Part shown: positions 1 to 64,000 of the stretch, piece after piece
How the letters are laid out: each line of letters begins with the position of its first letter
How positions within the stretch are numbered: the first letter of the stretch is position 1
From: Microbacterium sp.
GTDB taxonomy: Bacteria > Actinomycetota > Actinomycetes > Actinomycetales > Microbacteriaceae
Assembly (NCBI RefSeq): GCF_017305435.1
Contig: NZ_JAFKIP010000007.1
Location: 248,001 to 312,000 of the forward strand
Reading direction: 5' to 3'
DNA: 64,000 bases
Notes under the pieces: generated by a model
What the model saw: only the letters and a program-made list of their open reading frames with translations
Told to the model about the DNA's origin: nothing
The model's database searches: none
Position numbers and translations under genes: made by a program

Positions 1-163
1 CGACGCCCGCGCGGTGCGCGGCCTCGACCCCCAGCACGGCGGCGCCCGGATAGCGCTGCGAACCGGTGCGCACGCCGAGCACCCCTCGGGAATACTTGTC
101 GTCGGAGGCGGTTGGCCTCCTCAGGTGCCCCGCCGCGTCGCGCGCCGTCCAGTCGAGCGTCAT
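1..163 (-). CDS. nnrD: ADP-dependent NAD(P)H-hydrate dehydratase, N-terminal fragment cut by the window edge
   Basis: The reverse strand opens with ATG at 163 and stays open for 54 codons to the window edge. The fragment contains the run DKYSRGVLGVRTGSQRYPG, typical of the YjeF C-terminal (ribokinase-like) domain of NAD(P)H-hydrate dehydratases. These enzymes dehydrate damaged, hydrated NAD(P)H back to NAD(P)H using ADP or ATP, in the cytosol. Only the N-terminus is present, so the catalytic aspartate and nucleotide site cannot be checked. It diverges from the flavin oxidoreductase starting at 237, with 73 bp between them. I am fairly sure of the family and have no information on downstream partners. 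Confidence 0.75.
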   Translation of the reverse strand, partial: MTLDWTARDAAGHLRRPTASDDKYSRGVLGVRTGSQRYPGAAVLGVEAAHRAGV

Positions 164-236
164 GGCGGTCACCCTACTCGCGATCACCGCCGTCGCCCCA
201 CCGTCCCGGCGGCTCGCCCCACCGAATCGGAGCCCC

Positions 237-1316
237 ATGAGCCTGCTGCTGTCCCCCATCGACCTGGGCGGCCTGACGATCCGCAACCGCCTGTGGGTCG
301 CCCCGATGTGCCAATACTCCGCGCAGGACGGCATCCCGAACGACTGGCATCACGTCCACCTCGCGCAGTTCGCCTCCGGCGGCGCGGGCGTCGTCATCGC
401 CGAGGCGACCGCCGTGACGCCCGAGGGCCGGATATCCCCCGAGGACGTCGGGATCTGGAACGACGCGCAGCGGGATGCCTGGGCCCCTATCGCCGCGGCG
501 ATCCGGTCGCGCGGGGCGGTCCCCGGCATCCAGCTCGCGCATGCGGGTCGCAAGGCGTCGACGTGGTCTCCGTTCGCGGGGGCTCGCGGCTCGGTGCCGG
601 AGAGCGAAGGCGGCTGGCAGACGGTCGCGCCGTCGGCGGTGGCGTTCGAGGGGTTCGCCGACCCGACCGCGCTCGACCTTCCGGGCATCGACCTGCTCGT
701 CGACGCGTTCGCCGCCGCCGCCGTCCGCGCCGTGCACGCCGGGTTCGCGCTGCTGGAGCTGCACGCGGCGCACGGCTACCTGCTGCACCAGTTCCTCTCG
801 CCCCTGTCGAACCTGCGCACCGACGAGTACGGCGGGTCGCTCGAGAACCGCGCCCGGCTGCTGCTGCGCATCGTCGACGCCGTCCGCGCGGCAGCGCCCG
901 AGGCCGTCCTGACGGTGCGATTCTCGGCGACCGACTGGGCCGACGGCGGGTGGGATGCCGCGCAGACCGCGACGGTCGCAGGGTGGGCCGCCGAACGGGG
1001 CGCCGTCTTCTTCGACATCTCCAGCGGAGGCCTCGTCGCCCACCAGCAGATCGTCACGGGGCCGGGCTACCAGGTCCACCTGGCGTCCGAGGTCCGCTCG
1101 GCCTCGGGGGTGGCGACCGGCGCCGTCGGCGAGATCACCTCCGGCCCGCAGGCCGAGGCGATCCTCGCGGCGGGCGATGCCGACGTGATCCTCGCGGGTC
1201 GCGAGTGGCTGCGCGACCCGCACTTCGCGCTGCGCGCCGCGACCGAGCTCGGCGAGGCATCCGCGGTCGCATCGGAACTCTGGCCGGTGCAGTACCAGCG
1301 CGCCATCCCCCGCTGA
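237..1316 (+). CDS. Old yellow enzyme family NAD(P)H-dependent flavin oxidoreductase, YqjM type
   Basis: A 359-residue single-domain FMN TIM barrel. YqjM-class ene-reductases reduce activated C=C bonds using NADPH. Visible markers are APMCQYS with Cys25, the redox-tuning cysteine of this class, QLAHAGRK near residues 99-106, and HAAHGYLLHQFLSP at 176-189, whose two histidines bind the substrate carbonyl. The length matches the family. I chose ATG 237 because the family begins right before the LSPIDLGGLTIRNR segment and because GGAG lies just upstream; an upstream in-frame start at 66 would add an unrelated tail. The gene stands alone and converges on the CNNM gene pair. The physiological substrate cannot be told from sequence; detoxification of electrophiles is a common guess. 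Confidence 0.93.
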   Translation: MSLLLSPIDLGGLTIRNRLWVAPMCQYSAQDGIPNDWHHVHLAQFASGGAGVVIAEATAVTPEGRISPEDVGIWNDAQRDAWAPIAAAIRSRGAVPGIQLAHAGRKASTWSPFAGARGSVPESEGGWQTVAPSAVAFEGFADPTALDLPGIDLLVDAFAAAAVRAVHAGFALLELHAAHGYLLHQFLSPLSNLRTDEYGGSLENRARLLLRIVDAVRAAAPEAVLTVRFSATDWADGGWDAAQTATVAGWAAERGAVFFDISSGGLVAHQQIVTGPGYQVHLASEVRSASGVATGAVGEITSGPQAEAILAAGDADVILAGREWLRDPHFALRAATELGEASAVASELWPVQYQRAIPR

Positions 1317-1353
1317 GCGCGCGGAGTTCAGCGGCGTTCGGTTGCCGCTCGGT

Positions 1354-1400
1354 TGTCACTCGCGCCGGGAATCTCGCGGAGGTTCCCGGCGCGAGTGACA
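1354..1400. terminator. Perfect 18-bp inverted repeat between convergent genes
   Basis: The arms TGTCACTCGCGCCGGGAA (1354-1371) and its exact reverse complement (1383-1400) flank an 11-nt loop. It sits in the 105-bp gap between the ends of the oxidoreductase (+) and the CNNM gene (-). No T-run follows on either strand, so it is a plausible bidirectional terminator of the actinobacterial (I-shaped) kind, or a small palindromic repeat. Confidence 0.6.
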
Positions 1401-1421
1401 GGTGAATCGCACTCCCCCGTG

Positions 1422-2477
1422 TCAGAAGCCGCGACGGGTCGCGTCGTGCACTTCGCCGACGAGCTCCTCGATGATGTCCTCGAGGAAGAGCACTCCCGTC
1501 ACCTCGCCCGTCTCGTCGCGCACCTGTGCGAGGTGGCGGCTCGATCGGCGCATGAGGGCGAGCGCGTCCTCGAGATCGGTCGACTCCGCCACCGGCACCA
1601 TGTGGTGGATGCGCTTGGGCTGGATCGGCTCGGCGAGGTTCGCCTCGGCACCCGGGCCCTCGGCGGCGCGCAGCACGTCCTTCAGGTGCACGTAGCCGAG
1701 GGGGGCGCCCGCGGCATCCACGACGACGTAGCGGGAGAAGCCGTGCTTCGCGACGGCGCGCTCGATCTCGTCGGGCGTCGTGCGCTCCGGCAGCGTCACG
1801 AGCTCGCTGAGCGGCACGGCGACATCCCGCGCTTTCTTGTCGGTGAACTCGAGAGCCGCCGTCACAGCCCCCGACGCGTCGTCGAGGACGCCCTCGATGC
1901 GCGACTGCGCGACGATCGTCGCGACCTCGTCGAGCGTGAAGGTGGATGCCGCCTCGTTCTTCGGTTCGACGCGGAAGAGGCGCACGATGTGGTTGGCGAT
2001 CCAGTTGAGCGCGACGATGATCGGGTAGAACACCTTCGACACCCACACGAGCGGAGTCGCGAGCAGCAGCACCGCGCGGTCGGGGAGCGAGAACGCGAGG
2101 TTCTTCGGCACCATCTCGCCGAACACGACGTGCAGGTACGAGACGAGCAGCAGCGCGATCGCGAAGGCGACGCCGCCGATGACGGCCTCGCTCCAACCGG
2201 TGAGCCCCAGCGGACCCTCCAGCAGGTGGTGGATCGCCGGCTCGGAGACGTTCAGGATCAGGAGCGAGCAGATCGTGATGCCGAGCTGACACGTCGCGAG
2301 CATGAGAGTCGCGTGCTCCATGGCGTACAGCGCCGTCTTCGCGGTCTTGGAACCCCGCTCCGCGAGCGGCTCGATCTGCGAGCGCCGCGCGGAGATGACG
2401 GCGAACTCGGCGCCGACGAAGAACGCGTTGAACGCGAGCAGCACGACGAGCCACGCGATTCCGGCCCAATCGTTCAT
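1422..2477 (-). CDS. CNNM (DUF21) / CBS-pair membrane protein lacking the CorC_HlyC domain
   Basis: A 351-residue membrane protein. The N-terminal 130 or so residues form a DUF21/CNNM transmembrane unit with FFVGAEFAVISARRSQ, the family signature after the first helix, and three more hydrophobic stretches. The segment FGEMVPKNLA ends the unit. A CBS-domain pair fills about residues 190-345 and ends at EELVGEVHDATRRGF. Family members are linked to Mg2+/Co2+ transport or efflux and were once called hemolysin C. The start codon overlaps the stop of the upstream paralogue by 4 bp (ATGA), so the two are translationally coupled and may form a heteromer. Unlike its neighbour it stops after the CBS pair, without a CorC_HlyC C-terminal domain. 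The ion is not predictable here. Confidence 0.9.
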   Translation of the reverse strand: MNDWAGIAWLVVLLAFNAFFVGAEFAVISARRSQIEPLAERGSKTAKTALYAMEHATLMLATCQLGITICSLLILNVSEPAIHHLLEGPLGLTGWSEAVIGGVAFAIALLLVSYLHVVFGEMVPKNLAFSLPDRAVLLLATPLVWVSKVFYPIIVALNWIANHIVRLFRVEPKNEAASTFTLDEVATIVAQSRIEGVLDDASGAVTAALEFTDKKARDVAVPLSELVTLPERTTPDEIERAVAKHGFSRYVVVDAAGAPLGYVHLKDVLRAAEGPGAEANLAEPIQPKRIHHMVPVAESTDLEDALALMRRSSRHLAQVRDETGEVTGVLFLEDIIEELVGEVHDATRRGF

Positions 2478-3856
2478 CGGAGCTCACCCCCGTCGGTGGG
2501 CGTGCGTCCGACGGCATCGGCTCCGGCGGTCGCCGCGGCATCCGCGCCGGCATCCGCGCCGTCCGGCAGGGGGTTCGGGGTGAACTTCACCCGGTCGACG
2601 CGGCGGCCGTCCATGCGCACCACCTCGAGCGTGCCGTCCTCGATCACGGCCGTGTCGCCGACGACGGGGATCCGCTCGAGGGTCGACATGAGGAAGCCGC
2701 CGACGGTGTCGTAGACATCGCTCTCGGGCACTCGGATGCCGGTGCGGTCGAGCACCTCGTCGGGGCGCAGCTCCCCCGGGAAGACGACCGCGCCCGCGAC
2801 GCGAACGATGCCGGCGCGTGAGCGGTCGTGCTCATCGAGCACTTCGCCGACGATCTCCTCGACGAGGTCCTCCAGGGTGACGACGCCGGCGGTGCCGCCG
2901 TACTCGTCGACGACGATCGCCATCTGGTAGCCCTTGGCGCGAAGCTCCGCCATGACGGCGTCCAGGTGCACCGCTTCTGGCACGCGCAGCGGTTCCTCGG
3001 CGATCGCGGCGGCAGGGACGTCGGCGCGGCGATCCCGCGGGACGCTCACGGCCTGCTTGAGGTGCGCGATCCCCGTGATGTCGTCCATCGACTCGTCGTA
3101 GACGGGGAAGCGGCTGTGCCCCGTGCGGCGTGCGAGCTGGATGACGTCCTCGACGCTGTCGCCCGCGGCGACCGCATGGATCGAGGGGCGCGGCGTCATG
3201 ACGTCGGCCGTCGTCAGGCGGGCGAAGGTGAGGGTGCGGTTCAGGAGCGACGCGGTGTCCTGCTCGAGTACGCCGGCGCTCGCGGAGCGACGGACGAGGC
3301 TCGACAGCTCGTCGGCCGTGCGGGCTCCGGAGAGCTCCTCCTTCGGCTCGATCCCCATACCGCGCAGGATGCCGTTGGCGCTGCCGTTCAGGACGACGAT
3401 CGCCGGGCGGAACACGGTCGTGAAGCCGACCTGGAACGGCATCACGAGCTTCGCGGTCTGGCGCGGGACCGCGAGTGCGAAGTTCTTCGGCACGAGCTCG
3501 CCGAGGATCATCGAGAACATCGTCGCGACGGAGATCGCGACGACGGTCGAGATCGCGCGACCCGCGGCATCCGGCACCCCCCACGCCGTGAACACGGGAC
3601 TCAGCAGGTTCGACAGCGCCGGCTCCATCGTGTAACCGGTGAGGAGGGTCGTCAGCGTGATGCCCAACTGCGCGCTGGAGAGGTGCGTCGAGGTGATCTT
3701 GAGCGCGGAGATCGTGAGCGACAGTCGCGACTCGCCCGCCGCCTGGCGGGCTTCGAGGTCGGCACGGTCGAGGTTCACGAGCGCGAACTCGCTCGCGACG
3801 AACAGACCGGTCCCGATGGTGAGCAGGAGCCCCACGCCCAACATGACGTAATCCAT
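2474..3856 (-). CDS. CNNM (DUF21) / CBS-pair / CorC_HlyC domain membrane protein
   Basis: A 460-residue paralogue of the next gene with the full three-part layout: a DUF21 membrane unit ([17 protein letters not shown] and [15 protein letters not shown] are visible), two CBS domains around residues 205-335 ending with [12 protein letters not shown], and a CorC_HlyC domain around 350-430. Proteins of this type are implicated in divalent-cation transport or efflux at the cytoplasmic membrane. ATG 3856 is preferred; an adjacent GTG at 3859 would add one residue. It is first of a two-gene operon and overlaps the second gene by 4 bp. A TACAAT box at 3938-3943 on the reverse strand could be its -10 element, with a leader of about 75 nt. 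Confidence 0.92.
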
Positions 3857-3997
3857 CACGCGTCACCCCCGATCAGGGCCGGGGAGGGTCGGTGGGGCGA
3901 TCGTCTGCAACTAGGAGGGTCGTCCATTGTGTGATCGATTGTACGGCACCCCGCCCCCGGGCAGGCCGTGGGTGCGTGGGTGGTGGTCGGCGCCCGC

Positions 3998-4057
3998 GGC
4001 GCCAGACTCCTGTTCGGGCGCCACCGATCGATGGAGCCCGAACAGCGAAGTGGCGCC
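3998..4057 (-). terminator. Nested inverted repeat downstream of guaB1
   Basis: The outer arms GGCGCCA (3998-4004) and TGGCGCC (4051-4057) and inner arms CTGTTCGGGC (4010-4019) and GCCCGAACAG (4036-4045) pair perfectly, with a small internal loop between the two stems. The element lies about 210 bp past the guaB1 stop. It would stop leftward transcription before the CNNM operon; no U-tract follows. Confidence 0.5.
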
Positions 4058-4086
4058 CGCGGATGCGGCGGGAGCCGCGCGCGCCG

Positions 4087-4262
4087 TCACCAGGACGCCG
4101 GCCCGATTCGAAGTCCCGCGGGAGGCCGCGCCCTGCGCGACGGCAAGCCGTCTGCGACGAGGATGTCGTACAGCTCGCGAGCGTCGCGCAATGCCGGGGT
4201 GCAGTTCTCTGCCGCCGCAGCAGGAAAGTGTCGCCCGACGAGCGCGACACAGCGTAACCCCG
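4087..4262 (-). pseudogene. Possible decayed coding remnant, no recognised family
   Basis: The reverse frame directly after guaB1 reads about 58 codons ending VADGLPSRRAR...GPASW and a stop, including PALRDARELYDILV, which looks protein-like. Its upstream continuation runs into guaB1 as out-of-frame shadow, no start codon or ribosome site is visible, and only about three quarters of codons end in G or C, fewer than in real genes here. It may be the 3' end of a lost gene or simply chance. Confidence 0.2.
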
Positions 4263-4267
4263 CGCGG

Positions 4268-5737
4268 CTACCAGCTGACGGGGAGCGCCTTGCCCTCTTC
4301 GTAGCCCGCGGCCGACTGCAGGCCGACGGTCGCGCGCTCGTGGAACTCCGCGACGGTGGATGCCCCGGCATACGTGAACGAGGAGCGCACCCCCGACGTG
4401 ATCATGTCGACGAGGTCCTCGACCGACGGGCGCAGGGGATCGAGGTAGATCTTCGACGACGAGATGCCCTCGGCGAACAGCTCCTTGCGCGCACGCTCGT
4501 ACGGGTCGAGCCGCCCGAACCGGCCGTGCACGGCCTTCGTCGAGGCCATGCCCCACGATTCCTTGTACACACGTCCGCCGTCGTCGGCCTGCAGCTGCCC
4601 GGGCGCCTCGATCGTGCCCGCGAACCAGGACCCGATCATGACGGATGCCGCGCCGGCGGCGAGCGCGAGCGCGACGTCGCGCGGGTAGCGCACCCCGCCG
4701 TCGGCCCACACGTGCGCGCCGAGCTCGGCGGCCGCCTGCGCCGTCTCGAGCACCGCGGAGAACTGCGGGCGCCCGACGGCGGTCATCATGCGGGTCGTGC
4801 ACATCGCGCCGGGCCCGACACCGACCTTGAGGATCGACGCGCCCGCGTTCACGAGGTCGCGCGCCCCCTCGCCGGTGACGATGTTGCCGGCCGCGATGGG
4901 GATGCCGAGTCCGAGGCCTGCCACGGTCTGCAGCGCCCGCAGCATCCCCTCCTGGTGGCCGTGCGCGGTGTCGACGACGAGCACGTCGACACCCGCCGCC
5001 GCGAGGGCGCGAGCCTTCGCGGCGACGTCGCCGTTGATGCCCACGGCGGCGGCGACGATGAGTCGGCCGTCCGCGTCGACGGCCGGGCGGTAGAGGGTCG
5101 AGCGCAGCGCGGTGCGCCGCGAGAGGGTGCCGACGAGATAGCCGTGGTGCAGGACGCACATCGTCTCGGCCTCCGCCGCGACGATGAGGTCGAACGCGTG
5201 CCGCGCACTCTCGACGTCGTCGGCGTCGATCGACGGAGTGCGCCCGCGGGCGAGGTCGCCGAGCTGGGCGTCGGGGAGCGCCGTACCCAGGCGCGCGGCC
5301 GGCACGACGCCCAGGATGTCGTCCACGTGCACGCGCACGGCGGCGCGCTGCGCATCGCCGCGCACGACGACGATGCCGTGCCCCTCGGTGGCGGGCACGA
5401 GCGCCGCCGCGTCGGCGACCGTCGCGGAGGCGGGCAGCACGAGCGGCGTGTCCCACGGGACGGGCTGCTCCTTGACCCAGCGGATGGCGGCGTCGATGTC
5501 CTGCAGCGGCATGTCCTGCGGCAGCACGCCGAGGCCGCCGCGGCGCGCGAGCGCGGCGGCCAGCCGCGGACCGGTCACGGAGTTCATGTTGGATGCCACG
5601 AGCGGAATCGTCGCGGTGGAACCGTCGCCCGGCGACAGGTCGACGTCGAGCCGACTCGTGATCGCCGAGCGGCGCGGCACGAGGAAGACGTCGGAATAGG
5701 TCAGATCGACCGTGGGCTGAGCGCCGGAGAAGTGCAT
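4268..5737 (-). CDS. guaB1: GuaB1-family IMP dehydrogenase-related protein (probable GMP reductase)
   Basis: A 489-residue TIM-barrel enzyme with an inserted CBS-like region at about residues 95-215. The IMPDH/GMPR signature is clear: DTAHGH at 256-261 and GPGAMCTTRMMTAVGRPQ with catalytic Cys313. Actinobacterial GuaB1 proteins were long annotated as IMP dehydrogenases; recent work on the mycobacterial protein assigns GMP reductase activity (GMP to IMP, purine salvage). I place the start at ATG 5737 (MHFSGAQPTVDLTYSDV) rather than 26 codons upstream. The family begins there, and a TACCGT box sits exactly 6 nt before this ATG, fitting a leaderless transcript. It diverges from kgd. Confidence 0.9.
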   Translation of the reverse strand: MHFSGAQPTVDLTYSDVFLVPRRSAITSRLDVDLSPGDGSTATIPLVASNMNSVTGPRLAAALARRGGLGVLPQDMPLQDIDAAIRWVKEQPVPWDTPLVLPASATVADAAALVPATEGHGIVVVRGDAQRAAVRVHVDDILGVVPAARLGTALPDAQLGDLARGRTPSIDADDVESARHAFDLIVAAEAETMCVLHHGYLVGTLSRRTALRSTLYRPAVDADGRLIVAAAVGINGDVAAKARALAAAGVDVLVVDTAHGHQEGMLRALQTVAGLGLGIPIAAGNIVTGEGARDLVNAGASILKVGVGPGAMCTTRMMTAVGRPQFSAVLETAQAAAELGAHVWADGGVRYPRDVALALAAGAASVMIGSWFAGTIEAPGQLQADDGGRVYKESWGMASTKAVHGRFGRLDPYERARKELFAEGISSSKIYLDPLRPSVEDLVDMITSGVRSSFTYAGASTVAEFHERATVGLQSAAGYEEGKALPVSW

Positions 5738-5743
5738 AGGTCT

Positions 5744-5749
5744 ACGGTA
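5744..5749 (-). promoter_or_regulatory. -10 box TACCGT of guaB1, leaderless geometry
   Basis: On the reverse strand TACCGT ends 6 nt before the ATG at 5737. That would put transcription start on the A of the start codon, and no Shine-Dalgarno sequence is present. It supports the short start of guaB1. Confidence 0.5.
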
Positions 5750-5847
5750 CCCACTCACATGCATGGGATACCCTTGATGGCAGTGTGCATACGGCCCGTC
5801 CGCGGTCGGCACCAACTGATCTTCATCGACGAAAGCAGGCGCTAACC

Positions 5848-9579
<3,732 letters not shown>

Positions 9580-9609
9580 CCGTGTGACGCCGGCCGCGCG
9601 CGCCACGCC

Positions 9610-9689
9610 ACGAACTCCGCAGGAACAGACGAACTCCGCACCCGAACACCGGTTCGCGTGCGGAGTTCGTCGCATACTGCGGAGTTCGT
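9610..9689. repeat. Palindromic array of four 12-bp ACGAACTCCGCA boxes
   Basis: Two direct copies of ACGAACTCCGCA (9610-9621 and 9629-9640) are followed by two inverted copies (9659-9670 and 9678-9689). Start-to-start spacing is 19 nt in each pair. The inner pair extends to a 14-bp stem (9628-9641 with 9658-9671), enclosing a small CGAAC/GTTCG hairpin. It lies between the convergent ends of kgd and glpD, so termination is the simplest role. Its box symmetry is more elaborate than a plain terminator. Confidence 0.7.
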
Positions 9690-9705
9690 CTCCGGCGGCG
9701 GGCGC

Positions 9706-11280
9706 TCACTCGGCGACCGGATCGATCCCTGCGCGGGCGAACGCGTCGCGCGCGGCGTCGGCGGATGCCTCGGCATCCGCCGCGACGAGTCCGAGGCGCG
9801 TGCGCCGGTGCAGCAGATCCGCGACGCTCAACGCGCCCTCGACGCGCACGCCCCATTCGAGCTCGGCCGGGGTGACCCCGCACGCGGCGGACGGCCCCGC
9901 GGCTGACCCTCTCTCGCCGAGTCCGGCGACGAAGGATGCCTCGGCACCGTAGCGCCGCACGAGACGTGCCGCCGCGCGGATCTCGCCCGTGCGCTCGCGC
10001 GGCCAGGCTCCGACGAGCGGCAGGTCCGCCGTCAGCGAGGGGCGGGCCGTGGGCAGCGCGCGGCGGCGGACGGCGGCATCCACACTGTCCTGCGCCATGC
10101 GCCGATAGGTCGTCAGTTTGCCCCCGACGACACTGAGGACGCCGTGGTCGTCCTCGATGACGGCGTGCCGCCGCGACAGGTCGGCGGTCTCCCCGCCGCC
10201 TGCGTGCACGGACCGCAGGAGGGGTCGAAGCCCCGAGAAGGTGCCCCGCACGTCGGCCCGAGTGAGCGGGTCGGCGAGCACGGTGCTCATGGTGTCGAGG
10301 AGGAAGTCGATCTCGGCGGCGTCGGGGCGCGGGTCGTCGGTGATCTCGTCCGCCGCGACATCAGTGAGGCCGATGTAGCTGCGCCCGTGCAGCGCCGGCA
10401 CGCTGAAGACGAACCGGCTGCGCGACCCCGGGACGAGCGCCGTGATCGACACATCCGCACCGCCCAGCCGTGCGGAGTCGACGACGAGGTGCGTCCCGCG
10501 ACTGGGTTCGAGCGCCACCGCATCGGTGAGGGACCCCGCCCACACCCCCGTCGCATTCACGACCGCGCGGGCACGGACCGTGAACGTCGCGCCGGTGACG
10601 GCGTCGCGGAGCTCCGCGCCGTCACCGCGCAGGCGCTGCGCGGTGACCCGCGTGAGGATCCGCGCGCCGAAGCCGGCGGCCGTGCGTGCCACCGCGACGA
10701 CGAGTCGAGCGTCATCGACCAGCTGGCCGTCCCAGCCCCGGATGCCGCTGTGCAGCCCGTCGACACGGACGGCGGGTGCGAGGTTCCGCACGGCAGCGGC
10801 GCTCAGCCGCGACGGCGCCGGCAGGAGCGCGCTCGGCGTGCCGACGCCGCGGCGGAGCGCATCGCCGAGCGCGTACCCGGTGCCGACGAATGCGCCGCGC
10901 GAGCGCGCATCGGTACCGTGCAGCGGCAGCACCTGCGCGAGCGGCCGGGTCAGATGCGGCGCGATGCGCGTCATGAGCAGGTGCCGTTCTGCGGCACTCT
11001 CCCAGGCGATCCCGATCTGGCCCGACGCGAGGTAGCGCAGCCCGCCGTGCACGAGCTTCGACGACCAGGCGCTCGTCCCCGAGGCGAGGTCCCCCCGTTC
11101 GACGAGCACGGTGCGCAGGCCCCGCGACGCGGCATCCAGCGCGACGCCGGCGCCCGTGATGCCGCCGCCGACGACGAGCACGTCGATCTCGGCGCCGTCC
11201 GCGACCTCCTCGATCTCGCGTATGCGCCGCGCGGCATACAGTGCCGTCGAGCCCGGGGTCCGCCCGCGCACGCGGCTCAT
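9706..11280 (-). CDS. glpD: FAD-dependent glycerol-3-phosphate dehydrogenase
   Basis: A 524-residue membrane-associated flavoprotein that oxidises sn-glycerol 3-phosphate to dihydroxyacetone phosphate and feeds electrons to quinones. The Rossmann FAD motif DVLVVGGGITGAGVALDAA is at about residues 32-50, followed by GTSAWSSKLVHGGLRYL, typical of GlpD, and VVGGKLTTYRRMA in the C-terminal half. ATG 11280 overlaps the stop of the upstream TetR gene by 4 bp, so regulator and enzyme are co-expressed. With the divergent flavoprotein and lipid kinase this forms a compact glycerolipid module. The likely orthologue in M. tuberculosis is GlpD1 (Rv2249c, recalled from memory). Confidence 0.94.
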   Translation of the reverse strand: MSRVRGRTPGSTALYAARRIREIEEVADGAEIDVLVVGGGITGAGVALDAASRGLRTVLVERGDLASGTSAWSSKLVHGGLRYLASGQIGIAWESAAERHLLMTRIAPHLTRPLAQVLPLHGTDARSRGAFVGTGYALGDALRRGVGTPSALLPAPSRLSAAAVRNLAPAVRVDGLHSGIRGWDGQLVDDARLVVAVARTAAGFGARILTRVTAQRLRGDGAELRDAVTGATFTVRARAVVNATGVWAGSLTDAVALEPSRGTHLVVDSARLGGADVSITALVPGSRSRFVFSVPALHGRSYIGLTDVAADEITDDPRPDAAEIDFLLDTMSTVLADPLTRADVRGTFSGLRPLLRSVHAGGGETADLSRRHAVIEDDHGVLSVVGGKLTTYRRMAQDSVDAAVRRRALPTARPSLTADLPLVGAWPRERTGEIRAAARLVRRYGAEASFVAGLGERGSAAGPSAACGVTPAELEWGVRVEGALSVADLLHRRTRLGLVAADAEASADAARDAFARAGIDPVAE

Positions 11281-11849
11281 CCGCGCACCTCGAGCAAGCC
11301 CCGCACGGCGGCGGCGAGCTCGATTCGCCAGCCATCGGCATCCATCCACTCCTCGACGAGGGGCGCCGACTGCACGGATGCCTGCAGCACGAGCAGCAGC
11401 ATCGCCGCGCGGGGGCCGACCGGGCCGGGCCGGACGAACCCGGCCTCCTGACCCGAGCGGACGTGCGCGGCGAGCGCCGCGTGCACGAGGCGCTGGCTCG
11501 TGCCGAGGCGCTCCAGGATGTAGCGGGCGAACAGCTCCGGATCGGTGTCACGCAGTCGGTCGACGATCGGCAGCGCGCGTACGCGGTCGGCGGCATCGAC
11601 GAGCATCGCGACGAGCCCCTCGAGGTCGGGGGCGTGTGTGTGCGCCGGGACCTGCGCGACGACCTCCCGCGTGACGAGACTCGCGAACAGCGCCTGTGCG
11701 TCGGGCCAATACCGGTAGATCGTCTGACGCGACACGCCGCTGCGGCGCGCGATGTCCGAGATGCTCGTCCGCCGGATGCCGTGCTCCAGCGTCTCGGCGA
11801 GCGCCGCGTCGAGGATCGCGGTCGCTGTGTCGGACTCCGCATTCTCCAT
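11277..11849 (-). CDS. TetR family transcriptional regulator of the glycerolipid module
   Basis: A 190-residue repressor. The N-terminal helix-turn-helix is plain: RRTSISDIARRSGVSRQTIYRYW at about residues 27-49, continuing FASLVTREV. The C-terminal ligand domain is variable and its inducer is unknown. ATG 11849 is preferred over an in-frame start 5 codons upstream because a TACTTT box lies exactly 6 nt before it. Only 34 bp separate it from the divergent flavoprotein gene, and an inverted TGACA/TGTCA pair lies there. Autoregulation and control of both arms is therefore the natural reading. It is co-transcribed with glpD (4-bp overlap). Confidence 0.9.
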   Translation of the reverse strand: MENAESDTATAILDAALAETLEHGIRRTSISDIARRSGVSRQTIYRYWPDAQALFASLVTREVVAQVPAHTHAPDLEGLVAMLVDAADRVRALPIVDRLRDTDPELFARYILERLGTSQRLVHAALAAHVRSGQEAGFVRPGPVGPRAAMLLLVLQASVQSAPLVEEWMDADGWRIELAAAVRGLLEVRG

Positions 11850-11883
11850 GTGACAAAAGTACACAGCCTGTCATACTGTCGCC
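11850..11883. promoter_or_regulatory. Divergent promoter with probable TetR operator (TGACA-N13-TGTCA)
   Basis: The whole 34-bp gap is regulatory. TGACA (11851-11855) and TGTCA (11869-11873) form an inverted pair that brackets TACTTT on the reverse strand (11856-11861), 6 nt from the tetR start. A TACTGT box on the forward strand (11874-11879) lies 4 nt from the flavoprotein ATG. A bound repressor would cover both -10 regions. The assignment to this TetR protein is inferred from position. Confidence 0.5.
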
Positions 11884-13560
11884 ATGACTTCTTCGCCGAC
11901 GCCGCCGGAGCCGACCCCGCGCTTACCGGAGCGACCCGCCGCCGGGGCGAGCATGATCTGGGACCTCTGGGGCGACGGCACGCGCGACGCGCACCTCCCC
12001 CGCGGCGCCCGGACGATCGCGAAGACGCTGCTGAAGGGCACGCCGCGTCCCGTGCCGCGCCGCGACCCGGCATCCGTCGTCTTGTCCGCGTCGCGACTCG
12101 ACGACGCCGACCTGGCCGCTCTCGCCGCCGCGGCGCGCGGCGAGGCCGCGATCGACACGTCGGACGCCGTCCGCGTCCTCCACCTCGGCGGCAAGAGCAC
12201 GCCCGATCTGCTGCGCCGACGCCGCGACGACACCGCGATCGCCCCCGACGGGGTCGTGCGCCCCGAGAGCCACGACGAAGTGGCGGCGGTCCTCGCGGTG
12301 TGCGGGGCGCGCGGCATCGCAGTCGTGCCGTTCGGCGGCGGCACGAGCGTCGTCGGCGGCCTCGAGCCGGATGCCGGACCGTTCCGTGCCGTCGTCAGCC
12401 TCGACCTGTCCCGCACCGCCGCCCTGCTGGCTCTCGACGAGGTCTCCCTGCTCGCGACGTTCGGCGCGGGCACGAGCGGACCGCAGGCCGAAGAGCTGCT
12501 CGCGCGGCACGGTCTGACGCTCGGTCACTTCCCGCAGAGCTTCGAGCACGCGTCCCTCGGCGGCTTCGCGGCGACGCGCTCGAGCGGCCAGGCCTCGCGG
12601 GGCTACGGGCGGTTCGACGAGCTCGTGCATGCGCTGCGCGTCGCGACACCGGCCGGCACACTCGCGCTCGGCATCGCCCCCGCAAGCGCCGCCGGGCCGG
12701 ATCTCCGTCAGCTGATCCTCGGGTCGGAGGGGGCGTTCGGCGTCATCACCGAAGTGACCGTGCGGGTGCGCCCCGTCCCGGCGCACACGGCGTACGGGGC
12801 GTGGACGTTCCCGGATTTCGCCTCGGGCGCCGCGGCGTTGCGCGAACTGACACAGGCCGGCATCCGCCCCACCGTGCTGCGGCTGAGCGACGAATCCGAG
12901 ACGCGGGTGAACGCCGTCATGGGCGGACACCTTCTGCGCATGACGGGTGCGCTCGCGGTCGCGACCTTCGAGGCGTCCATCCCCCGCGAGGCCGAGCGGG
13001 TCCGAGGCGAGACCGACGCGGTCTTCGTGCGGCACGGCGCGAAGCCGCGCGGCGAGGATCCGGCCCGATCGTGGGAGCGCGGCCGCTTCTCGGCACCCGT
13101 CCTGCGCGACAGCCTGATGGACATCGGGGTCCTCGCCGAGACGCTCGAGACGGCGACGGTCTGGTCCTCCCTCCAGGCCCTGAAGGCCGCAGTGACGACG
13201 GCGCTCGAGGCCGCCCTCGGCGCACGGGGCACCGCGCCGATCGTCATGTGCCATATCTCGCACGTGTACCCCGCGGGCGCCTCGCTCTATTTCACCGTCG
13301 TCGCCGCGCTCACGGACGACCCGCTCGCGCAATGGGCGGATGCCAAGGCGGCGGCCTCCCGCGCGATCGCCGCCGCGGGGGGCACGGCGACGCACCATCA
13401 CGCCGTCGGGCGTGACCATCGCAGCGGAATGACCGCCGAGATCGGTGCGCTCGGCATCGAGGTGCTGCGTGGCGTGAAGCGCACACTCGATCCGCAGGGC
13501 ATCATGAACCCGGGCGTGCTCATGCCGCCGCCCGCCACCGAAACCACGACCGGGCCCTGA
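11884..13560 (+). CDS. FAD-binding oxidase, alkyl-dihydroxyacetone-phosphate synthase-like
   Basis: A 558-residue vanillyl-alcohol-oxidase-type flavoprotein. The PP-loop VVPFGGGTSVVGGLEP (about residues 142-157) and GHFPQSFEHASLGGFAATRSSG (about 212-233, split here around the FAD-contacting Gly-Gly) define the FAD domain. THHHAVGRDHRS near the C-terminus resembles the histidine-rich active site of alkyl-DHAP synthases, which swap the acyl group of acyl-DHAP for a fatty alcohol to make ether lipids. Whether this enzyme makes ether bonds is unproven; bacterial relatives are often called glycolate-oxidase-like. The context of glpD (which makes DHAP) and a lipid kinase favours a glycerolipid role. 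M. tuberculosis Rv2251 is the recalled counterpart. Confidence 0.88.
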   Translation: MTSSPTPPEPTPRLPERPAAGASMIWDLWGDGTRDAHLPRGARTIAKTLLKGTPRPVPRRDPASVVLSASRLDDADLAALAAAARGEAAIDTSDAVRVLHLGGKSTPDLLRRRRDDTAIAPDGVVRPESHDEVAAVLAVCGARGIAVVPFGGGTSVVGGLEPDAGPFRAVVSLDLSRTAALLALDEVSLLATFGAGTSGPQAEELLARHGLTLGHFPQSFEHASLGGFAATRSSGQASRGYGRFDELVHALRVATPAGTLALGIAPASAAGPDLRQLILGSEGAFGVITEVTVRVRPVPAHTAYGAWTFPDFASGAAALRELTQAGIRPTVLRLSDESETRVNAVMGGHLLRMTGALAVATFEASIPREAERVRGETDAVFVRHGAKPRGEDPARSWERGRFSAPVLRDSLMDIGVLAETLETATVWSSLQALKAAVTTALEAALGARGTAPIVMCHISHVYPAGASLYFTVVAALTDDPLAQWADAKAAASRAIAAAGGTATHHHAVGRDHRSGMTAEIGALGIEVLRGVKRTLDPQGIMNPGVLMPPPATETTTGP

Positions 13561-13611
13561 TCGCACCTCGACGCTGCTCGAGGAGAGCTCCCGCCGACCG
13601 AGGAGGACGCC

Positions 13612-14514
13612 ATGGATGTCGCGCTCCTGACGAATCCCGCCGCGCGTGGGGGCGCCCACACGGGCGCCGCCATGCGCACCGCCGAAAGGCTGCGCGCCGC
13701 GGGCCACCGCGTGAGCGTGATCTCCGGCGGCAGCGCCACCGAATCGTCCGAGCTGCTGCGGGCGGCGCTCGATCTCGGCATCGACGCCGTCGTCGTCGCC
13801 GGCGGCGACGGCACCGTCGCGCTCGCGATCCAGATCCTCGCGGGCGGCGACGTGCCCCTCGGCATCGTGCCCTCCGGCACCGGCAACGATCTCGCGAACG
13901 CGCTCGGTCTTCGCGACCTCGACGCCGACGCGGCAGCGGATGCCGTGATCGCGGGCACGACCCGCACGATCGATCTCGCCCGGGTGACGCGCACCGACGG
14001 GTCGACGGTCCTGTACGGCACGGTGCTGGCGAGCGGATTCGATTCGAGGGTCAACGACCGTGCCAATCGCATGCGCTGGCCGCGCGGTCACATGCGGTAC
14101 AACATCGCGATCCTGATCGAGTTCCTGACCCTGCGCGGCATCCCGTTCGACATCGAGCTCGAGCTCGCGGACGGCGGGTCCGAGCGGCTCCGGGGCGACC
14201 TCGTGATGGCGACGGTCGGCAACGGACCCAGCTACGGCGGAGGCATCCCGATCTGCCCCGACGCCGACCTCGAGGACGGGCTGCTCGACGTGACACTCGT
14301 GCGCCCGGCGGGGCGACTGAAGCTGCTGCGGCTGCTCCCCCGCGTGTACCGCGGCACGCATACGGCGCTCGCGCAGGTGTCGACCTATCGTGTGCGCGTG
14401 GTCGGGCTGTCCTCGCCGTCGGTCACCGCCTACGCGGACGGCGACCCGCTCGGAGCCCTGCCGCTGCGCATCGACGTCGCGCCGAGGGCACTTCGGGTCT
14501 TCAGCCTCGCGTGA
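13612..14514 (+). CDS. Diacylglycerol kinase family lipid kinase
   Basis: A 300-residue DAGK/YegS-type kinase. It has the N-terminal LLTNPAARGG segment, the signature VVAGGDGTVALAI at about 61-73 and PSGTGNDLANALG at about 87-99, and the C-terminal beta domain ending DGDPLGALPLRIDVAP. It phosphorylates diacylglycerol or a related lipid at the inner membrane face. GAGGAGG ends 6 nt before the ATG, a strong ribosome site. It lies 51 bp after the flavoprotein gene and probably belongs to its operon. The M. tuberculosis counterpart recalled for this synteny, Rv2252, was reported to act in phosphatidylinositol-mannoside supply. Confidence 0.92.
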   Translation: MDVALLTNPAARGGAHTGAAMRTAERLRAAGHRVSVISGGSATESSELLRAALDLGIDAVVVAGGDGTVALAIQILAGGDVPLGIVPSGTGNDLANALGLRDLDADAAADAVIAGTTRTIDLARVTRTDGSTVLYGTVLASGFDSRVNDRANRMRWPRGHMRYNIAILIEFLTLRGIPFDIELELADGGSERLRGDLVMATVGNGPSYGGGIPICPDADLEDGLLDVTLVRPAGRLKLLRLLPRVYRGTHTALAQVSTYRVRVVGLSSPSVTAYADGDPLGALPLRIDVAPRALRVFSLA

Positions 14515-14538
14515 GCCGCACGCGGCGGAGGCGTCCGC

Positions 14539-14784
14539 TCAGTGGTGAGTGGCCTGTTCGGCGCGCAGGCGCGAGAGCACGAGATCACGCAGCTGTTCGG
14601 GTGCCGTCTCCTTGCACGCCCGCGCGATCACCGTCGTCAGCGTGGTCGCGACGAGAGCCTCGTCGCGGCACTCGGGGCAGTTCGCCAGATGCTCGGTGAT
14701 GTCGGAGTGCTGCGTCTTGCAGACCTCGTTGCGGAGGTACTCCTCCAGATCCTTGCGCGCCTTGTCGCAGCCGCAGTCGCTCAT
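14539..14784 (-). CDS. rsrA: Mycothiol-system anti-sigma factor (RsrA/RshA type)
   Basis: An 81-residue zinc-containing anti-sigma factor (ZAS). The redox switch HLANCPEC gives H32, C36 and C39 in the HxxxCxxC arrangement; further cysteines are C4, C6 and C22. Under disulfide stress such proteins release zinc and free their SigH/SigR partner, which then drives thioredoxin and mycothiol genes. Its ATG overlaps the sigma gene stop by 4 bp (ATGA), the usual sigma-antisigma coupling. The identity follows from both the motif and the neighbour. Confidence 0.93.
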
Positions 14785-15425
14785 TTCCTGCTCCTCGATT
14801 CCGTCGCGGGCTGCGGCACATCGATGCCGCGCTCCCGCGCATAGTCGGCCAGCAGATCACGCAGCAAGCGTCTGCCACGATGCAGACGGCTCATGACCGT
14901 GCCGATGGGGGTCTTCATGATGTCCGCGATCTCCTGATACGCGAAGCCTTCGACGTCGGCGAGGTACACCGCGAGGCGGAAGTCCTCGGGGATCGACTGC
15001 AGCGCGTCTTTGACGACGGATGCCGGCATGTGATCGATCGCCTCGGCCTCGGCCGAGCGGGCGCTGGTCGCCGTCGTCGATTCCGCCCCGCCGAGCTGCC
15101 AGTCCTCGAGCTCGTCGATCGTGCCCTGATAGGGCTCACGCTGCTTCTTGCGGTACGTGTTGATGTACGTGTTGGTGAGGATGCGGTACAGCCACGCCTT
15201 GAGATTCGTGCCCTGCGTGAACGACGCCCACGACGCGAAGGCCTTGACGAAGGTCTCCTGCACGAGGTCGGCGGCGTCCGCGGGGTTGCGCGTCATGCGC
15301 ATCGCCGCGGCGTAGAGCTGGTCCATGAACGGCAGGGCCTGCTCTTCGAACTGCGCACGCGGGTCGTGTTCCGTGGCCGCCGGAGTGTTCTGGGTCTGCG
15401 GCGCCCCGGCCGCCTGCTCTTCCAT
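14781..15425 (-). CDS. sigH: ECF sigma factor of the SigH/SigR thiol-stress class
   Basis: A 214-residue sigma-70 family protein. Region 2 holds [28 protein letters not shown] (about residues 37-64, broken here by the -10 recognition helix), and [20 protein letters not shown] follows. Region 4 holds [27 protein letters not shown] near 165-191. I place the start at ATG 15425 ([10 protein letters not shown]), where family similarity begins; far upstream in-frame starts run through aroA antisense. Sigma factors of this class are held by the RsrA partner and often drive their own gene. I saw only a lone TTGACA (15477-15482, reverse) and no convincing GGAAT/GTT autoregulatory promoter. Confidence 0.92.
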
Positions 15426-15520
15426 CGCGGCCCAGTCTACGTCCGGCGGTTCCGCCAGAACGGGGGAGAGCGTCGATGTCAATGGGTGTCCTCGGATTCG
15501 GGGCTGTCGGAGCGGTTCGT

Positions 15521-15526
15521 TAGGGT
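15521..15526 (+). promoter_or_regulatory. -10 box TAGGGT of aroA
   Basis: TAGGGT ends 8 nt before the aroA ATG at 15535 and no Shine-Dalgarno sequence precedes the start. The transcript would be leaderless or nearly so. Confidence 0.45.
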
Positions 15527-15534
15527 AGAACCCG

Positions 15535-16890
15535 ATGACCGCATCCGGGTATTCCCACTCTCCGTCGGCCTCTTCCGAAGCCGGCTCGTCGCCGTGGGCG
15601 GCGCCCGTCGGCGAGAGCCCCCTCCTCGCCACCATCGAGGTGCCCGGCTCGAAGTCGCTGACGAACCGCAAGCTCGTGCTCGCCGCGTTGGCCGATTCGC
15701 CCTCGACGCTCACGGCGCCGCTGCACTCCGACGACTCCGCCCGGATGATCGACGCGCTGCGCACCCTGGGAGCCGAGATCGAGGAGATCCCCGGCAGCGG
15801 ACGGTTCGGCACCGACCTGCACATCAATCCGCCCGCGGCCTTCCGCGGCGATGTCACGATCGACTGCGGCCAGGCGGGCACCGTCATGCGCTTCATCGCC
15901 CCGCTCGCGGGCCTTGCCGAGGGCGACGTGACGATCACGGCCCATGCGAGCGCCCTCCACCGCCCGATGGGCGAGATGATCAAGGCGCTCCGCACGATCG
16001 GGGCGGACGTCGACGACGGGGGCAACTGGGCGCTGCCGTTCACGGTTCGCGGCCGCGGCCACATCCGCGGCGGCGAGGTGACGATCGACGCGAGCGGCTC
16101 CAGCCAGTTCGTCTCGGGGCTGCTCCTGGCGGCGCCGCGCTTCGACGTGGGTCTTCATCTCATCCACTCGGGCGAGCGGCTCCCCTCGGTTCCGCACATC
16201 GACATGACGGTCGAAACGCTCGCCCGCCGGGGCATCCAGGTGGAGCGCCCGTCGCCGAACGAGTGGGTCGTTCCGGCCGGGGTTCCGCGGGGGCGGGATG
16301 CCGCCATCGAGCCCGATCTCTCCAACGCCGCCCCGTTCCTCGCCGCGGCGCTGCTGACCGGCGGGTCCGTCACGATCCCCGGCTGGCCGGCGACCTCGAC
16401 GCAGCCCGGAGCGCTGCTGCCGGAGATCCTCTCCCTCCTCGGCGCACGGACCGGCCGCCGCGGCGGCGCGCTCACCGTGACCGGCACGGGCCGGATCGCG
16501 GGCGTCGACCTCGACCTCACGGCGGCCAGCGAGCTCACCCCGACACTGTTCGCCCTCGCCGCCTTCGCGGACGCTCCCACGACGCTCCACGGCATCGGCC
16601 ACATCCGCGGGCACGAGACCGACCGCATCCAGGCGCTCATCGACAACCTGCGGGCGCTCGGCGGCGACGCGCAGGAGCTTCCCGACGGCATCCGCGTCAC
16701 TCCCGTGCCGCTCCACGGCGGCCTTTGGCGCGCCCACCACGATCACCGGATCGCGACGGCGGGCGCCCTGATCGGCCTGCGCGTGCCCGGCGTCGAAGTC
16801 GACGACATCGGCACGACGGCGAAGACCATGCCCGAGTTCCCCCAGTTGTGGGCGCAGCTGCTCGACGAGCACGGATCCACCGCGGCATGA
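15535..16890 (+). CDS. aroA: 3-phosphoshikimate 1-carboxyvinyltransferase (EPSP synthase)
   Basis: A 451-residue shikimate-pathway enzyme joining shikimate 3-phosphate and phosphoenolpyruvate to make EPSP for aromatic amino acids. Seen: [18 protein letters not shown] (about 37-54) with the substrate lysine, [14 protein letters not shown] near 112 (the PEP-binding loop), [17 protein letters not shown] near 187, and [14 protein letters not shown] near the C-terminus. The PEP loop carries the usual Gly-x-Ala-Gly-Thr core. A 35-residue low-complexity N-terminal extension precedes the fold. It diverges from sigH and is followed 24 bp later by rsgA, an order also recalled from mycobacteria (Rv3227-Rv3228). 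Confidence 0.96.
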
Positions 16891-16914
16891 CGCGGGGCGA
16901 GGGCCGGGCGTGAC

Positions 16915-17952
16915 ATGAGCTGGCTGGACGATCTCGACGACGAGCCCGAGTTCGACGAAGCCGACATTCGCGTGCGGCCGAACCCCAAGGCCAACCGTCC
17001 GCGCACCAAGCGCCGCCCCGCCCACGCCGACGCGCATATCGCGCGCGTCCTGGGCGTCGACCGCGGTCGCTACACCGTTTTGATCGACGAGGACACCGAG
17101 GACGAGCACACCGCGCTCGCGACACGGGCGCGCGAGCTGCGGAAGCAGCCGATCGTCACGGGCGACCGAGCGCGCGTCGTCGGCGACGTCTCCGGCGACG
17201 AGGGCACGCTCGCGCGCATCGTGGGCATCGAGGAGCGCACGTCGCTGCTGCGTCGCAGCGCCGACGACACCGATCAGGTCGAGCGCGTCGTCGTCGCGAA
17301 CGCCGACCAGATGCTCATCGTGGTCGCAGCGGCCGACCCCGAGCCACGCCCGCGCCTCGTCGACCGGTATCTCGTCGCAGCGCTGGATGCCGGCATCCAC
17401 CCCCTCCTCGTCGTCACCAAGACCGACCTCGCCGATCCGACCTCCTTCCTCGCGCACTTCGACGGGGTCGACGACCTCGTGGTGTTCACGAGCGGGCAGG
17501 ACGATATGCCGACCGACGAGATCGGCCGGCACCTGATCGGCCACTCCACCGTCTTCGTCGGGCACTCCGGCGTGGGCAAGTCGACGCTCGTCAACGCGCT
17601 CGTGCCGAGCGCCGCGCGCGCCACCGGTCACGTCAACGAGGTGACGGGGCGCGGTCGGCACACGTCGAGCTCGACGGTGTCGCTGCGCTACCTCTCCCCC
17701 TCCGGGCGCGGCTGGGTCATCGACACGCCGGGCGTCCGCTCGTTCGGTCTCGGTCACGTCGACCCCGCGAACATCCTGAAGGCGTTCAGCGATCTCGCTC
17801 TCGTCGCGGAGGAATGCCCCCGCGGCTGCACGCATCTGCCGAGCGCGCCCGACTGCGCGATCGTGGAGGCCGTCGCCGAGGGCCGGCTCGGCGAGCGCGG
17901 CGCGGCGCGGCTGGACTCCCTGCAGCGCCTGCTCGAGACGTTCTCCGCCTGA
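16915..17952 (+). CDS. rsgA: Small ribosomal subunit-dependent GTPase A
   Basis: A 345-residue circularly permuted GTPase that helps late maturation of the 30S subunit. An OB-fold region around 40-110 is followed by the permuted G motifs: TKTD (G4) near 170, GHSGVGKST (G1) near 216 and DTPGVRSFG (G3) near 268. A C-terminal zinc-binding knuckle (ECPRGCTHL...PDC, about 300) completes the family layout. It sits 24 bp after aroA and probably shares its transcript. No strong ribosome site is visible before ATG 16915, so translation may depend on coupling. Confidence 0.95.
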   Translation: MSWLDDLDDEPEFDEADIRVRPNPKANRPRTKRRPAHADAHIARVLGVDRGRYTVLIDEDTEDEHTALATRARELRKQPIVTGDRARVVGDVSGDEGTLARIVGIEERTSLLRRSADDTDQVERVVVANADQMLIVVAAADPEPRPRLVDRYLVAALDAGIHPLLVVTKTDLADPTSFLAHFDGVDDLVVFTSGQDDMPTDEIGRHLIGHSTVFVGHSGVGKSTLVNALVPSAARATGHVNEVTGRGRHTSSSTVSLRYLSPSGRGWVIDTPGVRSFGLGHVDPANILKAFSDLALVAEECPRGCTHLPSAPDCAIVEAVAEGRLGERGAARLDSLQRLLETFSA

Positions 17953-17981
17953 CGGCGTCCGCCGTTCCCGGGGCGTGTCCG

Positions 17982-17987
17982 TAGGCT
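17982..17987 (+). promoter_or_regulatory. -10 box TAGGCT of bcp
   Basis: TAGGCT ends 7 nt before the ATG at 17995, and the gap is exactly GGATGCC. Leaderless geometry, with no ribosome site. Confidence 0.5.
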
Positions 17988-17994
17988 GGATGCC

Positions 17995-18462
17995 ATGACG
18001 CAGCTGCAGCCCGGATCCCCCGCCCCCGACTTCACCCTCGTCGATCAGGACGGCGAGGAGTTCTCGCTGCACGATCTGCGCGGCCGGAACGTCGTCCTCT
18101 TCTTCTACCCCGCCGCGATGACCCCGGGGTGCACGACGGAGGCCTGCGACTTCCGCGACTCCCTCGCCCCGCTCGAGGCGGCAGGGTACGCGGTCGTCGG
18201 GATCTCGCGCGACGAGCCGGCGAAGAACGCGGAGTTCCGCGCACGCGATGCCCTCACCTATCCCCTGCTGAGCGACCCCGACCACGCCGTCCACGAGGCC
18301 TACGGCGCGTGGGGCGAGAAGATGAACTACGGCAAGAAGATCGAGGGCGTCATCCGTTCGACGTTCGTGCTGGATGCGAACGGCACCGTGGTCCACGCCC
18401 TCACGGGCGTCAAGGCGACGGGACACGTCGCGCGCGTGCGGAAGCTCCTCGGCGTCGGCTGA
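17995..18462 (+). CDS. bcp: Thioredoxin-dependent thiol peroxidase (Bcp/PrxQ)
   Basis: A 155-residue peroxiredoxin with peroxidatic Cys46 in TPGCTTEAC and resolving Cys51 five residues later, the PrxQ arrangement. It reduces H2O2 and organic hydroperoxides in the cytosol using thioredoxin. The family length is 150-160. The proximity to the SigH-RsrA thiol-stress pair, 3 kb away, is suggestive, but no SigH-type promoter is seen. Its own TAGGCT box lies just before the start. The gene converges with the next one, leaving only 2 bp between stops. Confidence 0.95.
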   Translation: MTQLQPGSPAPDFTLVDQDGEEFSLHDLRGRNVVLFFYPAAMTPGCTTEACDFRDSLAPLEAAGYAVVGISRDEPAKNAEFRARDALTYPLLSDPDHAVHEAYGAWGEKMNYGKKIEGVIRSTFVLDANGTVVHALTGVKATGHVARVRKLLGVG

Positions 18463-18464
18463 GC

Positions 18465-18845
18465 TCAGCGCGGACGGGCGCCCGCACGCCGCACGGCGGC
18501 GAACAGCAGCACGAGTCCGACCGCAGCGGGAAGCGCCACGGCGAGGGCGAACCCGAATGCGGGCGCGGGTCCCGTGACCGCGCCGAGCGCGACGGCCAGC
18601 ATCAGCAGCTGCGTCACGATTCCGCCCGACCGCCCCCACGATCGCCCCCGCGCGGTCGCGACACCGAACGCGGCGACGGCGGCCGCGCCGACAGCCGTGA
18701 GGACGACCAGGGCGATCGAGCTCGTGACGTCGGCGGTGTCACCCCCGATGAGAGCGACGATCTCCCAGCCCGCCACAACGACGAGCCCCGACGCCTCGAG
18801 CCCCAGAAGGGCGGCGGACAGGCGGTCGGGAGCGCTGGTGGGCAT
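18465..18845 (-). CDS. Small four-helix integral membrane protein of unknown function
   Basis: A 126-residue very hydrophobic protein with about four predicted membrane spans (roughly residues 15-35, 42-65, 75-92, 95-118) and a basic C-terminal tail RRAGARPR. No motif is recognised. It lies between bcp and whiB1 and is read leftwards from the whiB1 upstream region, so the two may share a bidirectional control region. Codon usage is normal for the window, which supports it as a real gene. Confidence 0.65.
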   Translation of the reverse strand: MPTSAPDRLSAALLGLEASGLVVVAGWEIVALIGGDTADVTSSIALVVLTAVGAAAVAAFGVATARGRSWGRSGGIVTQLLMLAVALGAVTGPAPAFGFALAVALPAAVGLVLLFAAVRRAGARPR

Positions 18846-19090
18846 CGGCGAAGTCTCCTCGGTTGCACGTTCGGTTCGCGTGGCATCTCAGGCGATCCAC
18901 AGCAATCCCGCCCGGGAAATCGCAGTTCACCCTTGATTCATCCGAATGTGCATGGGACGATAGATCACGCAGTGTGCTCCCACAGCGAAGTGGGGCGAGC
19001 GAATCCGCTCGCACACCCACCAGGGTATCGGACGCCCGAAGTCCCGCCCTCACCCGCACGTCACCTTCCCGCATCAAGGAGCACCCCACT

Positions 19091-19339
19091 ATGGATTGGC
19101 GCGACAAGTCCGCCTGCCTCACGGTCGACCCCGAGCTGTTCTTCCCCGTCGGGAACACCGGGCCCGCCGTCGAGCAGATCGAAAAGGCCAAGGCCGTCTG
19201 TGCGCGCTGCACGGTGACCGAGATCTGCCTGCAGTACGCCCTCGAGACCGGTCAGGACTCGGGCGTGTGGGGTGGCCTCTCCGAGGACGAGCGTCGCGCG
19301 CTCAAGCGCCGCGCCGCCCGCGCCCGCCGCGCTTCCTGA
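19091..19339 (+). CDS. whiB1: WhiB1-type iron-sulfur transcription factor
   Basis: An 82-residue Wbl protein. The four [4Fe-4S]-binding cysteines are C9, C37, C40 and C46, followed by the GVWGG turn (58-62) and a basic DNA-binding tail RRALKRRAARARR. MDWRDKSACL at the start and PELFFPVGNTGPA are characteristic of WhiB1, an essential NO-sensitive partner of the principal sigma factor. ATG 19091 is chosen from the family start and an AAGGAG ribosome site. The 245-bp upstream region holds a TTGATT box (18933-18938) and a small CCCAC/GTGGG hairpin (18979-18994). Convergence with pdtaS matches recalled M. tuberculosis Rv3219/Rv3220c. Confidence 0.95.
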   Translation: MDWRDKSACLTVDPELFFPVGNTGPAVEQIEKAKAVCARCTVTEICLQYALETGQDSGVWGGLSEDERRALKRRAARARRAS

Positions 19340-19345
19340 GCCCCC

Positions 19346-20833
19346 TCACGTGCGCTCGAGGTAGCGCATCGGGATCTCGATCGTCACCTCGGTGCCCGAT
19401 CCGACCAGCGTGTGCCAGTCGATCGTGCCGCTGAGCTCGCCCTGGATGAGGGTGCGTACGATCTGCGTGCCGAGGCCGCGCCCGACCTGACCCTCGGGCA
19501 GCCCCACGCCGGTGTCGCGCACCTTGACGCCCAGGAACTCCGGCGTGCGCTCGGCGATGATCTCGACCTCGCCCTCGCGGTCGGCGAGACCGTGCTCGAC
19601 CGCATTCGTCACGAGCTCGGTGAGCGCGAGCGCGAGCGGCGTCGCGTACTCGCTCGGAAGCGTCCCGAAACGCCCCGTCTTGAGGGTGCGGGCACGAGTG
19701 TTCGGGGATGCCGCGACCTCCGCCACGAGCTTCAGGACCCGGTCGAACACGTCGTCGAAATCGACGTTCTGAGCGAGGCCCTCCGACAGCGTGTCGTGCA
19801 CGACCGCGATCGCCGACACGCGCCGCATGGCGTGGGTCAAGGCATCCCGCGCTTCGTCCGAATGCGTACGACGCGCCTGGATGCGCAGGAGGGACGCCAC
19901 GGTCTGCAGGTTGTTCTTGACGCGGTGATGGATCTCACGGATCGTCGCGTCCTTCGTGATGAGCTCCTGCTCCTGGTGACGGATCTCCGTCACGTCACGG
20001 CACAGCACGATCGCGCCGATCCGGTGGCCCCGATCCTTGAGAGGGATCGTCCGCAGCGACACCGTCACCCCGCGCGCCTCGATGTCGGCCCGCCACGGGG
20101 CACGGCCGGCCATCACGATCGGCAGCGATTCGTCGAAGTCCCGCCCCTTGGGCAGGATGCCGGATGCCACTTCGAGCAGCGACTCGCCCTCGAGCTCGTC
20201 GTCGAATCCCAGCCGATTGAAGGCGGACAGGGCGTTCGGGCTCGCGAACGTCGTGATCCCGTCCACGTCGATGCGGATGAGTCCGTCGGACGCGCGCGGT
20301 GCGCCCCGGCGCGGCGACGTCGGCGCGGTGAGGTCGGGGAAGTCGGCGGCGGCGACCATGCCGAAGACGTCGTCGGCGCAGTCGTTGAAGGTGATCTGCT
20401 GCCGCGACGGCGTGCGGGCTTCGCCCAGGTTGGTGTGCCGGGTCAGAACGCCGAGGACGGTCGGGGGCGTATCCGCCGTCCCCCGCGCACGCACGATCGG
20501 CACGGCGCGCACGCGCGTCGGCGTCTCTTCGAACCAGTCCGGCGACGCGGAATCGACGATCTCGACGCGGGTGAAGGCGTCGCGCACCTGCGTGCGCCAC
20601 TGGGGCCTGACGAGATCGCCGACGATGTCGCGGTAGAAGAGCGTCGCCGCGCCCGAGGGGCGCGTGTGGGCCACCGCGATGAACGAGTCGTCCGCCGTCG
20701 GCACCCAGATCACGATGTCCGCGAAGGCGAGGTCGGCCAGAAGCTGACCGTCTCCGGCGAGCCGGTGGAGCCACTCCACATCGGCCTCCGACGAACGTCC
20801 CTGGGCGTACACGAGATCGCTGAGCGTCGACAC
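19346..20833 (-). CDS. pdtaS: Cytosolic sensor histidine kinase, PdtaS type
   Basis: A 495-residue kinase without membrane spans. Layout: an N-terminal GAF-like sensor (about 1-160), a PAS domain (about 182-290), then an HisKA_2 dimerisation domain with EIHHRVKNNLQTVASLL, phospho-acceptor His302/303, and an HATPase_c domain with LALTELVTNAVEHGL and DTGVGLPEGQVGRGLGTQIV. PdtaS phosphorylates the ANTAR response regulator PdtaR, which is not encoded in this window. In mycobacteria the pair senses copper and NO. The start is GTG 20833, with TAGGCT exactly 6 nt upstream. It follows the CpaE-like gene by 23 bp but seems to have its own promoter. Confidence 0.95.
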   Translation of the reverse strand: MSTLSDLVYAQGRSSEADVEWLHRLAGDGQLLADLAFADIVIWVPTADDSFIAVAHTRPSGAATLFYRDIVGDLVRPQWRTQVRDAFTRVEIVDSASPDWFEETPTRVRAVPIVRARGTADTPPTVLGVLTRHTNLGEARTPSRQQITFNDCADDVFGMVAAADFPDLTAPTSPRRGAPRASDGLIRIDVDGITTFASPNALSAFNRLGFDDELEGESLLEVASGILPKGRDFDESLPIVMAGRAPWRADIEARGVTVSLRTIPLKDRGHRIGAIVLCRDVTEIRHQEQELITKDATIREIHHRVKNNLQTVASLLRIQARRTHSDEARDALTHAMRRVSAIAVVHDTLSEGLAQNVDFDDVFDRVLKLVAEVAASPNTRARTLKTGRFGTLPSEYATPLALALTELVTNAVEHGLADREGEVEIIAERTPEFLGVKVRDTGVGLPEGQVGRGLGTQIVRTLIQGELSGTIDWHTLVGSGTEVTIEIPMRYLERT

Positions 20834-20839
20834 GGCACC

Positions 20840-20845
20840 AGCCTA
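20840..20845 (-). promoter_or_regulatory. -10 box TAGGCT of pdtaS
   Basis: Reverse-strand TAGGCT, 6 nt before the GTG start at 20833. This is leaderless geometry in the short gap after the upstream ATPase gene. Confidence 0.5.
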
Positions 20846-20856
20846 TTGGGCCGTGC

Positions 20857-22182
20857 TCAGGCGGTGCGCGCATCGCCGCGCGCGGTGCGCCGCAGGGAGA
20901 AGGCCGAGCCCTCCCGCTCCCGCTCGCGATCCCGCCGCCGCGCGCGTCCCGGCTGCGCCGGAGCGGCCGGGGGCTCGATCGCCTCGCCGACGAACCTCCG
21001 GACCGCCCCGGCGAGCGCAGAGCGGCCCGCGACGTCGGCGACCGGTCGGGCGGCGAGGGTCGCGGCATCCGCCGCCTTCGGGTCCCACGGCACGAACCAC
21101 ACGTCGCGCGCGGACGCGTACCGCTCGAGCGTGCGTCGCACCTGACCACGTGCGTCCATGCCCAGGGTCGCGGTGCGGGTCTTGTTGACGACGACGCGCA
21201 CAGGACGCGCGCCGATGACGGCGCGCAGCTCGGCGTGCGCGCGGATGAACCGGGAGACGCCGACCGGGTCGGCCGCGACGACCGCCACGACGACATCCGC
21301 CGCCTCGAGCGCCGCCAGCGTCGCCGCGTTGCGGCGCGGGCCGTCCAGATCGCTCACGATCTCCTCGTCGCGCTCGAGGGATGCCGCGACGTCGACGACG
21401 ATGTCGTCCGCCCATTCCCGCGTCTGCTCGAGCGCGGCGCTCACACGCGCGTGCGAGAGCTCGGGCCATCGCGCGGGGCGGTTGATGCCGGTGAGCACGT
21501 CGATCTCGCCGAGCGGACTCGCGATCCGGGCGAGCTCCGCCGTCGTCAGCGTGCCGCGGCCGGCTTGACGACACGCGGCGGCGAAGCCCGGGCCCTCGTC
21601 GGCGAGCCCCGTCATCATGGCGATCGACGGGGCGTGCGCGTCGGCATCCACGAGCCCGACGCGTCGTCCGTCGCGCGCGAGCTCGCAGGCCAGCTCGATC
21701 GCGATGCGGGTACGCCCCGGCGCGCCGGCCGCGCCCCAGACGGCGATGATGCGCCCGCGCGGGCGCTCGGGGGCGGATGCGTCGACGGCGACCGCGGCCA
21801 GCAGGTCGTCCGCAGCCACGTCGGGCGCGTACGACGCGACGCCGAACACGGCGGCGGTACGACGGGCGGCGGGGGTGTCGCAGAGCGCGGCGATGCGCAC
21901 GCCGAACCGGTCGCAGACGGCCACGAGGTCGGCCGTCAGTGCGTCCCGCTCGGCATCGACGACGAGGACGTCCGCGCGGGCGAGTGCACCGAGGACCTCG
22001 GCGGCTTCGCGCCCCGCGATCGCATCGACGGCAGCGGCGGCGGGCGCCGACCGGTCGACGACCGCCGCGATCGACGCGCCGGCATCCTGCAGCAGATCCG
22101 CCAGCTCGCGGCCGCGGGCCCCGGCTACGGCGACGACGACCGACGGTGCGGAGCGGCCGGCGCCCCGGGCGGCTGCGCTCAT
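20857..22182 (-). CDS. CpaE/MinD-like P-loop ATPase
   Basis: A 441-residue protein with an N-terminal receiver-like domain lacking an obvious phosphorylation pattern (about 1-125) and a ParA/MinD-type ATPase domain. The deviant Walker region reads VWGAAGAPGRTRIAIELA near 145. The canonical GKGGxGKT is thus altered: GAPGRT carries Arg where Lys is expected. VGLVDADAHAPS and VVDVAASLERDEE follow. A basic tail (RARRRDREREREG) ends it. CpaE-like proteins position secretion or pilus machinery, but no other pilus genes are here. It overlaps the upstream SAF gene by 4 bp. A role in envelope localisation is a guess. Confidence 0.8.
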   Translation of the reverse strand: MSAAARGAGRSAPSVVVAVAGARGRELADLLQDAGASIAAVVDRSAPAAAAVDAIAGREAAEVLGALARADVLVVDAERDALTADLVAVCDRFGVRIAALCDTPAARRTAAVFGVASYAPDVAADDLLAAVAVDASAPERPRGRIIAVWGAAGAPGRTRIAIELACELARDGRRVGLVDADAHAPSIAMMTGLADEGPGFAAACRQAGRGTLTTAELARIASPLGEIDVLTGINRPARWPELSHARVSAALEQTREWADDIVVDVAASLERDEEIVSDLDGPRRNAATLAALEAADVVVAVVAADPVGVSRFIRAHAELRAVIGARPVRVVVNKTRTATLGMDARGQVRRTLERYASARDVWFVPWDPKAADAATLAARPVADVAGRSALAGAVRRFVGEAIEPPAAPAQPGRARRRDREREREGSAFSLRRTARGDARTA

Positions 22183-22808
22183 CGCCCGGCCGCCGCGGTG
22201 GGAACGATCGACAGGCTCGCACCGCCCGAGATCGCCGCGAGGGTGTCGGGGACGTCGGCGCGCCCGATCACGAGTTCGACGGCAGGTCCCGCCGATCCCA
22301 TCATCGACTCGTCGCTCGTCACAGAGACGACGGTCGCGGTGGGGACGAGGATGCGCGGCGCGTCGAACGTGCCGCGCTCGAGCTGCGGTGCGGCCCAGAC
22401 CTCGACCGTCGAGCCGGGCGCGACGGCGGCGGGGATCTCCGTCGCGCTGTGCACGACGACCCGTGTCGTGCGCGCGCTCTCGGCGGCGCCGACGGCTCCC
22501 CGCGGGACGAGCTCGCCCGCCGTGATCGTGCGCGTCGCGATCGAGCCGGGCTCGAGCGTGGCGGGTGTCGCGTACGCGTCCTCGAGCTGGCCGAGCGCGA
22601 CGTCCACCACGCGCAGATCGTCCGACCCGACCGTGTCGCCGGGCACGAGCGTGCGCGCCGCGGCGAAGACCGGGACCGTCTGACGCGCCGCGGCGACGAC
22701 GAGCCAGACCCCGACGACGCTGACGACGACGAGGAGGATGCCGAGGAGGAACCGGATGTCGGCCCAGAATGCACGCGGGCGGGGACGCGCTGAGGTGTGG
22801 TCGCTCAT
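22179..22808 (-). CDS. SAF-domain (CpaB/RcpC-like) membrane-anchored protein
   Basis: A 209-residue protein with one membrane span at about residues 17-38 and an extracytoplasmic SAF domain starting VPVFAAARTLVPGDTVGSDDL. The middle also has LVPRGAVGAAESARTTRVVV. CpaB/RcpC proteins support Flp pilus assembly, and SAF domains bind glycans or sialate-like ligands in other families. ATG 22808 is taken because upstream codons are antisense-like. It heads a two-gene unit with the CpaE-like ATPase (4-bp overlap). No prepilin, TadA or TadB genes are nearby, so pilus function is uncertain. Confidence 0.85.
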   Translation of the reverse strand: MSDHTSARPRPRAFWADIRFLLGILLVVVSVVGVWLVVAAARQTVPVFAAARTLVPGDTVGSDDLRVVDVALGQLEDAYATPATLEPGSIATRTITAGELVPRGAVGAAESARTTRVVVHSATEIPAAVAPGSTVEVWAAPQLERGTFDAPRILVPTATVVSVTSDESMMGSAGPAVELVIGRADVPDTLAAISGGASLSIVPTAAAGR

Positions 22809-22892
22809 GACCCCATCGTGACGCGCCGGCGGCCCGCGCGCCCGGGTTATCCACAGGCTGGCGCCGCGCCCGGAAGAGCGTCCGACGCGGCG

Positions 22893-22898
22893 CATAAT
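22893..22898 (+). promoter_or_regulatory. -10 box CATAAT of the helix-turn-helix gene
   Basis: CATAAT ends 6 nt before the ATG at 22905, with no ribosome site. Leaderless geometry. Confidence 0.45.
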
Positions 22899-22904
22899 TG
22901 CCTC

Positions 22905-23216
22905 ATGCCCGAATCCCGCACGCCCGAACCTCCGACATCGGAACCCGCGGATACCGGCGACCGTCTCTACACCCCCGCGGAGGTCGCGGAGATGCTGCAG
23001 CTCTCGGTCGACGAGGTGATCGCGCTCGTCCTCGATGCGCGGCTGCGCGGCGTCAAGGTCGGATCGCCGGCTCGCTGGCGCGTCGAGGCCGCGAGCGTCG
23101 AGGGCTACCTCGACGACCAGGCCGAGGAGGCGCGGCGGATGGCGCTGTGGCGCGAGTCGAACGCCGCCAGCTTCCCCGAGCTGTGGGGGCGCGGCGCGGT
23201 GCGCCGGGGGGACTGA
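22905..23216 (+). CDS. Excisionase-family helix-turn-helix DNA-binding protein
   Basis: A 103-residue protein with a MerR/excisionase-like HTH. LYTPAEVAEMLQLSVDEVIALVLDARL spans about 25-51, and SPARWRVEAASVEGYLDDQ continues the fold. The acidic tail ends RGAVRRGD. Such small chromosomal HTH proteins, without phage neighbours, are usually regulators rather than excisionases. No mobile element is near. It converges with the next gene, with a 1-bp gap between the stop codons. The target is unknown. Confidence 0.85.
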   Translation: MPESRTPEPPTSEPADTGDRLYTPAEVAEMLQLSVDEVIALVLDARLRGVKVGSPARWRVEAASVEGYLDDQAEEARRMALWRESNAASFPELWGRGAVRRGD

Positions 23217-23217
23217 G

Positions 23218-23826
23218 TCAGTCGAGGTCGGATGCCTCGGCGAGGCGCACGAGGACGATCGCCGCGAACGGGACCACCCGGTACCCGGTGACGTTCTCCG
23301 CGCGCCTCGGGGCGCCGCGGTCGTGCACCGCGAGATCGAGATGATCCGCGCCCGCGCGGTCGATCGTGCCCGCGAGCTCCCGCCCGTCGCTCGTCTGCAC
23401 GGTGACGGCGACGCGGCGGCGGACGAGGTCGCGCAGGACGAAGCCGAGCCCCATGCGCTGAGCGAGCGCCGGACCGGGGTCCGCCTCGCGCACGCTCACG
23501 AGCACGGCATCCATCGGCGCGCCGATCCCCGTGAGGGCGCTCAGCGGCACGATCACCGCCTGTGCGCCGAGCGGTCCGCCCGCCGGCGTCGACACGGCCG
23601 CGAACCAATCCGCGCCGACGCGGGCGATCCGCCCGATGACGGTCGTTCCGTCGGCGAGGTGCGCGGCGACCTCCCGCGGCTGCCGAGACAGGGCGACGAG
23701 GCGCTCGCGCAGCACGACACGCGACAGCCGCAGCCGTTCGGCCTCGGTGTCCAGCGCGGCGCGCTCGGCCTCCCATTCGGAGTCGAGCTGATCTTCCAGG
23801 TCTTCGAAGAAGCGATCCCAGCGCAC
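23218..23826 (-). CDS. Conserved actinobacterial protein of unknown function with two Sm-like repeats
   Basis: A 202-residue soluble protein. A charged N-terminal helix (FFEDLEDQLDSEWEAERAAL) is followed by two similar beta-rich units: DGTTVIGRIARVGADWFAAV near residues 59-78 and DGRELAGTIDRAGADHLDLAV near 147-167 (first 20 positions compared). The shared pattern DG--(V/L)-G-I-R-GAD recalls Sm/Hfq-like barrels, which is my inference. No catalytic motif is seen. It lies between the HTH gene and the Rv3235-like gene and reads towards the former. Confidence 0.6.
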   Translation of the reverse strand: MRWDRFFEDLEDQLDSEWEAERAALDTEAERLRLSRVVLRERLVALSRQPREVAAHLADGTTVIGRIARVGADWFAAVSTPAGGPLGAQAVIVPLSALTGIGAPMDAVLVSVREADPGPALAQRMGLGFVLRDLVRRRVAVTVQTSDGRELAGTIDRAGADHLDLAVHDRGAPRRAENVTGYRVVPFAAIVLVRLAEASDLD

Positions 23827-23979
23827 CCCGCGAGCGTACGTCGGCGGGCGGGACGCGCGCGTCGACTATCCACAGGTGAGGGGATTCTCATCCCACGGCA
23901 CCCTCTCGCGTGTTGTACTCGGTTCCGTCGACACGGGAGCCGGTCCCGATCGACACGATTTCGGCCGAAGGAGGTCGCC

Positions 23980-24420
23980 ATGGTCCCGCCGAATCCCGGT
24001 ACCGCACGCCGCGGGGCGCGTTCGTCCTCGGCGCTCGAGGTCGCGGAGTACTTCGCGCCGCAGCGGACGCCGACAACGAACCTGCCCGACCCCGTGCCGC
24101 TGCTCGCGAACCTCACGATCGGCGTCCTGGAGGTTCTGGCGGGCGTCCGCGAGGTCGATCAGCTCGCCCGCTGGCTCGGCGAGGATGCCTACCGTGCGCT
24201 GCTGACCCGCGCCAACCTGTCCGCGCGGGCGCGCAACGCGCGCGGCGTCACACCGGCCCGGCCGGCGTACCGCATCATCTCGACGCGCTGCTCCTCGCCG
24301 GCGGACGGCGTCATCGAAGGCGTCGTGATCACGGCCGGCCCGGCGCGCACGCGCGCCGTCGCCGTGCGCCTCGAGGGCTGGGACGGCCGTTGGCGCGCCA
24401 CCTCCCTCGCCGCGCTGTGA
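23980..24420 (+). CDS. Rv3235-family protein (DUF6459)
   Basis: A 146-residue protein with a disordered N-terminus, then a small alpha/beta domain: NLTIGVLEVLAGVREVDQLARWL (about 46-68, quoted to Leu65 as NLTIGVLEVLAGVREVDQL) and YRALLTRANLSARAR, ending in a beta region GWDGRWRATSLAAL. It resembles the Rv3235 family found next to secA in many actinobacteria; its function is unknown. An excellent AAGGAGG site (23968-23974) stands 5 nt before ATG 23980, which fixes the start. It converges with the aminotransferase gene across a 193-bp gap full of small repeats. Confidence 0.8.
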   Translation: MVPPNPGTARRGARSSSALEVAEYFAPQRTPTTNLPDPVPLLANLTIGVLEVLAGVREVDQLARWLGEDAYRALLTRANLSARARNARGVTPARPAYRIISTRCSSPADGVIEGVVITAGPARTRAVAVRLEGWDGRWRATSLAAL

Positions 24421-24432
24421 CACGAGCCGGGT

Positions 24433-24509
24433 CAATGCTGCGCAGCAGCGTTGAGGCGGCTGCGTGTCAGGTTGAGTAGCCGCGCTCGTGTGCGCGGCGT
24501 ATCGAAACC
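24433..24509. repeat. Two adjacent palindromic intergenic repeats
   Basis: The first is a near-palindrome, CAATGCTGC-GCA-GCAGCGTTG (24433-24453). The second, 24470-24509, starts GGTTGAGTAGCCGCG and ends CGCGGCGTATCGAAACC. It is a hairpin of the kind scattered through Microbacteriaceae intergenic regions (family recalled from memory). They fill the gap between convergent genes together with the repeat at 24578. Confidence 0.6.
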
Positions 24510-24577
24510 TCCCACACCCCCGCCACCGAGCGCCCGGGCCACGGCCCGGCCAACAAGCGCCGAGGCCACACCCCGGT

Positions 24578-24615
24578 GATCGAGTGCCGGCGCGCAGCGT
24601 CGGTGTATCGAGATC
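24578..24615. repeat. GATCGAG...TATCGAGATC repeat overlapping the alaA stop codon
   Basis: A 38-bp element with the ends GATCGAGTGCCG and GGTGTATCGAGATC and a GC-rich hairpin centre. It is related to 25901-25936 and to the array at 46793-46908. On the reverse strand its first bases supply part of the TGA stop of the aminotransferase gene (24614-24616). Confidence 0.65.
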
Positions 24616-25837
24616 ACTGCCGATACGACGCGAGGAAGTTGCCGAGCCGCTCGATCGCCTCGGTCAGCACGCGCGCCTCGGGCAGCGTGACGATCCGCAG
24701 GTGATCCGGTGTCGGCCAATTGAAGCCCGTCCCCTGCACGAGCAGCACGTGCTCGGCGACGAGGAAGTCGTACACGAGCTTGGCGTCGTCGCGGATCTCG
24801 TACACCTCGGGATCCAGGCGCGGGAACGCATACAGCGCCCCCGCGGGCTTGTGGCAGGACACGCCGGGGATCGCTTCGAGGCCCTGCCACGCGGCATCCC
24901 GCTGCTCGTGCAGCCGCCCCGTCGGCGCGATGAGCGCGTCGATCGACTGCACGCCCGACAGCGCCGCCTGCACGGCATGCTGCGCCGGGACGTTCGGGCA
25001 CAGACGCGTCGAGGCGAGCAGCTGGATGCCTTGGAGGAACCCGGCCGCGTGCGCCTTCGGCCCCGTGATGACCATCCATCCGGAGCGGTAGCCCGCGACG
25101 CGATAGGTCTTGGACAGCCCGTTGAAGGTGAGGCACAGCAGATCGGGCGCGAGGGTCGCCAGCGGGACGTGCTCCGCGTCGTCGAAGAGGATCCGATCGT
25201 AGATCTCGTCGGAGAGGAGGAGGAGCTCGTGCTCGCGCGCGATCTCGACGATGCCCTGGAGGACCTCGCGGGAGTAGACGGCGCCCGTCGGATTGTTCGG
25301 GTTGATGACGACGATCGCCTTGGTGCGGTCGGTGATCTTCGCGCGGATGTCCTCGAGCGAGGGCTGCCAGCCGTCCTCGTTGTCGCAGAGGTAGTGGACG
25401 GGCGTGCCTCCGGCGAGGCTCGTCATCGCCGTCCAGAGCGGGTAGTCGGGCGCGGGGATGAGGACCTCGTCGCCCGTGTCGAGAAGCGCCTGCATCGTCA
25501 TCGTGATGAGCTCGGAGACGCCGTTGCCGAGGTAGACGTCGTCGGGGTCGAACTTCGGGAAGCCGGGGACCTCCTCGTAGCGGGAGACGACCGCGCGGCG
25601 CGCCGACATGATGCCGCGGCTGTCGCTGTACCCGTGCGCGTGCGGCACGGCCTCGATCATGTCGCGCACGATCTGGTACGGCGCCTCGAACCCGAAGATC
25701 GCAGGGTTGCCCGTGTTGAGCTTGAGGATCCGGTGCCCGTCGGCCTCGAGCCGGTCGGCCTCGACCAGGGCGGCCCCGCGGATCTCGTAGAGGACGTCCT
25801 TGAGCTTGGTCGACTGGTCGAGGATGCGCGGGGTCAT
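24614..25837 (-). CDS. alaA: PLP-dependent aminotransferase, AlaA/AspC class I
   Basis: A 407-residue fold-type I aminotransferase. ILKLNTGNPAIFGFEAP at the N-terminus, VINPNNPTGAVYS near 182 and NGLSKTYRVAGYRSGW with the PLP lysine near 253 place it with AlaA-type glutamate-pyruvate transaminases. These interconvert alanine and 2-oxoglutarate with pyruvate and glutamate in the cytosol. ATG 25837 is used: TATCCT stands exactly 6 nt upstream, and codons further up are not conserved. It lies downstream of secA with a terminator between. Valine or aspartate specificity cannot be ruled out from sequence. Confidence 0.9.
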   Translation of the reverse strand: MTPRILDQSTKLKDVLYEIRGAALVEADRLEADGHRILKLNTGNPAIFGFEAPYQIVRDMIEAVPHAHGYSDSRGIMSARRAVVSRYEEVPGFPKFDPDDVYLGNGVSELITMTMQALLDTGDEVLIPAPDYPLWTAMTSLAGGTPVHYLCDNEDGWQPSLEDIRAKITDRTKAIVVINPNNPTGAVYSREVLQGIVEIAREHELLLLSDEIYDRILFDDAEHVPLATLAPDLLCLTFNGLSKTYRVAGYRSGWMVITGPKAHAAGFLQGIQLLASTRLCPNVPAQHAVQAALSGVQSIDALIAPTGRLHEQRDAAWQGLEAIPGVSCHKPAGALYAFPRLDPEVYEIRDDAKLVYDFLVAEHVLLVQGTGFNWPTPDHLRIVTLPEARVLTEAIERLGNFLASYRQ

Positions 25838-25843
25838 CCGATC

Positions 25844-25849
25844 AGGATA
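25844..25849 (-). promoter_or_regulatory. -10 box TATCCT of alaA
   Basis: Reverse-strand TATCCT ends 6 nt before the ATG at 25837. Leaderless geometry; it supports the chosen start. Confidence 0.5.
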
Positions 25850-25900
25850 TCCCCGCGGCATCCGGGCCAATCGCCGCCCGCTGGACCGTCCGGACGGGCA

Positions 25901-25936
25901 GATCTCGACACACCGCGCGACGCGCGGCACTCGATC
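25901..25936. repeat. GATCTCGA...CTCGATC repeat downstream of secA
   Basis: A 36-bp palindrome-like element, GATCTCGACACACCGCGC...GCGCGGCACTCGATC with a short centre. It is the inverted form of the 24578 element, placed immediately after the secA terminator hairpin. Confidence 0.65.
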
Positions 25937-25937
25937 T

Positions 25938-25985
25938 GAGTCGCAGCCGGGTCACCGCCGCTGCGGGGCCGTGACCCGGCTCGAC

Positions 25986-25987
<2 letters not shown>
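25938..25987 (-). terminator. Strong hairpin at the secA stop codon
   Basis: GAGTCGCAGCCGGGTCAC (25938-25955) pairs with GTGACCCGGCTCGACTC (25971-25987), with a single bulged base and a 15-nt loop. The right arm reaches into the TGA stop of secA (25986-25988). There is no U-tract, as is usual for actinobacteria. Confidence 0.65.
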
Positions 25988-28784
<2,797 letters not shown>

Positions 28785-28884
28785 GGAGGATCTCCATCTG
28801 TCGGATGCGGGCGGCGTCACGGTCTCCCGGCGCTGCGCACGGGAGGCACAGCACAACGGCCCATGTTACCTGTCCGTGACTTTG

Positions 28885-28970
28885 ATTCGCCTGTGCGCCG
28901 AATTGTCCTGTGCGCCGAATGTCTTGTACGCCGACTCGTCCTGCGCGCCGGGAATCGGCTGTGCACCGCA
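28885..28970. repeat. Degenerate 17-bp tandem repeat upstream of secA
   Basis: Five consecutive units of 16-18 bp share the core CTGTGCGCCGA: ATTCGCCTGTGCGCCGA, ATTGTCCTGTGCGCCGA, then diverged copies with TTGTACGCCGA, CTGCGCGCCGG and CTGTGCACCGC. The array fills the divergent gap between secA (starts at 28784, leftward) and the coiled-coil gene (starts at 29014, rightward). Function is unknown. Confidence 0.7.
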
Positions 28971-29001
28971 CCGCGGCCGGTCGGTCGCCCCGGACGCCGC
29001 A

Positions 29002-29007
29002 TAGGAT
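29002..29007 (+). promoter_or_regulatory. -10 box TAGGAT of the coiled-coil gene
   Basis: TAGGAT ends 6 nt before the ATG at 29014, with no ribosome site. Leaderless geometry. Confidence 0.5.
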
Positions 29008-29013
29008 CGAGCC

Positions 29014-30336
29014 ATGGCCGGTTTCTGGGGCGCACGCAAGAAGGAGCGCGAGCAGCTCGCCGCGCAGGATGCCGAGTTCGGGCGCCGCGCCGACGCGGCC
29101 CTCGTCGCAGCCGACGAGCGGCTGCGCACGACGCAGGACGAGCTCGCCTTCGCCGAGATCGAACTGGGCTCCGACGCGACACGCGACCTCCGCGATGCGC
29201 TGACGGCCGTCCGCACGCATCTGCGCGAGGCGTTCCAGCTCAACCAGCTGAACCACGACGAGATCCCCGACACCGCCGAAGAGGCGCGCACGCGCAACAC
29301 CCGCATCATCCAGCTGTGCGATTGGGCCGAAGACCTCCTCGACGATCGGCTCTCGGCCCTCGCCAGTCCGGTCGAGCGCGCGCGTCGCGCGCCCGAGATC
29401 ATCGACGGCATCCGAGCGCAGGTCGCTCGCGACGCCGAGCGCATCCCGCGCATCGAGACCGCGCTCGCGCGCCTCGGGGAGAGGTACTCCCCCGACGCCC
29501 TCCGCAAGATCGCCGGCAACACCCGCGAGGCCGCGCAGCTGCTCGAGTTCGCGACGCACGGCGCCGACGTCTCGACCGCGCGGCGCGAGAGCGGCCAGCG
29601 CGAGCAGGCGAACCTCGCCCTGGAGACGGCGATCGAGGCCGGCCGCCGCGCGACGACCCTCCTCGACGCCGTCGACGCGTTCGAGGTCGAGGCGCTGCGC
29701 GCCGAGTCGACGCTGGATGCCATCGTCGAAGACTCGCGCGACGACCTCGCCGCCGCGCGAGACCTCCGCGCCGTCCCCGCCGTCGCCACCGCGATGACGA
29801 CGCTCGAGCAGGAGCTCGGCGCGCTCACCCCGGCCGGATCCAAGCCCGACCCCTTCAGCGAGCTGACGCGCCTGCGCGCCGCGAACGCGGCCCTCGACTC
29901 GGCCGTGGCGAAGGCGCGCGAGCGGGCGGAACGCCCCGTGCCGCCCGAGGGACACGTGCGGCACGCGATCGACGACGCCGACCGCCAGCTCGGCGTCGCG
30001 CGCAGCGTCATCTCGGGCCACCGCGGCTGGATCGGCGCCGACGCGCGCACCCGTCTCGCGGAGGCGGAGCGGCTCAGACTGGATCTCGCGCAGCTCGCCG
30101 CGACCCCGATCGGCGAGGACGATCGCGAGCAGGCCCTCGCCGACGCACGTCGCTGCGGGCAGCTCGCGGCCGAAGCCCTGCAGCTCGCGCAGCGCGACAT
30201 CGACTCGTCACGGCCGAACGACGGCGGCTGGGGCGGGCAGGGTGGCGGCGGACGGCGCGGCGGTGGCGGCGACATCGCCAGCGGCATCCTGGGCGGTCTC
30301 GTGATCGGCTCGATCCTCGACGGCATCTTCGACTGA
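29014..30336 (+). CDS. Coiled-coil protein with glycine-rich, hydrophobic C-terminal tail
   Basis: A 440-residue, almost wholly helical protein rich in Ala, Arg and Glu, with long coiled-coil stretches over about residues 8-395. A Gly-rich linker (GGWGGQGGGGRRGGGG) then leads to a hydrophobic tail, SGILGGLVIGSILDGIFD. Similar tails end actinobacterial TPM-domain proteins, but the N-terminal TPM domain is absent here. There is no signal peptide. Membrane association through the tail and a scaffold role are guesses. It is a single gene between the secA promoter region and the ABC cassette. Confidence 0.6.
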   Translation: MAGFWGARKKEREQLAAQDAEFGRRADAALVAADERLRTTQDELAFAEIELGSDATRDLRDALTAVRTHLREAFQLNQLNHDEIPDTAEEARTRNTRIIQLCDWAEDLLDDRLSALASPVERARRAPEIIDGIRAQVARDAERIPRIETALARLGERYSPDALRKIAGNTREAAQLLEFATHGADVSTARRESGQREQANLALETAIEAGRRATTLLDAVDAFEVEALRAESTLDAIVEDSRDDLAAARDLRAVPAVATAMTTLEQELGALTPAGSKPDPFSELTRLRAANAALDSAVAKARERAERPVPPEGHVRHAIDDADRQLGVARSVISGHRGWIGADARTRLAEAERLRLDLAQLAATPIGEDDREQALADARRCGQLAAEALQLAQRDIDSSRPNDGGWGGQGGGGRRGGGGDIASGILGGLVIGSILDGIFD

Positions 30337-30440
30337 CGCGCGCGGGTTCGGTTCGCACGAATCATCCTCACGGCGGACGTCACGCCGGCCCGCGTCCCGT
30401 AGGTTCGAGTCAGACGCCCCATCCCCCATGAGGAGAACCG

Positions 30441-31367
30441 ATGCTCGTCTGGCGCCGCTGGATCTTCCCCCTTCTCTTGCTCGTCGTCTGCGCCGCGATC
30501 GCGACCGCGCTCGTGAAGCTCGCCTTCTTCCCGGATCGAACGGATGCCGCGTCGATCGCCCCCGGGGGCGAGGTGACCGCGCCCGTCGTCACGGCGGAAC
30601 GAGGGAGCATCACCTCGGTCCTCACCGTGGACGGGACGGTCGCCCGCGACGAGGCGATCACCGTGCGGGCTCAGGTCGAGGGCACCGTCACCGCGGTCGC
30701 GGTGAGCGCCGGACAGAGCGTCGCGGCCGGGCAGGTCCTCTTCACGGTCAAACAGGTCGAGACGGAACGCCGGATCGACGTCACCGCCCCCGAGGCAGGC
30801 GACCTCACCTCGTTCGAACTCGTCGCGGGGCAGTCCGTCGCGCTCGGCGCGGAGGTCGCGAAGCTCAGCCCCGCACGCTTCCACGTCGTGGGCAAGGTCG
30901 ATCCGGTGCTGCTCTATCGGTTGGTCGGTGCTCCCACCGACGCGCAGGTGACGATCCAAGGCGGCCCGGCACCCTTCACCTGCACCGGGCTGCGCGTCCA
31001 GGTCGCCGAAGACGGCACGACGAGCATGGTCTGCGCCGTCCCCGGCGACCAGCAGGTGTTCGCCGGCCTCAAGGCGAGCCTCGTCGTCCAGATCGGCACC
31101 GCGACCGACGTCCTCGTCGTGCCGGTGACGGCGGTCACCGGCGGCGCAGGCACCGGCACGGTCTGGGTCGACGCCGGCGGGGCCGCCGAGGAACGCGCCG
31201 TCCAGCTCGGCCTCACCGACGGGACATCCGTCGAGGTCACAGGCGGCCTCGATGAGGGCGAGACCGTCCGCCAGTTCGTCCCGGGAACGACCGCGGGCAC
31301 CGAACCGGTCTGCTACGACGACGGCGTGGGAGGCACCTACTGCGAAGCCCCCGGGATGAACTGGTGA
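30441..31367 (+). CDS. Membrane-fusion (MacA/HlyD-like) adaptor of an ABC exporter
   Basis: A 308-residue protein with an N-terminal membrane anchor (about 8-28) and an extracytoplasmic part with two biotinyl-lipoyl-like halves: RAQVEGTVTAVAVSAGQSV near 78-96 and VTAPEAGDLTSFELVAGQSV near 112-131. A C-terminal beta domain follows. The tail [18 protein letters not shown] carries two cysteines that could form a disulfide. The strong site GAGGAG lies before ATG 30441. It overlaps the ATPase gene by 4 bp, giving a MacA-MacB-like three-gene efflux cassette. The substrate is unknown; peptides or antibiotics are typical. Confidence 0.85.
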   Translation: MLVWRRWIFPLLLLVVCAAIATALVKLAFFPDRTDAASIAPGGEVTAPVVTAERGSITSVLTVDGTVARDEAITVRAQVEGTVTAVAVSAGQSVAAGQVLFTVKQVETERRIDVTAPEAGDLTSFELVAGQSVALGAEVAKLSPARFHVVGKVDPVLLYRLVGAPTDAQVTIQGGPAPFTCTGLRVQVAEDGTTSMVCAVPGDQQVFAGLKASLVVQIGTATDVLVVPVTAVTGGAGTGTVWVDAGGAAEERAVQLGLTDGTSVEVTGGLDEGETVRQFVPGTTAGTEPVCYDDGVGGTYCEAPGMNW

Positions 31368-32116
31368 GCCTCGTCGCACTCCGCGGCGTCACGAAGCACG
31401 TCCGCCTCCCCGACGACACGCGCCTGGACATCCTCCGCGGCATCGACCTCGAGGTGGGTGGCGGTGACCACGTCGCGATCGTCGGACGCAGCGGATCGGG
31501 GAAGTCGACACTCTTGAACATCCTGGGCATGCTCGACCTCCCCTCGAGCGGGTCGGTCGAGTTCCGGGGGCGTCCGATCGTGCAGGAGTCCGGACGGCGC
31601 ATGCGGCGAGGCGCCCTCGACCGACTGCGCGGGCAGGAGGTCGGCTTCGTCTTCCAGCAGTTCAACCTCCTTCCGGGGCGAACAGCGACCGACAACGTCG
31701 CCATGCCGCTCGGATACGCCACCGGGCGACCGTTCTGGCGCCGTCGCCGCCTCGCGGAAGAGATGCTCGACCGCGTCGGCCTGAGTCATCGTCTGGAGTC
31801 GCCGCCCGAGCAGCTCTCCGGCGGCGAGCAGCAGCGCGTCGCGATCGCGCGCGCGCTCGTCCGTCGACCCGCGCTGATCCTGGCCGACGAGCCGACAGGG
31901 GCGCTCGATGTGGACACGGGCGAGGCGGTGATGGGCCTTCTCGATGAGATCGCATCGGAGACGGAGGCGGCCCTCGTCACGATCACTCACGACCTGCACG
32001 TCGCAGCGCGGGCGCGCCGCCACTATCGCCTCGACATGGGCGTGCTCAGCGAGGTCGACCTCGACGCGGCATCCCGCGGGACCGCCCTCGGCGCCGTCAC
32101 CGGAGCGACGGAGTGA
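31364..32116 (+). CDS. ABC transporter ATP-binding protein, MacB/LolD class
   Basis: A 250-residue nucleotide-binding subunit. Walker A is GRSGSGKST near residue 43, the Q-loop [13 protein letters not shown] near 95, the signature [15 protein letters not shown] near 148 and Walker [13 protein letters not shown] near 170. It starts with GTG overlapping the adaptor stop by 4 bp and in turn overlaps the permease gene by 4 bp, so all three products are made together. The family powers mechanotransmission-type export rather than substrate translocation through the membrane. Confidence 0.93.
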
Positions 32117-33330
32117 GTGGCTTCGTCGGCGCTCTCAGCGAAGCGTGGGCGGAGCTTCGCCACCACAAGCTGCGCGTCCTGCTGAGCCTGGTGGGGATCG
32201 CCGTCTCCGTCGCGGCGATCGCCGCCGTGCTCGCGCTGGGCGACTACATGCGCCAGAGCCAGGTCGAACAGTCCGACCGGTACGGCGGCCGCGAGGCGAC
32301 GATCTCGGTGTCAGCGGGTCGCCTGGACGGTTCATCGATGGATTGGAAGGCAATGGATGCCGCGGTCCAGGCAGCGGCGTCGCGGTTCGGCATCGCGCAC
32401 GTGACGCGCCGGGCCGACCAGCTGTCGACGACGGCGAGCGCCCAGACCGTCGACTACGTCCGGCCGGTGACGGTGCGTCTCGCCGACCCGGAATACGCCC
32501 TGATCCACCGGACGGAGCTCTTCGCGGGCCGGTGGTTCGACGCGGCCGACGCGCACTGGCTCGCGCCGCCGATCGTCCTCAGCCAGCCGCTGTGGCAGGC
32601 GCTCGGCGCGCCCTCCCTCGGCGCCCACCCGACCGTCGACCTCGTGGGGCCGCTCGCCGGGACCTATCGGGTCGTCGGCGTGACACCGTCGCAGTGGCAG
32701 GGCGACACCGAGAAGGCCATCACGCTCCTGCCCGGCACCTACCTCGCACACACCGAGAATCTCGCCCCCGGCGATTCCCTCACCTGGGAGCTCTGGGTCG
32801 GCCCCGACCACGTCAACGCCATCGGACCCGAGCTCGCCGCACAGCTGCGCGCTGCGGTCGGAACCGACGTGCAGGTGAGCGTCACCCGCTCGGACTGGGC
32901 CACGCGCCCCGAAACTCAGCAGAGCGCCCAGATCTTCGAGCTCACGACAGGACTGATCGCGGGTCTCGTGCTCCTCCTGGGCGGCCTCGGTCTCGTCAAC
33001 ATCCAGCTCGTCGCGATGCGGCAGCGCATCCGCGAGATCGGCGTTCGGCGCAGCTTCGGCGCGACGAGCGCACGGATCTTCACGACGGTCCTGTTCGAGA
33101 ACGTCGTCGCGACGGCCTTCGCGGGCATCGCCGGCATCGCCCTCGCGATCATCGTGCTGCGGATCCTGTTCTCCCTCGACGTGCTGCCTCCGCTGCAAGA
33201 CGTCCCGCCGTTCCCGCTGCGCGCCGCGCTCATCGCGCTCGCCGCGGCCGTCGGGATCGGCGCGATCGCCGGCTTCCTCCCTGCTCTCGCCGCCGTCCGG
33301 GCGAAGGTCATCGACGCGTTGCGCATCTGA
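32113..33330 (+). CDS. ABC transporter permease, MacB/FtsX fold
   Basis: A 405-residue membrane protein with one N-terminal span (about 18-42), a large extracytoplasmic MacB-PCD domain (about 45-270), and three C-terminal spans. The characteristic LVNIQLVAMRQRIREIGVRRSFGATSARI follows the second span (about 294-322, core REIGVRRSFGA). It works with the preceding ATPase and adaptor. GTG start at 32113 with a 4-bp overlap. The cassette interrupts the usual secA-hpf neighbourhood and ends at strong hairpins facing hpf. Confidence 0.92.
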   Translation: MSGFVGALSEAWAELRHHKLRVLLSLVGIAVSVAAIAAVLALGDYMRQSQVEQSDRYGGREATISVSAGRLDGSSMDWKAMDAAVQAAASRFGIAHVTRRADQLSTTASAQTVDYVRPVTVRLADPEYALIHRTELFAGRWFDAADAHWLAPPIVLSQPLWQALGAPSLGAHPTVDLVGPLAGTYRVVGVTPSQWQGDTEKAITLLPGTYLAHTENLAPGDSLTWELWVGPDHVNAIGPELAAQLRAAVGTDVQVSVTRSDWATRPETQQSAQIFELTTGLIAGLVLLLGGLGLVNIQLVAMRQRIREIGVRRSFGATSARIFTTVLFENVVATAFAGIAGIALAIIVLRILFSLDVLPPLQDVPPFPLRAALIALAAAVGIGAIAGFLPALAAVRAKVIDALRI

Positions 33331-33347
33331 GCCACCCGATGCCCGAC

Positions 33348-33407
33348 GCGAGAGGTCGCGACACGCGGTGCATCGTCGATCGGATGCGGCGTGTCGCGGC
33401 CCCTCGC
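33348..33407. terminator. Long imperfect hairpin after the ABC cassette
   Basis: GCGAGAGGTCGCGACACGC (33348-33366) pairs with GCGTGTCGCGGCCCCTCGC (33389-33407), with three mismatches and a 22-nt loop. It follows the permease stop and faces hpf. Confidence 0.55.
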
Positions 33408-33427
33408 GGTGACGCGCCCACACGCGG

Positions 33428-33463
33428 AACGGGGGCCGGATGCCTCGGCATCCAGCCCCCGTT
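33428..33463. terminator. Hairpin built on GGATGCC/GGCATCC between convergent genes
   Basis: AACGGGGGC-C-GGATGCC (33428-33444) pairs with GGCATCC-A-GCCCCCGTT (33447-33463), with one mismatch and a 2-nt centre. It lies 10 bp from the hpf stop, where TTC-TT follows on the + strand. It probably terminates both directions and is closely similar to 39259-39292. Confidence 0.65.
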
Positions 33464-33472
33464 CTTCACAGC

Positions 33473-34141
33473 TCAGGAGGCGAGTTCCTCCTCCGCGGCG
33501 GGCGGCGCGCTCGCGAGGAGCGAGATGACGCCGTAGTCCCAGCCCTTGCGGCGGTAGACGACACTCGGGTGGTCCGTGCGCGCATCGATGAAGAGGAAGA
33601 AGTCGTGCCCGACGAGCTCCATACGGTCGACGGCCTCCTCGACCGTCATCCACTCGGCGTCGAAGTTCTTCGTGCGGATGACGACGGGCGTGTAGTCGTC
33701 GTCGGCGTCGCTCTCGCCGATGATCGGCACCTCACCGGTTGCGACGGCGCGAAGGACATCGACCGACGCGGGCTGCACATCGATGCCGGCGAGCGAGCCG
33801 CTCCCCTTGTCGAGCTTCGCGCCGCGGGGGTGGTTGCGCGCGTCGACGCGCTTGTCCTTCGCGCGGCGCAGCTGTTCGGCGAGCTTGTCGACCGCGAGGT
33901 CGAGTGCGACGAACTTGTCGCCGTCCGTCGCTTCCGCGCGGACGACCGGCCCTTTGCCGGTCACGGTGAGCTCGACCGTCTCGTCCTCGCGACTGCCGTT
34001 GTGGTACGCGCGGTGGGTGACCTTGACATCGAGACGCTGCGCGCGCGGCGCCAGGTTCTCGATGCGGACGGACTTCTCTTCGGCGACGGTGCGGAACCTG
34101 TCCGACACGCTCACACCCACGCCGACGATGCTGGTTTCCAT
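33473..34141 (-). CDS. hpf: Long-form ribosome hibernation promoting factor
   Basis: A 222-residue long HPF: an N-terminal S30AE domain (about 1-100; METSIVGVGVSVSDRFR) that sits in the 30S decoding region, a linker, and a C-terminal dimerisation domain with VVIRTKNFDAEWMTVEEAVDRMEL and HDFFLFIDARTDHPSVVYRRKGWDYGVI (spanning about 160-212; cores MTVEEAVDRMEL and VVYRRKGWDYGVI). It pairs ribosomes into inactive 100S dimers in stationary phase or stress. AAGGAGG stands before ATG 34141. A good promoter overlaps the end of comFC, so hpf can be expressed alone. Confidence 0.95.
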   Translation of the reverse strand: METSIVGVGVSVSDRFRTVAEEKSVRIENLAPRAQRLDVKVTHRAYHNGSREDETVELTVTGKGPVVRAEATDGDKFVALDLAVDKLAEQLRRAKDKRVDARNHPRGAKLDKGSGSLAGIDVQPASVDVLRAVATGEVPIIGESDADDDYTPVVIRTKNFDAEWMTVEEAVDRMELVGHDFFLFIDARTDHPSVVYRRKGWDYGVISLLASAPPAAEEELAS

Positions 34142-34205
34142 CCTTGACCTCCTTGTTCCGGCTCTCCCGGTCAAGGGAGAACCTGAGTTCGCCTTGGTCC
34201 CTCCC

Positions 34206-34234
34206 ACGCTATCGGGGCGCCTCCGAGATGTCAC
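34206..34234 (-). promoter_or_regulatory. hpf promoter, GTGACA-17-TAGCGT
   Basis: On the reverse strand a -35-like GTGACA (34229-34234) and a -10-like TAGCGT (34206-34211) are 17 bp apart. The -35 box overlaps the comFC stop codon. The leader is about 60 nt and holds a CTCCC/GGGAG hairpin and the AAGGAGG site. Confidence 0.55.
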
Positions 34235-34965
34235 CTGCCATTTCCCGTGACTAACGCCTGCGTGTGCTCTGCGCCGGCTGTGGCCGAGCGGCGAGGGGTG
34301 GATGCCACGGTCGCCGCCCCCAGGACATGCGCGCCCGCCGCGGTCAGTGCCCGCGTCGCCTCGCCCAGAGTCGCGCCCGTCGTCACGACGTCGTCGATCA
34401 CGATGACGCGGAGCCCCGCCGCGGCCGGCGTGTGCATCGCCTCCGCGACCCGGGCGCGCATCGCCCCTGCGACGTTATCCGCGCGCTCCGCGCGCCCGAG
34501 CCGGCGCTGATCGGCCGCGCCCGCTCCGACGACCAGGAGCCGTCGGAGCGGGAGGTGCGCACGCCGCGCGATCGTCTCGACGACCCGGTATCCGCGGCGC
34601 CGCATCGCGCCGGGCGAGGTCGGAACCGGCACCAGCACGACCGGGCCCGCGCTCGCCGCGGCGAGCGCGGCCTCGACCGCCGCGCCCAGCGCGGGGGCGA
34701 GCGCGCGCAGCAGCCCCGTTCGGCCGTCCTCCTTCGCCGCCCGCAGGATGCGGGCGGCGACGCCCTCGAACGCGAGCCCGGACGAGACGCGCAGGCCGTC
34801 CGCACTCCGCGTGAGCACGCGGGGCGCAAGCGTGGCCCGACACGCCGCGCACAGCGGCGTGTCGGGCGCGTCGCACCCCGCGCACCAGGTCGGGAAGACG
34901 AGCGAGAGAGCGGCGCTGAGGGAGGCGTGCGCGAGCGACGCGACGTCGGTGGGCGGGGGTGTCAT
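34231..34965 (-). CDS. comFC: ComF-family phosphoribosyltransferase-like protein
   Basis: A 244-residue protein. The N-terminal zinc knuckle has cysteines 28, 31, 39 and 42 (CAGC...CAAC). The PRTase fold has VLVPVPTSPGAMRRRGY near 126 and the PRPP loop VIVIDDVVTTGATL near 205. ComF proteins are needed for DNA uptake in competent bacteria and may have a general DNA-processing role in actinobacteria, where competence is rare. ATG 34965 is the family start. It lies between lpqB and hpf, an order recalled from mycobacteria (Rv3244c-Rv3241c). Confidence 0.9.
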   Translation of the reverse strand: MTPPPTDVASLAHASLSAALSLVFPTWCAGCDAPDTPLCAACRATLAPRVLTRSADGLRVSSGLAFEGVAARILRAAKEDGRTGLLRALAPALGAAVEAALAAASAGPVVLVPVPTSPGAMRRRGYRVVETIARRAHLPLRRLLVVGAGAADQRRLGRAERADNVAGAMRARVAEAMHTPAAAGLRVIVIDDVVTTGATLGEATRALTAAGAHVLGAATVASTPRRSATAGAEHTQALVTGNGR

Positions 34966-35065
34966 CCCGCCATGGTGCACGGCGCGAAGCCGCGCGCAGC
35001 GGGCGCGGGCCGCATCTGTGGAGAGCGATTCTCGCGCCTGTGGAGAGCGGTTCCGTGCGGAGCCG

Positions 35066-36757
35066 TCAGCGGGGCGAGCCCTGCTGCACCGCGAGCACGA
35101 GGATGCCGGACGCCAGCTGCTGCCAGTTCGAGCCGCGCGGGGCGTACAGCTCGCCCGCCGCATCGCGCACCCGGATCCCGCCGGACTGACTGCCCCCCGC
35201 GATCGTGGTCACGTCCGCCACGACGCGCTGCGACGAGGAGGAGAAACCGCCGACCTCCTGCGTGAACAGGCGGGAGTCGCCCTGCAGCGTCGTCGTGAGT
35301 GCGAGGTCGTTCGATCCGGTCCACGCGAGCGCCGTCGACGGGCCCGGGAGGATCGCGAGCACCTTCTTCTCCCCCAGCCCCGTCGGCGCCTGGGCGCGAT
35401 CACGGAGGATCCCCGCGACCCACAGCGCGTAGCGGTCCCCGTCGCGCACGACCGCCGCCAGGCGCGTGCCGTCGCGCGAGACGCGTTGGGCGAGGATCTG
35501 CGAAGCCCCCGGCCACGCCGATGCGATCGAGATCTCCGCGGCATCCGGGCCGAACGCGACGACCGCGCCGGGAGAGGACTGCGGGACCGACCAGACGAAG
35601 CCGGCCGGGTCGATCGACGGCGGCAGGAGCCCGGGTCGCTGATCGACCCGATCCGCACCGTCGGCGTCGACGCGCAGGACGGCCCCGTTCGCGTCGCGCA
35701 CGGCGGCGAGCACGCGGTCGGCATCCACTTCGATGTCGGTCGTCTGGAGCGCGAGGATCGACTTCGACAGCCCCGGGATCTCGACGACCGCGCCGCCCGC
35801 GAGGAACCCGAAGTCGTCGGCCGTCCGCACGAGCGGGTTCGTGTCGGCCCGTGTCTGACGCGGGGTGAGCGCCTCGGCGGTCAGCACCTGACCGTCCACG
35901 AGCATGTCGACCTGATCGATGCGCGCCTGCGTCAGAGAGGCCTCGAGCTGCGTCTGCATCCGATCCAGCGTCGTGCGGTCGAGGCTCCGCGCGCCCTCCT
36001 GCAACGAGACGGCCGCGACCCCCAGTTGCTGCGGCACCGACAGCGTCGCGAGGCGCGCCGCGTCGGTGAACGCCGTCGCGACGGCGCCGGCGAGCCAGGG
36101 GCTCGGCCCGCCGTTGACGAGCTCGGCGGCGATCCGCGTCGCGGCGTACTGCCGGGGGAACCAGCGCTCGTCCGGGACGAGGTAGGTCCACGTGGGGTCG
36201 AAGAACTGCAGCGAGTACGACCCGAAGACCGTGACGAACCGGTTGCGGTCGAGGATGATCCCCTGCGGAGCCTCCGTGATCCGCCATTGTCCGTCGGCCT
36301 GCTGGGCGAGGGTGAAGGTGAGCTCGAGCCCGGTGCTGTCACCCGTCGCCGACATCTCGCCCGTCGCATCGACGTAGGCGGACGGCGTGATGGAGAGGAC
36401 GAACTCGTTCGCGGAGGTCTGCGTGAGAGTACGCTCGCCCGGGTCGTACACCGTCACACCTTCGCGCGGGTCCCATTCGGAGGAGAACTCCGGCGCGAGA
36501 TACAGGTGCGCCGTGGCCCAGTTGTCGCGCGGACCCGAACCCGCCGCGATGAAGCCCTCGACGATCTGCTGCGGCGTGGCATCCTTCGCGGGAGCGTCCG
36601 GGAGGAAGACGAGGTCACCCGCGGACGCGTCGTCGGCGATGGGCTGCCCGGCGTTGACGGGCCCCGACGTCGGCAGGGCACCGCACGCGGCGAGGGTCAC
36701 CACGAGCGCGGCGGCGGCGAGCGCGGCGAGGGCGCCGCGGATGTCGACACGGATCAT
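35066..36757 (-). CDS. lpqB: LpqB lipoprotein, accessory to the MtrAB system
   Basis: A 563-residue exported lipoprotein. A signal peptide with lipobox TLAAC gives lipidated Cys25. A GerMN domain follows (about 190-300) and a C-terminal beta-propeller-like region (about 320-560, with repeated blocks such as SRDGTRLAAVVRDGDRYALWV, core RLAAVVRDGDRYALW). LpqB acts at the outer face of the membrane and modulates the MtrB sensor. Its ATG overlaps the mtrB stop by 4 bp, so it is the third cistron of mtrA-mtrB-lpqB. Confidence 0.95.
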   Translation of the reverse strand: MIRVDIRGALAALAAAALVVTLAACGALPTSGPVNAGQPIADDASAGDLVFLPDAPAKDATPQQIVEGFIAAGSGPRDNWATAHLYLAPEFSSEWDPREGVTVYDPGERTLTQTSANEFVLSITPSAYVDATGEMSATGDSTGLELTFTLAQQADGQWRITEAPQGIILDRNRFVTVFGSYSLQFFDPTWTYLVPDERWFPRQYAATRIAAELVNGGPSPWLAGAVATAFTDAARLATLSVPQQLGVAAVSLQEGARSLDRTTLDRMQTQLEASLTQARIDQVDMLVDGQVLTAEALTPRQTRADTNPLVRTADDFGFLAGGAVVEIPGLSKSILALQTTDIEVDADRVLAAVRDANGAVLRVDADGADRVDQRPGLLPPSIDPAGFVWSVPQSSPGAVVAFGPDAAEISIASAWPGASQILAQRVSRDGTRLAAVVRDGDRYALWVAGILRDRAQAPTGLGEKKVLAILPGPSTALAWTGSNDLALTTTLQGDSRLFTQEVGGFSSSSQRVVADVTTIAGGSQSGGIRVRDAAGELYAPRGSNWQQLASGILVLAVQQGSPR

Positions 36758-38457
36758 GATCCCCCCTTCGCCGACGCGGTCGCCGGCGGCGTCGCGGTCG
36801 GCACGGTGATCGGCTGGGTGAGCCCGAGGTCGCCCATCGGCGCACCGTCGTCCCCCGGATCGACGGGAATGGGGGATGCCGCGCCGACCGGCTGCCCGTG
36901 CCGCGGCAGCGTCAGCACGAAGTTCGTGCCGCGACCGGGCTCGGACCACACCGCGAGCGTGCCGCCGTGCAGCCGCGCATCGCCGAGCGCGATCGAGAGC
37001 CCGAGGCCCGTCCCCCCGATCGTACGCTTGCGCGACGGATCGGCCCGCCAGAACCTGTCGAAGACCCGCGCGCTGTCCTCCGTCGTCATGCCGAGCCCGA
37101 AATCACGGACGCCGAGCGCGACGGCGTTCTGGTCGCTGTCCACCGAGACGACGATGGGGCGCCCTTCACCGTGTTCGATCGCATTGCCGAGGAGGTTGCG
37201 GACGATGCGGCGCACGCGGCGCGGATCCATGTCGACCGGGGAATACCCGCCCGGGGCGACGAGGCGCACATCCGTCCCGTGCTGATCGGCGAGCTGCTGC
37301 ATCGATGCGATGACGTCCTCGGCGAGGTGCGCGAGGCTCGTCGGCTCGTTCTCCAGTTGCACCGAGCCCGCGTCGTAGCGGCTGATCTCGAGGAGGTCGG
37401 TCAGGAGCACTTCGAACCGCTGCACTTGAGCGTGCAGGAGCTCCGCCGCGCGCGCGGTGGTCGGATCGAACTGCTCCCGCTGGTCGTTCAGCATGTCGCT
37501 CGCCAGGCGGATCGTCGTCAGGGGCGTCCTCAGCTCGTGCGAGACGTCGGAGACGAAGCGCTGCTGGACGAGCGACAGCTCGGCCAGCTCCTTGATCTGC
37601 GACTCGATCGAGTCGGCCATGGCGTTGAAGGAGCGTCCGAGGGTCGCGAACTCGTCGTCGCCGCGCACGGGCAGGCGGACGCCCAGATCCCCGCCCGCGA
37701 GCGTCGCACTCGTCTCGGCCGCCTGCGCGATCGGCACGGTGATGGTCCGCAGCACGAACCAGGAGATCGCGCCGATCAGCAGGATCAGCGCCGCGCCGAC
37801 GAGCCACAGAGTCACCTGGACGAAGCGCAGGGTCGCCGCCTCCGGCGCGAGATCGTAGGCGAAGTAGAACTCGTACGCCCCCGCCTCGGGCGGGAAGACG
37901 AGCTGCTGACCGATGACGATGCCCGGTGTGACGCCGTCCTCCGTCGGCAGCGCGATCGACTGCCACCAGCGCTGGTCCGCGTCGCGCTGCACCATGCTGC
38001 GCATCCCGGGTGTGATCATGTCGGCCTCGAGGCCGCCCTTGTTGAAGTCCTGCGGCGCGAGGGCGGACGGCTCGTTCGACACCCGGTAGGCGGCGATCAT
38101 GTCCGTGCCGGACTGGCGCGTCAGCGATTGGAGCACGGCCGACATCAGCGCCTCCAGACCCGCGGAGTCGCCGTCGACCTGCGCGGCGTTCAGCGTGTCC
38201 TGCGCCGTCTCGGTCGCCCGCCCCACCGCCGCCTGCACCTGGTTCATGCGCGACTCGAACAGATCGTTCTGGATCGCGAGGGCCATCGTGACGAATCCGC
38301 CGATGATGGCGATGGCCGTCAGCCCCAGGGTGATCACGAGGGTGCGGAAGCGCAGCGACCTGCGCCACAGCTGCGTGGCGCGCTGGGGCCACGAGCGCCA
38401 ATCCCGCCATCCTGCCGAGACCGGTACGGCCGTCGCGGCCGTCGCGGTCGACGTCAC
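36754..38457 (-). CDS. mtrB: Sensor histidine kinase MtrB
   Basis: A 567-residue membrane kinase: span 1 at about 38-62, an extracytoplasmic sensor at about 63-210, span 2 at about 212-236, a HAMP domain, HisKA with VSDVSHELRTPLTTI and phospho-acceptor His307, then HATPase_c with NLLGNAIEHGEG, RDFGLGM and GGTGLGLSIA. It phosphorylates MtrA and couples envelope state and division to gene expression. The start is GTG 38457, 10 bp after mtrA. A Pro/Thr-rich cytosolic tail follows the kinase core. Confidence 0.96.
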   Translation of the reverse strand: MTSTATAATAVPVSAGWRDWRSWPQRATQLWRRSLRFRTLVITLGLTAIAIIGGFVTMALAIQNDLFESRMNQVQAAVGRATETAQDTLNAAQVDGDSAGLEALMSAVLQSLTRQSGTDMIAAYRVSNEPSALAPQDFNKGGLEADMITPGMRSMVQRDADQRWWQSIALPTEDGVTPGIVIGQQLVFPPEAGAYEFYFAYDLAPEAATLRFVQVTLWLVGAALILLIGAISWFVLRTITVPIAQAAETSATLAGGDLGVRLPVRGDDEFATLGRSFNAMADSIESQIKELAELSLVQQRFVSDVSHELRTPLTTIRLASDMLNDQREQFDPTTARAAELLHAQVQRFEVLLTDLLEISRYDAGSVQLENEPTSLAHLAEDVIASMQQLADQHGTDVRLVAPGGYSPVDMDPRRVRRIVRNLLGNAIEHGEGRPIVVSVDSDQNAVALGVRDFGLGMTTEDSARVFDRFWRADPSRKRTIGGTGLGLSIALGDARLHGGTLAVWSEPGRGTNFVLTLPRHGQPVGAASPIPVDPGDDGAPMGDLGLTQPITVPTATPPATASAKGGS

Positions 38458-38467
38458 GATGCGCGCC

Positions 38468-39148
38468 TCAGACCACCGCGCCGGCGCGGTAGCCGACGCC
38501 TCGGACGGTCGTGACGATCTTCGGGTTGTCGGGGTCGATCTCGACCTTGGCGCGCAGCCGCTGCACGTGGACGTTCACGAGGCGCGTGTCCGCCTTGTAG
38601 TGGTACCCCCACACCTGCTCGAGCAGCATCTCGCGCGAGAACACCTGCTGCGGCTTGGATGCCAGTGCCACGAGCAGCTCGAACTCGAGCGGCGTCAGCG
38701 CGATCGCCGCATCCCCGCGGCGCACCTCGTGCGCAGCGACATCCACGACGACGTCGCCGACCCGCAGCGTCTCGCTCTCCGTCGCCGCACCCGGGCGCAG
38801 GCGCGTGCGGATGCGCGCGACGAGCTCCTTCGGATTGAACGGCTTGACGATGTAGTCGTCGGCCCCCGACTCGAGTCCGCGGACGACATCCGCGGTGTCC
38901 GTCCGGGCCGTCAGCATGATGATCGGCACGCCCGACTCGGCGCGGATGCGCGTGCAGATCTCGATGCCGTCCATGCCCGGCAGCATGAGGTCGAGGAGCA
39001 CGAGATCGGGCCTCTCCGTCCGCCAGGCGTCGACGGCGACGGCACCGTCGGCGCAGAACACCGGCTCGAACCCTTCGGTCCGCAGCACGATGCCGATCAT
39101 CTCAGCGAGCGCGGTGTCATCGTCGACGACCAGGATGCGAGAGGTCAT
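38468..39148 (-). CDS. mtrA: Response regulator MtrA
   Basis: A 226-residue OmpR-family regulator. The receiver has the acidic pair in VVDDD, phospho-Asp53 in LLDLMLPGMDG and Lys102 in VKPF. The winged-helix domain ends VNVHVQRLRAKVEIDPDNP and VRGVGYRAG. It is the conserved, often essential actinobacterial regulator of cell-wall and division genes. AAGGAC lies 13 nt before ATG 39148. No clear -35/-10 pair was found in the leader, which contains GATACTGTAGAC. It is first of the mtrA-mtrB-lpqB operon. Confidence 0.97.
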   Translation of the reverse strand: MTSRILVVDDDTALAEMIGIVLRTEGFEPVFCADGAVAVDAWRTERPDLVLLDLMLPGMDGIEICTRIRAESGVPIIMLTARTDTADVVRGLESGADDYIVKPFNPKELVARIRTRLRPGAATESETLRVGDVVVDVAAHEVRRGDAAIALTPLEFELLVALASKPQQVFSREMLLEQVWGYHYKADTRLVNVHVQRLRAKVEIDPDNPKIVTTVRGVGYRAGAVV

Positions 39149-39258
39149 AGGGGCGGTTACGTCCTTCGAAAGACCGGGGTAGCCGGATCGGGACCGGGTG
39201 CCGGGCGCCCGTGCGGGCGCAGGTCTACAGTATCGGACGCTCCTGAGACTGCACTGGT

Positions 39259-39292
39259 GAACGGGGCGGATGCCGTGGCATCCGCCCCGTTC
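39259..39292 (-). terminator. Perfect 16-bp hairpin after the aquaporin gene
   Basis: GAACGGGGCGGATGCC (39259-39274) and its reverse complement (39277-39292) are separated by GT. It sits 10 bp past the aquaporin stop and separates that gene from mtrA. The GGATGCC/GGCATCC core is shared with 33428-33463. Confidence 0.7.
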
Positions 39293-39301
39293 GCGACCGC
39301 A

Positions 39302-39949
39302 TCAGCCCTCGAGGGCCGGCAGCCGGTCGTCGCTGTTGAGCGCGCGGAACACAAGCGCGGCCAGGGCGCCGCCCACGAGCGGGGCGAGCAGGTACAGCCA
39401 GTAGGCGGCGAAGTCGAACGCACCCGTGATGGAGAGGCCGAGCGCGACGGCCGGGTTGAACCCGCCACCGGAGACGCCGCCCACCGCGACGGCGCCGACG
39501 AACACCGTCGAGCCGATCGCGAGCCCGTAGAAGGAGTTGTTGACGTTGCCCTTGCTCGTCGCGACGTTGAGCACGACGTAGACGAGGACGAACGTCCAGA
39601 ACGCCTCGACGAGGAAGGCGGGGCCGACCTCGATCGCCACCGGCGCGTCCGCGGCCGGCCACAGCACGAAGCTCAGGAGCGCGGCGAGCGCACCGGCGAC
39701 GAGCTGCACGACGACGTACGTCGCGAAGGTGACGGCGGAGATCGCGCCGCGGATCCAGGCGCCGAGCGAGACGGCGGGGTTCAGGTGCGCACCGGAGATG
39801 TGCCCGGTGGCGAAGACCATCACCATCAGGGCGAAGCCGATGGCGAGCGGGGTCAGGGCGCTGCCGCTGTTCACGGCACCGATGATCGCGAAGACGAAGA
39901 TGAATGTGCCGACGAACTCGGCGAGCGCGTTGCGCAGGATTCCGTTCAT
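39302..39949 (-). CDS. Aquaporin-family (MIP) channel with an altered selectivity motif
   Basis: A 215-residue channel with six spans and two half-helices. The first NPA (57-59) is in GAHLNPAVSLG and the second (165-167) in GGGFNPAVALG. Orthodox aquaporins and glyceroporins carry NPAR at the second site, where the arginine lines the selectivity filter; here it is Val. The pore may thus pass something other than plain water. GAGGAG precedes ATG 39949. It lies between ahcY and mtrA, where mycobacteria, as I recall, have tmk. No glycerol genes are adjacent. Confidence 0.88.
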   Translation of the reverse strand: MNGILRNALAEFVGTFIFVFAIIGAVNSGSALTPLAIGFALMVMVFATGHISGAHLNPAVSLGAWIRGAISAVTFATYVVVQLVAGALAALLSFVLWPAADAPVAIEVGPAFLVEAFWTFVLVYVVLNVATSKGNVNNSFYGLAIGSTVFVGAVAVGGVSGGGFNPAVALGLSITGAFDFAAYWLYLLAPLVGGALAALVFRALNSDDRLPALEG

Positions 39950-39970
39950 GGATGTGCTCTCCTCAGAATG

Positions 39971-40019
39971 GGCCGGATCCTCCCGGCCTTCGAGACCCTA
40001 CTGCACGTTCAGGGTTCTC
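39971..40019 (-). terminator. Two hairpins in the ahcY-aquaporin gap
   Basis: GAGACCCT (39992-39999) pairs with AGGGTTCTC (40011-40019) with one bulge. GGCCGG (39971-39976) pairs with CCGGCC (39983-39988). They follow the ahcY stop and precede the aquaporin ribosome site, so either termination or leader control is possible. Confidence 0.4.
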
Positions 40020-40085
40020 ACAGGAAGATGACGAGGCGCGTCGGCGAACTCGCCGCGGCGCGACGCCCGGACAGCCGCGATCGCG

Positions 40086-41561
<1,476 letters not shown>

Positions 41562-41567
41562 CCCGCC

Positions 41568-41573
41568 ATTGTC
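41568..41573 (-). promoter_or_regulatory. Possible -10 box GACAAT of ahcY
   Basis: Reverse-strand GACAAT ends 6 nt before the ahcY ATG. GGCGGG in the gap could also serve as a weak ribosome site. Confidence 0.35.
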
Positions 41574-41622
41574 GCATCTCCGCCCGAGCTCGACACCGGC
41601 CGCGACACGCGGCGGCGGGGCG

Positions 41623-41829
41623 TCAGACGCGCAGCGTCTCGTGGCGGACGACCAGCCACCCCTTCGGCACCGACAGCCGATCGGTGTGCGCGCGGCAGAG
41701 GTCGTGCGCGTGCGGGTCGCCGGCCGCGCCGAGCGGGCCGAGCGCCGCCATCTGGTCGCCGTAGTCGTAGGTGAGGGTCGTCACCGCTTCGCGGGCGCAG
41801 CCCACCTTCGAGCACAGTCTGGTTCGCAC
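41623..41829 (-). CDS. DUF3499 family protein
   Basis: A short protein of 68 residues from GTG 41829 ([14 protein letters not shown]) or 71 from GTG 41838. The run RLCSKVGC, the segment [16 protein letters not shown], the HAHDLC motif and the ending [10 protein letters not shown] match DUF3499, a conserved actinobacterial family. The cysteine/histidine set (CSKVGC, HAHDLC) suggests a zinc ribbon, which is my inference. TACCGT 7 nt upstream favours the shorter start. It diverges from the Rv3259-like gene, the same pairing I recall in mycobacteria (Rv3258c/Rv3259). It is not in the longest open frame, whose upstream part is antisense noise. Confidence 0.85.
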
Positions 41830-41836
41830 CGACCTC

Positions 41837-41897
41837 ACGGTAGTCGCGGCCGGACGCCAAGCGGTGGATGCCGCGCCGACGCACGCCGACCTAGACT
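41837..41897. promoter_or_regulatory. Divergent leaderless promoters of DUF3499 and the Rv3259-like gene
   Basis: TACCGT on the reverse strand (41837-41842) is 7 nt from GTG 41829. TAGACT on the forward strand (41892-41897) is 6 nt from ATG 41904. Neither start has a ribosome site. Confidence 0.5.
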
Positions 41898-41903
41898 GAT
41901 CCC

Positions 41904-42338
41904 ATGGTGAGGCGACGCGCGGCGACGAGGTCGGTGCGGCGTCCCGCTCGGCACGGACGTCACGGACGCGAGGACCGGAGCCCCGTCGTGCGGCCGCCGC
42001 TGCTGCCGCTCGAGACCCGGGAGGAGCGGTTCGACTTCGCCGTCGGGTCGGCCGCCGAGTTCCTGCGCAGCGCATGGCCCGAACTGCGTGACGTGAGCTT
42101 CGAGGTCGGCGCGATGCCCCCGGCATCCGACGACGACGGCATCCCGCGGTGGACGATCCATCCCGACGAGCAGCGGATCGTGCTGTACCGCCTGCCGATC
42201 GAGCGGCTCTCGCACCTGCACCGCGAAGACGATCTGCACCGGCGGATGATGATCGAGGGGGCCGTCTTCCGCGCTGCGGCGGAGTACCTCGACCGCGACC
42301 CCTGGGATCTCGGCCCCGAGCGCTTCCGCTACTTCTGA
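41904..42338 (+). CDS. Rv3259-like metallopeptidase-family protein lacking HExxH
   Basis: A 144-residue basic-N-terminus protein resembling the actinobacterial zincin-like family (PF06262) found beside whiB2 and DUF3499. In that family a helix near the C-terminus usually carries His-Glu; here the matching helix reads MMIEGAVFRAAAEYL, with the Glu kept but no histidine pair. Metal-dependent proteolysis is therefore doubtful. The body includes RWTIHPDEQRIVLYRLPIERL and ends WDLGPERFRYF. TAGACT lies 6 nt before the ATG. Function unknown. Confidence 0.75.
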   Translation: MVRRRAATRSVRRPARHGRHGREDRSPVVRPPLLPLETREERFDFAVGSAAEFLRSAWPELRDVSFEVGAMPPASDDDGIPRWTIHPDEQRIVLYRLPIERLSHLHREDDLHRRMMIEGAVFRAAAEYLDRDPWDLGPERFRYF

Positions 42339-42379
42339 GCGGCATCCTCGCGCCGACGTGCGCGCCGACGCGGCGTACG

Positions 42380-43777
42380 TCAGCGCGGGTAGACCTCGAT
42401 CGCGGCCGCCGCCGCGTCACCCGACGCGATCGGGTAGCCCGCCACGGCTCCCGCGCCGGCATAGACGACAGATGCCCGCACGCTCCCCGTCGGAGTGATG
42501 CGGTAGACCGTGCCGCCCTCGACCGGCACGCGGACCGTCTGGCCCTCGGCCACGGCGATCTCCTGGGCGCCGCGGCCGTCGAGGCCTTCGACCGTGACGG
42601 TCTGCGCGCCCCCGTCACCGACGAGCGACAGCTGAGGCGACGGACCGTCCGCGACCGCCACGAGGGTGGGCGCCCGCAGCACGTCCGCCGGTGTGAAGAC
42701 GCCGAAGTCGCTGCCCGCGCCGAACCCCGTCGTCGTCCAGACGGCGCCCGTCACGGGGGTCGTCGCCGCGACCGTCACCGTGTACGTGCCGACGGCGAGC
42801 GTGCCGAGGTCGAGCCGCAGCGGGATTCCGGCGAGGAGCGGCAGAGTCTGCGCGGATGCCACGGCTCCGCCGTCGCCCGTCACGGTGACGGTCGCGTCGC
42901 CCGCGGACGCGGGGGCGAGCAGGACCAGGCGCGTGGGCGTATTGCTCGCTCCGGGATCGCCCGGCGGCGCCGTGACGGGCACCGCGGGGATCACGAGCTC
43001 GGCCGTCGGAGCGCCGAGCGCGGCGATCTGATCGACCCCTCCCGGGTTGAGGACGCGCGTGAGGGTCGCCTGCAGCGACGCACGGACGGGCGCCTGCGCG
43101 GAGGTGACCCGCACGACGGGATTCTCCTCGCCGAGCGCGAGCGCGGCGAGCGGGATGACGCGCTGGGTGCGCGCGGCGACGACGATGTCCTTCCCTGCCG
43201 CCGGGGTCTGCGCGCCCGTCGCGCCGTAGACGGCGAGCGTCACCCGGGCGGCGACGTCGCCGGGGTTGGCGAGCACGACGAGATCTCCCGCGCCCGTCGT
43301 GCCTGACCCTCCGACGAGCCAGGCCTCCATGGCGGCGCGGGTGCACCCCTCGGCGGCGAAGCCGACGAGGTCGGATGCCGCGACCTGGGCGGAGCCCGCC
43401 CCAGCGAGGTCGGCGGGGTCGGTGGATGACGCGGGCGGAGTCGCCGTCAGGGCCGCGGGGCCCGCCCCGCCGCTGACGTCGGCGGGCGTGAGCAGCGCGT
43501 CGGCGAGATCGGCACCGCTCGTTGCGCCGGCGGTGACCTGCTGCGGAGCGCCGTCGGTGAGGAGGGACGCCTGCGTGGCATCCCGACCCGCTGCGAGCAG
43601 CGGCCCGCTGCACACGGCCACGGCCGGCGCTGCCGGCGGCTGGGCCTCCACGCGGATGGGGTCGTGCGCGCGCCCCGGGAGGTCGACGAAGGCGAGGCCT
43701 GCGACGCCGACGACGACCACCGCGGCGAGGACCGCCCCGCCGGCGATCTGCGCCGTGCGTACGGGATTCAGGCGCAT
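42380..43777 (-). CDS. DUF5719 family membrane-anchored protein
   Basis: A 465-residue protein with one N-terminal membrane span (about 10-32) and a large extracytoplasmic part rich in Ala, Gly, Thr and Val that looks like repeated beta-sandwich modules. Examples are GDLVVLANPGDVAARVTLAVYG near 170 (core LVVLANPGDVAARVTL) and the closing AVAGYPIASGD. DUF5719 has no assigned function and regularly follows the large membrane glycosyltransferase upstream of it in actinobacteria. Here the two overlap by a single base (TGATG), so they are likely functional partners at the cell surface. Confidence 0.85.
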   Translation of the reverse strand: MRLNPVRTAQIAGGAVLAAVVVVGVAGLAFVDLPGRAHDPIRVEAQPPAAPAVAVCSGPLLAAGRDATQASLLTDGAPQQVTAGATSGADLADALLTPADVSGGAGPAALTATPPASSTDPADLAGAGSAQVAASDLVGFAAEGCTRAAMEAWLVGGSGTTGAGDLVVLANPGDVAARVTLAVYGATGAQTPAAGKDIVVAARTQRVIPLAALALGEENPVVRVTSAQAPVRASLQATLTRVLNPGGVDQIAALGAPTAELVIPAVPVTAPPGDPGASNTPTRLVLLAPASAGDATVTVTGDGGAVASAQTLPLLAGIPLRLDLGTLAVGTYTVTVAATTPVTGAVWTTTGFGAGSDFGVFTPADVLRAPTLVAVADGPSPQLSLVGDGGAQTVTVEGLDGRGAQEIAVAEGQTVRVPVEGGTVYRITPTGSVRASVVYAGAGAVAGYPIASGDAAAAAIEVYPR

Positions 43778-46707
43778 CAGCTCTCCCCCGCTTCCGGGTC
43801 GTCCGTCTTCGGCGCGGTCGGCGCATCGTCCACCTGGGATGCCTGGGATGCCTCGGCCACCTGGGATGCCTCGGCGGAGGCGGCATCCCGCGGAACGGTC
43901 GTCACGACCCGGCGCACGCGGCGTCGCGGACGCCCGACGACGCGCGGGCGCCGGCGCGCCTCCTCCAGCGACCGCCGCGTCGGCAGGGCGAGCAGGAGCG
44001 CGGCCAGCACGATCCCCGCCTGGACGAGCGCGATGCGCCACGCGTCCCCGGTGCCGGCGCCGGCGTCGGCGCGGTCGGCGACCTCCCCCGTGATCCGCCA
44101 CAGCTTGCCCTTCGCCGTCTCGCCGACGACCTCGAGGTCGGCGCGCTGATCGAGAGCGGTCTCGGCGACGAGACGGAACGCGCGCGCGGCATCCGAATCG
44201 GCGCCGTCGCCGAGCACCACGAAGGCGATCCCGTGCGCGGCCAGGTCGGGAACGGCCGAGCCGTCGGGGTCGGCGACGAGAGCGGCGACGAGAGCGGCGG
44301 TGCGCTCGTCGCCGGCATCCGGAGCCGAGCGGGACGTGCGGAGCGTGGTCTGCCCGCCGAGCGATGCCGTCCCGCCCCACACGACATCGGCGACCACCGC
44401 GCCGTCGGCGGTGGGGGTCATCACGAAGGTCGCGGTCGACAGTCCGCCGCGGCCTTCCGCCTCGACGTAGGCGGGCAGGGTGCTCGTCGTGCCCTGCGTG
44501 ACCGCGGCGGCGCCGCGGAGCGGGGCGGTCAGGGCCGGCACCGCGCTCAGCGCGAGCGCCGCCATCGTGACGACGGCGAGCGTGCCGCGCACGCGCGCCC
44601 CCGCACGCTCCACGCCGCGGATCGCGTCGAGGGCGAGCGCGACGGCGCACAGAGCCGCGATCCAGTACAGGCTGAGGGCGGCGCCCGGGAACAGCGTCAC
44701 CGCATCCGGACCGTCGGATGCCACGGCCACCCCGATCGCGACGGCGGCCGAGCCGAGGCCCGTGAGCGCCGTGATCGCGAGGACGAGGGCGGGGATCGAG
44801 CGTCCGAGGACGAGACCCGCGACCGCGAGCACGAGGACGGGGGCGACGAGCAGCGGCGTCCACATCGCGACGATGCCGGGGAGGAACGCCCCCCAGCCGT
44901 CGGTGACCGGGAAGCCGAGCGCGAGCAGCATACGCCGCGCAGCGTCGGCGCCGGCCGGGTCCGCGAGCGGAACCCCCGGGTCGGCCAGCAGCGCCCAGGG
45001 CTCGCCCGCGCCGAGCCGCGTCCAGACGAGCGGGGCGAACACGACGACGGTCGGCACGATGAGCCAGATGACGCGCGCGAGCCCGCGACCGCGCTGCACG
45101 GTCACGGTGAGGACGACGCCGACGAGGAAGACGACCCCGAGCGCGGGGGCGAGCGACGGCGCGCACGCGATCACCACGACGGCGAGGATCGACGCGACCC
45201 CCGCCGTGCTCCAGGAGCGGTGGGCGACGGATGCCGCCCACACGAGCCACGGCAGCACGAGATGAGCGATCACGACGGCGGGCCGACCGGCGATGAGCGC
45301 GCCGAGGAGGCTCGGCGCGAGCGCCCAGCCGACGGCGACGACCGCGCGCACGATCGCACGGTCGCTGAAGCGCGTCGCGGCGAACCAGCCGCCGAGGGCG
45401 GCGAACGGGAGCGCGAGCACCCACAGCACGACGAGGGCGCGTGAGGGCGCCGCGGGCGACATCGTCCCGATGAGGGCGACGACGGCACTAAACGGATCGG
45501 CGGGGCCGACCGTGTCCCAGCCGAGCGGGCGGGCGCCAGAAGCGGCATCCGCCCACAGGCCCGCGACCGTCCCGCGGAGGGGCGCGAGCGCGCCGCCGCC
45601 GAGGACGGGCCACGCGAGCAACGAGACGAACGAGACGACGGAGACGACGAGCGCGCCGAGCACGATCCAGGCTCCGCCGCCACTGAAGAAATGGAGGTCG
45701 CCACGGCCCGCACCGACGGGGAGGTCGTCGTCGAGGCGGTGGCGCAGCTCGGCCCCGGTGACGCGCAGCGGCGCGATCTGCGCCCACGAGGCGGCGCGCT
45801 GCCGGCGGATGCCGCGACGCGAGCGGGCGACGGCCGCGGGGCGCACCATCGCGGTGACGGCGGCCCCCCACTCGGGCAGGATCTGCCCGGGACGCTTGCC
45901 GAGGAGCGCCGCGAGGGAGCGCAACAGCGCGAGCGGCAGGAGGGTCAGCCAGTGCAGCGCGACGAGCGGCGCCGCGGCGTAGGAGAGCCGCCGGTGCAGC
46001 TGCGCCGTACGGGCCGCGTACGCGGTGCGGAGCGGGGCGACGGGGCGCGCCGACACGGCGACGACCGCGCCGGGGGCGAGGGCGACACGGCCGCCGCGCA
46101 GACGCGCACGGATGCCGAGGTCGAGCCCCTCGTCCGCCCCCGCGAGGCCGGCGTCGACGCCGCCGAGGGCGGTCCACGCGTCGGCACGCACGAGGATGCC
46201 GCGCACATCCGTGCCGAGCACGTCCTCGGCGCCGTCGTACTGTCCCTGATCGTGCTCGCCGTCGGCGAGTCCGACGGTGCGTCCGAGGGTCGTCATCGAC
46301 ACCCCCAGGGAAACGATGCGATCGCGTTCGTCGGAGCGCACGAGCTTGGGGGCGGCGAACGCGACGGACGGCGCGGCCTCGAGCGCCCCCGCGAGGCGGG
46401 TGAGCGCGTCGACGTCGGGAACCGTGTCGTGCGTGAGCACCCACACGGCGTCGCCTTCGAGCCGGTGCGATCCGAGGGCGAGCGCGTCGGCGAAGCTCGT
46501 GCGCCGGTCGGCGCCGATGACGCCTTCGGCCTGGGAGGCGCGGGCGACGTCCTGCACTGCGGCATCCGTCTCGCAGAGGATGATCGTCAGCGTGTCGACC
46601 GGGCGCGACTGTGCACGGAGCGCGGTGAGCGTCCGTTGCAGGCGGATGTCCGCGGCCTCGCGCCCGTCAGGGCGCACGACCAGCAGCGCGTGGACTCGGG
46701 CGGGCAT
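43777..46707 (-). CDS. Large polytopic membrane glycosyltransferase, GT2 family
   Basis: A 976-residue protein: an N-terminal GT2 domain (about 1-230) with VWVLTHDTVPDVDALTRLAG and GVDAGLAGADEGLDLGIRAR, then a dozen or more spans from about 260 to 740, an extracytoplasmic domain (about 750-905), one more span and a basic cytosolic tail. The THD in place of the usual DDD suggests an altered metal-binding site. The last 30 residues (EASQVAEASQASQVDD) come from short DNA repeats of CTGGGATGCCT. Conserved with DUF5719 and whiB2 across actinobacteria; it probably builds or exports an envelope glycan. ATG 46707 with TAGGCT 9 nt upstream. Confidence 0.88.
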   Translation of the reverse strand: MPARVHALLVVRPDGREAADIRLQRTLTALRAQSRPVDTLTIILCETDAAVQDVARASQAEGVIGADRRTSFADALALGSHRLEGDAVWVLTHDTVPDVDALTRLAGALEAAPSVAFAAPKLVRSDERDRIVSLGVSMTTLGRTVGLADGEHDQGQYDGAEDVLGTDVRGILVRADAWTALGGVDAGLAGADEGLDLGIRARLRGGRVALAPGAVVAVSARPVAPLRTAYAARTAQLHRRLSYAAAPLVALHWLTLLPLALLRSLAALLGKRPGQILPEWGAAVTAMVRPAAVARSRRGIRRQRAASWAQIAPLRVTGAELRHRLDDDLPVGAGRGDLHFFSGGGAWIVLGALVVSVVSFVSLLAWPVLGGGALAPLRGTVAGLWADAASGARPLGWDTVGPADPFSAVVALIGTMSPAAPSRALVVLWVLALPFAALGGWFAATRFSDRAIVRAVVAVGWALAPSLLGALIAGRPAVVIAHLVLPWLVWAASVAHRSWSTAGVASILAVVVIACAPSLAPALGVVFLVGVVLTVTVQRGRGLARVIWLIVPTVVVFAPLVWTRLGAGEPWALLADPGVPLADPAGADAARRMLLALGFPVTDGWGAFLPGIVAMWTPLLVAPVLVLAVAGLVLGRSIPALVLAITALTGLGSAAVAIGVAVASDGPDAVTLFPGAALSLYWIAALCAVALALDAIRGVERAGARVRGTLAVVTMAALALSAVPALTAPLRGAAAVTQGTTSTLPAYVEAEGRGGLSTATFVMTPTADGAVVADVVWGGTASLGGQTTLRTSRSAPDAGDERTAALVAALVADPDGSAVPDLAAHGIAFVVLGDGADSDAARAFRLVAETALDQRADLEVVGETAKGKLWRITGEVADRADAGAGTGDAWRIALVQAGIVLAALLLALPTRRSLEEARRRPRVVGRPRRRVRRVVTTVPRDAASAEASQVAEASQASQVDDAPTAPKTDDPEAGES

Positions 46708-46716
46708 GACCTGGTC

Positions 46717-46722
46717 AGCCTA
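46717..46722 (-). promoter_or_regulatory. -10 box TAGGCT of the membrane glycosyltransferase
   Basis: Reverse-strand TAGGCT ends 9 nt before ATG 46707, giving at most a 3-nt leader. Confidence 0.45.
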
Positions 46723-46792
46723 AGTCGGGGCATCCGGCCCGGGCGCCCGCCACGCCGCCTGCGGCCGTTACCCGACTACGGGAAGCGAATCG

Positions 46793-46908
46793 CTGATCGA
46801 GTGCCGCGGCGCTGCCGCGGTGCCGGATCGGTGATCGAGTGCCGCGGCGCAGCCGCGGTGCCGAATCGGTGATCGAGTGCCGCGGCGCAACCGCGGTGTA
46901 TCGAGATC
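46793..46908. repeat. Three tandem 38-bp palindromic repeats ending on the whiB2 stop codon
   Basis: The units start at 46793, 46831 and 46869. Each has the core GATCGAGTGCCGCGGCGC and the mirror GCCGCGGTG, forming a CCGCGGC/GCCGCGG hairpin. The first two end CCGGATCG or CCGAATCG; the third ends GTATCGAGATC and, on the reverse strand, supplies the first bases of the whiB2 TGA stop (46907-46909). They belong to the same family as 24578-24615 and 25901-25936. The rest of this 199-bp gap shows nothing recognisable. Confidence 0.75.
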
Positions 46909-47224
46909 AGGCGCGGCGCTTGAGCTTGCGGCGCTCGCGCTCGCTGAGGCCGCCCCAGATGCCGAAGCGCTCGTCGTTCTGCAGCGCGTACTCGAGGCAC
47001 CGGTCACGCACGTCGCACGAGGTGCAGATGCGCTTGGCATCCCGCGTCGAACCACCCTTCTCCGGGAAGAAGGCTTCAGGATCCGTCTGCGCGCAGAGCG
47101 CGTCCGCCTGCCATGCGAGGGTGGTCTCCTCTTCGATGGGAGCCGGACGCCGGACGCCGGGAACACCCAGGTTCACCGGATCGACGAACCAGTTCTCGGG
47201 AACCCCGGAACGGTAACCCGTCAT
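46907..47224 (-). CDS. whiB2: WhiB2-type iron-sulfur transcription factor
   Basis: A 105-residue Wbl protein. An N-terminal extension (MTGYRSGVPENWFVDPVNLGV) precedes the iron-sulfur core with cysteines in ADALCAQTDPEAFFP, ICTSC and DRCLEYAL, then the GIWGG turn and the basic tail SERERRKLKRRA. WhiB2/WhmD/WhiB controls septation and is conserved next to this glycan cluster. ATG 47224 is preferred: GGGGAG sits 7-8 nt before it, whereas the upstream ATG at 47239 overlaps that site. It has a strong promoter and its stop codon lies inside an intergenic repeat. Confidence 0.95.
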   Translation of the reverse strand: MTGYRSGVPENWFVDPVNLGVPGVRRPAPIEEETTLAWQADALCAQTDPEAFFPEKGGSTRDAKRICTSCDVRDRCLEYALQNDERFGIWGGLSERERRKLKRRA

Positions 47225-47249
47225 AGTCGTTCTCCCCACTGATTCCCGT

Positions 47250-47302
47250 CACGCGGTCCGCGTGTTGGGAATAATTACACCGCTGTCATTCGCTGGGGTC
47301 AA
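47250..47302 (-). promoter_or_regulatory. whiB2 promoter with palindromic operator-like site
   Basis: On the reverse strand TTGACC (47297-47302) and TGTAAT (47274-47279) are 17 bp apart, the best sigma-70-type promoter in the window. The expected start of transcription is near 47267. A 15-bp palindrome, CACGCGG-N-CCGCGTG (47250-47264), lies at the very start of the transcript, where a bound protein would block initiation. Confidence 0.7.
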
Positions 47303-47419
47303 GTCGCAGATCGTAAACCCTCAAGGCGTGATCGAACGTTCAGCGCGTGCTCACCGGCGTGTCGCGCGCGACGAACCCGGTCCTGCGCCGGTGTCGAAAG
47401 CCCAGGTCGCGGGCGGAGT

Positions 47420-48643
47420 TCAGCGACGGCCCGGCTGAGCGAGGAAGACCTCGCCGCTGCCCGCGATCTCGAGGCCGGGCGCTCCCCCGCCGGCGTACAC
47501 CGCGTCGCCGGCACGGAGCTCCACCGCTTCACCCGGTGCGTCGCTCTCCGCGACGCGCACGGAGCCCCGCGTCGCGAGGACGATCGCGGGGCCCTCCAGG
47601 GCCGCCGAGAAGGTTCCCCCGTCGAGCTCGACTCGCGTGAGGGCGAAGTCCGGGACGCCGACGTCGTACCTGACCGCACGGTCGCCGGCCGGCGTCGGCT
47701 CCACGATCGGCGCCGGGCCCGGCGCGGCATCCACGATCCGCAGGAGTTCGGGGACGTCGACGTGCTTGGGCGTGAGGCCGCCCCGCAGCACGTTGTCGCT
47801 CGCGGCCATCAGCTCGACGCCGAGCCCCGACTGGTAGGCGTGCAGGACGCCCGCCGGGGCGAACAGCGCCTCTCCCCGTCGCAGCACGACGAGGTTCATG
47901 AGGAGGGCCACGAACAGTCCGCGATCCCCGGGGAAGTCGGATGCCGCGGCCCGCAGCACCGCGACCTCCTTGCCGAAGGGCGCGCCGGTCCCTTCCGACG
48001 CGGTGGTCTCGGACGCCGCGGCATCCAGCGCCGCGGTCAGCCGCGCGACGTCATCGGGCGTCGCCTCGGACAGCGCCCACGCGAGCGCGGACCGGAGCGC
48101 CTGCTCCTCATCCCCGTCGGCGAGGAGCGCGTCGAGGGCGCCGAGGGCCGGGCCGCCACCTGCCGCGCTGTCGTCCACCGCGCGCGACAGCACCGCGAGC
48201 AGCTCCCGCGTCTCGGCGACGGGCCGGAGCCCCACGAGCGCGCGGAACTCGTCGCTCAGCGCGACGATGATCTCCGGCTTGTGGTTGTCGTCGCGGTAGA
48301 GGCGATCGTCGGCGTCGCGCGGGATGCCGTCCGCCTCCTCCCGCGCGAAGCCGGCTTCGGCCTCGGTCTTCGTCGGGTGCGCCTGGATCGACAGCGACGA
48401 CCCGGCCGCGAGGAGCTTCAGGAGGAACGGCAGCGACGGCTCGCCGAGGGCGGCGAGCGCGGCATCCAGCGTCAGGCCCGCCTGCGCACTCCTGCCGCTC
48501 ACGCGCGACGGGCTGCCCGGGTGGTCGCCGTACCAGATCTCCGCCTCGGGCTGGCCGGTGGAGGCGCGCCCGACGAGAGCGGGGATGAGGTCGGGAGACC
48601 CCCACGAATACGCGCGCGGAACGTTGGAGATCGGCAGGAGCAT
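47420..48643 (-). CDS. manA: Mannose-6-phosphate isomerase, class I
   Basis: A 407-residue type I phosphomannose isomerase linking fructose 6-phosphate to mannose 6-phosphate and so to GDP-mannose and surface glycans. SWGSPDLIP and ELLAAGSSLSIQAHPTK (as LLAAGSSLSIQAHPTK) give the zinc-binding Gln/His, and DDNHKPEIIVALSDEF supplies the third ligand. The jelly-roll C-terminus ends VYAGGGAPGLEIAGSGEVFL. TAGGCT stands exactly 6 nt before ATG 48643. Recalled mycobacterial and streptomycete clusters have manB beside it; that gene is absent here. Confidence 0.95.
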   Translation of the reverse strand: MLLPISNVPRAYSWGSPDLIPALVGRASTGQPEAEIWYGDHPGSPSRVSGRSAQAGLTLDAALAALGEPSLPFLLKLLAAGSSLSIQAHPTKTEAEAGFAREEADGIPRDADDRLYRDDNHKPEIIVALSDEFRALVGLRPVAETRELLAVLSRAVDDSAAGGGPALGALDALLADGDEEQALRSALAWALSEATPDDVARLTAALDAAASETTASEGTGAPFGKEVAVLRAAASDFPGDRGLFVALLMNLVVLRRGEALFAPAGVLHAYQSGLGVELMAASDNVLRGGLTPKHVDVPELLRIVDAAPGPAPIVEPTPAGDRAVRYDVGVPDFALTRVELDGGTFSAALEGPAIVLATRGSVRVAESDAPGEAVELRAGDAVYAGGGAPGLEIAGSGEVFLAQPGRR

Positions 48644-48649
48644 GCCCTC

Positions 48650-48675
48650 AGCCTAGAACCACCGCAGGGTAGCCT
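48650..48675. promoter_or_regulatory. Divergent -10 boxes of manA and the first ligase-like gene
   Basis: TAGGCT on the reverse strand (48650-48655) is 6 nt from the manA ATG. TAGCCT on the forward strand (48670-48675) is 9 nt from ATG 48685. The whole gap is 41 bp and has no ribosome sites. Confidence 0.5.
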
Positions 48676-48684
48676 GATCTGACC

Positions 48685-50082
48685 ATGGCCGTGCACACGA
48701 ATCACCCCGTCGCGGCCCCGCCGCGGGCCCCCGTGCGGGAGACGACGGGGCATCTGCTGCTGCGCGGCTGGTGCATCTTCGTCATCGCCGGCGCCCTTGC
48801 CGGCACGGCATGGCTGATGGCGTTCGGCACGGTCGTCTCGGGCGTCGTCGCGGTCGCGACGGGCATCGTCTCGATCACGCTGTGGTTCGTCCTCCGACCG
48901 GACGTGCAGTGGCGCCGCCTCCCCTGGTATGCCCTGCTCTACGTCGCGTGGGCGATCGCGTCGCTCATCTGGACGGCGTACCCCGGAGCGACCGAGCTGA
49001 CGCTGCTGCTGCTCCTCACGACCACCGTGCAGGCGATGTTCGTCGGGTCGGTCCTCACCTGGCGCGAGCTCGTGCGGTCGATCGCATCCGCGTTGAAGTG
49101 GGTGCTCTCGCTGTCGATCCTCTTCGAGCTGTGGGTGTCGCTCTTCTGGGGCGGACCCATCCTGCCCGAGTTCGGCCGCCCCGAAGCGGGCGTGCACTAT
49201 GACCCCATCGTCTACTGGTCGCGCGACAACCTCTTCGACGGCGGGCGCATCCAGGGCATCTTCGGCAACGCGAACCCGCTCGCCTACGTCGCCCTCGTCG
49301 CCATGATCGTCTTCGCGGTGCGGTTCGCGTCGCGGGCACCGCGCAGGCTCCTGCTCGCGGGGTGGTTCCTCCTCGCGGCCTACCTCTTCGTCCGTGCCGG
49401 CTCGGCGACGGCGACCCTCGCCGCAGGCGCCGTCGTCGTCGTGCTCGTCACCGTCCTGCTCATGCGCACCGCCCGCCGGCCGGGCGGACGCACGCGGTAC
49501 TACATCGCATACGCCGTCGTCGCCCTCGGCGGATTGACGGCCCTCTGGCTCGCCCGCGATGCCGTGTTCTCGATGCTCGGCCGCTCTTCGGACCTCACCG
49601 GCCGGGAGGGCATCTGGACAGCCGTGTGGGAGAAGGCGGTCGAGCGTCCCATCGTCGGGTGGGGCTTCTCCACGCCGTGGGTGCCGACCGATCCGCATTT
49701 CGACGGCTGGATCGTCGACCACGGCCAGACCGTCATGCAGGCGCACAACATGTGGCTCGACGTGTTCTTCCAGCTGGGGGCGATCGGGCTGCTGTTCATC
49801 GCGGTCACGATGGCGGCGTTCGTCTGGCGCTCGTGGTTCTTCGCCGTCGACCGCCCCCGGTGGGATCTCGTCGCCGACCGCCCGTACTCGCCCATCACGC
49901 TCGTCCCGACGCTCGTCGGCGCCATCCTTCTCGTGCAGGGGCTCGCCGAGTCGGGTCCGCTGCTCGGGTGGGGATGGTTCTTCATCGTGATGCTGGCCTT
50001 CAAGATCAAGCAGGCTCCGCTCATCGGGCGGGGGCCCAGCGAGGAGCGGCTCCTCGGCGAGCAGGGCGAGTCGCCGCGATGA
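48685..50082 (+). CDS. O-antigen ligase/polymerase-like membrane protein (first copy)
   Basis: A 465-residue protein with about ten to twelve spans and a large extracytoplasmic loop, as in the Wzy_C/WaaL family. Typical pieces are LIWTAYPGATELTLL, RIQGIFGNANPLAYVALVA and SDLTGREGIWTAVWEKAVERPIVGWGFS (cores DLTGREGIWTAVWEKA and PIVGWGFS), followed by AHNMWLDVFFQLGAIGLLF. Such proteins join or polymerise lipid-linked glycans at the outer membrane face. It overlaps the next, related gene by 4 bp. With the galactan export genes nearby, transfer of exported polymer to the wall is plausible but unproven. Confidence 0.88.
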   Translation: MAVHTNHPVAAPPRAPVRETTGHLLLRGWCIFVIAGALAGTAWLMAFGTVVSGVVAVATGIVSITLWFVLRPDVQWRRLPWYALLYVAWAIASLIWTAYPGATELTLLLLLTTTVQAMFVGSVLTWRELVRSIASALKWVLSLSILFELWVSLFWGGPILPEFGRPEAGVHYDPIVYWSRDNLFDGGRIQGIFGNANPLAYVALVAMIVFAVRFASRAPRRLLLAGWFLLAAYLFVRAGSATATLAAGAVVVVLVTVLLMRTARRPGGRTRYYIAYAVVALGGLTALWLARDAVFSMLGRSSDLTGREGIWTAVWEKAVERPIVGWGFSTPWVPTDPHFDGWIVDHGQTVMQAHNMWLDVFFQLGAIGLLFIAVTMAAFVWRSWFFAVDRPRWDLVADRPYSPITLVPTLVGAILLVQGLAESGPLLGWGWFFIVMLAFKIKQAPLIGRGPSEERLLGEQGESPR

Positions 50083-51440
50083 CGTCGGATGCCGCGGGCT
50101 CCGCCGCCTCGGAGGGGCCGTGGCACGACGGCCACCGGGGGACGCCGCCGCCTCGCGGTCTCGCCGCGCTGCTGAACTCGGCCGACTTCGCCCGCGCGTA
50201 CACCCTGACGGTGTTCGCCGCGCTCGTGGGAGCGCACCTGATCTCACGCCTCGCGGGCGTCGTGACACTGCGCACGGTCATCGCGGGGCTGTGCGTCGTC
50301 GGCATCGGCATCCTCGTCGTGCGCCGCGCCGAGGTCTCGCTCCTGCGCCTCGTGCCGACGACGCTCGTGCTGCTCGTCGTGTGGGCCTTCGCGAGCATCT
50401 TCTGGAGCACGGACCCGTTCGGCAGCTTCGCTCGCTGGACGGCCATGCTCGCGGTTGCCTTCCTCGCCGTGACGATCGGACACATCCGCGACACGCTGCA
50501 GACCGTGCGCGCGCTCGGCGACGTCCTGCGCGGCGCCCTGTCGCTCTCCCTCGCACTCGAGGTGCTGAGCGGGGTGATCATCGACACCCCGCTGCGGTTC
50601 CTCGGCATCCAGGGGAATCTGGCCCATTTCGGGCCGGTCCAGGGGATCTTCGGCACGCGCAACACGCTCGGATTCATCGCCGTCGTCGCGATCATCACGT
50701 TCGCGGTGGAGCTGCGGGCGCACTCGGTGCGGCCTGGGCTGTCGGTGTTCTCGCTGGCGCTCGCGACCGCGCTGGCGCTCCTGTCGGCATCGCCGACCGT
50801 GCTCGTGCTCGCGGTGGTCGTCGGCGTGGCCACGGGAGCGCTCGCCCTCGTCCGATCGGTGCGGCCCGAACGGCGCGTGCGCGTGCAGTGGACGCTCGCC
50901 GCGGTCGTCGGCGTCGTCGGCGTCGTGCTCTACACGCAGCGCGGGCGGATCATCGACGCGCTCGGCGCGACCGATGATCTGTCGATGCGGGCGAACCTCT
51001 GGGCGCTCGCGCGGTACTTCGCGGGGCGCCAGCCGGTGCAGGGCTGGGGTTGGTTCGGATCGTGGGATGTCGCCGAGCAGCCGTTCGCGACGATCAATCA
51101 GCTGCTCGGGCAGCATCACTCGACGGCGCTGAACGCGTACGTCGACATCCAGCTGCAGCTCGGCTGGGCGGGCCTGCTGCTGCTGTGCGCGCTGGGCGGC
51201 ATGGCGCTCGTCCGGTCATGGCTCGATGCGAGCCAGCGCCGGTCCGTCGTGTACGCGTGGACGCCGCTCATGCTGATCGCCCTCGCCGTCACGAGCGCGT
51301 TCGAGTCGGTGGCGCTGTTCGGCGTGGGCTGGCTCCTGCTCGTCGTGTGCGCCGTGCGCGCCGGGCAGTCGCGAGGGTGGCGCGAGCGACTCGGGGCGCA
51401 GGCGCCGATCGGAGCGGTCCCGGCACTGCCGCCGGGGTAG
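50079..51440 (+). CDS. O-antigen ligase/polymerase-like membrane protein (second copy)
   Basis: A 453-residue paralogue-like protein with the same architecture: WAFASIFWSTDPFGSFARW, GPVQGIFGTRNTLGFIAVVA, ATDDLSMRANLWALARYFAG, QPVQGWGWFGSW, and HSTALNAYVDIQLQLGWAGL match the Wzy_C pattern of the preceding gene. Start ATG 50079 overlaps the first copy's stop by 4 bp. The two proteins differ widely in sequence, so this is an old duplication or two members recruited for different glycans. Its TAG stop forms part of the -10 box of the following GlfT1-like gene. Confidence 0.87.
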   Translation: MTSDAAGSAASEGPWHDGHRGTPPPRGLAALLNSADFARAYTLTVFAALVGAHLISRLAGVVTLRTVIAGLCVVGIGILVVRRAEVSLLRLVPTTLVLLVVWAFASIFWSTDPFGSFARWTAMLAVAFLAVTIGHIRDTLQTVRALGDVLRGALSLSLALEVLSGVIIDTPLRFLGIQGNLAHFGPVQGIFGTRNTLGFIAVVAIITFAVELRAHSVRPGLSVFSLALATALALLSASPTVLVLAVVVGVATGALALVRSVRPERRVRVQWTLAAVVGVVGVVLYTQRGRIIDALGATDDLSMRANLWALARYFAGRQPVQGWGWFGSWDVAEQPFATINQLLGQHHSTALNAYVDIQLQLGWAGLLLLCALGGMALVRSWLDASQRRSVVYAWTPLMLIALAVTSAFESVALFGVGWLLLVVCAVRAGQSRGWRERLGAQAPIGAVPALPPG

Positions 51441-51443
51441 AAT
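51438..51443 (+). promoter_or_regulatory. -10 box TAGAAT overlapping a stop codon
   Basis: TAGAAT begins with the TAG stop of the upstream ligase-like gene and ends 9 nt before ATG 51453. CAGG in the gap could also act as a weak ribosome site. Confidence 0.4.
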
Positions 51444-51452
51444 CTCCAGGTC

Positions 51453-52487
51453 ATGACGCACCCCTCCGCACCGCTCCCGGCTTCCAGCGAATCGTCTGGT
51501 GACGCGACCTCCGCCGTGCCGTTCGACCCCGCGAACGCGACGATCGCGGTCGTCACGTTCAACCGTTCGGCGCTGCTCACGCGCCTGCTCGACTCGATCA
51601 CCGCGATGGACCCCAAGCCGGGTCACCTCGTGATCGTCGACAACGCCTCGACGGACGACACCACGGACGTCGTCGAGTCGTACCGCGACTCGATCGGCAG
51701 TGGCCCTCAGAAGACGCAGATCGTCTACCGCCGCCTCGACACCAACACCGGCGGATCCGGCGGGTTCAGCGAGGGCATGCGCATCGCGTACGAGCTCGGC
51801 TCCACGTGGATCTGGGTGATGGACGACGACGTCGAGGTCATCTCCGACGGGCTCGCCCGGATGGGCGCGTGGGCTCCGCGCTTCCGCTCGATCCAGGGGC
51901 GCCGCTACGACTTCGACGGCAGCGAGTTCTACTGGCAGTACCGGATCTCCGAGCCCCTCGGCATCCCGATTCCTTTCGCTCCGAGTGGCTTCGACGCGTC
52001 GGGGTACAAGGAGATGAATTCGGGCTGCTTCGAGGGCATGTTCATCCACCGCGACATCGTCGCGCAGATCGGGCTGCCCGACCCGCGGTTCTTCATCTAC
52101 TGGGACGATCAGACCTACGGGTGGCTCGCCTCGCGTGTGACCACAGCGGTCATCGTGAACGAGTTCGTCCTGCGCCGCACCCGCGAGATAAAGCAGTGGG
52201 ACATGGGCATCCGCCACATGAACGCCTCGTCGGATGCCTACCGCTACTACATCATGCGCAACCGCGCCCTCATCAAGCAGTACTACCGTTCGAAGGGCGC
52301 GTACCGCCCAATCGCATTCGGCCTCGGGACCGCACTGACCTTCGGTAAAGAGATCATCCGCCTCATCTTCGTCGAGAGGAAAGCGACCGGCACGTCGCAT
52401 CTCGTCCGCGGTCTCCGGGATGGTCGGAAGATCGCCGCCGACCGCTCGTGGAAGCCGATGCCGCCGCTCGTGGATGCCGAGGGCTGA
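51453..52487 (+). CDS. GlfT1-like galactofuranosyltransferase (GT2)
   Basis: A 344-residue cytosolic GT2 enzyme with IAVVTFNRSALLTRLLDSI near 31-49, NTGGSGGFSEGMR near 97-109 and the metal motif WVMDDDVE near 121-128, then FFIYWDDQTYGWLASR near 210 with the acceptor-site Asp pair. The TGGSGGF loop and overall length resemble mycobacterial GlfT1 (Rv3782), which adds the first galactofuranose units to the lipid-linked primer. The neighbours Wzt, Wzm, GlfT2-like and Glf strengthen this. Direct proof of the donor is lacking; another rhamnosyl or galactosyl transfer is possible. Confidence 0.82.
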   Translation: MTHPSAPLPASSESSGDATSAVPFDPANATIAVVTFNRSALLTRLLDSITAMDPKPGHLVIVDNASTDDTTDVVESYRDSIGSGPQKTQIVYRRLDTNTGGSGGFSEGMRIAYELGSTWIWVMDDDVEVISDGLARMGAWAPRFRSIQGRRYDFDGSEFYWQYRISEPLGIPIPFAPSGFDASGYKEMNSGCFEGMFIHRDIVAQIGLPDPRFFIYWDDQTYGWLASRVTTAVIVNEFVLRRTREIKQWDMGIRHMNASSDAYRYYIMRNRALIKQYYRSKGAYRPIAFGLGTALTFGKEIIRLIFVERKATGTSHLVRGLRDGRKIAADRSWKPMPPLVDAEG

Positions 52488-52508
52488 GTTCGGTCGTCGC
52501 CGGCGCGA

Positions 52509-53267
52509 TCAGCTGTTGTAGTCGGCGTTGTAGGCCGCGAGGACGTCGCCGATCGGTGCATCCAGCTGGAGCGCGCCCCTATCGAGATAGAGGCCGCGCG
52601 TGCAGAAGCGGCGCAGATCCTTCTCGTTGTGGCTGACGAAGAAGAGCGTGCGGCCGTCGGCGAGCAGCTCGTCGATGCGGCGGTAGCACTTCTCGCGGAA
52701 GGCCTTGTCTCCGACCGCGAGGACTTCGTCGACGAGGAGCGTCGGTTCGTCCAGCTGCGAGACGACAGCGAACGCGAGACGCACCTTCATGCCGCTGGAG
52801 AGATGCTTGTACGGGGTGTCCACGAAGCTCTCGATCTCGGCGAAGGCGATGATGTCGTCGAACCGGCGAGCGACCTCGGCTTTGGACATGCCGTGCAGGC
52901 CCGCGGTAAGCCGGACGTTCTCGCGCACCGTGAGGTCGCCGACGAATCCGCCGGTGATCTCGATGAGCGGGGCCACTCCCCCGTGCACGGTCACCGACCC
53001 CTCATCGGGAAGGAGGACGCCGGCGACGAGCTTGAGGAGCGTGGACTTGCCCTGGCCGTTGCGGCCGACGACGCCGATCGCCTCGCCTCGGCGCACGTCG
53101 AACGTGACGTTCCGCAGGGCCCAGAACTCTCCCGGGCGCGTCCGGCGTGCGGAGCCGCCGAAGAGGTCCTTGAGGCTGCGCCGACCGCGGCGACCCCGAC
53201 GGAAGCGCACGCCGAGGTCTGCGACCCGGATCGCGATGTCGGTGGGCTCGGTGTGCTGTGCGGCCAT
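52509..53267 (-). CDS. wzt: Polysaccharide ABC exporter ATP-binding subunit (Wzt/RfbE type)
   Basis: A 252-residue nucleotide-binding protein: Walker A GRNGQGKST near 86, signature LSSGMKVRLAFAVV near 172 and Walker B TLLVDEVLAVGD near 193. The segment VHGGVAPLIEITGGFVGDLT is typical of exporters of teichoic acids and O-polysaccharides. It lacks the C-terminal carbohydrate-binding domain of some Wzt proteins, as in mycobacterial Rv3781 (recalled). Its ATG shares one base with the stop of the permease gene. With Wzm it should flip lipid-linked galactan across the membrane. Confidence 0.93.
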   Translation of the reverse strand: MAAQHTEPTDIAIRVADLGVRFRRGRRGRRSLKDLFGGSARRTRPGEFWALRNVTFDVRRGEAIGVVGRNGQGKSTLLKLVAGVLLPDEGSVTVHGGVAPLIEITGGFVGDLTVRENVRLTAGLHGMSKAEVARRFDDIIAFAEIESFVDTPYKHLSSGMKVRLAFAVVSQLDEPTLLVDEVLAVGDKAFREKCYRRIDELLADGRTLFFVSHNEKDLRRFCTRGLYLDRGALQLDAPIGDVLAAYNADYNS

Positions 53268-54067
53268 CACAGCTCCTTCAGTACCGACGGCTCGAGCCGG
53301 CGGAAGACGGCCAGGCCGAGCCCCAGGAAGGCGAGCGACATCGCCGCCGCGACGATGACCGCCGCGGCATCCCACTGATCGGGGAAGAGCCCGACCCGGT
53401 ACAGGGCGAAGATGCCGGAGAGAGGGTTGAAGACGGCGAGCTCGCGGAAGGGGCTCGGGAGGTCGGCGAGGCCGTAGATGATCGGCGACGCGTAGAACAG
53501 GGCGCGCAGGATGAGGCGCGTCGTGCGCTCGAGGTCGGTCCAGAGGGCACAGAGGGGCGCGACGATGAGGCCGAGGCCGGTGAGGAGGATCGCCTGCAGC
53601 AGGATGCCGAGGGGGAAGAGCAGGATCATCGGGTTCAGCGCAGCGTGAGGCACCGCGAAGACGGCGAAGAGGATGAGCACGGGGATCGAGAAGGCGAACT
53701 CGATGCCTTTGCTGAGTACGATGCGGCCGACCCAGATCGAGCGCGGAATGGCGGTCGAGCGGACGAGCTTCGCGTCGCGGTTGAACGCCTTCGTGAGGTC
53801 GCCCACCGCCGAGTTGAACCACACCCAGGGCAGGAGACCCGCGATGAGGAACACGATGTACGGCTCGCCGCCGATGCCGTTCCGCTGGAAGACGAGAGTG
53901 AAGACGAACCAGTAGATGACGCTCATCACGAGCGGATCGAGCACCGACCACAGGTACCCGAGAGCGCTCGTCGCATACCGCACCTTGAGGTCTCGCGCCG
54001 ACAGCAGCCACAGCGAGTGGAGGTAGCGCCGGGCGGAGCCAGGAGCGCCGACGACGGCGGAGGTCAC
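53267..54067 (-). CDS. wzm: Polysaccharide ABC exporter permease (Wzm type)
   Basis: A 266-residue ABC-2 permease with six spans. SARDLKVRYATSALGYLWSVLDPLVM (core VRYATSALGYLWSVLDPL) is the amphipathic gate helix and first span of this family, and GLLPWVWFNSAV follows. The C-terminus has NPLSGIFALYRVGLFPDQWD. GTG 54067 is the start, with TAGACT 7 nt upstream. It is co-transcribed with wzt (1-base overlap) and diverges from the GlfT2-like gene. It probably forms the membrane channel for galactan export. Confidence 0.92.
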   Translation of the reverse strand: MTSAVVGAPGSARRYLHSLWLLSARDLKVRYATSALGYLWSVLDPLVMSVIYWFVFTLVFQRNGIGGEPYIVFLIAGLLPWVWFNSAVGDLTKAFNRDAKLVRSTAIPRSIWVGRIVLSKGIEFAFSIPVLILFAVFAVPHAALNPMILLFPLGILLQAILLTGLGLIVAPLCALWTDLERTTRLILRALFYASPIIYGLADLPSPFRELAVFNPLSGIFALYRVGLFPDQWDAAAVIVAAAMSLAFLGLGLAVFRRLEPSVLKEL

Positions 54068-54074
54068 GGGGATG

Positions 54075-54080
54075 AGTCTA
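54075..54080 (-). promoter_or_regulatory. -10 box TAGACT of wzm-wzt
   Basis: Reverse-strand TAGACT ends 7 nt before GTG 54067. A second TAGACT, on the forward strand at 54140-54145, may serve the GlfT2-like gene. Confidence 0.45.
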
Positions 54081-54254
54081 TGAGAGCGAGCAGAGTGGCG
54101 CCGGGATGGCAGAGACAGAGAAGTGACGACTCGCGCGACTAGACTGCTGATCTGGCTCGTCCGAACGCGATTCCGCCGACGTGGATCGGGGTGCGGAGTC
54201 GGATACCGCTGTGGCTTCCTCGACGGACCCGGCCTCCGAACCTTGGAGTGATAC

Positions 54255-56186
54255 GTGACTCATATTCTTCAGAACACTGTGCTTCCCGTCGATCGCGATC
54301 CGGATCTGTTGCCCCTGTACGTCGACCCGGAGACGTGGACATCCATTGACGAAGAGCCGGTTCGCGTATCGAACCGCGCTCAGCTGGGCAACATCCTGGG
54401 GCGAACAAAAGCCAGGATCGTCGCCGGCCGACGCGTCTCGTTCGGCACGTACTTCAACGCCTTCCCCGCGTCCTACTGGCAGCACTGGACGACGGTGCGC
54501 GACGTGACGCTTTCGGTGCGCACCAGTGGCCCCGCGACGATCCTCGTCTATCGCTCCACCGGAAGCGGCGTGCGCCAGCGAATCGACACCCGAGAAGTGG
54601 ACGGCGAGGCCACCACCACATTCGGCCTCACGCTCAATCAGTACAGCGATGGGGGCTGGATCTGGTTCGACGTCGCCGCCGACGAGAAGTCCGCGGTGTT
54701 CGAAGGCGCAACATGGTCGACGGAGGCGGAGCCGCGCAGGAACGGCAAGGCGACCATCGGCATCACGACCTACAACAAACCCGACTACTGCATCGGCACG
54801 TTGCGGGCGCTGGCCGCGAGTCCCGAAGTGCTTCCGCTGCTCGACCGCGTTTATGTGATCGACCAGGGCGATCGCCTCGTTTCGGCAGAGCCGGGATACG
54901 ACGATGTCGCCAGCGCTCTCGGTGAGACCCTGCAGATCGTGACTCAGCCGAACCTCGGCGGCTCGGGCGGGTTCGCGCGGGCGATGACGGAGACACTACA
55001 ACGACCCGACAGCGACTTCGTCCAGTTGTTGGACGACGACGTCCGCATCGAGCCGGAGTCGATCCGGCGGTCGATCATGTTCGCTCGCTTCGCGACCATC
55101 CCGACCATCGTCGGCGCGCACATGTTCGATCTGCTCGATCGGCCCAAGCTGCACGCGTGGGCAGAGGTCGTGGACGAGGTGCCCTTCATGTGGCGCACCC
55201 TTAACCAGGAACGAATGCCACACGATTTCTCGGTCGCGAACCTGCGTCAGTCGCCCTTGCTGCATTCGCGGCTCGACGCCGACTACAACGGGTGGTGGAT
55301 GTGCCTGATCCCCAAAGAAGTCGTGCGCGAGGTTGGTCTGGCGCTCCCCGCGTTCATCAAGTGGGATGACGCGGAGTATTCGTTGCGGGCGCGCGAGGCA
55401 GGATTCCCCACGGTTTCCGTTCCGGGCGTCGCTCTGTGGCATGTGTCGTGGGTGGGCAAGGATGACTCGATCGACTGGCAGGCCTACTTCCACGCGCGCA
55501 ATCGCATCGTCGCAGGGCTCCTGCATTCCCGCGCACCGCTAGGCGGGGCGCTGATCAAGCACAGCCGCCGCCTGGATCTCAAGCACCTCATGATGATGCA
55601 GTACTACCCCGTCGCCCTCCGCCACCTTGCGCTGCGCGACGTCCTGTCGGGGCCGGCGCATATGAGGGCGAACCTCGCGACCGCTATGCCCGAGGCTCGA
55701 GCCATGTCTGCAGGATTCCCGGAGACCGTCGTGCACCGCGATACGGAAACCCCGATGCGCTCACGACGAGGCCGCCAAGTGTTCCCGCGGTTCAAGCGTC
55801 ACCAGTACGACAGCCCGACCGGCATGCGCCTGCGCTGGTTCACGGCATCCACTCTGCTCTCCCACTGGTTGCACGCGCCTCGCCCCGAGAACGTCATGCA
55901 GCCCGAGGTGGAATTCGGGAAGGACGACGCGCATTGGTGGCGCGTCCCTCTCTTCGATAGCGCCCTCGTCAACGCCGCGGATGGCTCGGGTAAGAACGTG
56001 TACACCCGCGATCGCGCACAGTTCCGTCGGATGCTGATCGACAGCATCCGCTTGCACCGCGCACTGAGGAGGCGGTGGCCGAAGCTGGCCACCGAGTATC
56101 GCGCAGCGCTCCCGGAGCTCGTCTCTGCCGAAGCATGGGCTCGGACATTCGCCGTTCAGACCGACGAAGGAAGATTGGCGCCGTAG
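54255..56186 (+). CDS. GlfT2-like galactofuranan polymerase (GT2)
   Basis: A 643-residue enzyme with an N-terminal beta domain (about 1-150), a GT-A domain (about 160-420) and a helical C-terminus, the layout of mycobacterial GlfT2 (about 637 residues). The metal motif is LLDDDVR (Asp260-262). WDDAEYSLRAREAGF gives Asp371/Asp372 and ALWHVSW gives His396. From memory the mycobacterial enzyme uses Asp371/372 and His396 too. DWQAYFHARNRIVAGLLHS is another hallmark. It extends a beta-(1-5)/(1-6) galactofuranan. GTG 54255 follows a GGAG site. Codon use is slightly less GC-extreme than in the left part of the window. Confidence 0.88.
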   Translation: MTHILQNTVLPVDRDPDLLPLYVDPETWTSIDEEPVRVSNRAQLGNILGRTKARIVAGRRVSFGTYFNAFPASYWQHWTTVRDVTLSVRTSGPATILVYRSTGSGVRQRIDTREVDGEATTTFGLTLNQYSDGGWIWFDVAADEKSAVFEGATWSTEAEPRRNGKATIGITTYNKPDYCIGTLRALAASPEVLPLLDRVYVIDQGDRLVSAEPGYDDVASALGETLQIVTQPNLGGSGGFARAMTETLQRPDSDFVQLLDDDVRIEPESIRRSIMFARFATIPTIVGAHMFDLLDRPKLHAWAEVVDEVPFMWRTLNQERMPHDFSVANLRQSPLLHSRLDADYNGWWMCLIPKEVVREVGLALPAFIKWDDAEYSLRAREAGFPTVSVPGVALWHVSWVGKDDSIDWQAYFHARNRIVAGLLHSRAPLGGALIKHSRRLDLKHLMMMQYYPVALRHLALRDVLSGPAHMRANLATAMPEARAMSAGFPETVVHRDTETPMRSRRGRQVFPRFKRHQYDSPTGMRLRWFTASTLLSHWLHAPRPENVMQPEVEFGKDDAHWWRVPLFDSALVNAADGSGKNVYTRDRAQFRRMLIDSIRLHRALRRRWPKLATEYRAALPELVSAEAWARTFAVQTDEGRLAP

Positions 56187-56220
56187 GCCACGCAACGTCA
56201 GCGGTCTGGGCATCCGTCTT

Positions 56221-56239
56221 CGTCTCGGCCGTTGAGACG
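56221..56239. terminator. Small hairpin between convergent glfT2-like gene and glf
   Basis: CGTCTC (56221-56226) pairs with GAGACG (56234-56239) around a 7-nt loop, in the 100-bp gap between the two gene ends. A weak candidate. Confidence 0.35.
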
Positions 56240-56286
56240 GACCCCGAAGTGGCCTGCGTCCGCCACGGTGATTACGTAGAGCGGAA

Positions 56287-57432
<1,146 letters not shown>

Positions 57433-57472
57433 TCACTCGTTGTTGTGGATGGCGTGCCCGATCCGAGGGATG

Positions 57473-57501
57473 ATTCTATCCGCCGAGAACTTCCGTAACC
57501 T
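57473..57501. promoter_or_regulatory. Divergent -10 boxes of glf and the GT2 gene
   Basis: TAGAAT on the reverse strand (57473-57478) precedes glf. TAACCT on the forward strand (57496-57501) ends 9 nt before ATG 57511. Confidence 0.4.
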
Positions 57502-57510
57502 GGATGAGCC

Positions 57511-58401
57511 ATGACTCTCGAGATCTTCGTGCCCTTCTGGGGCGACCCCGGCCTGTTGTACGAAACCGTCGACTCCGTGCGAGCACAGCGCAACCCGGAC
57601 TGGAGGCTGGTGATCATCGACGACTGCTATCCCGACGAGTCGGTCGCCGAGCGCTTCGCGACGGAGACCGACCCCCGCATCACCTACGTGCGCAACAGCA
57701 CCAATCTGGGAATCACGGAGAACTACCGCGAGGCGATCCGTAGGGCAACCGAGCCGCATATCGCGATCCTGGGATGCGACGACCTGCTGCACCCGAACTA
57801 CGTCGACACGATCGCTCACACGATCGCCGTGGTTCCGGGCGCCGACGTGATCCAGCCCGGCGTGGACGTCATCGACGAGCACGGCACCGTGATCCGCCCA
57901 CTCGCCGATCGCGTCAAGCAGGGACTGCTCGCCCCGCACGGAAGCTCGGGGATCACTATGCTCACCGGAGAGCACATGGCCACGAGCCTCATCCGTGGCG
58001 ACTGGCTGTACTGGCCCTCCCTGGCATTTCGCACCGAGACCCTCCAGCGCATCGACTTCCGAGAGGGCCTGCCGATCATCCAGGATCTCGCCCTGCTCAT
58101 GGACATCGCGTTCGACGGCGGAACGCTCGCTTACAACCCGACGCTTTCCTTCTCGTACCGACGGCATGGCGGCAGCGCGTCGCAGAAGACGCTGCTGGAC
58201 GGTCGGCGCTTCCGCGACGAGCGTACCTATTACGCCGAGGCGCGGCGGCTCGCCGCCGCGCAGGGATGGTCTCGCACCGCTCGCACGGCCCGGGCGCGCG
58301 TCATGTCGCGTCTGCACGCCGTCACCGAGCTGCCCGGCGTCCTCCGGAGAGGAACGCGCTCCGGGATAAGATCGACGCTGGCGCACATCACCTCCCTCTG
58401 A
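57511..58401 (+). CDS. Glycosyltransferase family 2 protein
   Basis: A 296-residue GT-A enzyme. The fold starts MTLEIFVPFWGDPGLLYETVD (first 20 form the first strand and helix). RLVIIDDCYPDESVAERF and the metal motif ILGCDDLLHPNY (about 88-99) are clear. The Cys before the Asp pair is unusual but tolerated. The C-terminal basic helix suggests membrane contact. Sugar and acceptor are unknown. It heads an apparent three-gene run with the epimerase and acyltransferase genes (34-bp gap, then overlap), so it probably acts on a modified sugar made by them. Confidence 0.85.
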   Translation: MTLEIFVPFWGDPGLLYETVDSVRAQRNPDWRLVIIDDCYPDESVAERFATETDPRITYVRNSTNLGITENYREAIRRATEPHIAILGCDDLLHPNYVDTIAHTIAVVPGADVIQPGVDVIDEHGTVIRPLADRVKQGLLAPHGSSGITMLTGEHMATSLIRGDWLYWPSLAFRTETLQRIDFREGLPIIQDLALLMDIAFDGGTLAYNPTLSFSYRRHGGSASQKTLLDGRRFRDERTYYAEARRLAAAQGWSRTARTARARVMSRLHAVTELPGVLRRGTRSGIRSTLAHITSL

Positions 58402-58435
58402 CCCGCTCGGGGTCACCCGCAGCCCAGGAGTCGTC

Positions 58436-59572
58436 ATGGTCGAACACGTCCTCATCACCGGCGGTGCCGGCTTCATCGGCACCCGTCTCGCCCGACGCCT
58501 GGTCGCCGACGGTCACACCGTAACAGTGCTCGACGCGCTCATCCCCCAGGTACACGGAGACGACCCCGAGCGCACCTCACCTCTGTTGCGCTCACTCGAC
58601 GGCATCGCGGAAGTCGTCCGCGGCACCGTGACCTCGGCAGATGATCTGAGGCGTGCTCTCGCGGGCACCACGGCGATCGTTCACCTGGCCGCCGAGACCG
58701 GCACAGGTCAGTCGATGTATGAGATCGAGCGATACGTACAGACGAACGTGGGCGGCACCGCGACTCTGTTGGACGTACTCGCGTCCGGCGATTTCCCGGT
58801 GCGTCGACTCGTGATCGCGTCTTCGCGATCGATCTACGGCGAGGGCTCGTACCGCACCGAAGACGGCCGGATCGTGCATCCGCCGCATCGCGCCGACGCC
58901 GACATGGCCGCCGGCGACTTCGACGTGCACCTGAGCGGCGAAGGACCGCTCACGCTCATCGCAACGAACGAAGATGCCACGCTGCACCCGTCGAGCGTAT
59001 ACGGCATCACCAAGCAGATGCAGGAGTCACTGATCATGACAGTCGCGCCGACGATCGGAATCGAGCCCGTCGCGCTCCGCTATCAGAATGTGTACGGCCC
59101 CGGCCAGTCCCTCAAGAACCCGTACACCGGCATCCTCTCCATCTTCTCCACCCTCATCCGCCAAGGTAAAGAGATCAACATCTTCGAGGACGGGCAGGAA
59201 AGCCGCGACTTCGTCTACATCGATGACGTCGCCGAAGCCACCTTCCTGGCCACGACCCGCGCGGAGGCAGCGGGGCACGTGTTCAACGTCGGCTCCGGAG
59301 TCGCCACGACCGTGCTGGATGTCGTTCACGCGCTGTTCGCCGCGTACGGCACCGAGGTAGCCACGCGCGTCTCCGGGAACTACCGCCTTGGAGACATCCG
59401 CCACAACGTCGCCGACACGTCACGGCTGCGAGACGTGCTCGGATTCACCCCCGTTGTCGCCTTCGCCGACGGCGTGCGTGAGTTCGCCCAGTGGGTCCTG
59501 AGTGAGCCCGTCGAGGGCGATGCCTATCAGCGCTCATTGGACGAGATGGCGGCGCGGAACCTGCTCAAGTGA
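58436..59572 (+). CDS. NAD-dependent sugar-nucleotide epimerase/dehydratase (SDR)
   Basis: A 378-residue extended SDR with the NAD motif GGAGFIG (9-15), catalytic SSR around 129-131 and YGITK (Tyr189, Lys193). LRYQNVYGPGQSLKNPYTG and SRDFVYIDDVAEA (about 254-266) are typical of nucleotide-sugar 4-epimerases. A long insert before the active site (about 140-185) recalls dTDP-L-rhamnose or dTDP-6-deoxytalose 4-epimerases, but the substrate is open. AGGAG precedes ATG 58436. It is coupled to the acyltransferase gene by an overlap at the stop. Confidence 0.88.
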   Translation: MVEHVLITGGAGFIGTRLARRLVADGHTVTVLDALIPQVHGDDPERTSPLLRSLDGIAEVVRGTVTSADDLRRALAGTTAIVHLAAETGTGQSMYEIERYVQTNVGGTATLLDVLASGDFPVRRLVIASSRSIYGEGSYRTEDGRIVHPPHRADADMAAGDFDVHLSGEGPLTLIATNEDATLHPSSVYGITKQMQESLIMTVAPTIGIEPVALRYQNVYGPGQSLKNPYTGILSIFSTLIRQGKEINIFEDGQESRDFVYIDDVAEATFLATTRAEAAGHVFNVGSGVATTVLDVVHALFAAYGTEVATRVSGNYRLGDIRHNVADTSRLRDVLGFTPVVAFADGVREFAQWVLSEPVEGDAYQRSLDEMAARNLLK

Positions 59573-60669
59573 TGGCCGTCAGAGGTTCCTGGATCGATCC
59601 GAGGAACAACTCGCTGAACCTCTTGCGGCTCGTGATGGCCGCGATGGTGTTGTTTCACCATGTCATTCCCCTCACGGGTCGCGGCGAGGGCGTCGAGCTC
59701 ACGCCGGGCGAGTCGGTCGGCGGATGGGCGGTGTTCGGCTTCTTCATGATCTCCGGCTACCTGATCACCGGGGCGCGCCTCCGCTCGGACGGTGGGCGTT
59801 ATCTGATCAACCGCATCGCGCGACTGTTCCCCGCATTTTTCTTCGTGAACGTCCTCACGGCGTTCCTGCTCGCACCTATCGCGTTCAGCGTTCAGAACGG
59901 GTCGCTCGACGGCTTCCTTTCCACGCCGAACACCCCCGCCAGCTACGTGATCGGCAACGGCTGGCTCAAAATGGTGGACTACTCGGTGGCGGGCACCCTC
60001 GCCAACGTTCCTTATCCGTTTGCGTGGAACGGCTCACTGTGGAGCCTGTACTACGAGTTCACCGCCTATCTGCTGGTCGGGTTCTTCCTGGTGCTCCCTG
60101 CTGCGCGCCGGAGCGTGTGGCCGATGCTTCTTGCGTTCGTAGCCACGTGCGCGCTCAAGATCTGGAACGACGCGTTCGTCGTCGCCCTCAGCGGGATCGG
60201 CGCCGACGTCGTGCAGTTCGGCCGTCTTCTGCCATTCTTCTTCGGCGGCGCCCTGGTTTTCATGATCCGGGAGCGGTACGGCGAGAGGTTCACGCTGACA
60301 TGGTGGGGAGCTCTTCTCTGCGCGGTGGGCACGGTTGCCCTCGTCCTCGTGTTTCCGGCCTACGGGGGTCAGCTCGCCGCACCGTTGCTCACGTACGTCC
60401 TGTTGTGGATCGGTGCACGCCTGCCGTCCCCGCAGCTCTTCCAAGTCCACGACTTCTCGTACGGCGTCTACGTCTGGGGCTTCCCGTTGACGCAGCTCCT
60501 GTGCCTGTGGGGATGGGCCGGGGCACCGCTTCCGCTCTTCTTCGCCGTGCTCGTCCCGTCGACCTTCGTGATCGCAGCACTGTCCTGGTTCTTCGTCGAA
60601 CGTCCCACCATCCGGTGGTCGCGGGGCAAGCGCCATCCGTTCGGAGACCTCCGCTCGGAAGCGCGCTGA
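59569..60669 (+). CDS. Acyltransferase 3 family membrane protein (OafA/YrhL-like)
   Basis: A 366-residue protein with about ten spans. NSLNLLRLVMAAMVLFHHVIPL carries the conserved Arg and the His pair of the family near the end of span 1 (core RLVMAAMVLFHHVIPL). WSLYYEFTAYLLVGFF is another marker. These enzymes move acetyl or other acyl groups onto sugars at the membrane. GTG 59569 overlaps the epimerase stop by 4 bp; ATG 59572 is an equal alternative with a 1-base overlap. It probably O-acylates the surface polysaccharide of this cluster. Confidence 0.9.
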   Translation: MMAVRGSWIDPRNNSLNLLRLVMAAMVLFHHVIPLTGRGEGVELTPGESVGGWAVFGFFMISGYLITGARLRSDGGRYLINRIARLFPAFFFVNVLTAFLLAPIAFSVQNGSLDGFLSTPNTPASYVIGNGWLKMVDYSVAGTLANVPYPFAWNGSLWSLYYEFTAYLLVGFFLVLPAARRSVWPMLLAFVATCALKIWNDAFVVALSGIGADVVQFGRLLPFFFGGALVFMIRERYGERFTLTWWGALLCAVGTVALVLVFPAYGGQLAAPLLTYVLLWIGARLPSPQLFQVHDFSYGVYVWGFPLTQLLCLWGWAGAPLPLFFAVLVPSTFVIAALSWFFVERPTIRWSRGKRHPFGDLRSEAR

Positions 60670-60680
60670 ATCCGACTCGG

Positions 60681-61649
60681 TCAGCCCAGCGCGTACTGCC
60701 GTTTCACGTAGGCGGTGAACAGCCGGCGGTAGATGTCGGGCGCCGCCTTGAGGAGCAGTGCGCCCGCGCCCAGGACGGGCTTTCGGGCAAGGGTCGTCGC
60801 GATCATCGTCGGTGAGATGAGAGCGCGACACCTTGTCATCACTTCGCGCGCCGCGAGCGTATCTCGGGAACGCATCGCCGACTGTGCCGTCAGCATCAGG
60901 AACAGCGTCCGGCACACCATGAAAGCTCGTCGGCGGCTCGGCTCGGCGCCGAGCCACGGCCCCAGCTCGGACTCGGCGAACCCGAGGGCACGCTCCGTCT
61001 CGGCCACCTCGGGCACTCGCCCCCAGGTGAGGGAGCCGGCGGCGACGTAGTACTGCACGAGCGCGTCCGGAACCGATCGCACGCGCGCGACGCGTGAGAG
61101 CGCCACCACCCCCACGACGTGGTCTTCGAAGCGATGGATGTCGACCGGGTAAGTGATCCCGTCGAACGCAGCCCGCCGGATCATCTTGTCCCAAGGAAAG
61201 GGCGACACGTCCCCGACGAGCATCGCCGTGGCCGCCTCGTCGCCCGTCATCTCGCCGAGCCGCGTCGAGTGCGCCGTACGCCGCGTGCCGTCCGGCAGGA
61301 CCACCGTGCGGCCGCAGATCACCGCGTCGACCTCCGATGCCGCCTCGTGCATTCGGGTCAGCAACCCGGGCTCCCACGCATCGTCAGCGTCGAGGAAGGC
61401 GATGAAATCTCCCTGCGCGGCGGCCAGGGCCGTGTTGCGCGCCGCCGAGATCCCCCGATTCCTTTCGTGGGCGATCACTCGCACTCGTGCGTCGCGGATG
61501 CCCTCCACGACCTCTCGCGACGAGTCCGCTGAGCCGTCGTCGACCACGATCACCTCGAAATCGACGTCGGTCTGTGCAAGAACGGACTGGACGGCGCGCG
61601 AGACCGACGAGGCCGCGTTGAACATTGGTATCAGGACGCTGGTACGCAT
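60681..61649 (-). CDS. Glycosyltransferase family 2 protein
   Basis: A 322-residue GT-A enzyme opening MRTSVLIPMFNAASSVSRAV, with FEVIVVDDGSADSSREVVEG near 33, NRGISAARNTALAAAQGDFI near 65 and the metal motif FLDADDAWEPG near 86-96. PWDKMIRRAAF near 155 and the HRFEDH motif complete the acceptor side. The C-terminus is basic and amphipathic. ATG 61649 shares one base with the stop of the flippase gene; a GTG one codon upstream would give a 4-base overlap. It is the last gene of a four-gene leftward run. The sugar is not predictable. Confidence 0.9.
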   Translation of the reverse strand: MRTSVLIPMFNAASSVSRAVQSVLAQTDVDFEVIVVDDGSADSSREVVEGIRDARVRVIAHERNRGISAARNTALAAAQGDFIAFLDADDAWEPGLLTRMHEAASEVDAVICGRTVVLPDGTRRTAHSTRLGEMTGDEAATAMLVGDVSPFPWDKMIRRAAFDGITYPVDIHRFEDHVVGVVALSRVARVRSVPDALVQYYVAAGSLTWGRVPEVAETERALGFAESELGPWLGAEPSRRRAFMVCRTLFLMLTAQSAMRSRDTLAAREVMTRCRALISPTMIATTLARKPVLGAGALLLKAAPDIYRRLFTAYVKRQYALG

Positions 61650-62902
61650 CACGTCGCCGTCGCTCGCGACTCGCGGCGACGCAGCGCGCGGAGGACGAAG
61701 ATGAAGTGGAACGCAGACCCCACCATCGGGCCGATCATCAGGGCAAGGACCGTACGCGTCGCGAGATCAAGCGGCATGAGCATGATGGCGGTCGACACGG
61801 CGAAGGCGAGGTACCACCCGACCGTGTTGACCGCATGCTCGTCGAGCGCGAGCGCGATCGCGCCGCCGAGAACGAGCAGCGCGAGGAATGCCGCCGCGGC
61901 CACGAGCAACGCGAGGATGGCAGGAGTATTCGCGTAGGCGGGGCCGAACACGAGCGCCATGAGCCACGGGCCGACCAGCGCCGCGAGTCCCCCACCCACC
62001 AGTGCTACGGCTACGACGAGGAGCAGCAGGCGCAGCAAAGAGGATCGCGCGCGCTCCGGATGCTCAACGAATGCGGCGATGACCATTGACTGGAACGCCG
62101 TGATCGGGATCAGCAGCGGCGCACGCGTCATCGACACCGCCATCACGACGGGGGCGGCACTCGCGTAGGTCGAAGGATCGGTGGTGGCGCTCATCAGAAG
62201 GGGGAACCCGGTCACGAGCAGGGCGTTGGCGCCCGAGGCCGCCATGGCATTGAGGATTCGCCCGATGAGGGCACCTCGACCGATGGCCACGCGCAGACTC
62301 CACACCGTACGCCACCCGGGCATCGATAGCGTCGCGGCGACCCACGTGACGGCGCCGGCAGCCGCAGCCGTCGCGAAGCCATCCACGCTCCAGCCTGCGA
62401 CAGCTCCCACCACTGCAAGCGCCAGGCGCACGACGGACTCGCCGGCCGTGAGTCCGGCGAAGGCGCGCCAGCGTCCGAGCCCGGCGAATGTCCCGACGGC
62501 GGCGACATGACCGGCGTACAGGAACGCGGCTGCTCCCATCACCACGACAGAGAAGATGAGGTTCGTGTCGTCCACCAGGACGACGCCCCAGAGCGGGGTG
62601 AGCGCCAGCACGACCAGCGCGGCCGCCGCGCCGACGATCAGGGCCGAGGCAAGCGGCGACGTCTTCCGATCGTGGTCTCCCGTGCGCATTGAGTCAGCGC
62701 GCACGGCACGGGTGACCTCGTTCTGGATCCCCGACAGCACCGCGAACAGAGCGAAGAGTGCGGCCCAGAAGGTGAGGAAGGCGGTGTTCTGCTCGGTGGT
62801 CAGAGATCTCGCCGTGATCGCGAGAAAGGCCACTCCGGACAGTGCGGCCACCGCCGCGCCCACGGCGACGAGGGCCGCGGACGCGCCGGCTCGCTCAGCC
62901 AT
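61649..62902 (-). CDS. Polysaccharide flippase-like membrane protein (MOP/Wzx superfamily)
   Basis: A 417-residue, about twelve-span protein. Its spans are strongly Ala/Val-rich; the N-terminal half contains TEQNTAFLTFWAALFALFAV and the C-terminal half LALDEHAVNTVGWYLAFA. Size and hydropathy suit lipid-linked oligosaccharide flippases, but there are no strict motifs in this superfamily, so the call is from topology and context. ATG 62902 lies 8 bp inside the upstream DUF2304 gene. It is placed between a DUF2304/GT2 pair and another GT2, as in repeat-unit polysaccharide loci. Confidence 0.75.
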   Translation of the reverse strand: MAERAGASAALVAVGAAVAALSGVAFLAITARSLTTEQNTAFLTFWAALFALFAVLSGIQNEVTRAVRADSMRTGDHDRKTSPLASALIVGAAAALVVLALTPLWGVVLVDDTNLIFSVVVMGAAAFLYAGHVAAVGTFAGLGRWRAFAGLTAGESVVRLALAVVGAVAGWSVDGFATAAAAGAVTWVAATLSMPGWRTVWSLRVAIGRGALIGRILNAMAASGANALLVTGFPLLMSATTDPSTYASAAPVVMAVSMTRAPLLIPITAFQSMVIAAFVEHPERARSSLLRLLLLVVAVALVGGGLAALVGPWLMALVFGPAYANTPAILALLVAAAAFLALLVLGGAIALALDEHAVNTVGWYLAFAVSTAIMLMPLDLATRTVLALMIGPMVGSAFHFIFVLRALRRRESRATAT

Positions 62903-63293
62903 CGGTGTCGGCGTGCGGGCGGTGGCCGCCGCTCTCACCCTCGAGGGCATCGAGCCTGCGCTCCAGCTGCTCGTGCTTCGCCCGCAGGATCGCGTGTTCT
63001 TCGGCGGAGCGCCGGATCTCGTCCTCCGCCTGGGAGAGCTCCCACGAGAGGTGGAGCGCGACGCCGAGCAGCAGGACGATCGCCAGCGCAAACAGCAGGT
63101 TCGCGGGCACCTGCACGCCGAACAGGTCGGTGATGCCCAGCAGCAACTGGGGGAACAGTCCCAGGACCAGCACGGCCAGGCCGATGACCAGCCACAACAC
63201 CGCGTATTTCTCGCGCAGACGCCGCGTCAGCAGCATCCACATGACGACGACGAGAATCAGGATCGCGAGAAGGATGCCGAAGAAGACGATCAT
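62895..63293 (-). CDS. DUF2304 family membrane protein
   Basis: A 132-residue protein with three spans (about 2-22, 33-50, 65-84) and a C-terminal cytosolic coiled coil (SQAEDEIRRSAEEHAILRAK...RLDALEG). REKYAVLWLVIGLAVL is the family core. DUF2304 proteins nearly always accompany a DPM1-like GT2 and probably scaffold it at the membrane. That is the case here: the GT2 gene overlaps it by 4 bp upstream. It overlaps the flippase gene by 8 bp downstream. Confidence 0.88.
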   Translation of the reverse strand: MIVFFGILLAILILVVVMWMLLTRRLREKYAVLWLVIGLAVLVLGLFPQLLLGITDLFGVQVPANLLFALAIVLLLGVALHLSWELSQAEDEIRRSAEEHAILRAKHEQLERRLDALEGESGGHRPHADTDG

Positions 63294-64000
63294 GCTCGCG
63301 TCTCCTGCAGTTCCTCCGGCGCCGTACTTCGCGTCCGGCGCATGAGCGCGAGTCCCAAGGCGAATACCGAGCGCAGCAGGTACTTCGCCGACCCGATCGG
63401 GCCCTGGCTCGGGGTGCCGTGCCTGCGGGGCCGCATCGCGACCGGCACCTGGGTGACGGTGAGACCGGCGTGGCAGGCGGCGACCAGAGAATCAAGGGTG
63501 TCACCCAAGTACTCCGCGGGATAGTAGCGCACGTACTGGTCGATCGCGCGCGCGCCGGCAGCGCGGAAGCCGCTCGTGACATCGGTCAACCGCGTCTTGG
63601 CGACGCGCGAGAGGACGGACGCGAGGAAGCTCATCGCCCACTTCCGCGGACCACGCACTTCGTAGTCGCCGACATCGCTGAAGCGTGCACCGATGGAGAT
63701 ATCCGCCGTTTCCAGGCCCGCCAGGACTCGTTCGATGTCCGCGGGGTTGTGCTGGCCGTCGGCATCCACTTGGATCGCTCGCAGGTACCCCTCGCGCTGT
63801 GCGTAGGTGTAGCCCGTGCGCATCGCGCCGCCCACCCCGAGGTTGAACGGCAGACTGAGCACAGTCGCGCCCGCATCGGCGGCTACCTTCGCGGTCGCGT
63901 CGGTCGACCCGTCATCGACGACGGCGACATGGTAACGCGGGTCCGCATCGAGGATCTCATGAACGGTGGTGCCGACGTTGCGTTCCTCGTTCCAGGCGGG
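63290..64000 (-). CDS. DPM1-like glycosyltransferase family 2 protein, N-terminus outside the window
   Basis: The open frame enters from the window edge (PAWNEERNVGTTVHEILDA) and ends at 63290, giving 236 visible residues. VAVVDDGSTDATAKVAADAG, LGVGGAMRTGYTYAQREGY and the catalytic VDADGQHNPADIERVL mark a polyprenyl-phosphate-glycosyltransferase type GT2. It would transfer a sugar from a nucleotide to polyprenyl phosphate at the inner membrane face. It is the first visible gene of a tightly overlapping run with DUF2304, flippase and another GT2. The start codon is not in view, though only a few residues are missing by comparison with family members. Confidence 0.9.
   Translation of the reverse strand, partial: PAWNEERNVGTTVHEILDADPRYHVAVVDDGSTDATAKVAADAGATVLSLPFNLGVGGAMRTGYTYAQREGYLRAIQVDADGQHNPADIERVLAGLETADISIGARFSDVGDYEVRGPRKWAMSFLASVLSRVAKTRLTDVTSGFRAAGARAIDQYVRYYPAEYLGDTLDSLVAACHAGLTVTQVPVAMRPRRHGTPSQGPIGSAKYLLRSVFALGLALMRRTRSTAPEELQETRA

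Follow-up and report, generated by a model that had tools for sequence, protein, structure and literature searches.

A short DNA word that bends synonymous codons in Microbacterium and differs between related genomes

The heptamer GGATGCC is over-represented throughout a Microbacterium genome, where it acts at the DNA level and shifts the choice among synonymous codons in its own favour. Related genomes use different dominant words, which can be described as dialects of one sequence word. Such a word, with its hold on thousands of synonymous codons and its different forms inside one genus, is the footprint of a strong process of DNA reading. The best-supported option for this process is an uptake-type word with dialects, an explanation absent from the list offered by an earlier sequence-only reading of the same DNA. 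We give a probability of about one half to the reading that GGATGCC is a self-DNA mark, read in DNA import or recombination by a putative reader and spread by biased exchange.

The window, which is the whole stretch of 64,000 nucleotides that was analysed, contains 64 copies of GGATGCC and 61 of GGCATCC by exact count, 125 in total. The sequence-only reading had arrived at about 61 and 57 (about 118) and had claimed an excess with nearly equal orientations; the near-equality holds, and the excess, seen both here and in the whole genome, had even been understated. Markov models predict 15, 17, 24 and 60 copies on both strands at orders 1, 2, 3 and 4, well below the observed number, and at each of these orders the word ranks first among all heptamers of the window. 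At order 5 the expectation reaches 94 and the word is seventh, because a model of this order is built from the word's own hexamers and absorbs the signal.

The copies were found where they had been reported: within genes of either direction, in intergenic gaps and in hairpin-like structures. Using our own simple gene finder, which assigns 8.3% of the bases to intergenic DNA, we placed 11 of the 125 copies wholly and one partly between genes. Intergenic copies lie at 15018..15024, 17988..17994 and 41866..41872 on the + strand, the second of them immediately 5' of a predicted start codon at 17995, and at 25857..25863, 42341..42347 and 46729..46735 on the - strand. Two hairpin-like inverted pairs (33438/33447 and 39268/39277) are intergenic and form part of longer GC-rich stems: GGATGCC-TC-GGCATCC at 33438..33453 is flanked by two convergent gene ends, and GGATGCC-GT-GGCATCC at 39268..39283 directly follows a gene end. 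Inverted pairs also occur inside genes, namely GGATGCC-TC-GGCATCC at 9763..9778, the abutting pair GGATGCCGGCATCC at 17385..17398 and a pair with an 11-base gap at 43864..43888. A tandem direct pair, GGATGCCGGATGCC, occupies 20155..20168 on the + strand. Positions 1..53000 carry 2.19 copies of either orientation per kb at a GC content of 71.6%, compared with 0.82 per kb and 66.0% in 53001..64000, with the boundary at 53 kb chosen after inspection of the data. The motif-poor stretch encodes a galactofuranosyltransferase, a UDP-galactopyranose mutase, a family-2 glycosyltransferase, an epimerase and an acyltransferase, and includes one intergenic copy at 56209..56215 on the - strand.

Neither of the two outcomes that the sequence-only reading had named as refuting the excess was seen: it extends far outside the window, and a null model that keeps proteins and codon usage does not reproduce it. 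The complete 3.50 Mb genome (G000) contains 3,416 forward and 3,380 reverse copies, 6,796 in total, against 328 (148 + 180) for the reversed pattern, an approximately 20-fold excess. Samples of this genome other than four motif-poor stretches (L006, L017, L018 and L019) hold 733 copies against 137 expected under an order-3 model, or 5.3 times the expectation; the four stretches do not enter the G000 analyses of spacing, codons and dialects and are reported separately below. In sampled coding DNA, a codon shuffle that preserves the proteins and the codon usage yields 146 copies against 631 observed. Aspartate is encoded by GAT in 270 of 319 cases (85%) in the context G_GCC, but in only 70 of 303 (23%) in [ACT]_GCC. 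Likewise, alanine is encoded by GCA in 177 of 213 cases in the context G_TCC, compared with 1,021 of 15,445 overall, and GCA displaces both GCC and GCG. The density is similar in coding (1.99 per kb) and intergenic (2.19 per kb) DNA. Strand polarity is absent, with 370 copies out of 733 on the locally G-rich strand; local GC skew served as the guide in place of the replication origin. The bending of synonymous codons, the similar densities and the absence of polarity together indicate that the word acts on DNA. The sequence-only reading had listed a chromosome-organising motif; given the lack of polarity, a replication-oriented motif is not supported.

It had also been suggested that the word is a by-product of codon-pair preference or of context-dependent mutation bias. 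Most of the 631 frame-placed coding copies do fall into three frame/orientation classes (270, 177 and 145), which speaks for such an origin. However, codon-pair preference is insufficient because the intergenic copies are equally dense, and a single C-to-T process is insufficient because GCA displaces both alanine codons. The shortfall of the codon shuffle, the scarcity of the word on mobile DNA, the different dominant words of same-genus genomes and the orientation-dependent spacing in G000 further argue against a by-product, and we reject this explanation as highly improbable. Given the shuffle and the codon evidence, we rule out that the make-up of the proteins, codon usage or deamination in one step is the cause.

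The dominant word varies among 75 whole genomes. GGATCC occurs 6,067, 6,168 and 5,698 times in G042, G056 and G131, respectively, against 257-2,256 times in the other 72; G042 and G056 are same-genus genomes. GGATGGC reaches 3,546 copies in G031 and 3,158 in G037, with at most 1,191 in the rest, and GGATGCG reaches 5,668 in G034 and 4,726 in G053, followed by 3,271, 2,899 and 2,797, with at most 2,495 in the remainder. GGATGCC itself is down to 812-2,127 copies in G042, G056, G031, G037, G034 and G053. These words steer codon choice as well. In G034, GAT is used in 43 of 53 cases in G_GCG compared with 12 of 44 in [ACT]_GCG; in G031 it is used in 13 of 23 cases in G_GGC compared with 1 of 58. 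All these words share the core GGAT, and GGATCC is palindromic whereas GGATGCC, GGATGGC and GGATGCG are not.

Fifteen genomes of the genus have under 3,000 copies of GGATGCC. Among the words counted, a clear replacement turned up in six of them, and none in G002, G022, G028, G038, G039, G049 and G050. In samples of 20-100 kb each, no clear GGAT-type word was seen in G114, G121, G142, G144, G194, G217, G228, G260 and G318, or in the small genomes G107, G110 and G127, which gave no gene calls in the codon-shuffle control. Two candidate dialect words, GGAGGCG in G206 and CCGGATC in G193, failed this control, and GGAGGCC in G273 was weak in it. One-mismatch forms of the word are mostly not enriched in G000, where the top ratio is 1.37 and many ratios are near 1 or lower. 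In G154 and G034, changes of the last two bases reach ratios of 1.4-3.75, and most other changes stay near or below 1.4.

Mobile and plasmid-like DNA is poor in the word. Three Microbacterium plasmid stretches carry 0.18, 0.42 and 0.52 copies of GGATGCC per kb, one Microbacterium phage 0.30, and the four stretches of the G000 genome noticed as poor 0.20-0.70. These values correspond to 0.9-2.5 times the order-3 expectation, compared with 5.3 times elsewhere in the G000 samples. The word is 3- to 10-fold rarer on this DNA, in a small mobile sample of three plasmids and one phage whose hosts may use other words. One of the poor stretches, L018, is 99.5% identical to a plasmid of Microbacterium sediminis. 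Positions 53001..64000 of the window belong with this evidence for low density.

The two orientations are balanced across the genus. In the 44 genus genomes with at least 3,000 copies, the value (f-r)^2/(f+r) has a median of 0.29 and a mean of 0.68; in the 15 of 59 with fewer copies the median is 0.53 and the mean 1.79, and among order outgroups the balance was computed for 18 of 39. Over all G000 loci, including the motif-poor ones, the strand-balance values are 0.38, 0.30 and 0.19 per 5, 10 and 20 kb. The spacing of copies in G000 depends on orientation. Only 96 same-orientation pairs lie within 300 bp against 162.6 +/- 11.8 expected; such pairs are also too few within 700 bp, and opposite pairs are not. 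Synonymous use of the word drops when a copy in the same orientation lies within 300 bp (138/183 vs 309/349, p=1.6e-4; p=0.0016 in a wider site set), but not when an opposite copy does (250/297 vs 197/235, p=1). Uptake sequences form inverted pairs at transcription terminators; close convergent pairs number 16 in the G000 sample, 4 of them intergenic and 12 in genes. The avoidance had no clear repeat in the other genomes examined, with G154 showing 77 same-orientation pairs against 82 expected. The effect on use is absent in seven other genome sets pooled (329/495 vs 502/748, p=0.85), where an opposite copy nearby goes with more use (396/560 vs 435/683, p=0.009). The pooled pair counts outside G000 include the words GGAGGCG (G206), CCGGATC (G193), GGAGGCC (G273) and CAGGAT (G246), and one locus set comprises 34 of 80 loci, two of which (L030 and L067) are without gene calls.

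These patterns bear on the suggestion of a Chi-like motif. A Chi site of the RecBCD type is disfavoured because RecC is missing from all 299 family genomes and polarity is absent, so the suggestion finds no support in this sense. Alternatively, a Chi-like word might be read on one strand by AdnAB, the helicase-nuclease of Actinobacteria, during double-strand-break resection, with selection or biased recombination spacing each orientation separately. Each of the 27 sampled genomes has two or more matches to the PF12705 nuclease domain, mostly next to each other, and we read these matches as AdnAB. The orientation-dependent spacing and codon use in G000 favour this alternative, and the scarcity on mobile DNA also fits it. 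The word resembles Chi in being short and oriented as well as in these properties. It differs in that polarity and RecC are absent and several words occur within one genus. The nuclease genes are also found in genomes without a clear word, and neither the use effect in the seven pooled sets nor the spacing in G154 follows G000. We regard an AdnAB word as rather unlikely. Mycobacterial AdnAB is not known to respond to Chi; a Chi-like word for AdnAB would be the first known for that enzyme class.

Methylation had been proposed as well. HIP1 of cyanobacteria is a highly iterated word that gives way in some species to alternate words, which have matching methyltransferases (PMC4390886). By analogy, a solo DNA methyltransferase would mark the word, methyl-linked repair would make and keep it, and the dialects would track the specificity of the enzyme. 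The high iteration, the presence of other words in some relatives and the palindromic GGATCC dialect are consistent with this. A PF01555 methyltransferase match (E 2.3e-38 or better) occurs in 50 of 54 genomes, and some one-step neighbours are depleted (GGACGCC, GGAGGCC and GGATACC at 0.49, 0.44 and 0.24 of expectation). On the other hand, a change of the first base brings no depletion (for example CGATGCC, 1.15), GGATGCC is not palindromic, and G058 is without a PF01555 match yet has 3,351 copies. The presumed recognition segment of the PF01555 enzyme, located at what we take to be the usual site of the recognition domain in beta-class enzymes, is near-identical in seven genomes with different words and in three without a clear word. 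Since this conserved methyltransferase keeps the segment across dialects, the HIP1-like reading is weakened, and we consider it improbable. The variable linker of the enzyme was rejected as the determinant of dialects, as it is of low complexity and the segment is nearly constant. D12 (Dam/FokI-type) methyltransferases, present in only 6 of 54 genomes, were rejected as the word's enzyme. Within these two classes, which the comparison covers, no methyltransferase varying with the word was found. Methylation keeps its place among the candidates, but the conserved enzyme does not vary with the word. The PF01555 match span is common to G042 and G056, both GGATCC genomes.

Under the uptake-type reading, a sequence-reading step in import or in the subsequent recombination would favour DNA that bears the word. 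Exchanged fragments with the word would be copied into the population more often, and the word would therefore build up wherever coding permits, in both orientations; newly arrived DNA would stay poor in it. If the reader protein shifted its specificity in a lineage, the genome would be rewritten to the new dialect. The import route would be ComEA/ComEC. The comEA and comEC genes are present. ComEC was found in 94 genomes out of 98, among them order outgroups in which the excess is small; being nearly universal, it is uninformative as a discriminator. PilT-family matches exceed the cut-off in 145 of 299 genomes, with none in G000, and no link between PilT and the word was seen by eye, without a statistic, in these 299.

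Like the uptake sequences of Neisseriaceae and Pasteurellaceae (DUS and USS), GGATGCC has thousands of genic and intergenic copies, lacks orientation bias, is scarce in the foreign DNA examined and has lineage dialects on a shared core, here GGAT. Published accounts describe dialects over a conserved core in Neisseriaceae (PMC3630211), uptake sequences without orientation bias (PMC1939737) and a USS spacing of about one per 1,000 bases (PMC7811141), compared with about one per 515 bases for the seven-base core found here. Unlike the hosts of DUS and USS, the host of GGATGCC belongs to a high-GC Gram-positive family; the word is known here from sequence alone, and its receptor is a postulated one. 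A limited literature search found no report of it. Several observations count against uptake: its orientation-free form does not predict the same-orientation avoidance in G000, the GGATCC dialect is palindromic unlike known uptake sequences, the seven low-GGATGCC genus genomes yielded no replacement, the one-mismatch words of G000 are mostly unenriched, and L114, a small contig of G154, holds 55 copies in 20 kb. It is a tentative proposition, to which we assign slightly less than even odds, that the Gram-positive Microbacteriaceae carry an uptake-sequence-type self-DNA code outside Neisseriaceae and Pasteurellaceae. This code would have at least four dialects in one genus (GGATGCC, GGATGGC, GGATGCG and the palindromic GGATCC), implying a fast-changing reader and a genome rewritten after each change.

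The occurrence of dialect switches within a genus for which many genomes are available makes the roles of molecular drive and selection in the spread of the word testable. If the word governs import or recombination, its absence would flag foreign islands and plasmids, and its use could improve the transformation of genetically awkward Actinobacteria. In that case, the word would help to set the partners of DNA exchange across a large bacterial family, and species barriers would be predictable from sequence alone.

An exact count of the window on both strands gives 64 copies of GGATGCC and 61 of its reverse complement GGCATCC, 125 in all, where 15, 24, 60 and 94 are expected under Markov models of order 1, 3, 4 and 5. 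Under orders 1 to 4, GGATGCC ranks first among all heptamers of the window. The over-representation on both strands proposed in the sequence-only reading is thus upheld, and it extends beyond the window. The source genome (G000; 3,498,495 bases in 10 contigs, the window being 248001-312000 of contig 5) carries 3,416 forward and 3,380 reverse copies, about one per 515 bases, against only 148 and 180 of the reversed pattern.

The shape of the word was studied in 364 kb of own DNA plus the window. All one-base extensions of GGATGCC except GGATGCCC, seven out of eight, are among the octamers enriched 3.0-7.4 fold. G is preferred directly after the word (70%), and occurs in 58% and 53% of cases two and three bases further on. 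Several one-step neighbours are depleted in the coding DNA of G000 (GGACGCC 0.49, GGAGGCC 0.44, GGATACC 0.24 and GGATGGC 0.52 of expectation), while variants of the first base stand at 1.02-1.15 and those of the last base at 0.94-1.37; in G154, from a second genus, and G034, from the same genus, last-base variants reach 1.4-3.75.

GGATGCC acts on DNA rather than on protein. Its main coding classes are xxG-GAT-GCC (270 copies), xxG-GCA-TCC (177) and GGC-ATC-C (145). GAT is chosen in 270 of 319 cases (85%) in the first context, compared with 70 of 303 (23%) after any base other than G. GCA, which makes up 6.6% of Ala codons overall, fills 177 of 213 cases (83%) in the second context; GCC and GCG are both displaced there, with 13 and 22 remaining, so a single type of mutation is not enough as a cause. 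Sampled coding DNA of G000 holds 631 copies compared with 146 after synonymous codon shuffling, and the intergenic density (2.19/kb; 97 in 44.3 kb) is similar to the coding density (1.99/kb; 636 in 319.7 kb), gene borders being drawn by a simple in-house gene finder. These results contradict the earlier suggestion of a by-product of a codon-pair or mutational bias.

The two orientations are nearly equal, as had been remarked from the sequence: this holds for the genome counts, and the locally G-rich strand carries 370 of 733 copies in sampled G000 DNA, indicating no strand polarity. The strand-balance statistic (f-r)^2/(f+r) was compared between 44 of 59 genus genomes, those with at least 3,000 copies, and 18 of 39 order outgroups; its median is 0.29 (mean 0.68) in the genus and 1.54 (mean 1.84) in the outgroups. 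Within G000 the local balance is tighter than chance: relative to the binomial, the difference between strands has a variance of 0.28 in 10-kb and 0.17 in 20-kb segments. The 10-kb value is the lowest among 83 frequent heptamers, the next four of which contain palindromes. Within 300 bp, G000 has 96 pairs of copies in the same orientation and 185 in opposite orientation, where permuting word use over identical dipeptide sites gives 162.6 +/- 11.8 and 155.9 +/- 12.5. The corresponding counts in G154 are 77 (82 expected) and 100 (84 expected), and seven other sets pooled revealed no same-orientation effect on synonymous-site use. Same-orientation spacing is a strong property of G000 that may not hold in general.

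Four stretches of G000, picked out because they were noticed as poor in GGATGCC, have 0.20 (L019), 0.45 (L017), 0.60 (L006) and 0.70 (L018) copies per kb. L018 (contig 9, 1-20000), with P-type (metal) ATPase and cytochrome genes, matches Microbacterium sediminis plasmid NZ_CP038257.1 at 99.5% identity over its full 20 kb and, judging by this match, is plasmid-type DNA inside the genome. L017 encodes a resolvase and a pyridine-nucleotide oxidoreductase, and L006 a P-type ATPase and a weak ArdC-like match. Low densities also mark three Microbacterium plasmid stretches, at 0.18-0.52/kb, and a single Microbacterium phage, at 0.30/kb. Together with the four own-genome stretches, these make eight samples at 0.9-2.5 times the Markov-3 expectation, compared with 5.3 times in other own samples, so the word is better described as reduced on mobile DNA than as absent. 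In the window, positions 53001-64000 have 0.82 copies per kb (2.19 in the rest) and a lower GC content. Seven of the nine proteins there fit polysaccharide-type families (a galactofuranosyltransferase, a UDP-galactopyranose mutase, three further glycosyltransferases, an epimerase and an acyltransferase), one is a DUF2304 protein and one has no match; this cluster was probably acquired later than its surroundings. A possible counter-case to poor foreign DNA is L114 (positions 1-20000 of the 29,928-base contig 2 of G154), which is rich in the word, with 55 copies in 20 kb, above the mean of main-contig samples from that genome.

Among its best 80 matches, the SecA protein of the window reaches 83-87% identity to the SecA of five named Microbacterium records, and no other match exceeds 77%. 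Codon shuffling of about 22 kb each supports GGATGCC in Microbacterium sp. ACRRU (34 vs 8.1) and Leifsonia sp. ALI-44-B (22 vs 4.6); support in Microbacterium oxydans is not clear (10 vs 5.5), and a Clavibacter record has CGGATCC in its place (19 vs 5.4). Outside the family (L042 and L037), Demequina sp. NBRC 110057 shows CCGATGC and CATCGGC (38 and 40 vs about 15-16) and a Tetrasphaera MAG shows CGGCATA (14 vs 2.9), all against shuffled codons; these are possible further words of other families.

A survey of 299 family genomes, with 85 genera in the tally, bore on the presence of the word in related genera. Counts range from background in G217 and G148 of one genus, g81 (223 and 229; reversed pattern 248 and 245), to 7,429 in G321 of genus g87, and within the genus of G000 from 697 (G038, 44% complete) to 6,796, with a median of 4,375. 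Low members, when sampled, had other words on top. Codon shuffling backs GGATGGC (G031), GGATGCG (G034, G197), GGATCC (G042, G131), CGGATGC (G188) and GCAGGAT (G246); the candidate words of G206 and G193 were without such support. CCGGATC, a top word common to Leucobacter (L028) and G193 (L125-L129) by the Markov test, was upheld by codon shuffling in Leucobacter (23 vs 6.5) and was not among the top words of G193 once codons were shuffled.

Across 75 whole genomes, GGATCC reaches 6,067 sites in G042, 6,168 in G056 and 5,698 in G131 (no more than 2,256 in any of the remaining 72), GGATGGC 3,546 in G031 and 3,158 in G037 (at most 1,191 in others), and GGATGCG 5,668 in G034, 4,726 in G053, 3,271 in G197, 2,899 in G004 and 2,797 in G188 (at most 2,495 in others). 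GGATGCC falls to 812 in G042, 828 in G056, 1,273 in G031, 1,706 in G037, 1,940 in G034 and 2,127 in G053, which are the six of the 15 genus genomes below 3,000 copies with a clear replacement word. G004, also among the 15, is mixed (2,384 GGATGCC), and none of the words counted replaces GGATGCC in G002, G022, G028, G038, G039, G049 or G050. In same-genus G025, the last of the 15, which is without the methyltransferase copy conserved elsewhere, CCGGATG was on top in one 20-kb stretch (L238; 34 vs 6.5, without codon control). The dialects also bend codons: G034 has GAT in 43 of 53 G_GCG contexts versus 12 of 44 when another base precedes, and G031 in 13 of 23 G_GGC contexts versus 1 of 58.

We looked for proteins that could read the word. 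A methylation word appears improbable. HIP words are described in part of PMC4390886 as accompanying matching methyltransferases, and a PF01555 match (E <=2.3e-38) occurs in 50 of 54 genomes, D12 methyltransferases in only 6 of 54. The presumed PF01555 recognition segment, VDREPYMAPGLV..EK...GK.PTDVWWHTIV, is nearly unchanged in the ten sequences compared (G000, G031, G034, G042, G056, G131, G188, and G142, G194 and G318, the latter three without a clear word). Since this segment is nearly constant across dialects, the enzyme is unlikely to set the dialect. This beta-class methyltransferase, conserved in most family genomes searched (L254-L280, L285-L287), has a low-complexity linker of very different length between species. 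No report of the word as a Microbacteriaceae methylome motif was found among open-licence PubMed Central titles.

A Chi-like word for AdnAB is a somewhat better candidate, still doubtful. RecC was found in none of 299 family genomes, and PF12705 matches, read as AdnAB, in 27 of 27. The match is split in two in G033, G031 and G042, and G031 has a lone match in addition to a pair, one of them with a TGA in frame; the genus may have a second type of AdnAB, or these sequences may contain errors.

For DNA import, comEA (SLBB and HHH domains) lies together with comEC in G000, but ComEC, found in 94 of 98 genomes, is too widespread to be telling. Above the cut-off, 145 of 299 genomes have a PilT-family match, with no link to the word seen by eye. 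Missing PilT is no bar to uptake, as Micrococcus luteus, also an actinobacterium, uses Flp pili to take up DNA according to extracts of PMC6370729 and PMC4322843. In open-licence PubMed Central full texts, GGATGCC in its forward spelling appears as a whole word only in two papers with unrelated titles, and no paper turned up on an overrepresented DNA uptake sequence and competence in Actinobacteria or on natural transformation with an uptake sequence in Microbacterium.

Uptake sequences, as excerpted from PMC1939737, have no orientation bias, are non-palindromic and occur to about 10% as inverted repeats; the Neisseriaceae variants form dialects over a common core, with frequent inverted pairs (PMC3630211, in part). 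An uptake role agrees least well with the palindromic GGATCC dialect, unlike those non-palindromic sequences, and with the spacing of same-orientation copies in G000. Driven at synonymous sites, neutral in orientation at chromosome scale, scarce on the foreign DNA examined and swapped for sister words in relatives, GGATGCC behaves like the uptake sequence of Neisseria. This suggests, at roughly even odds (about 0.5), that the word is a self-mark, by which these bacteria would label their own DNA for import or recombination.
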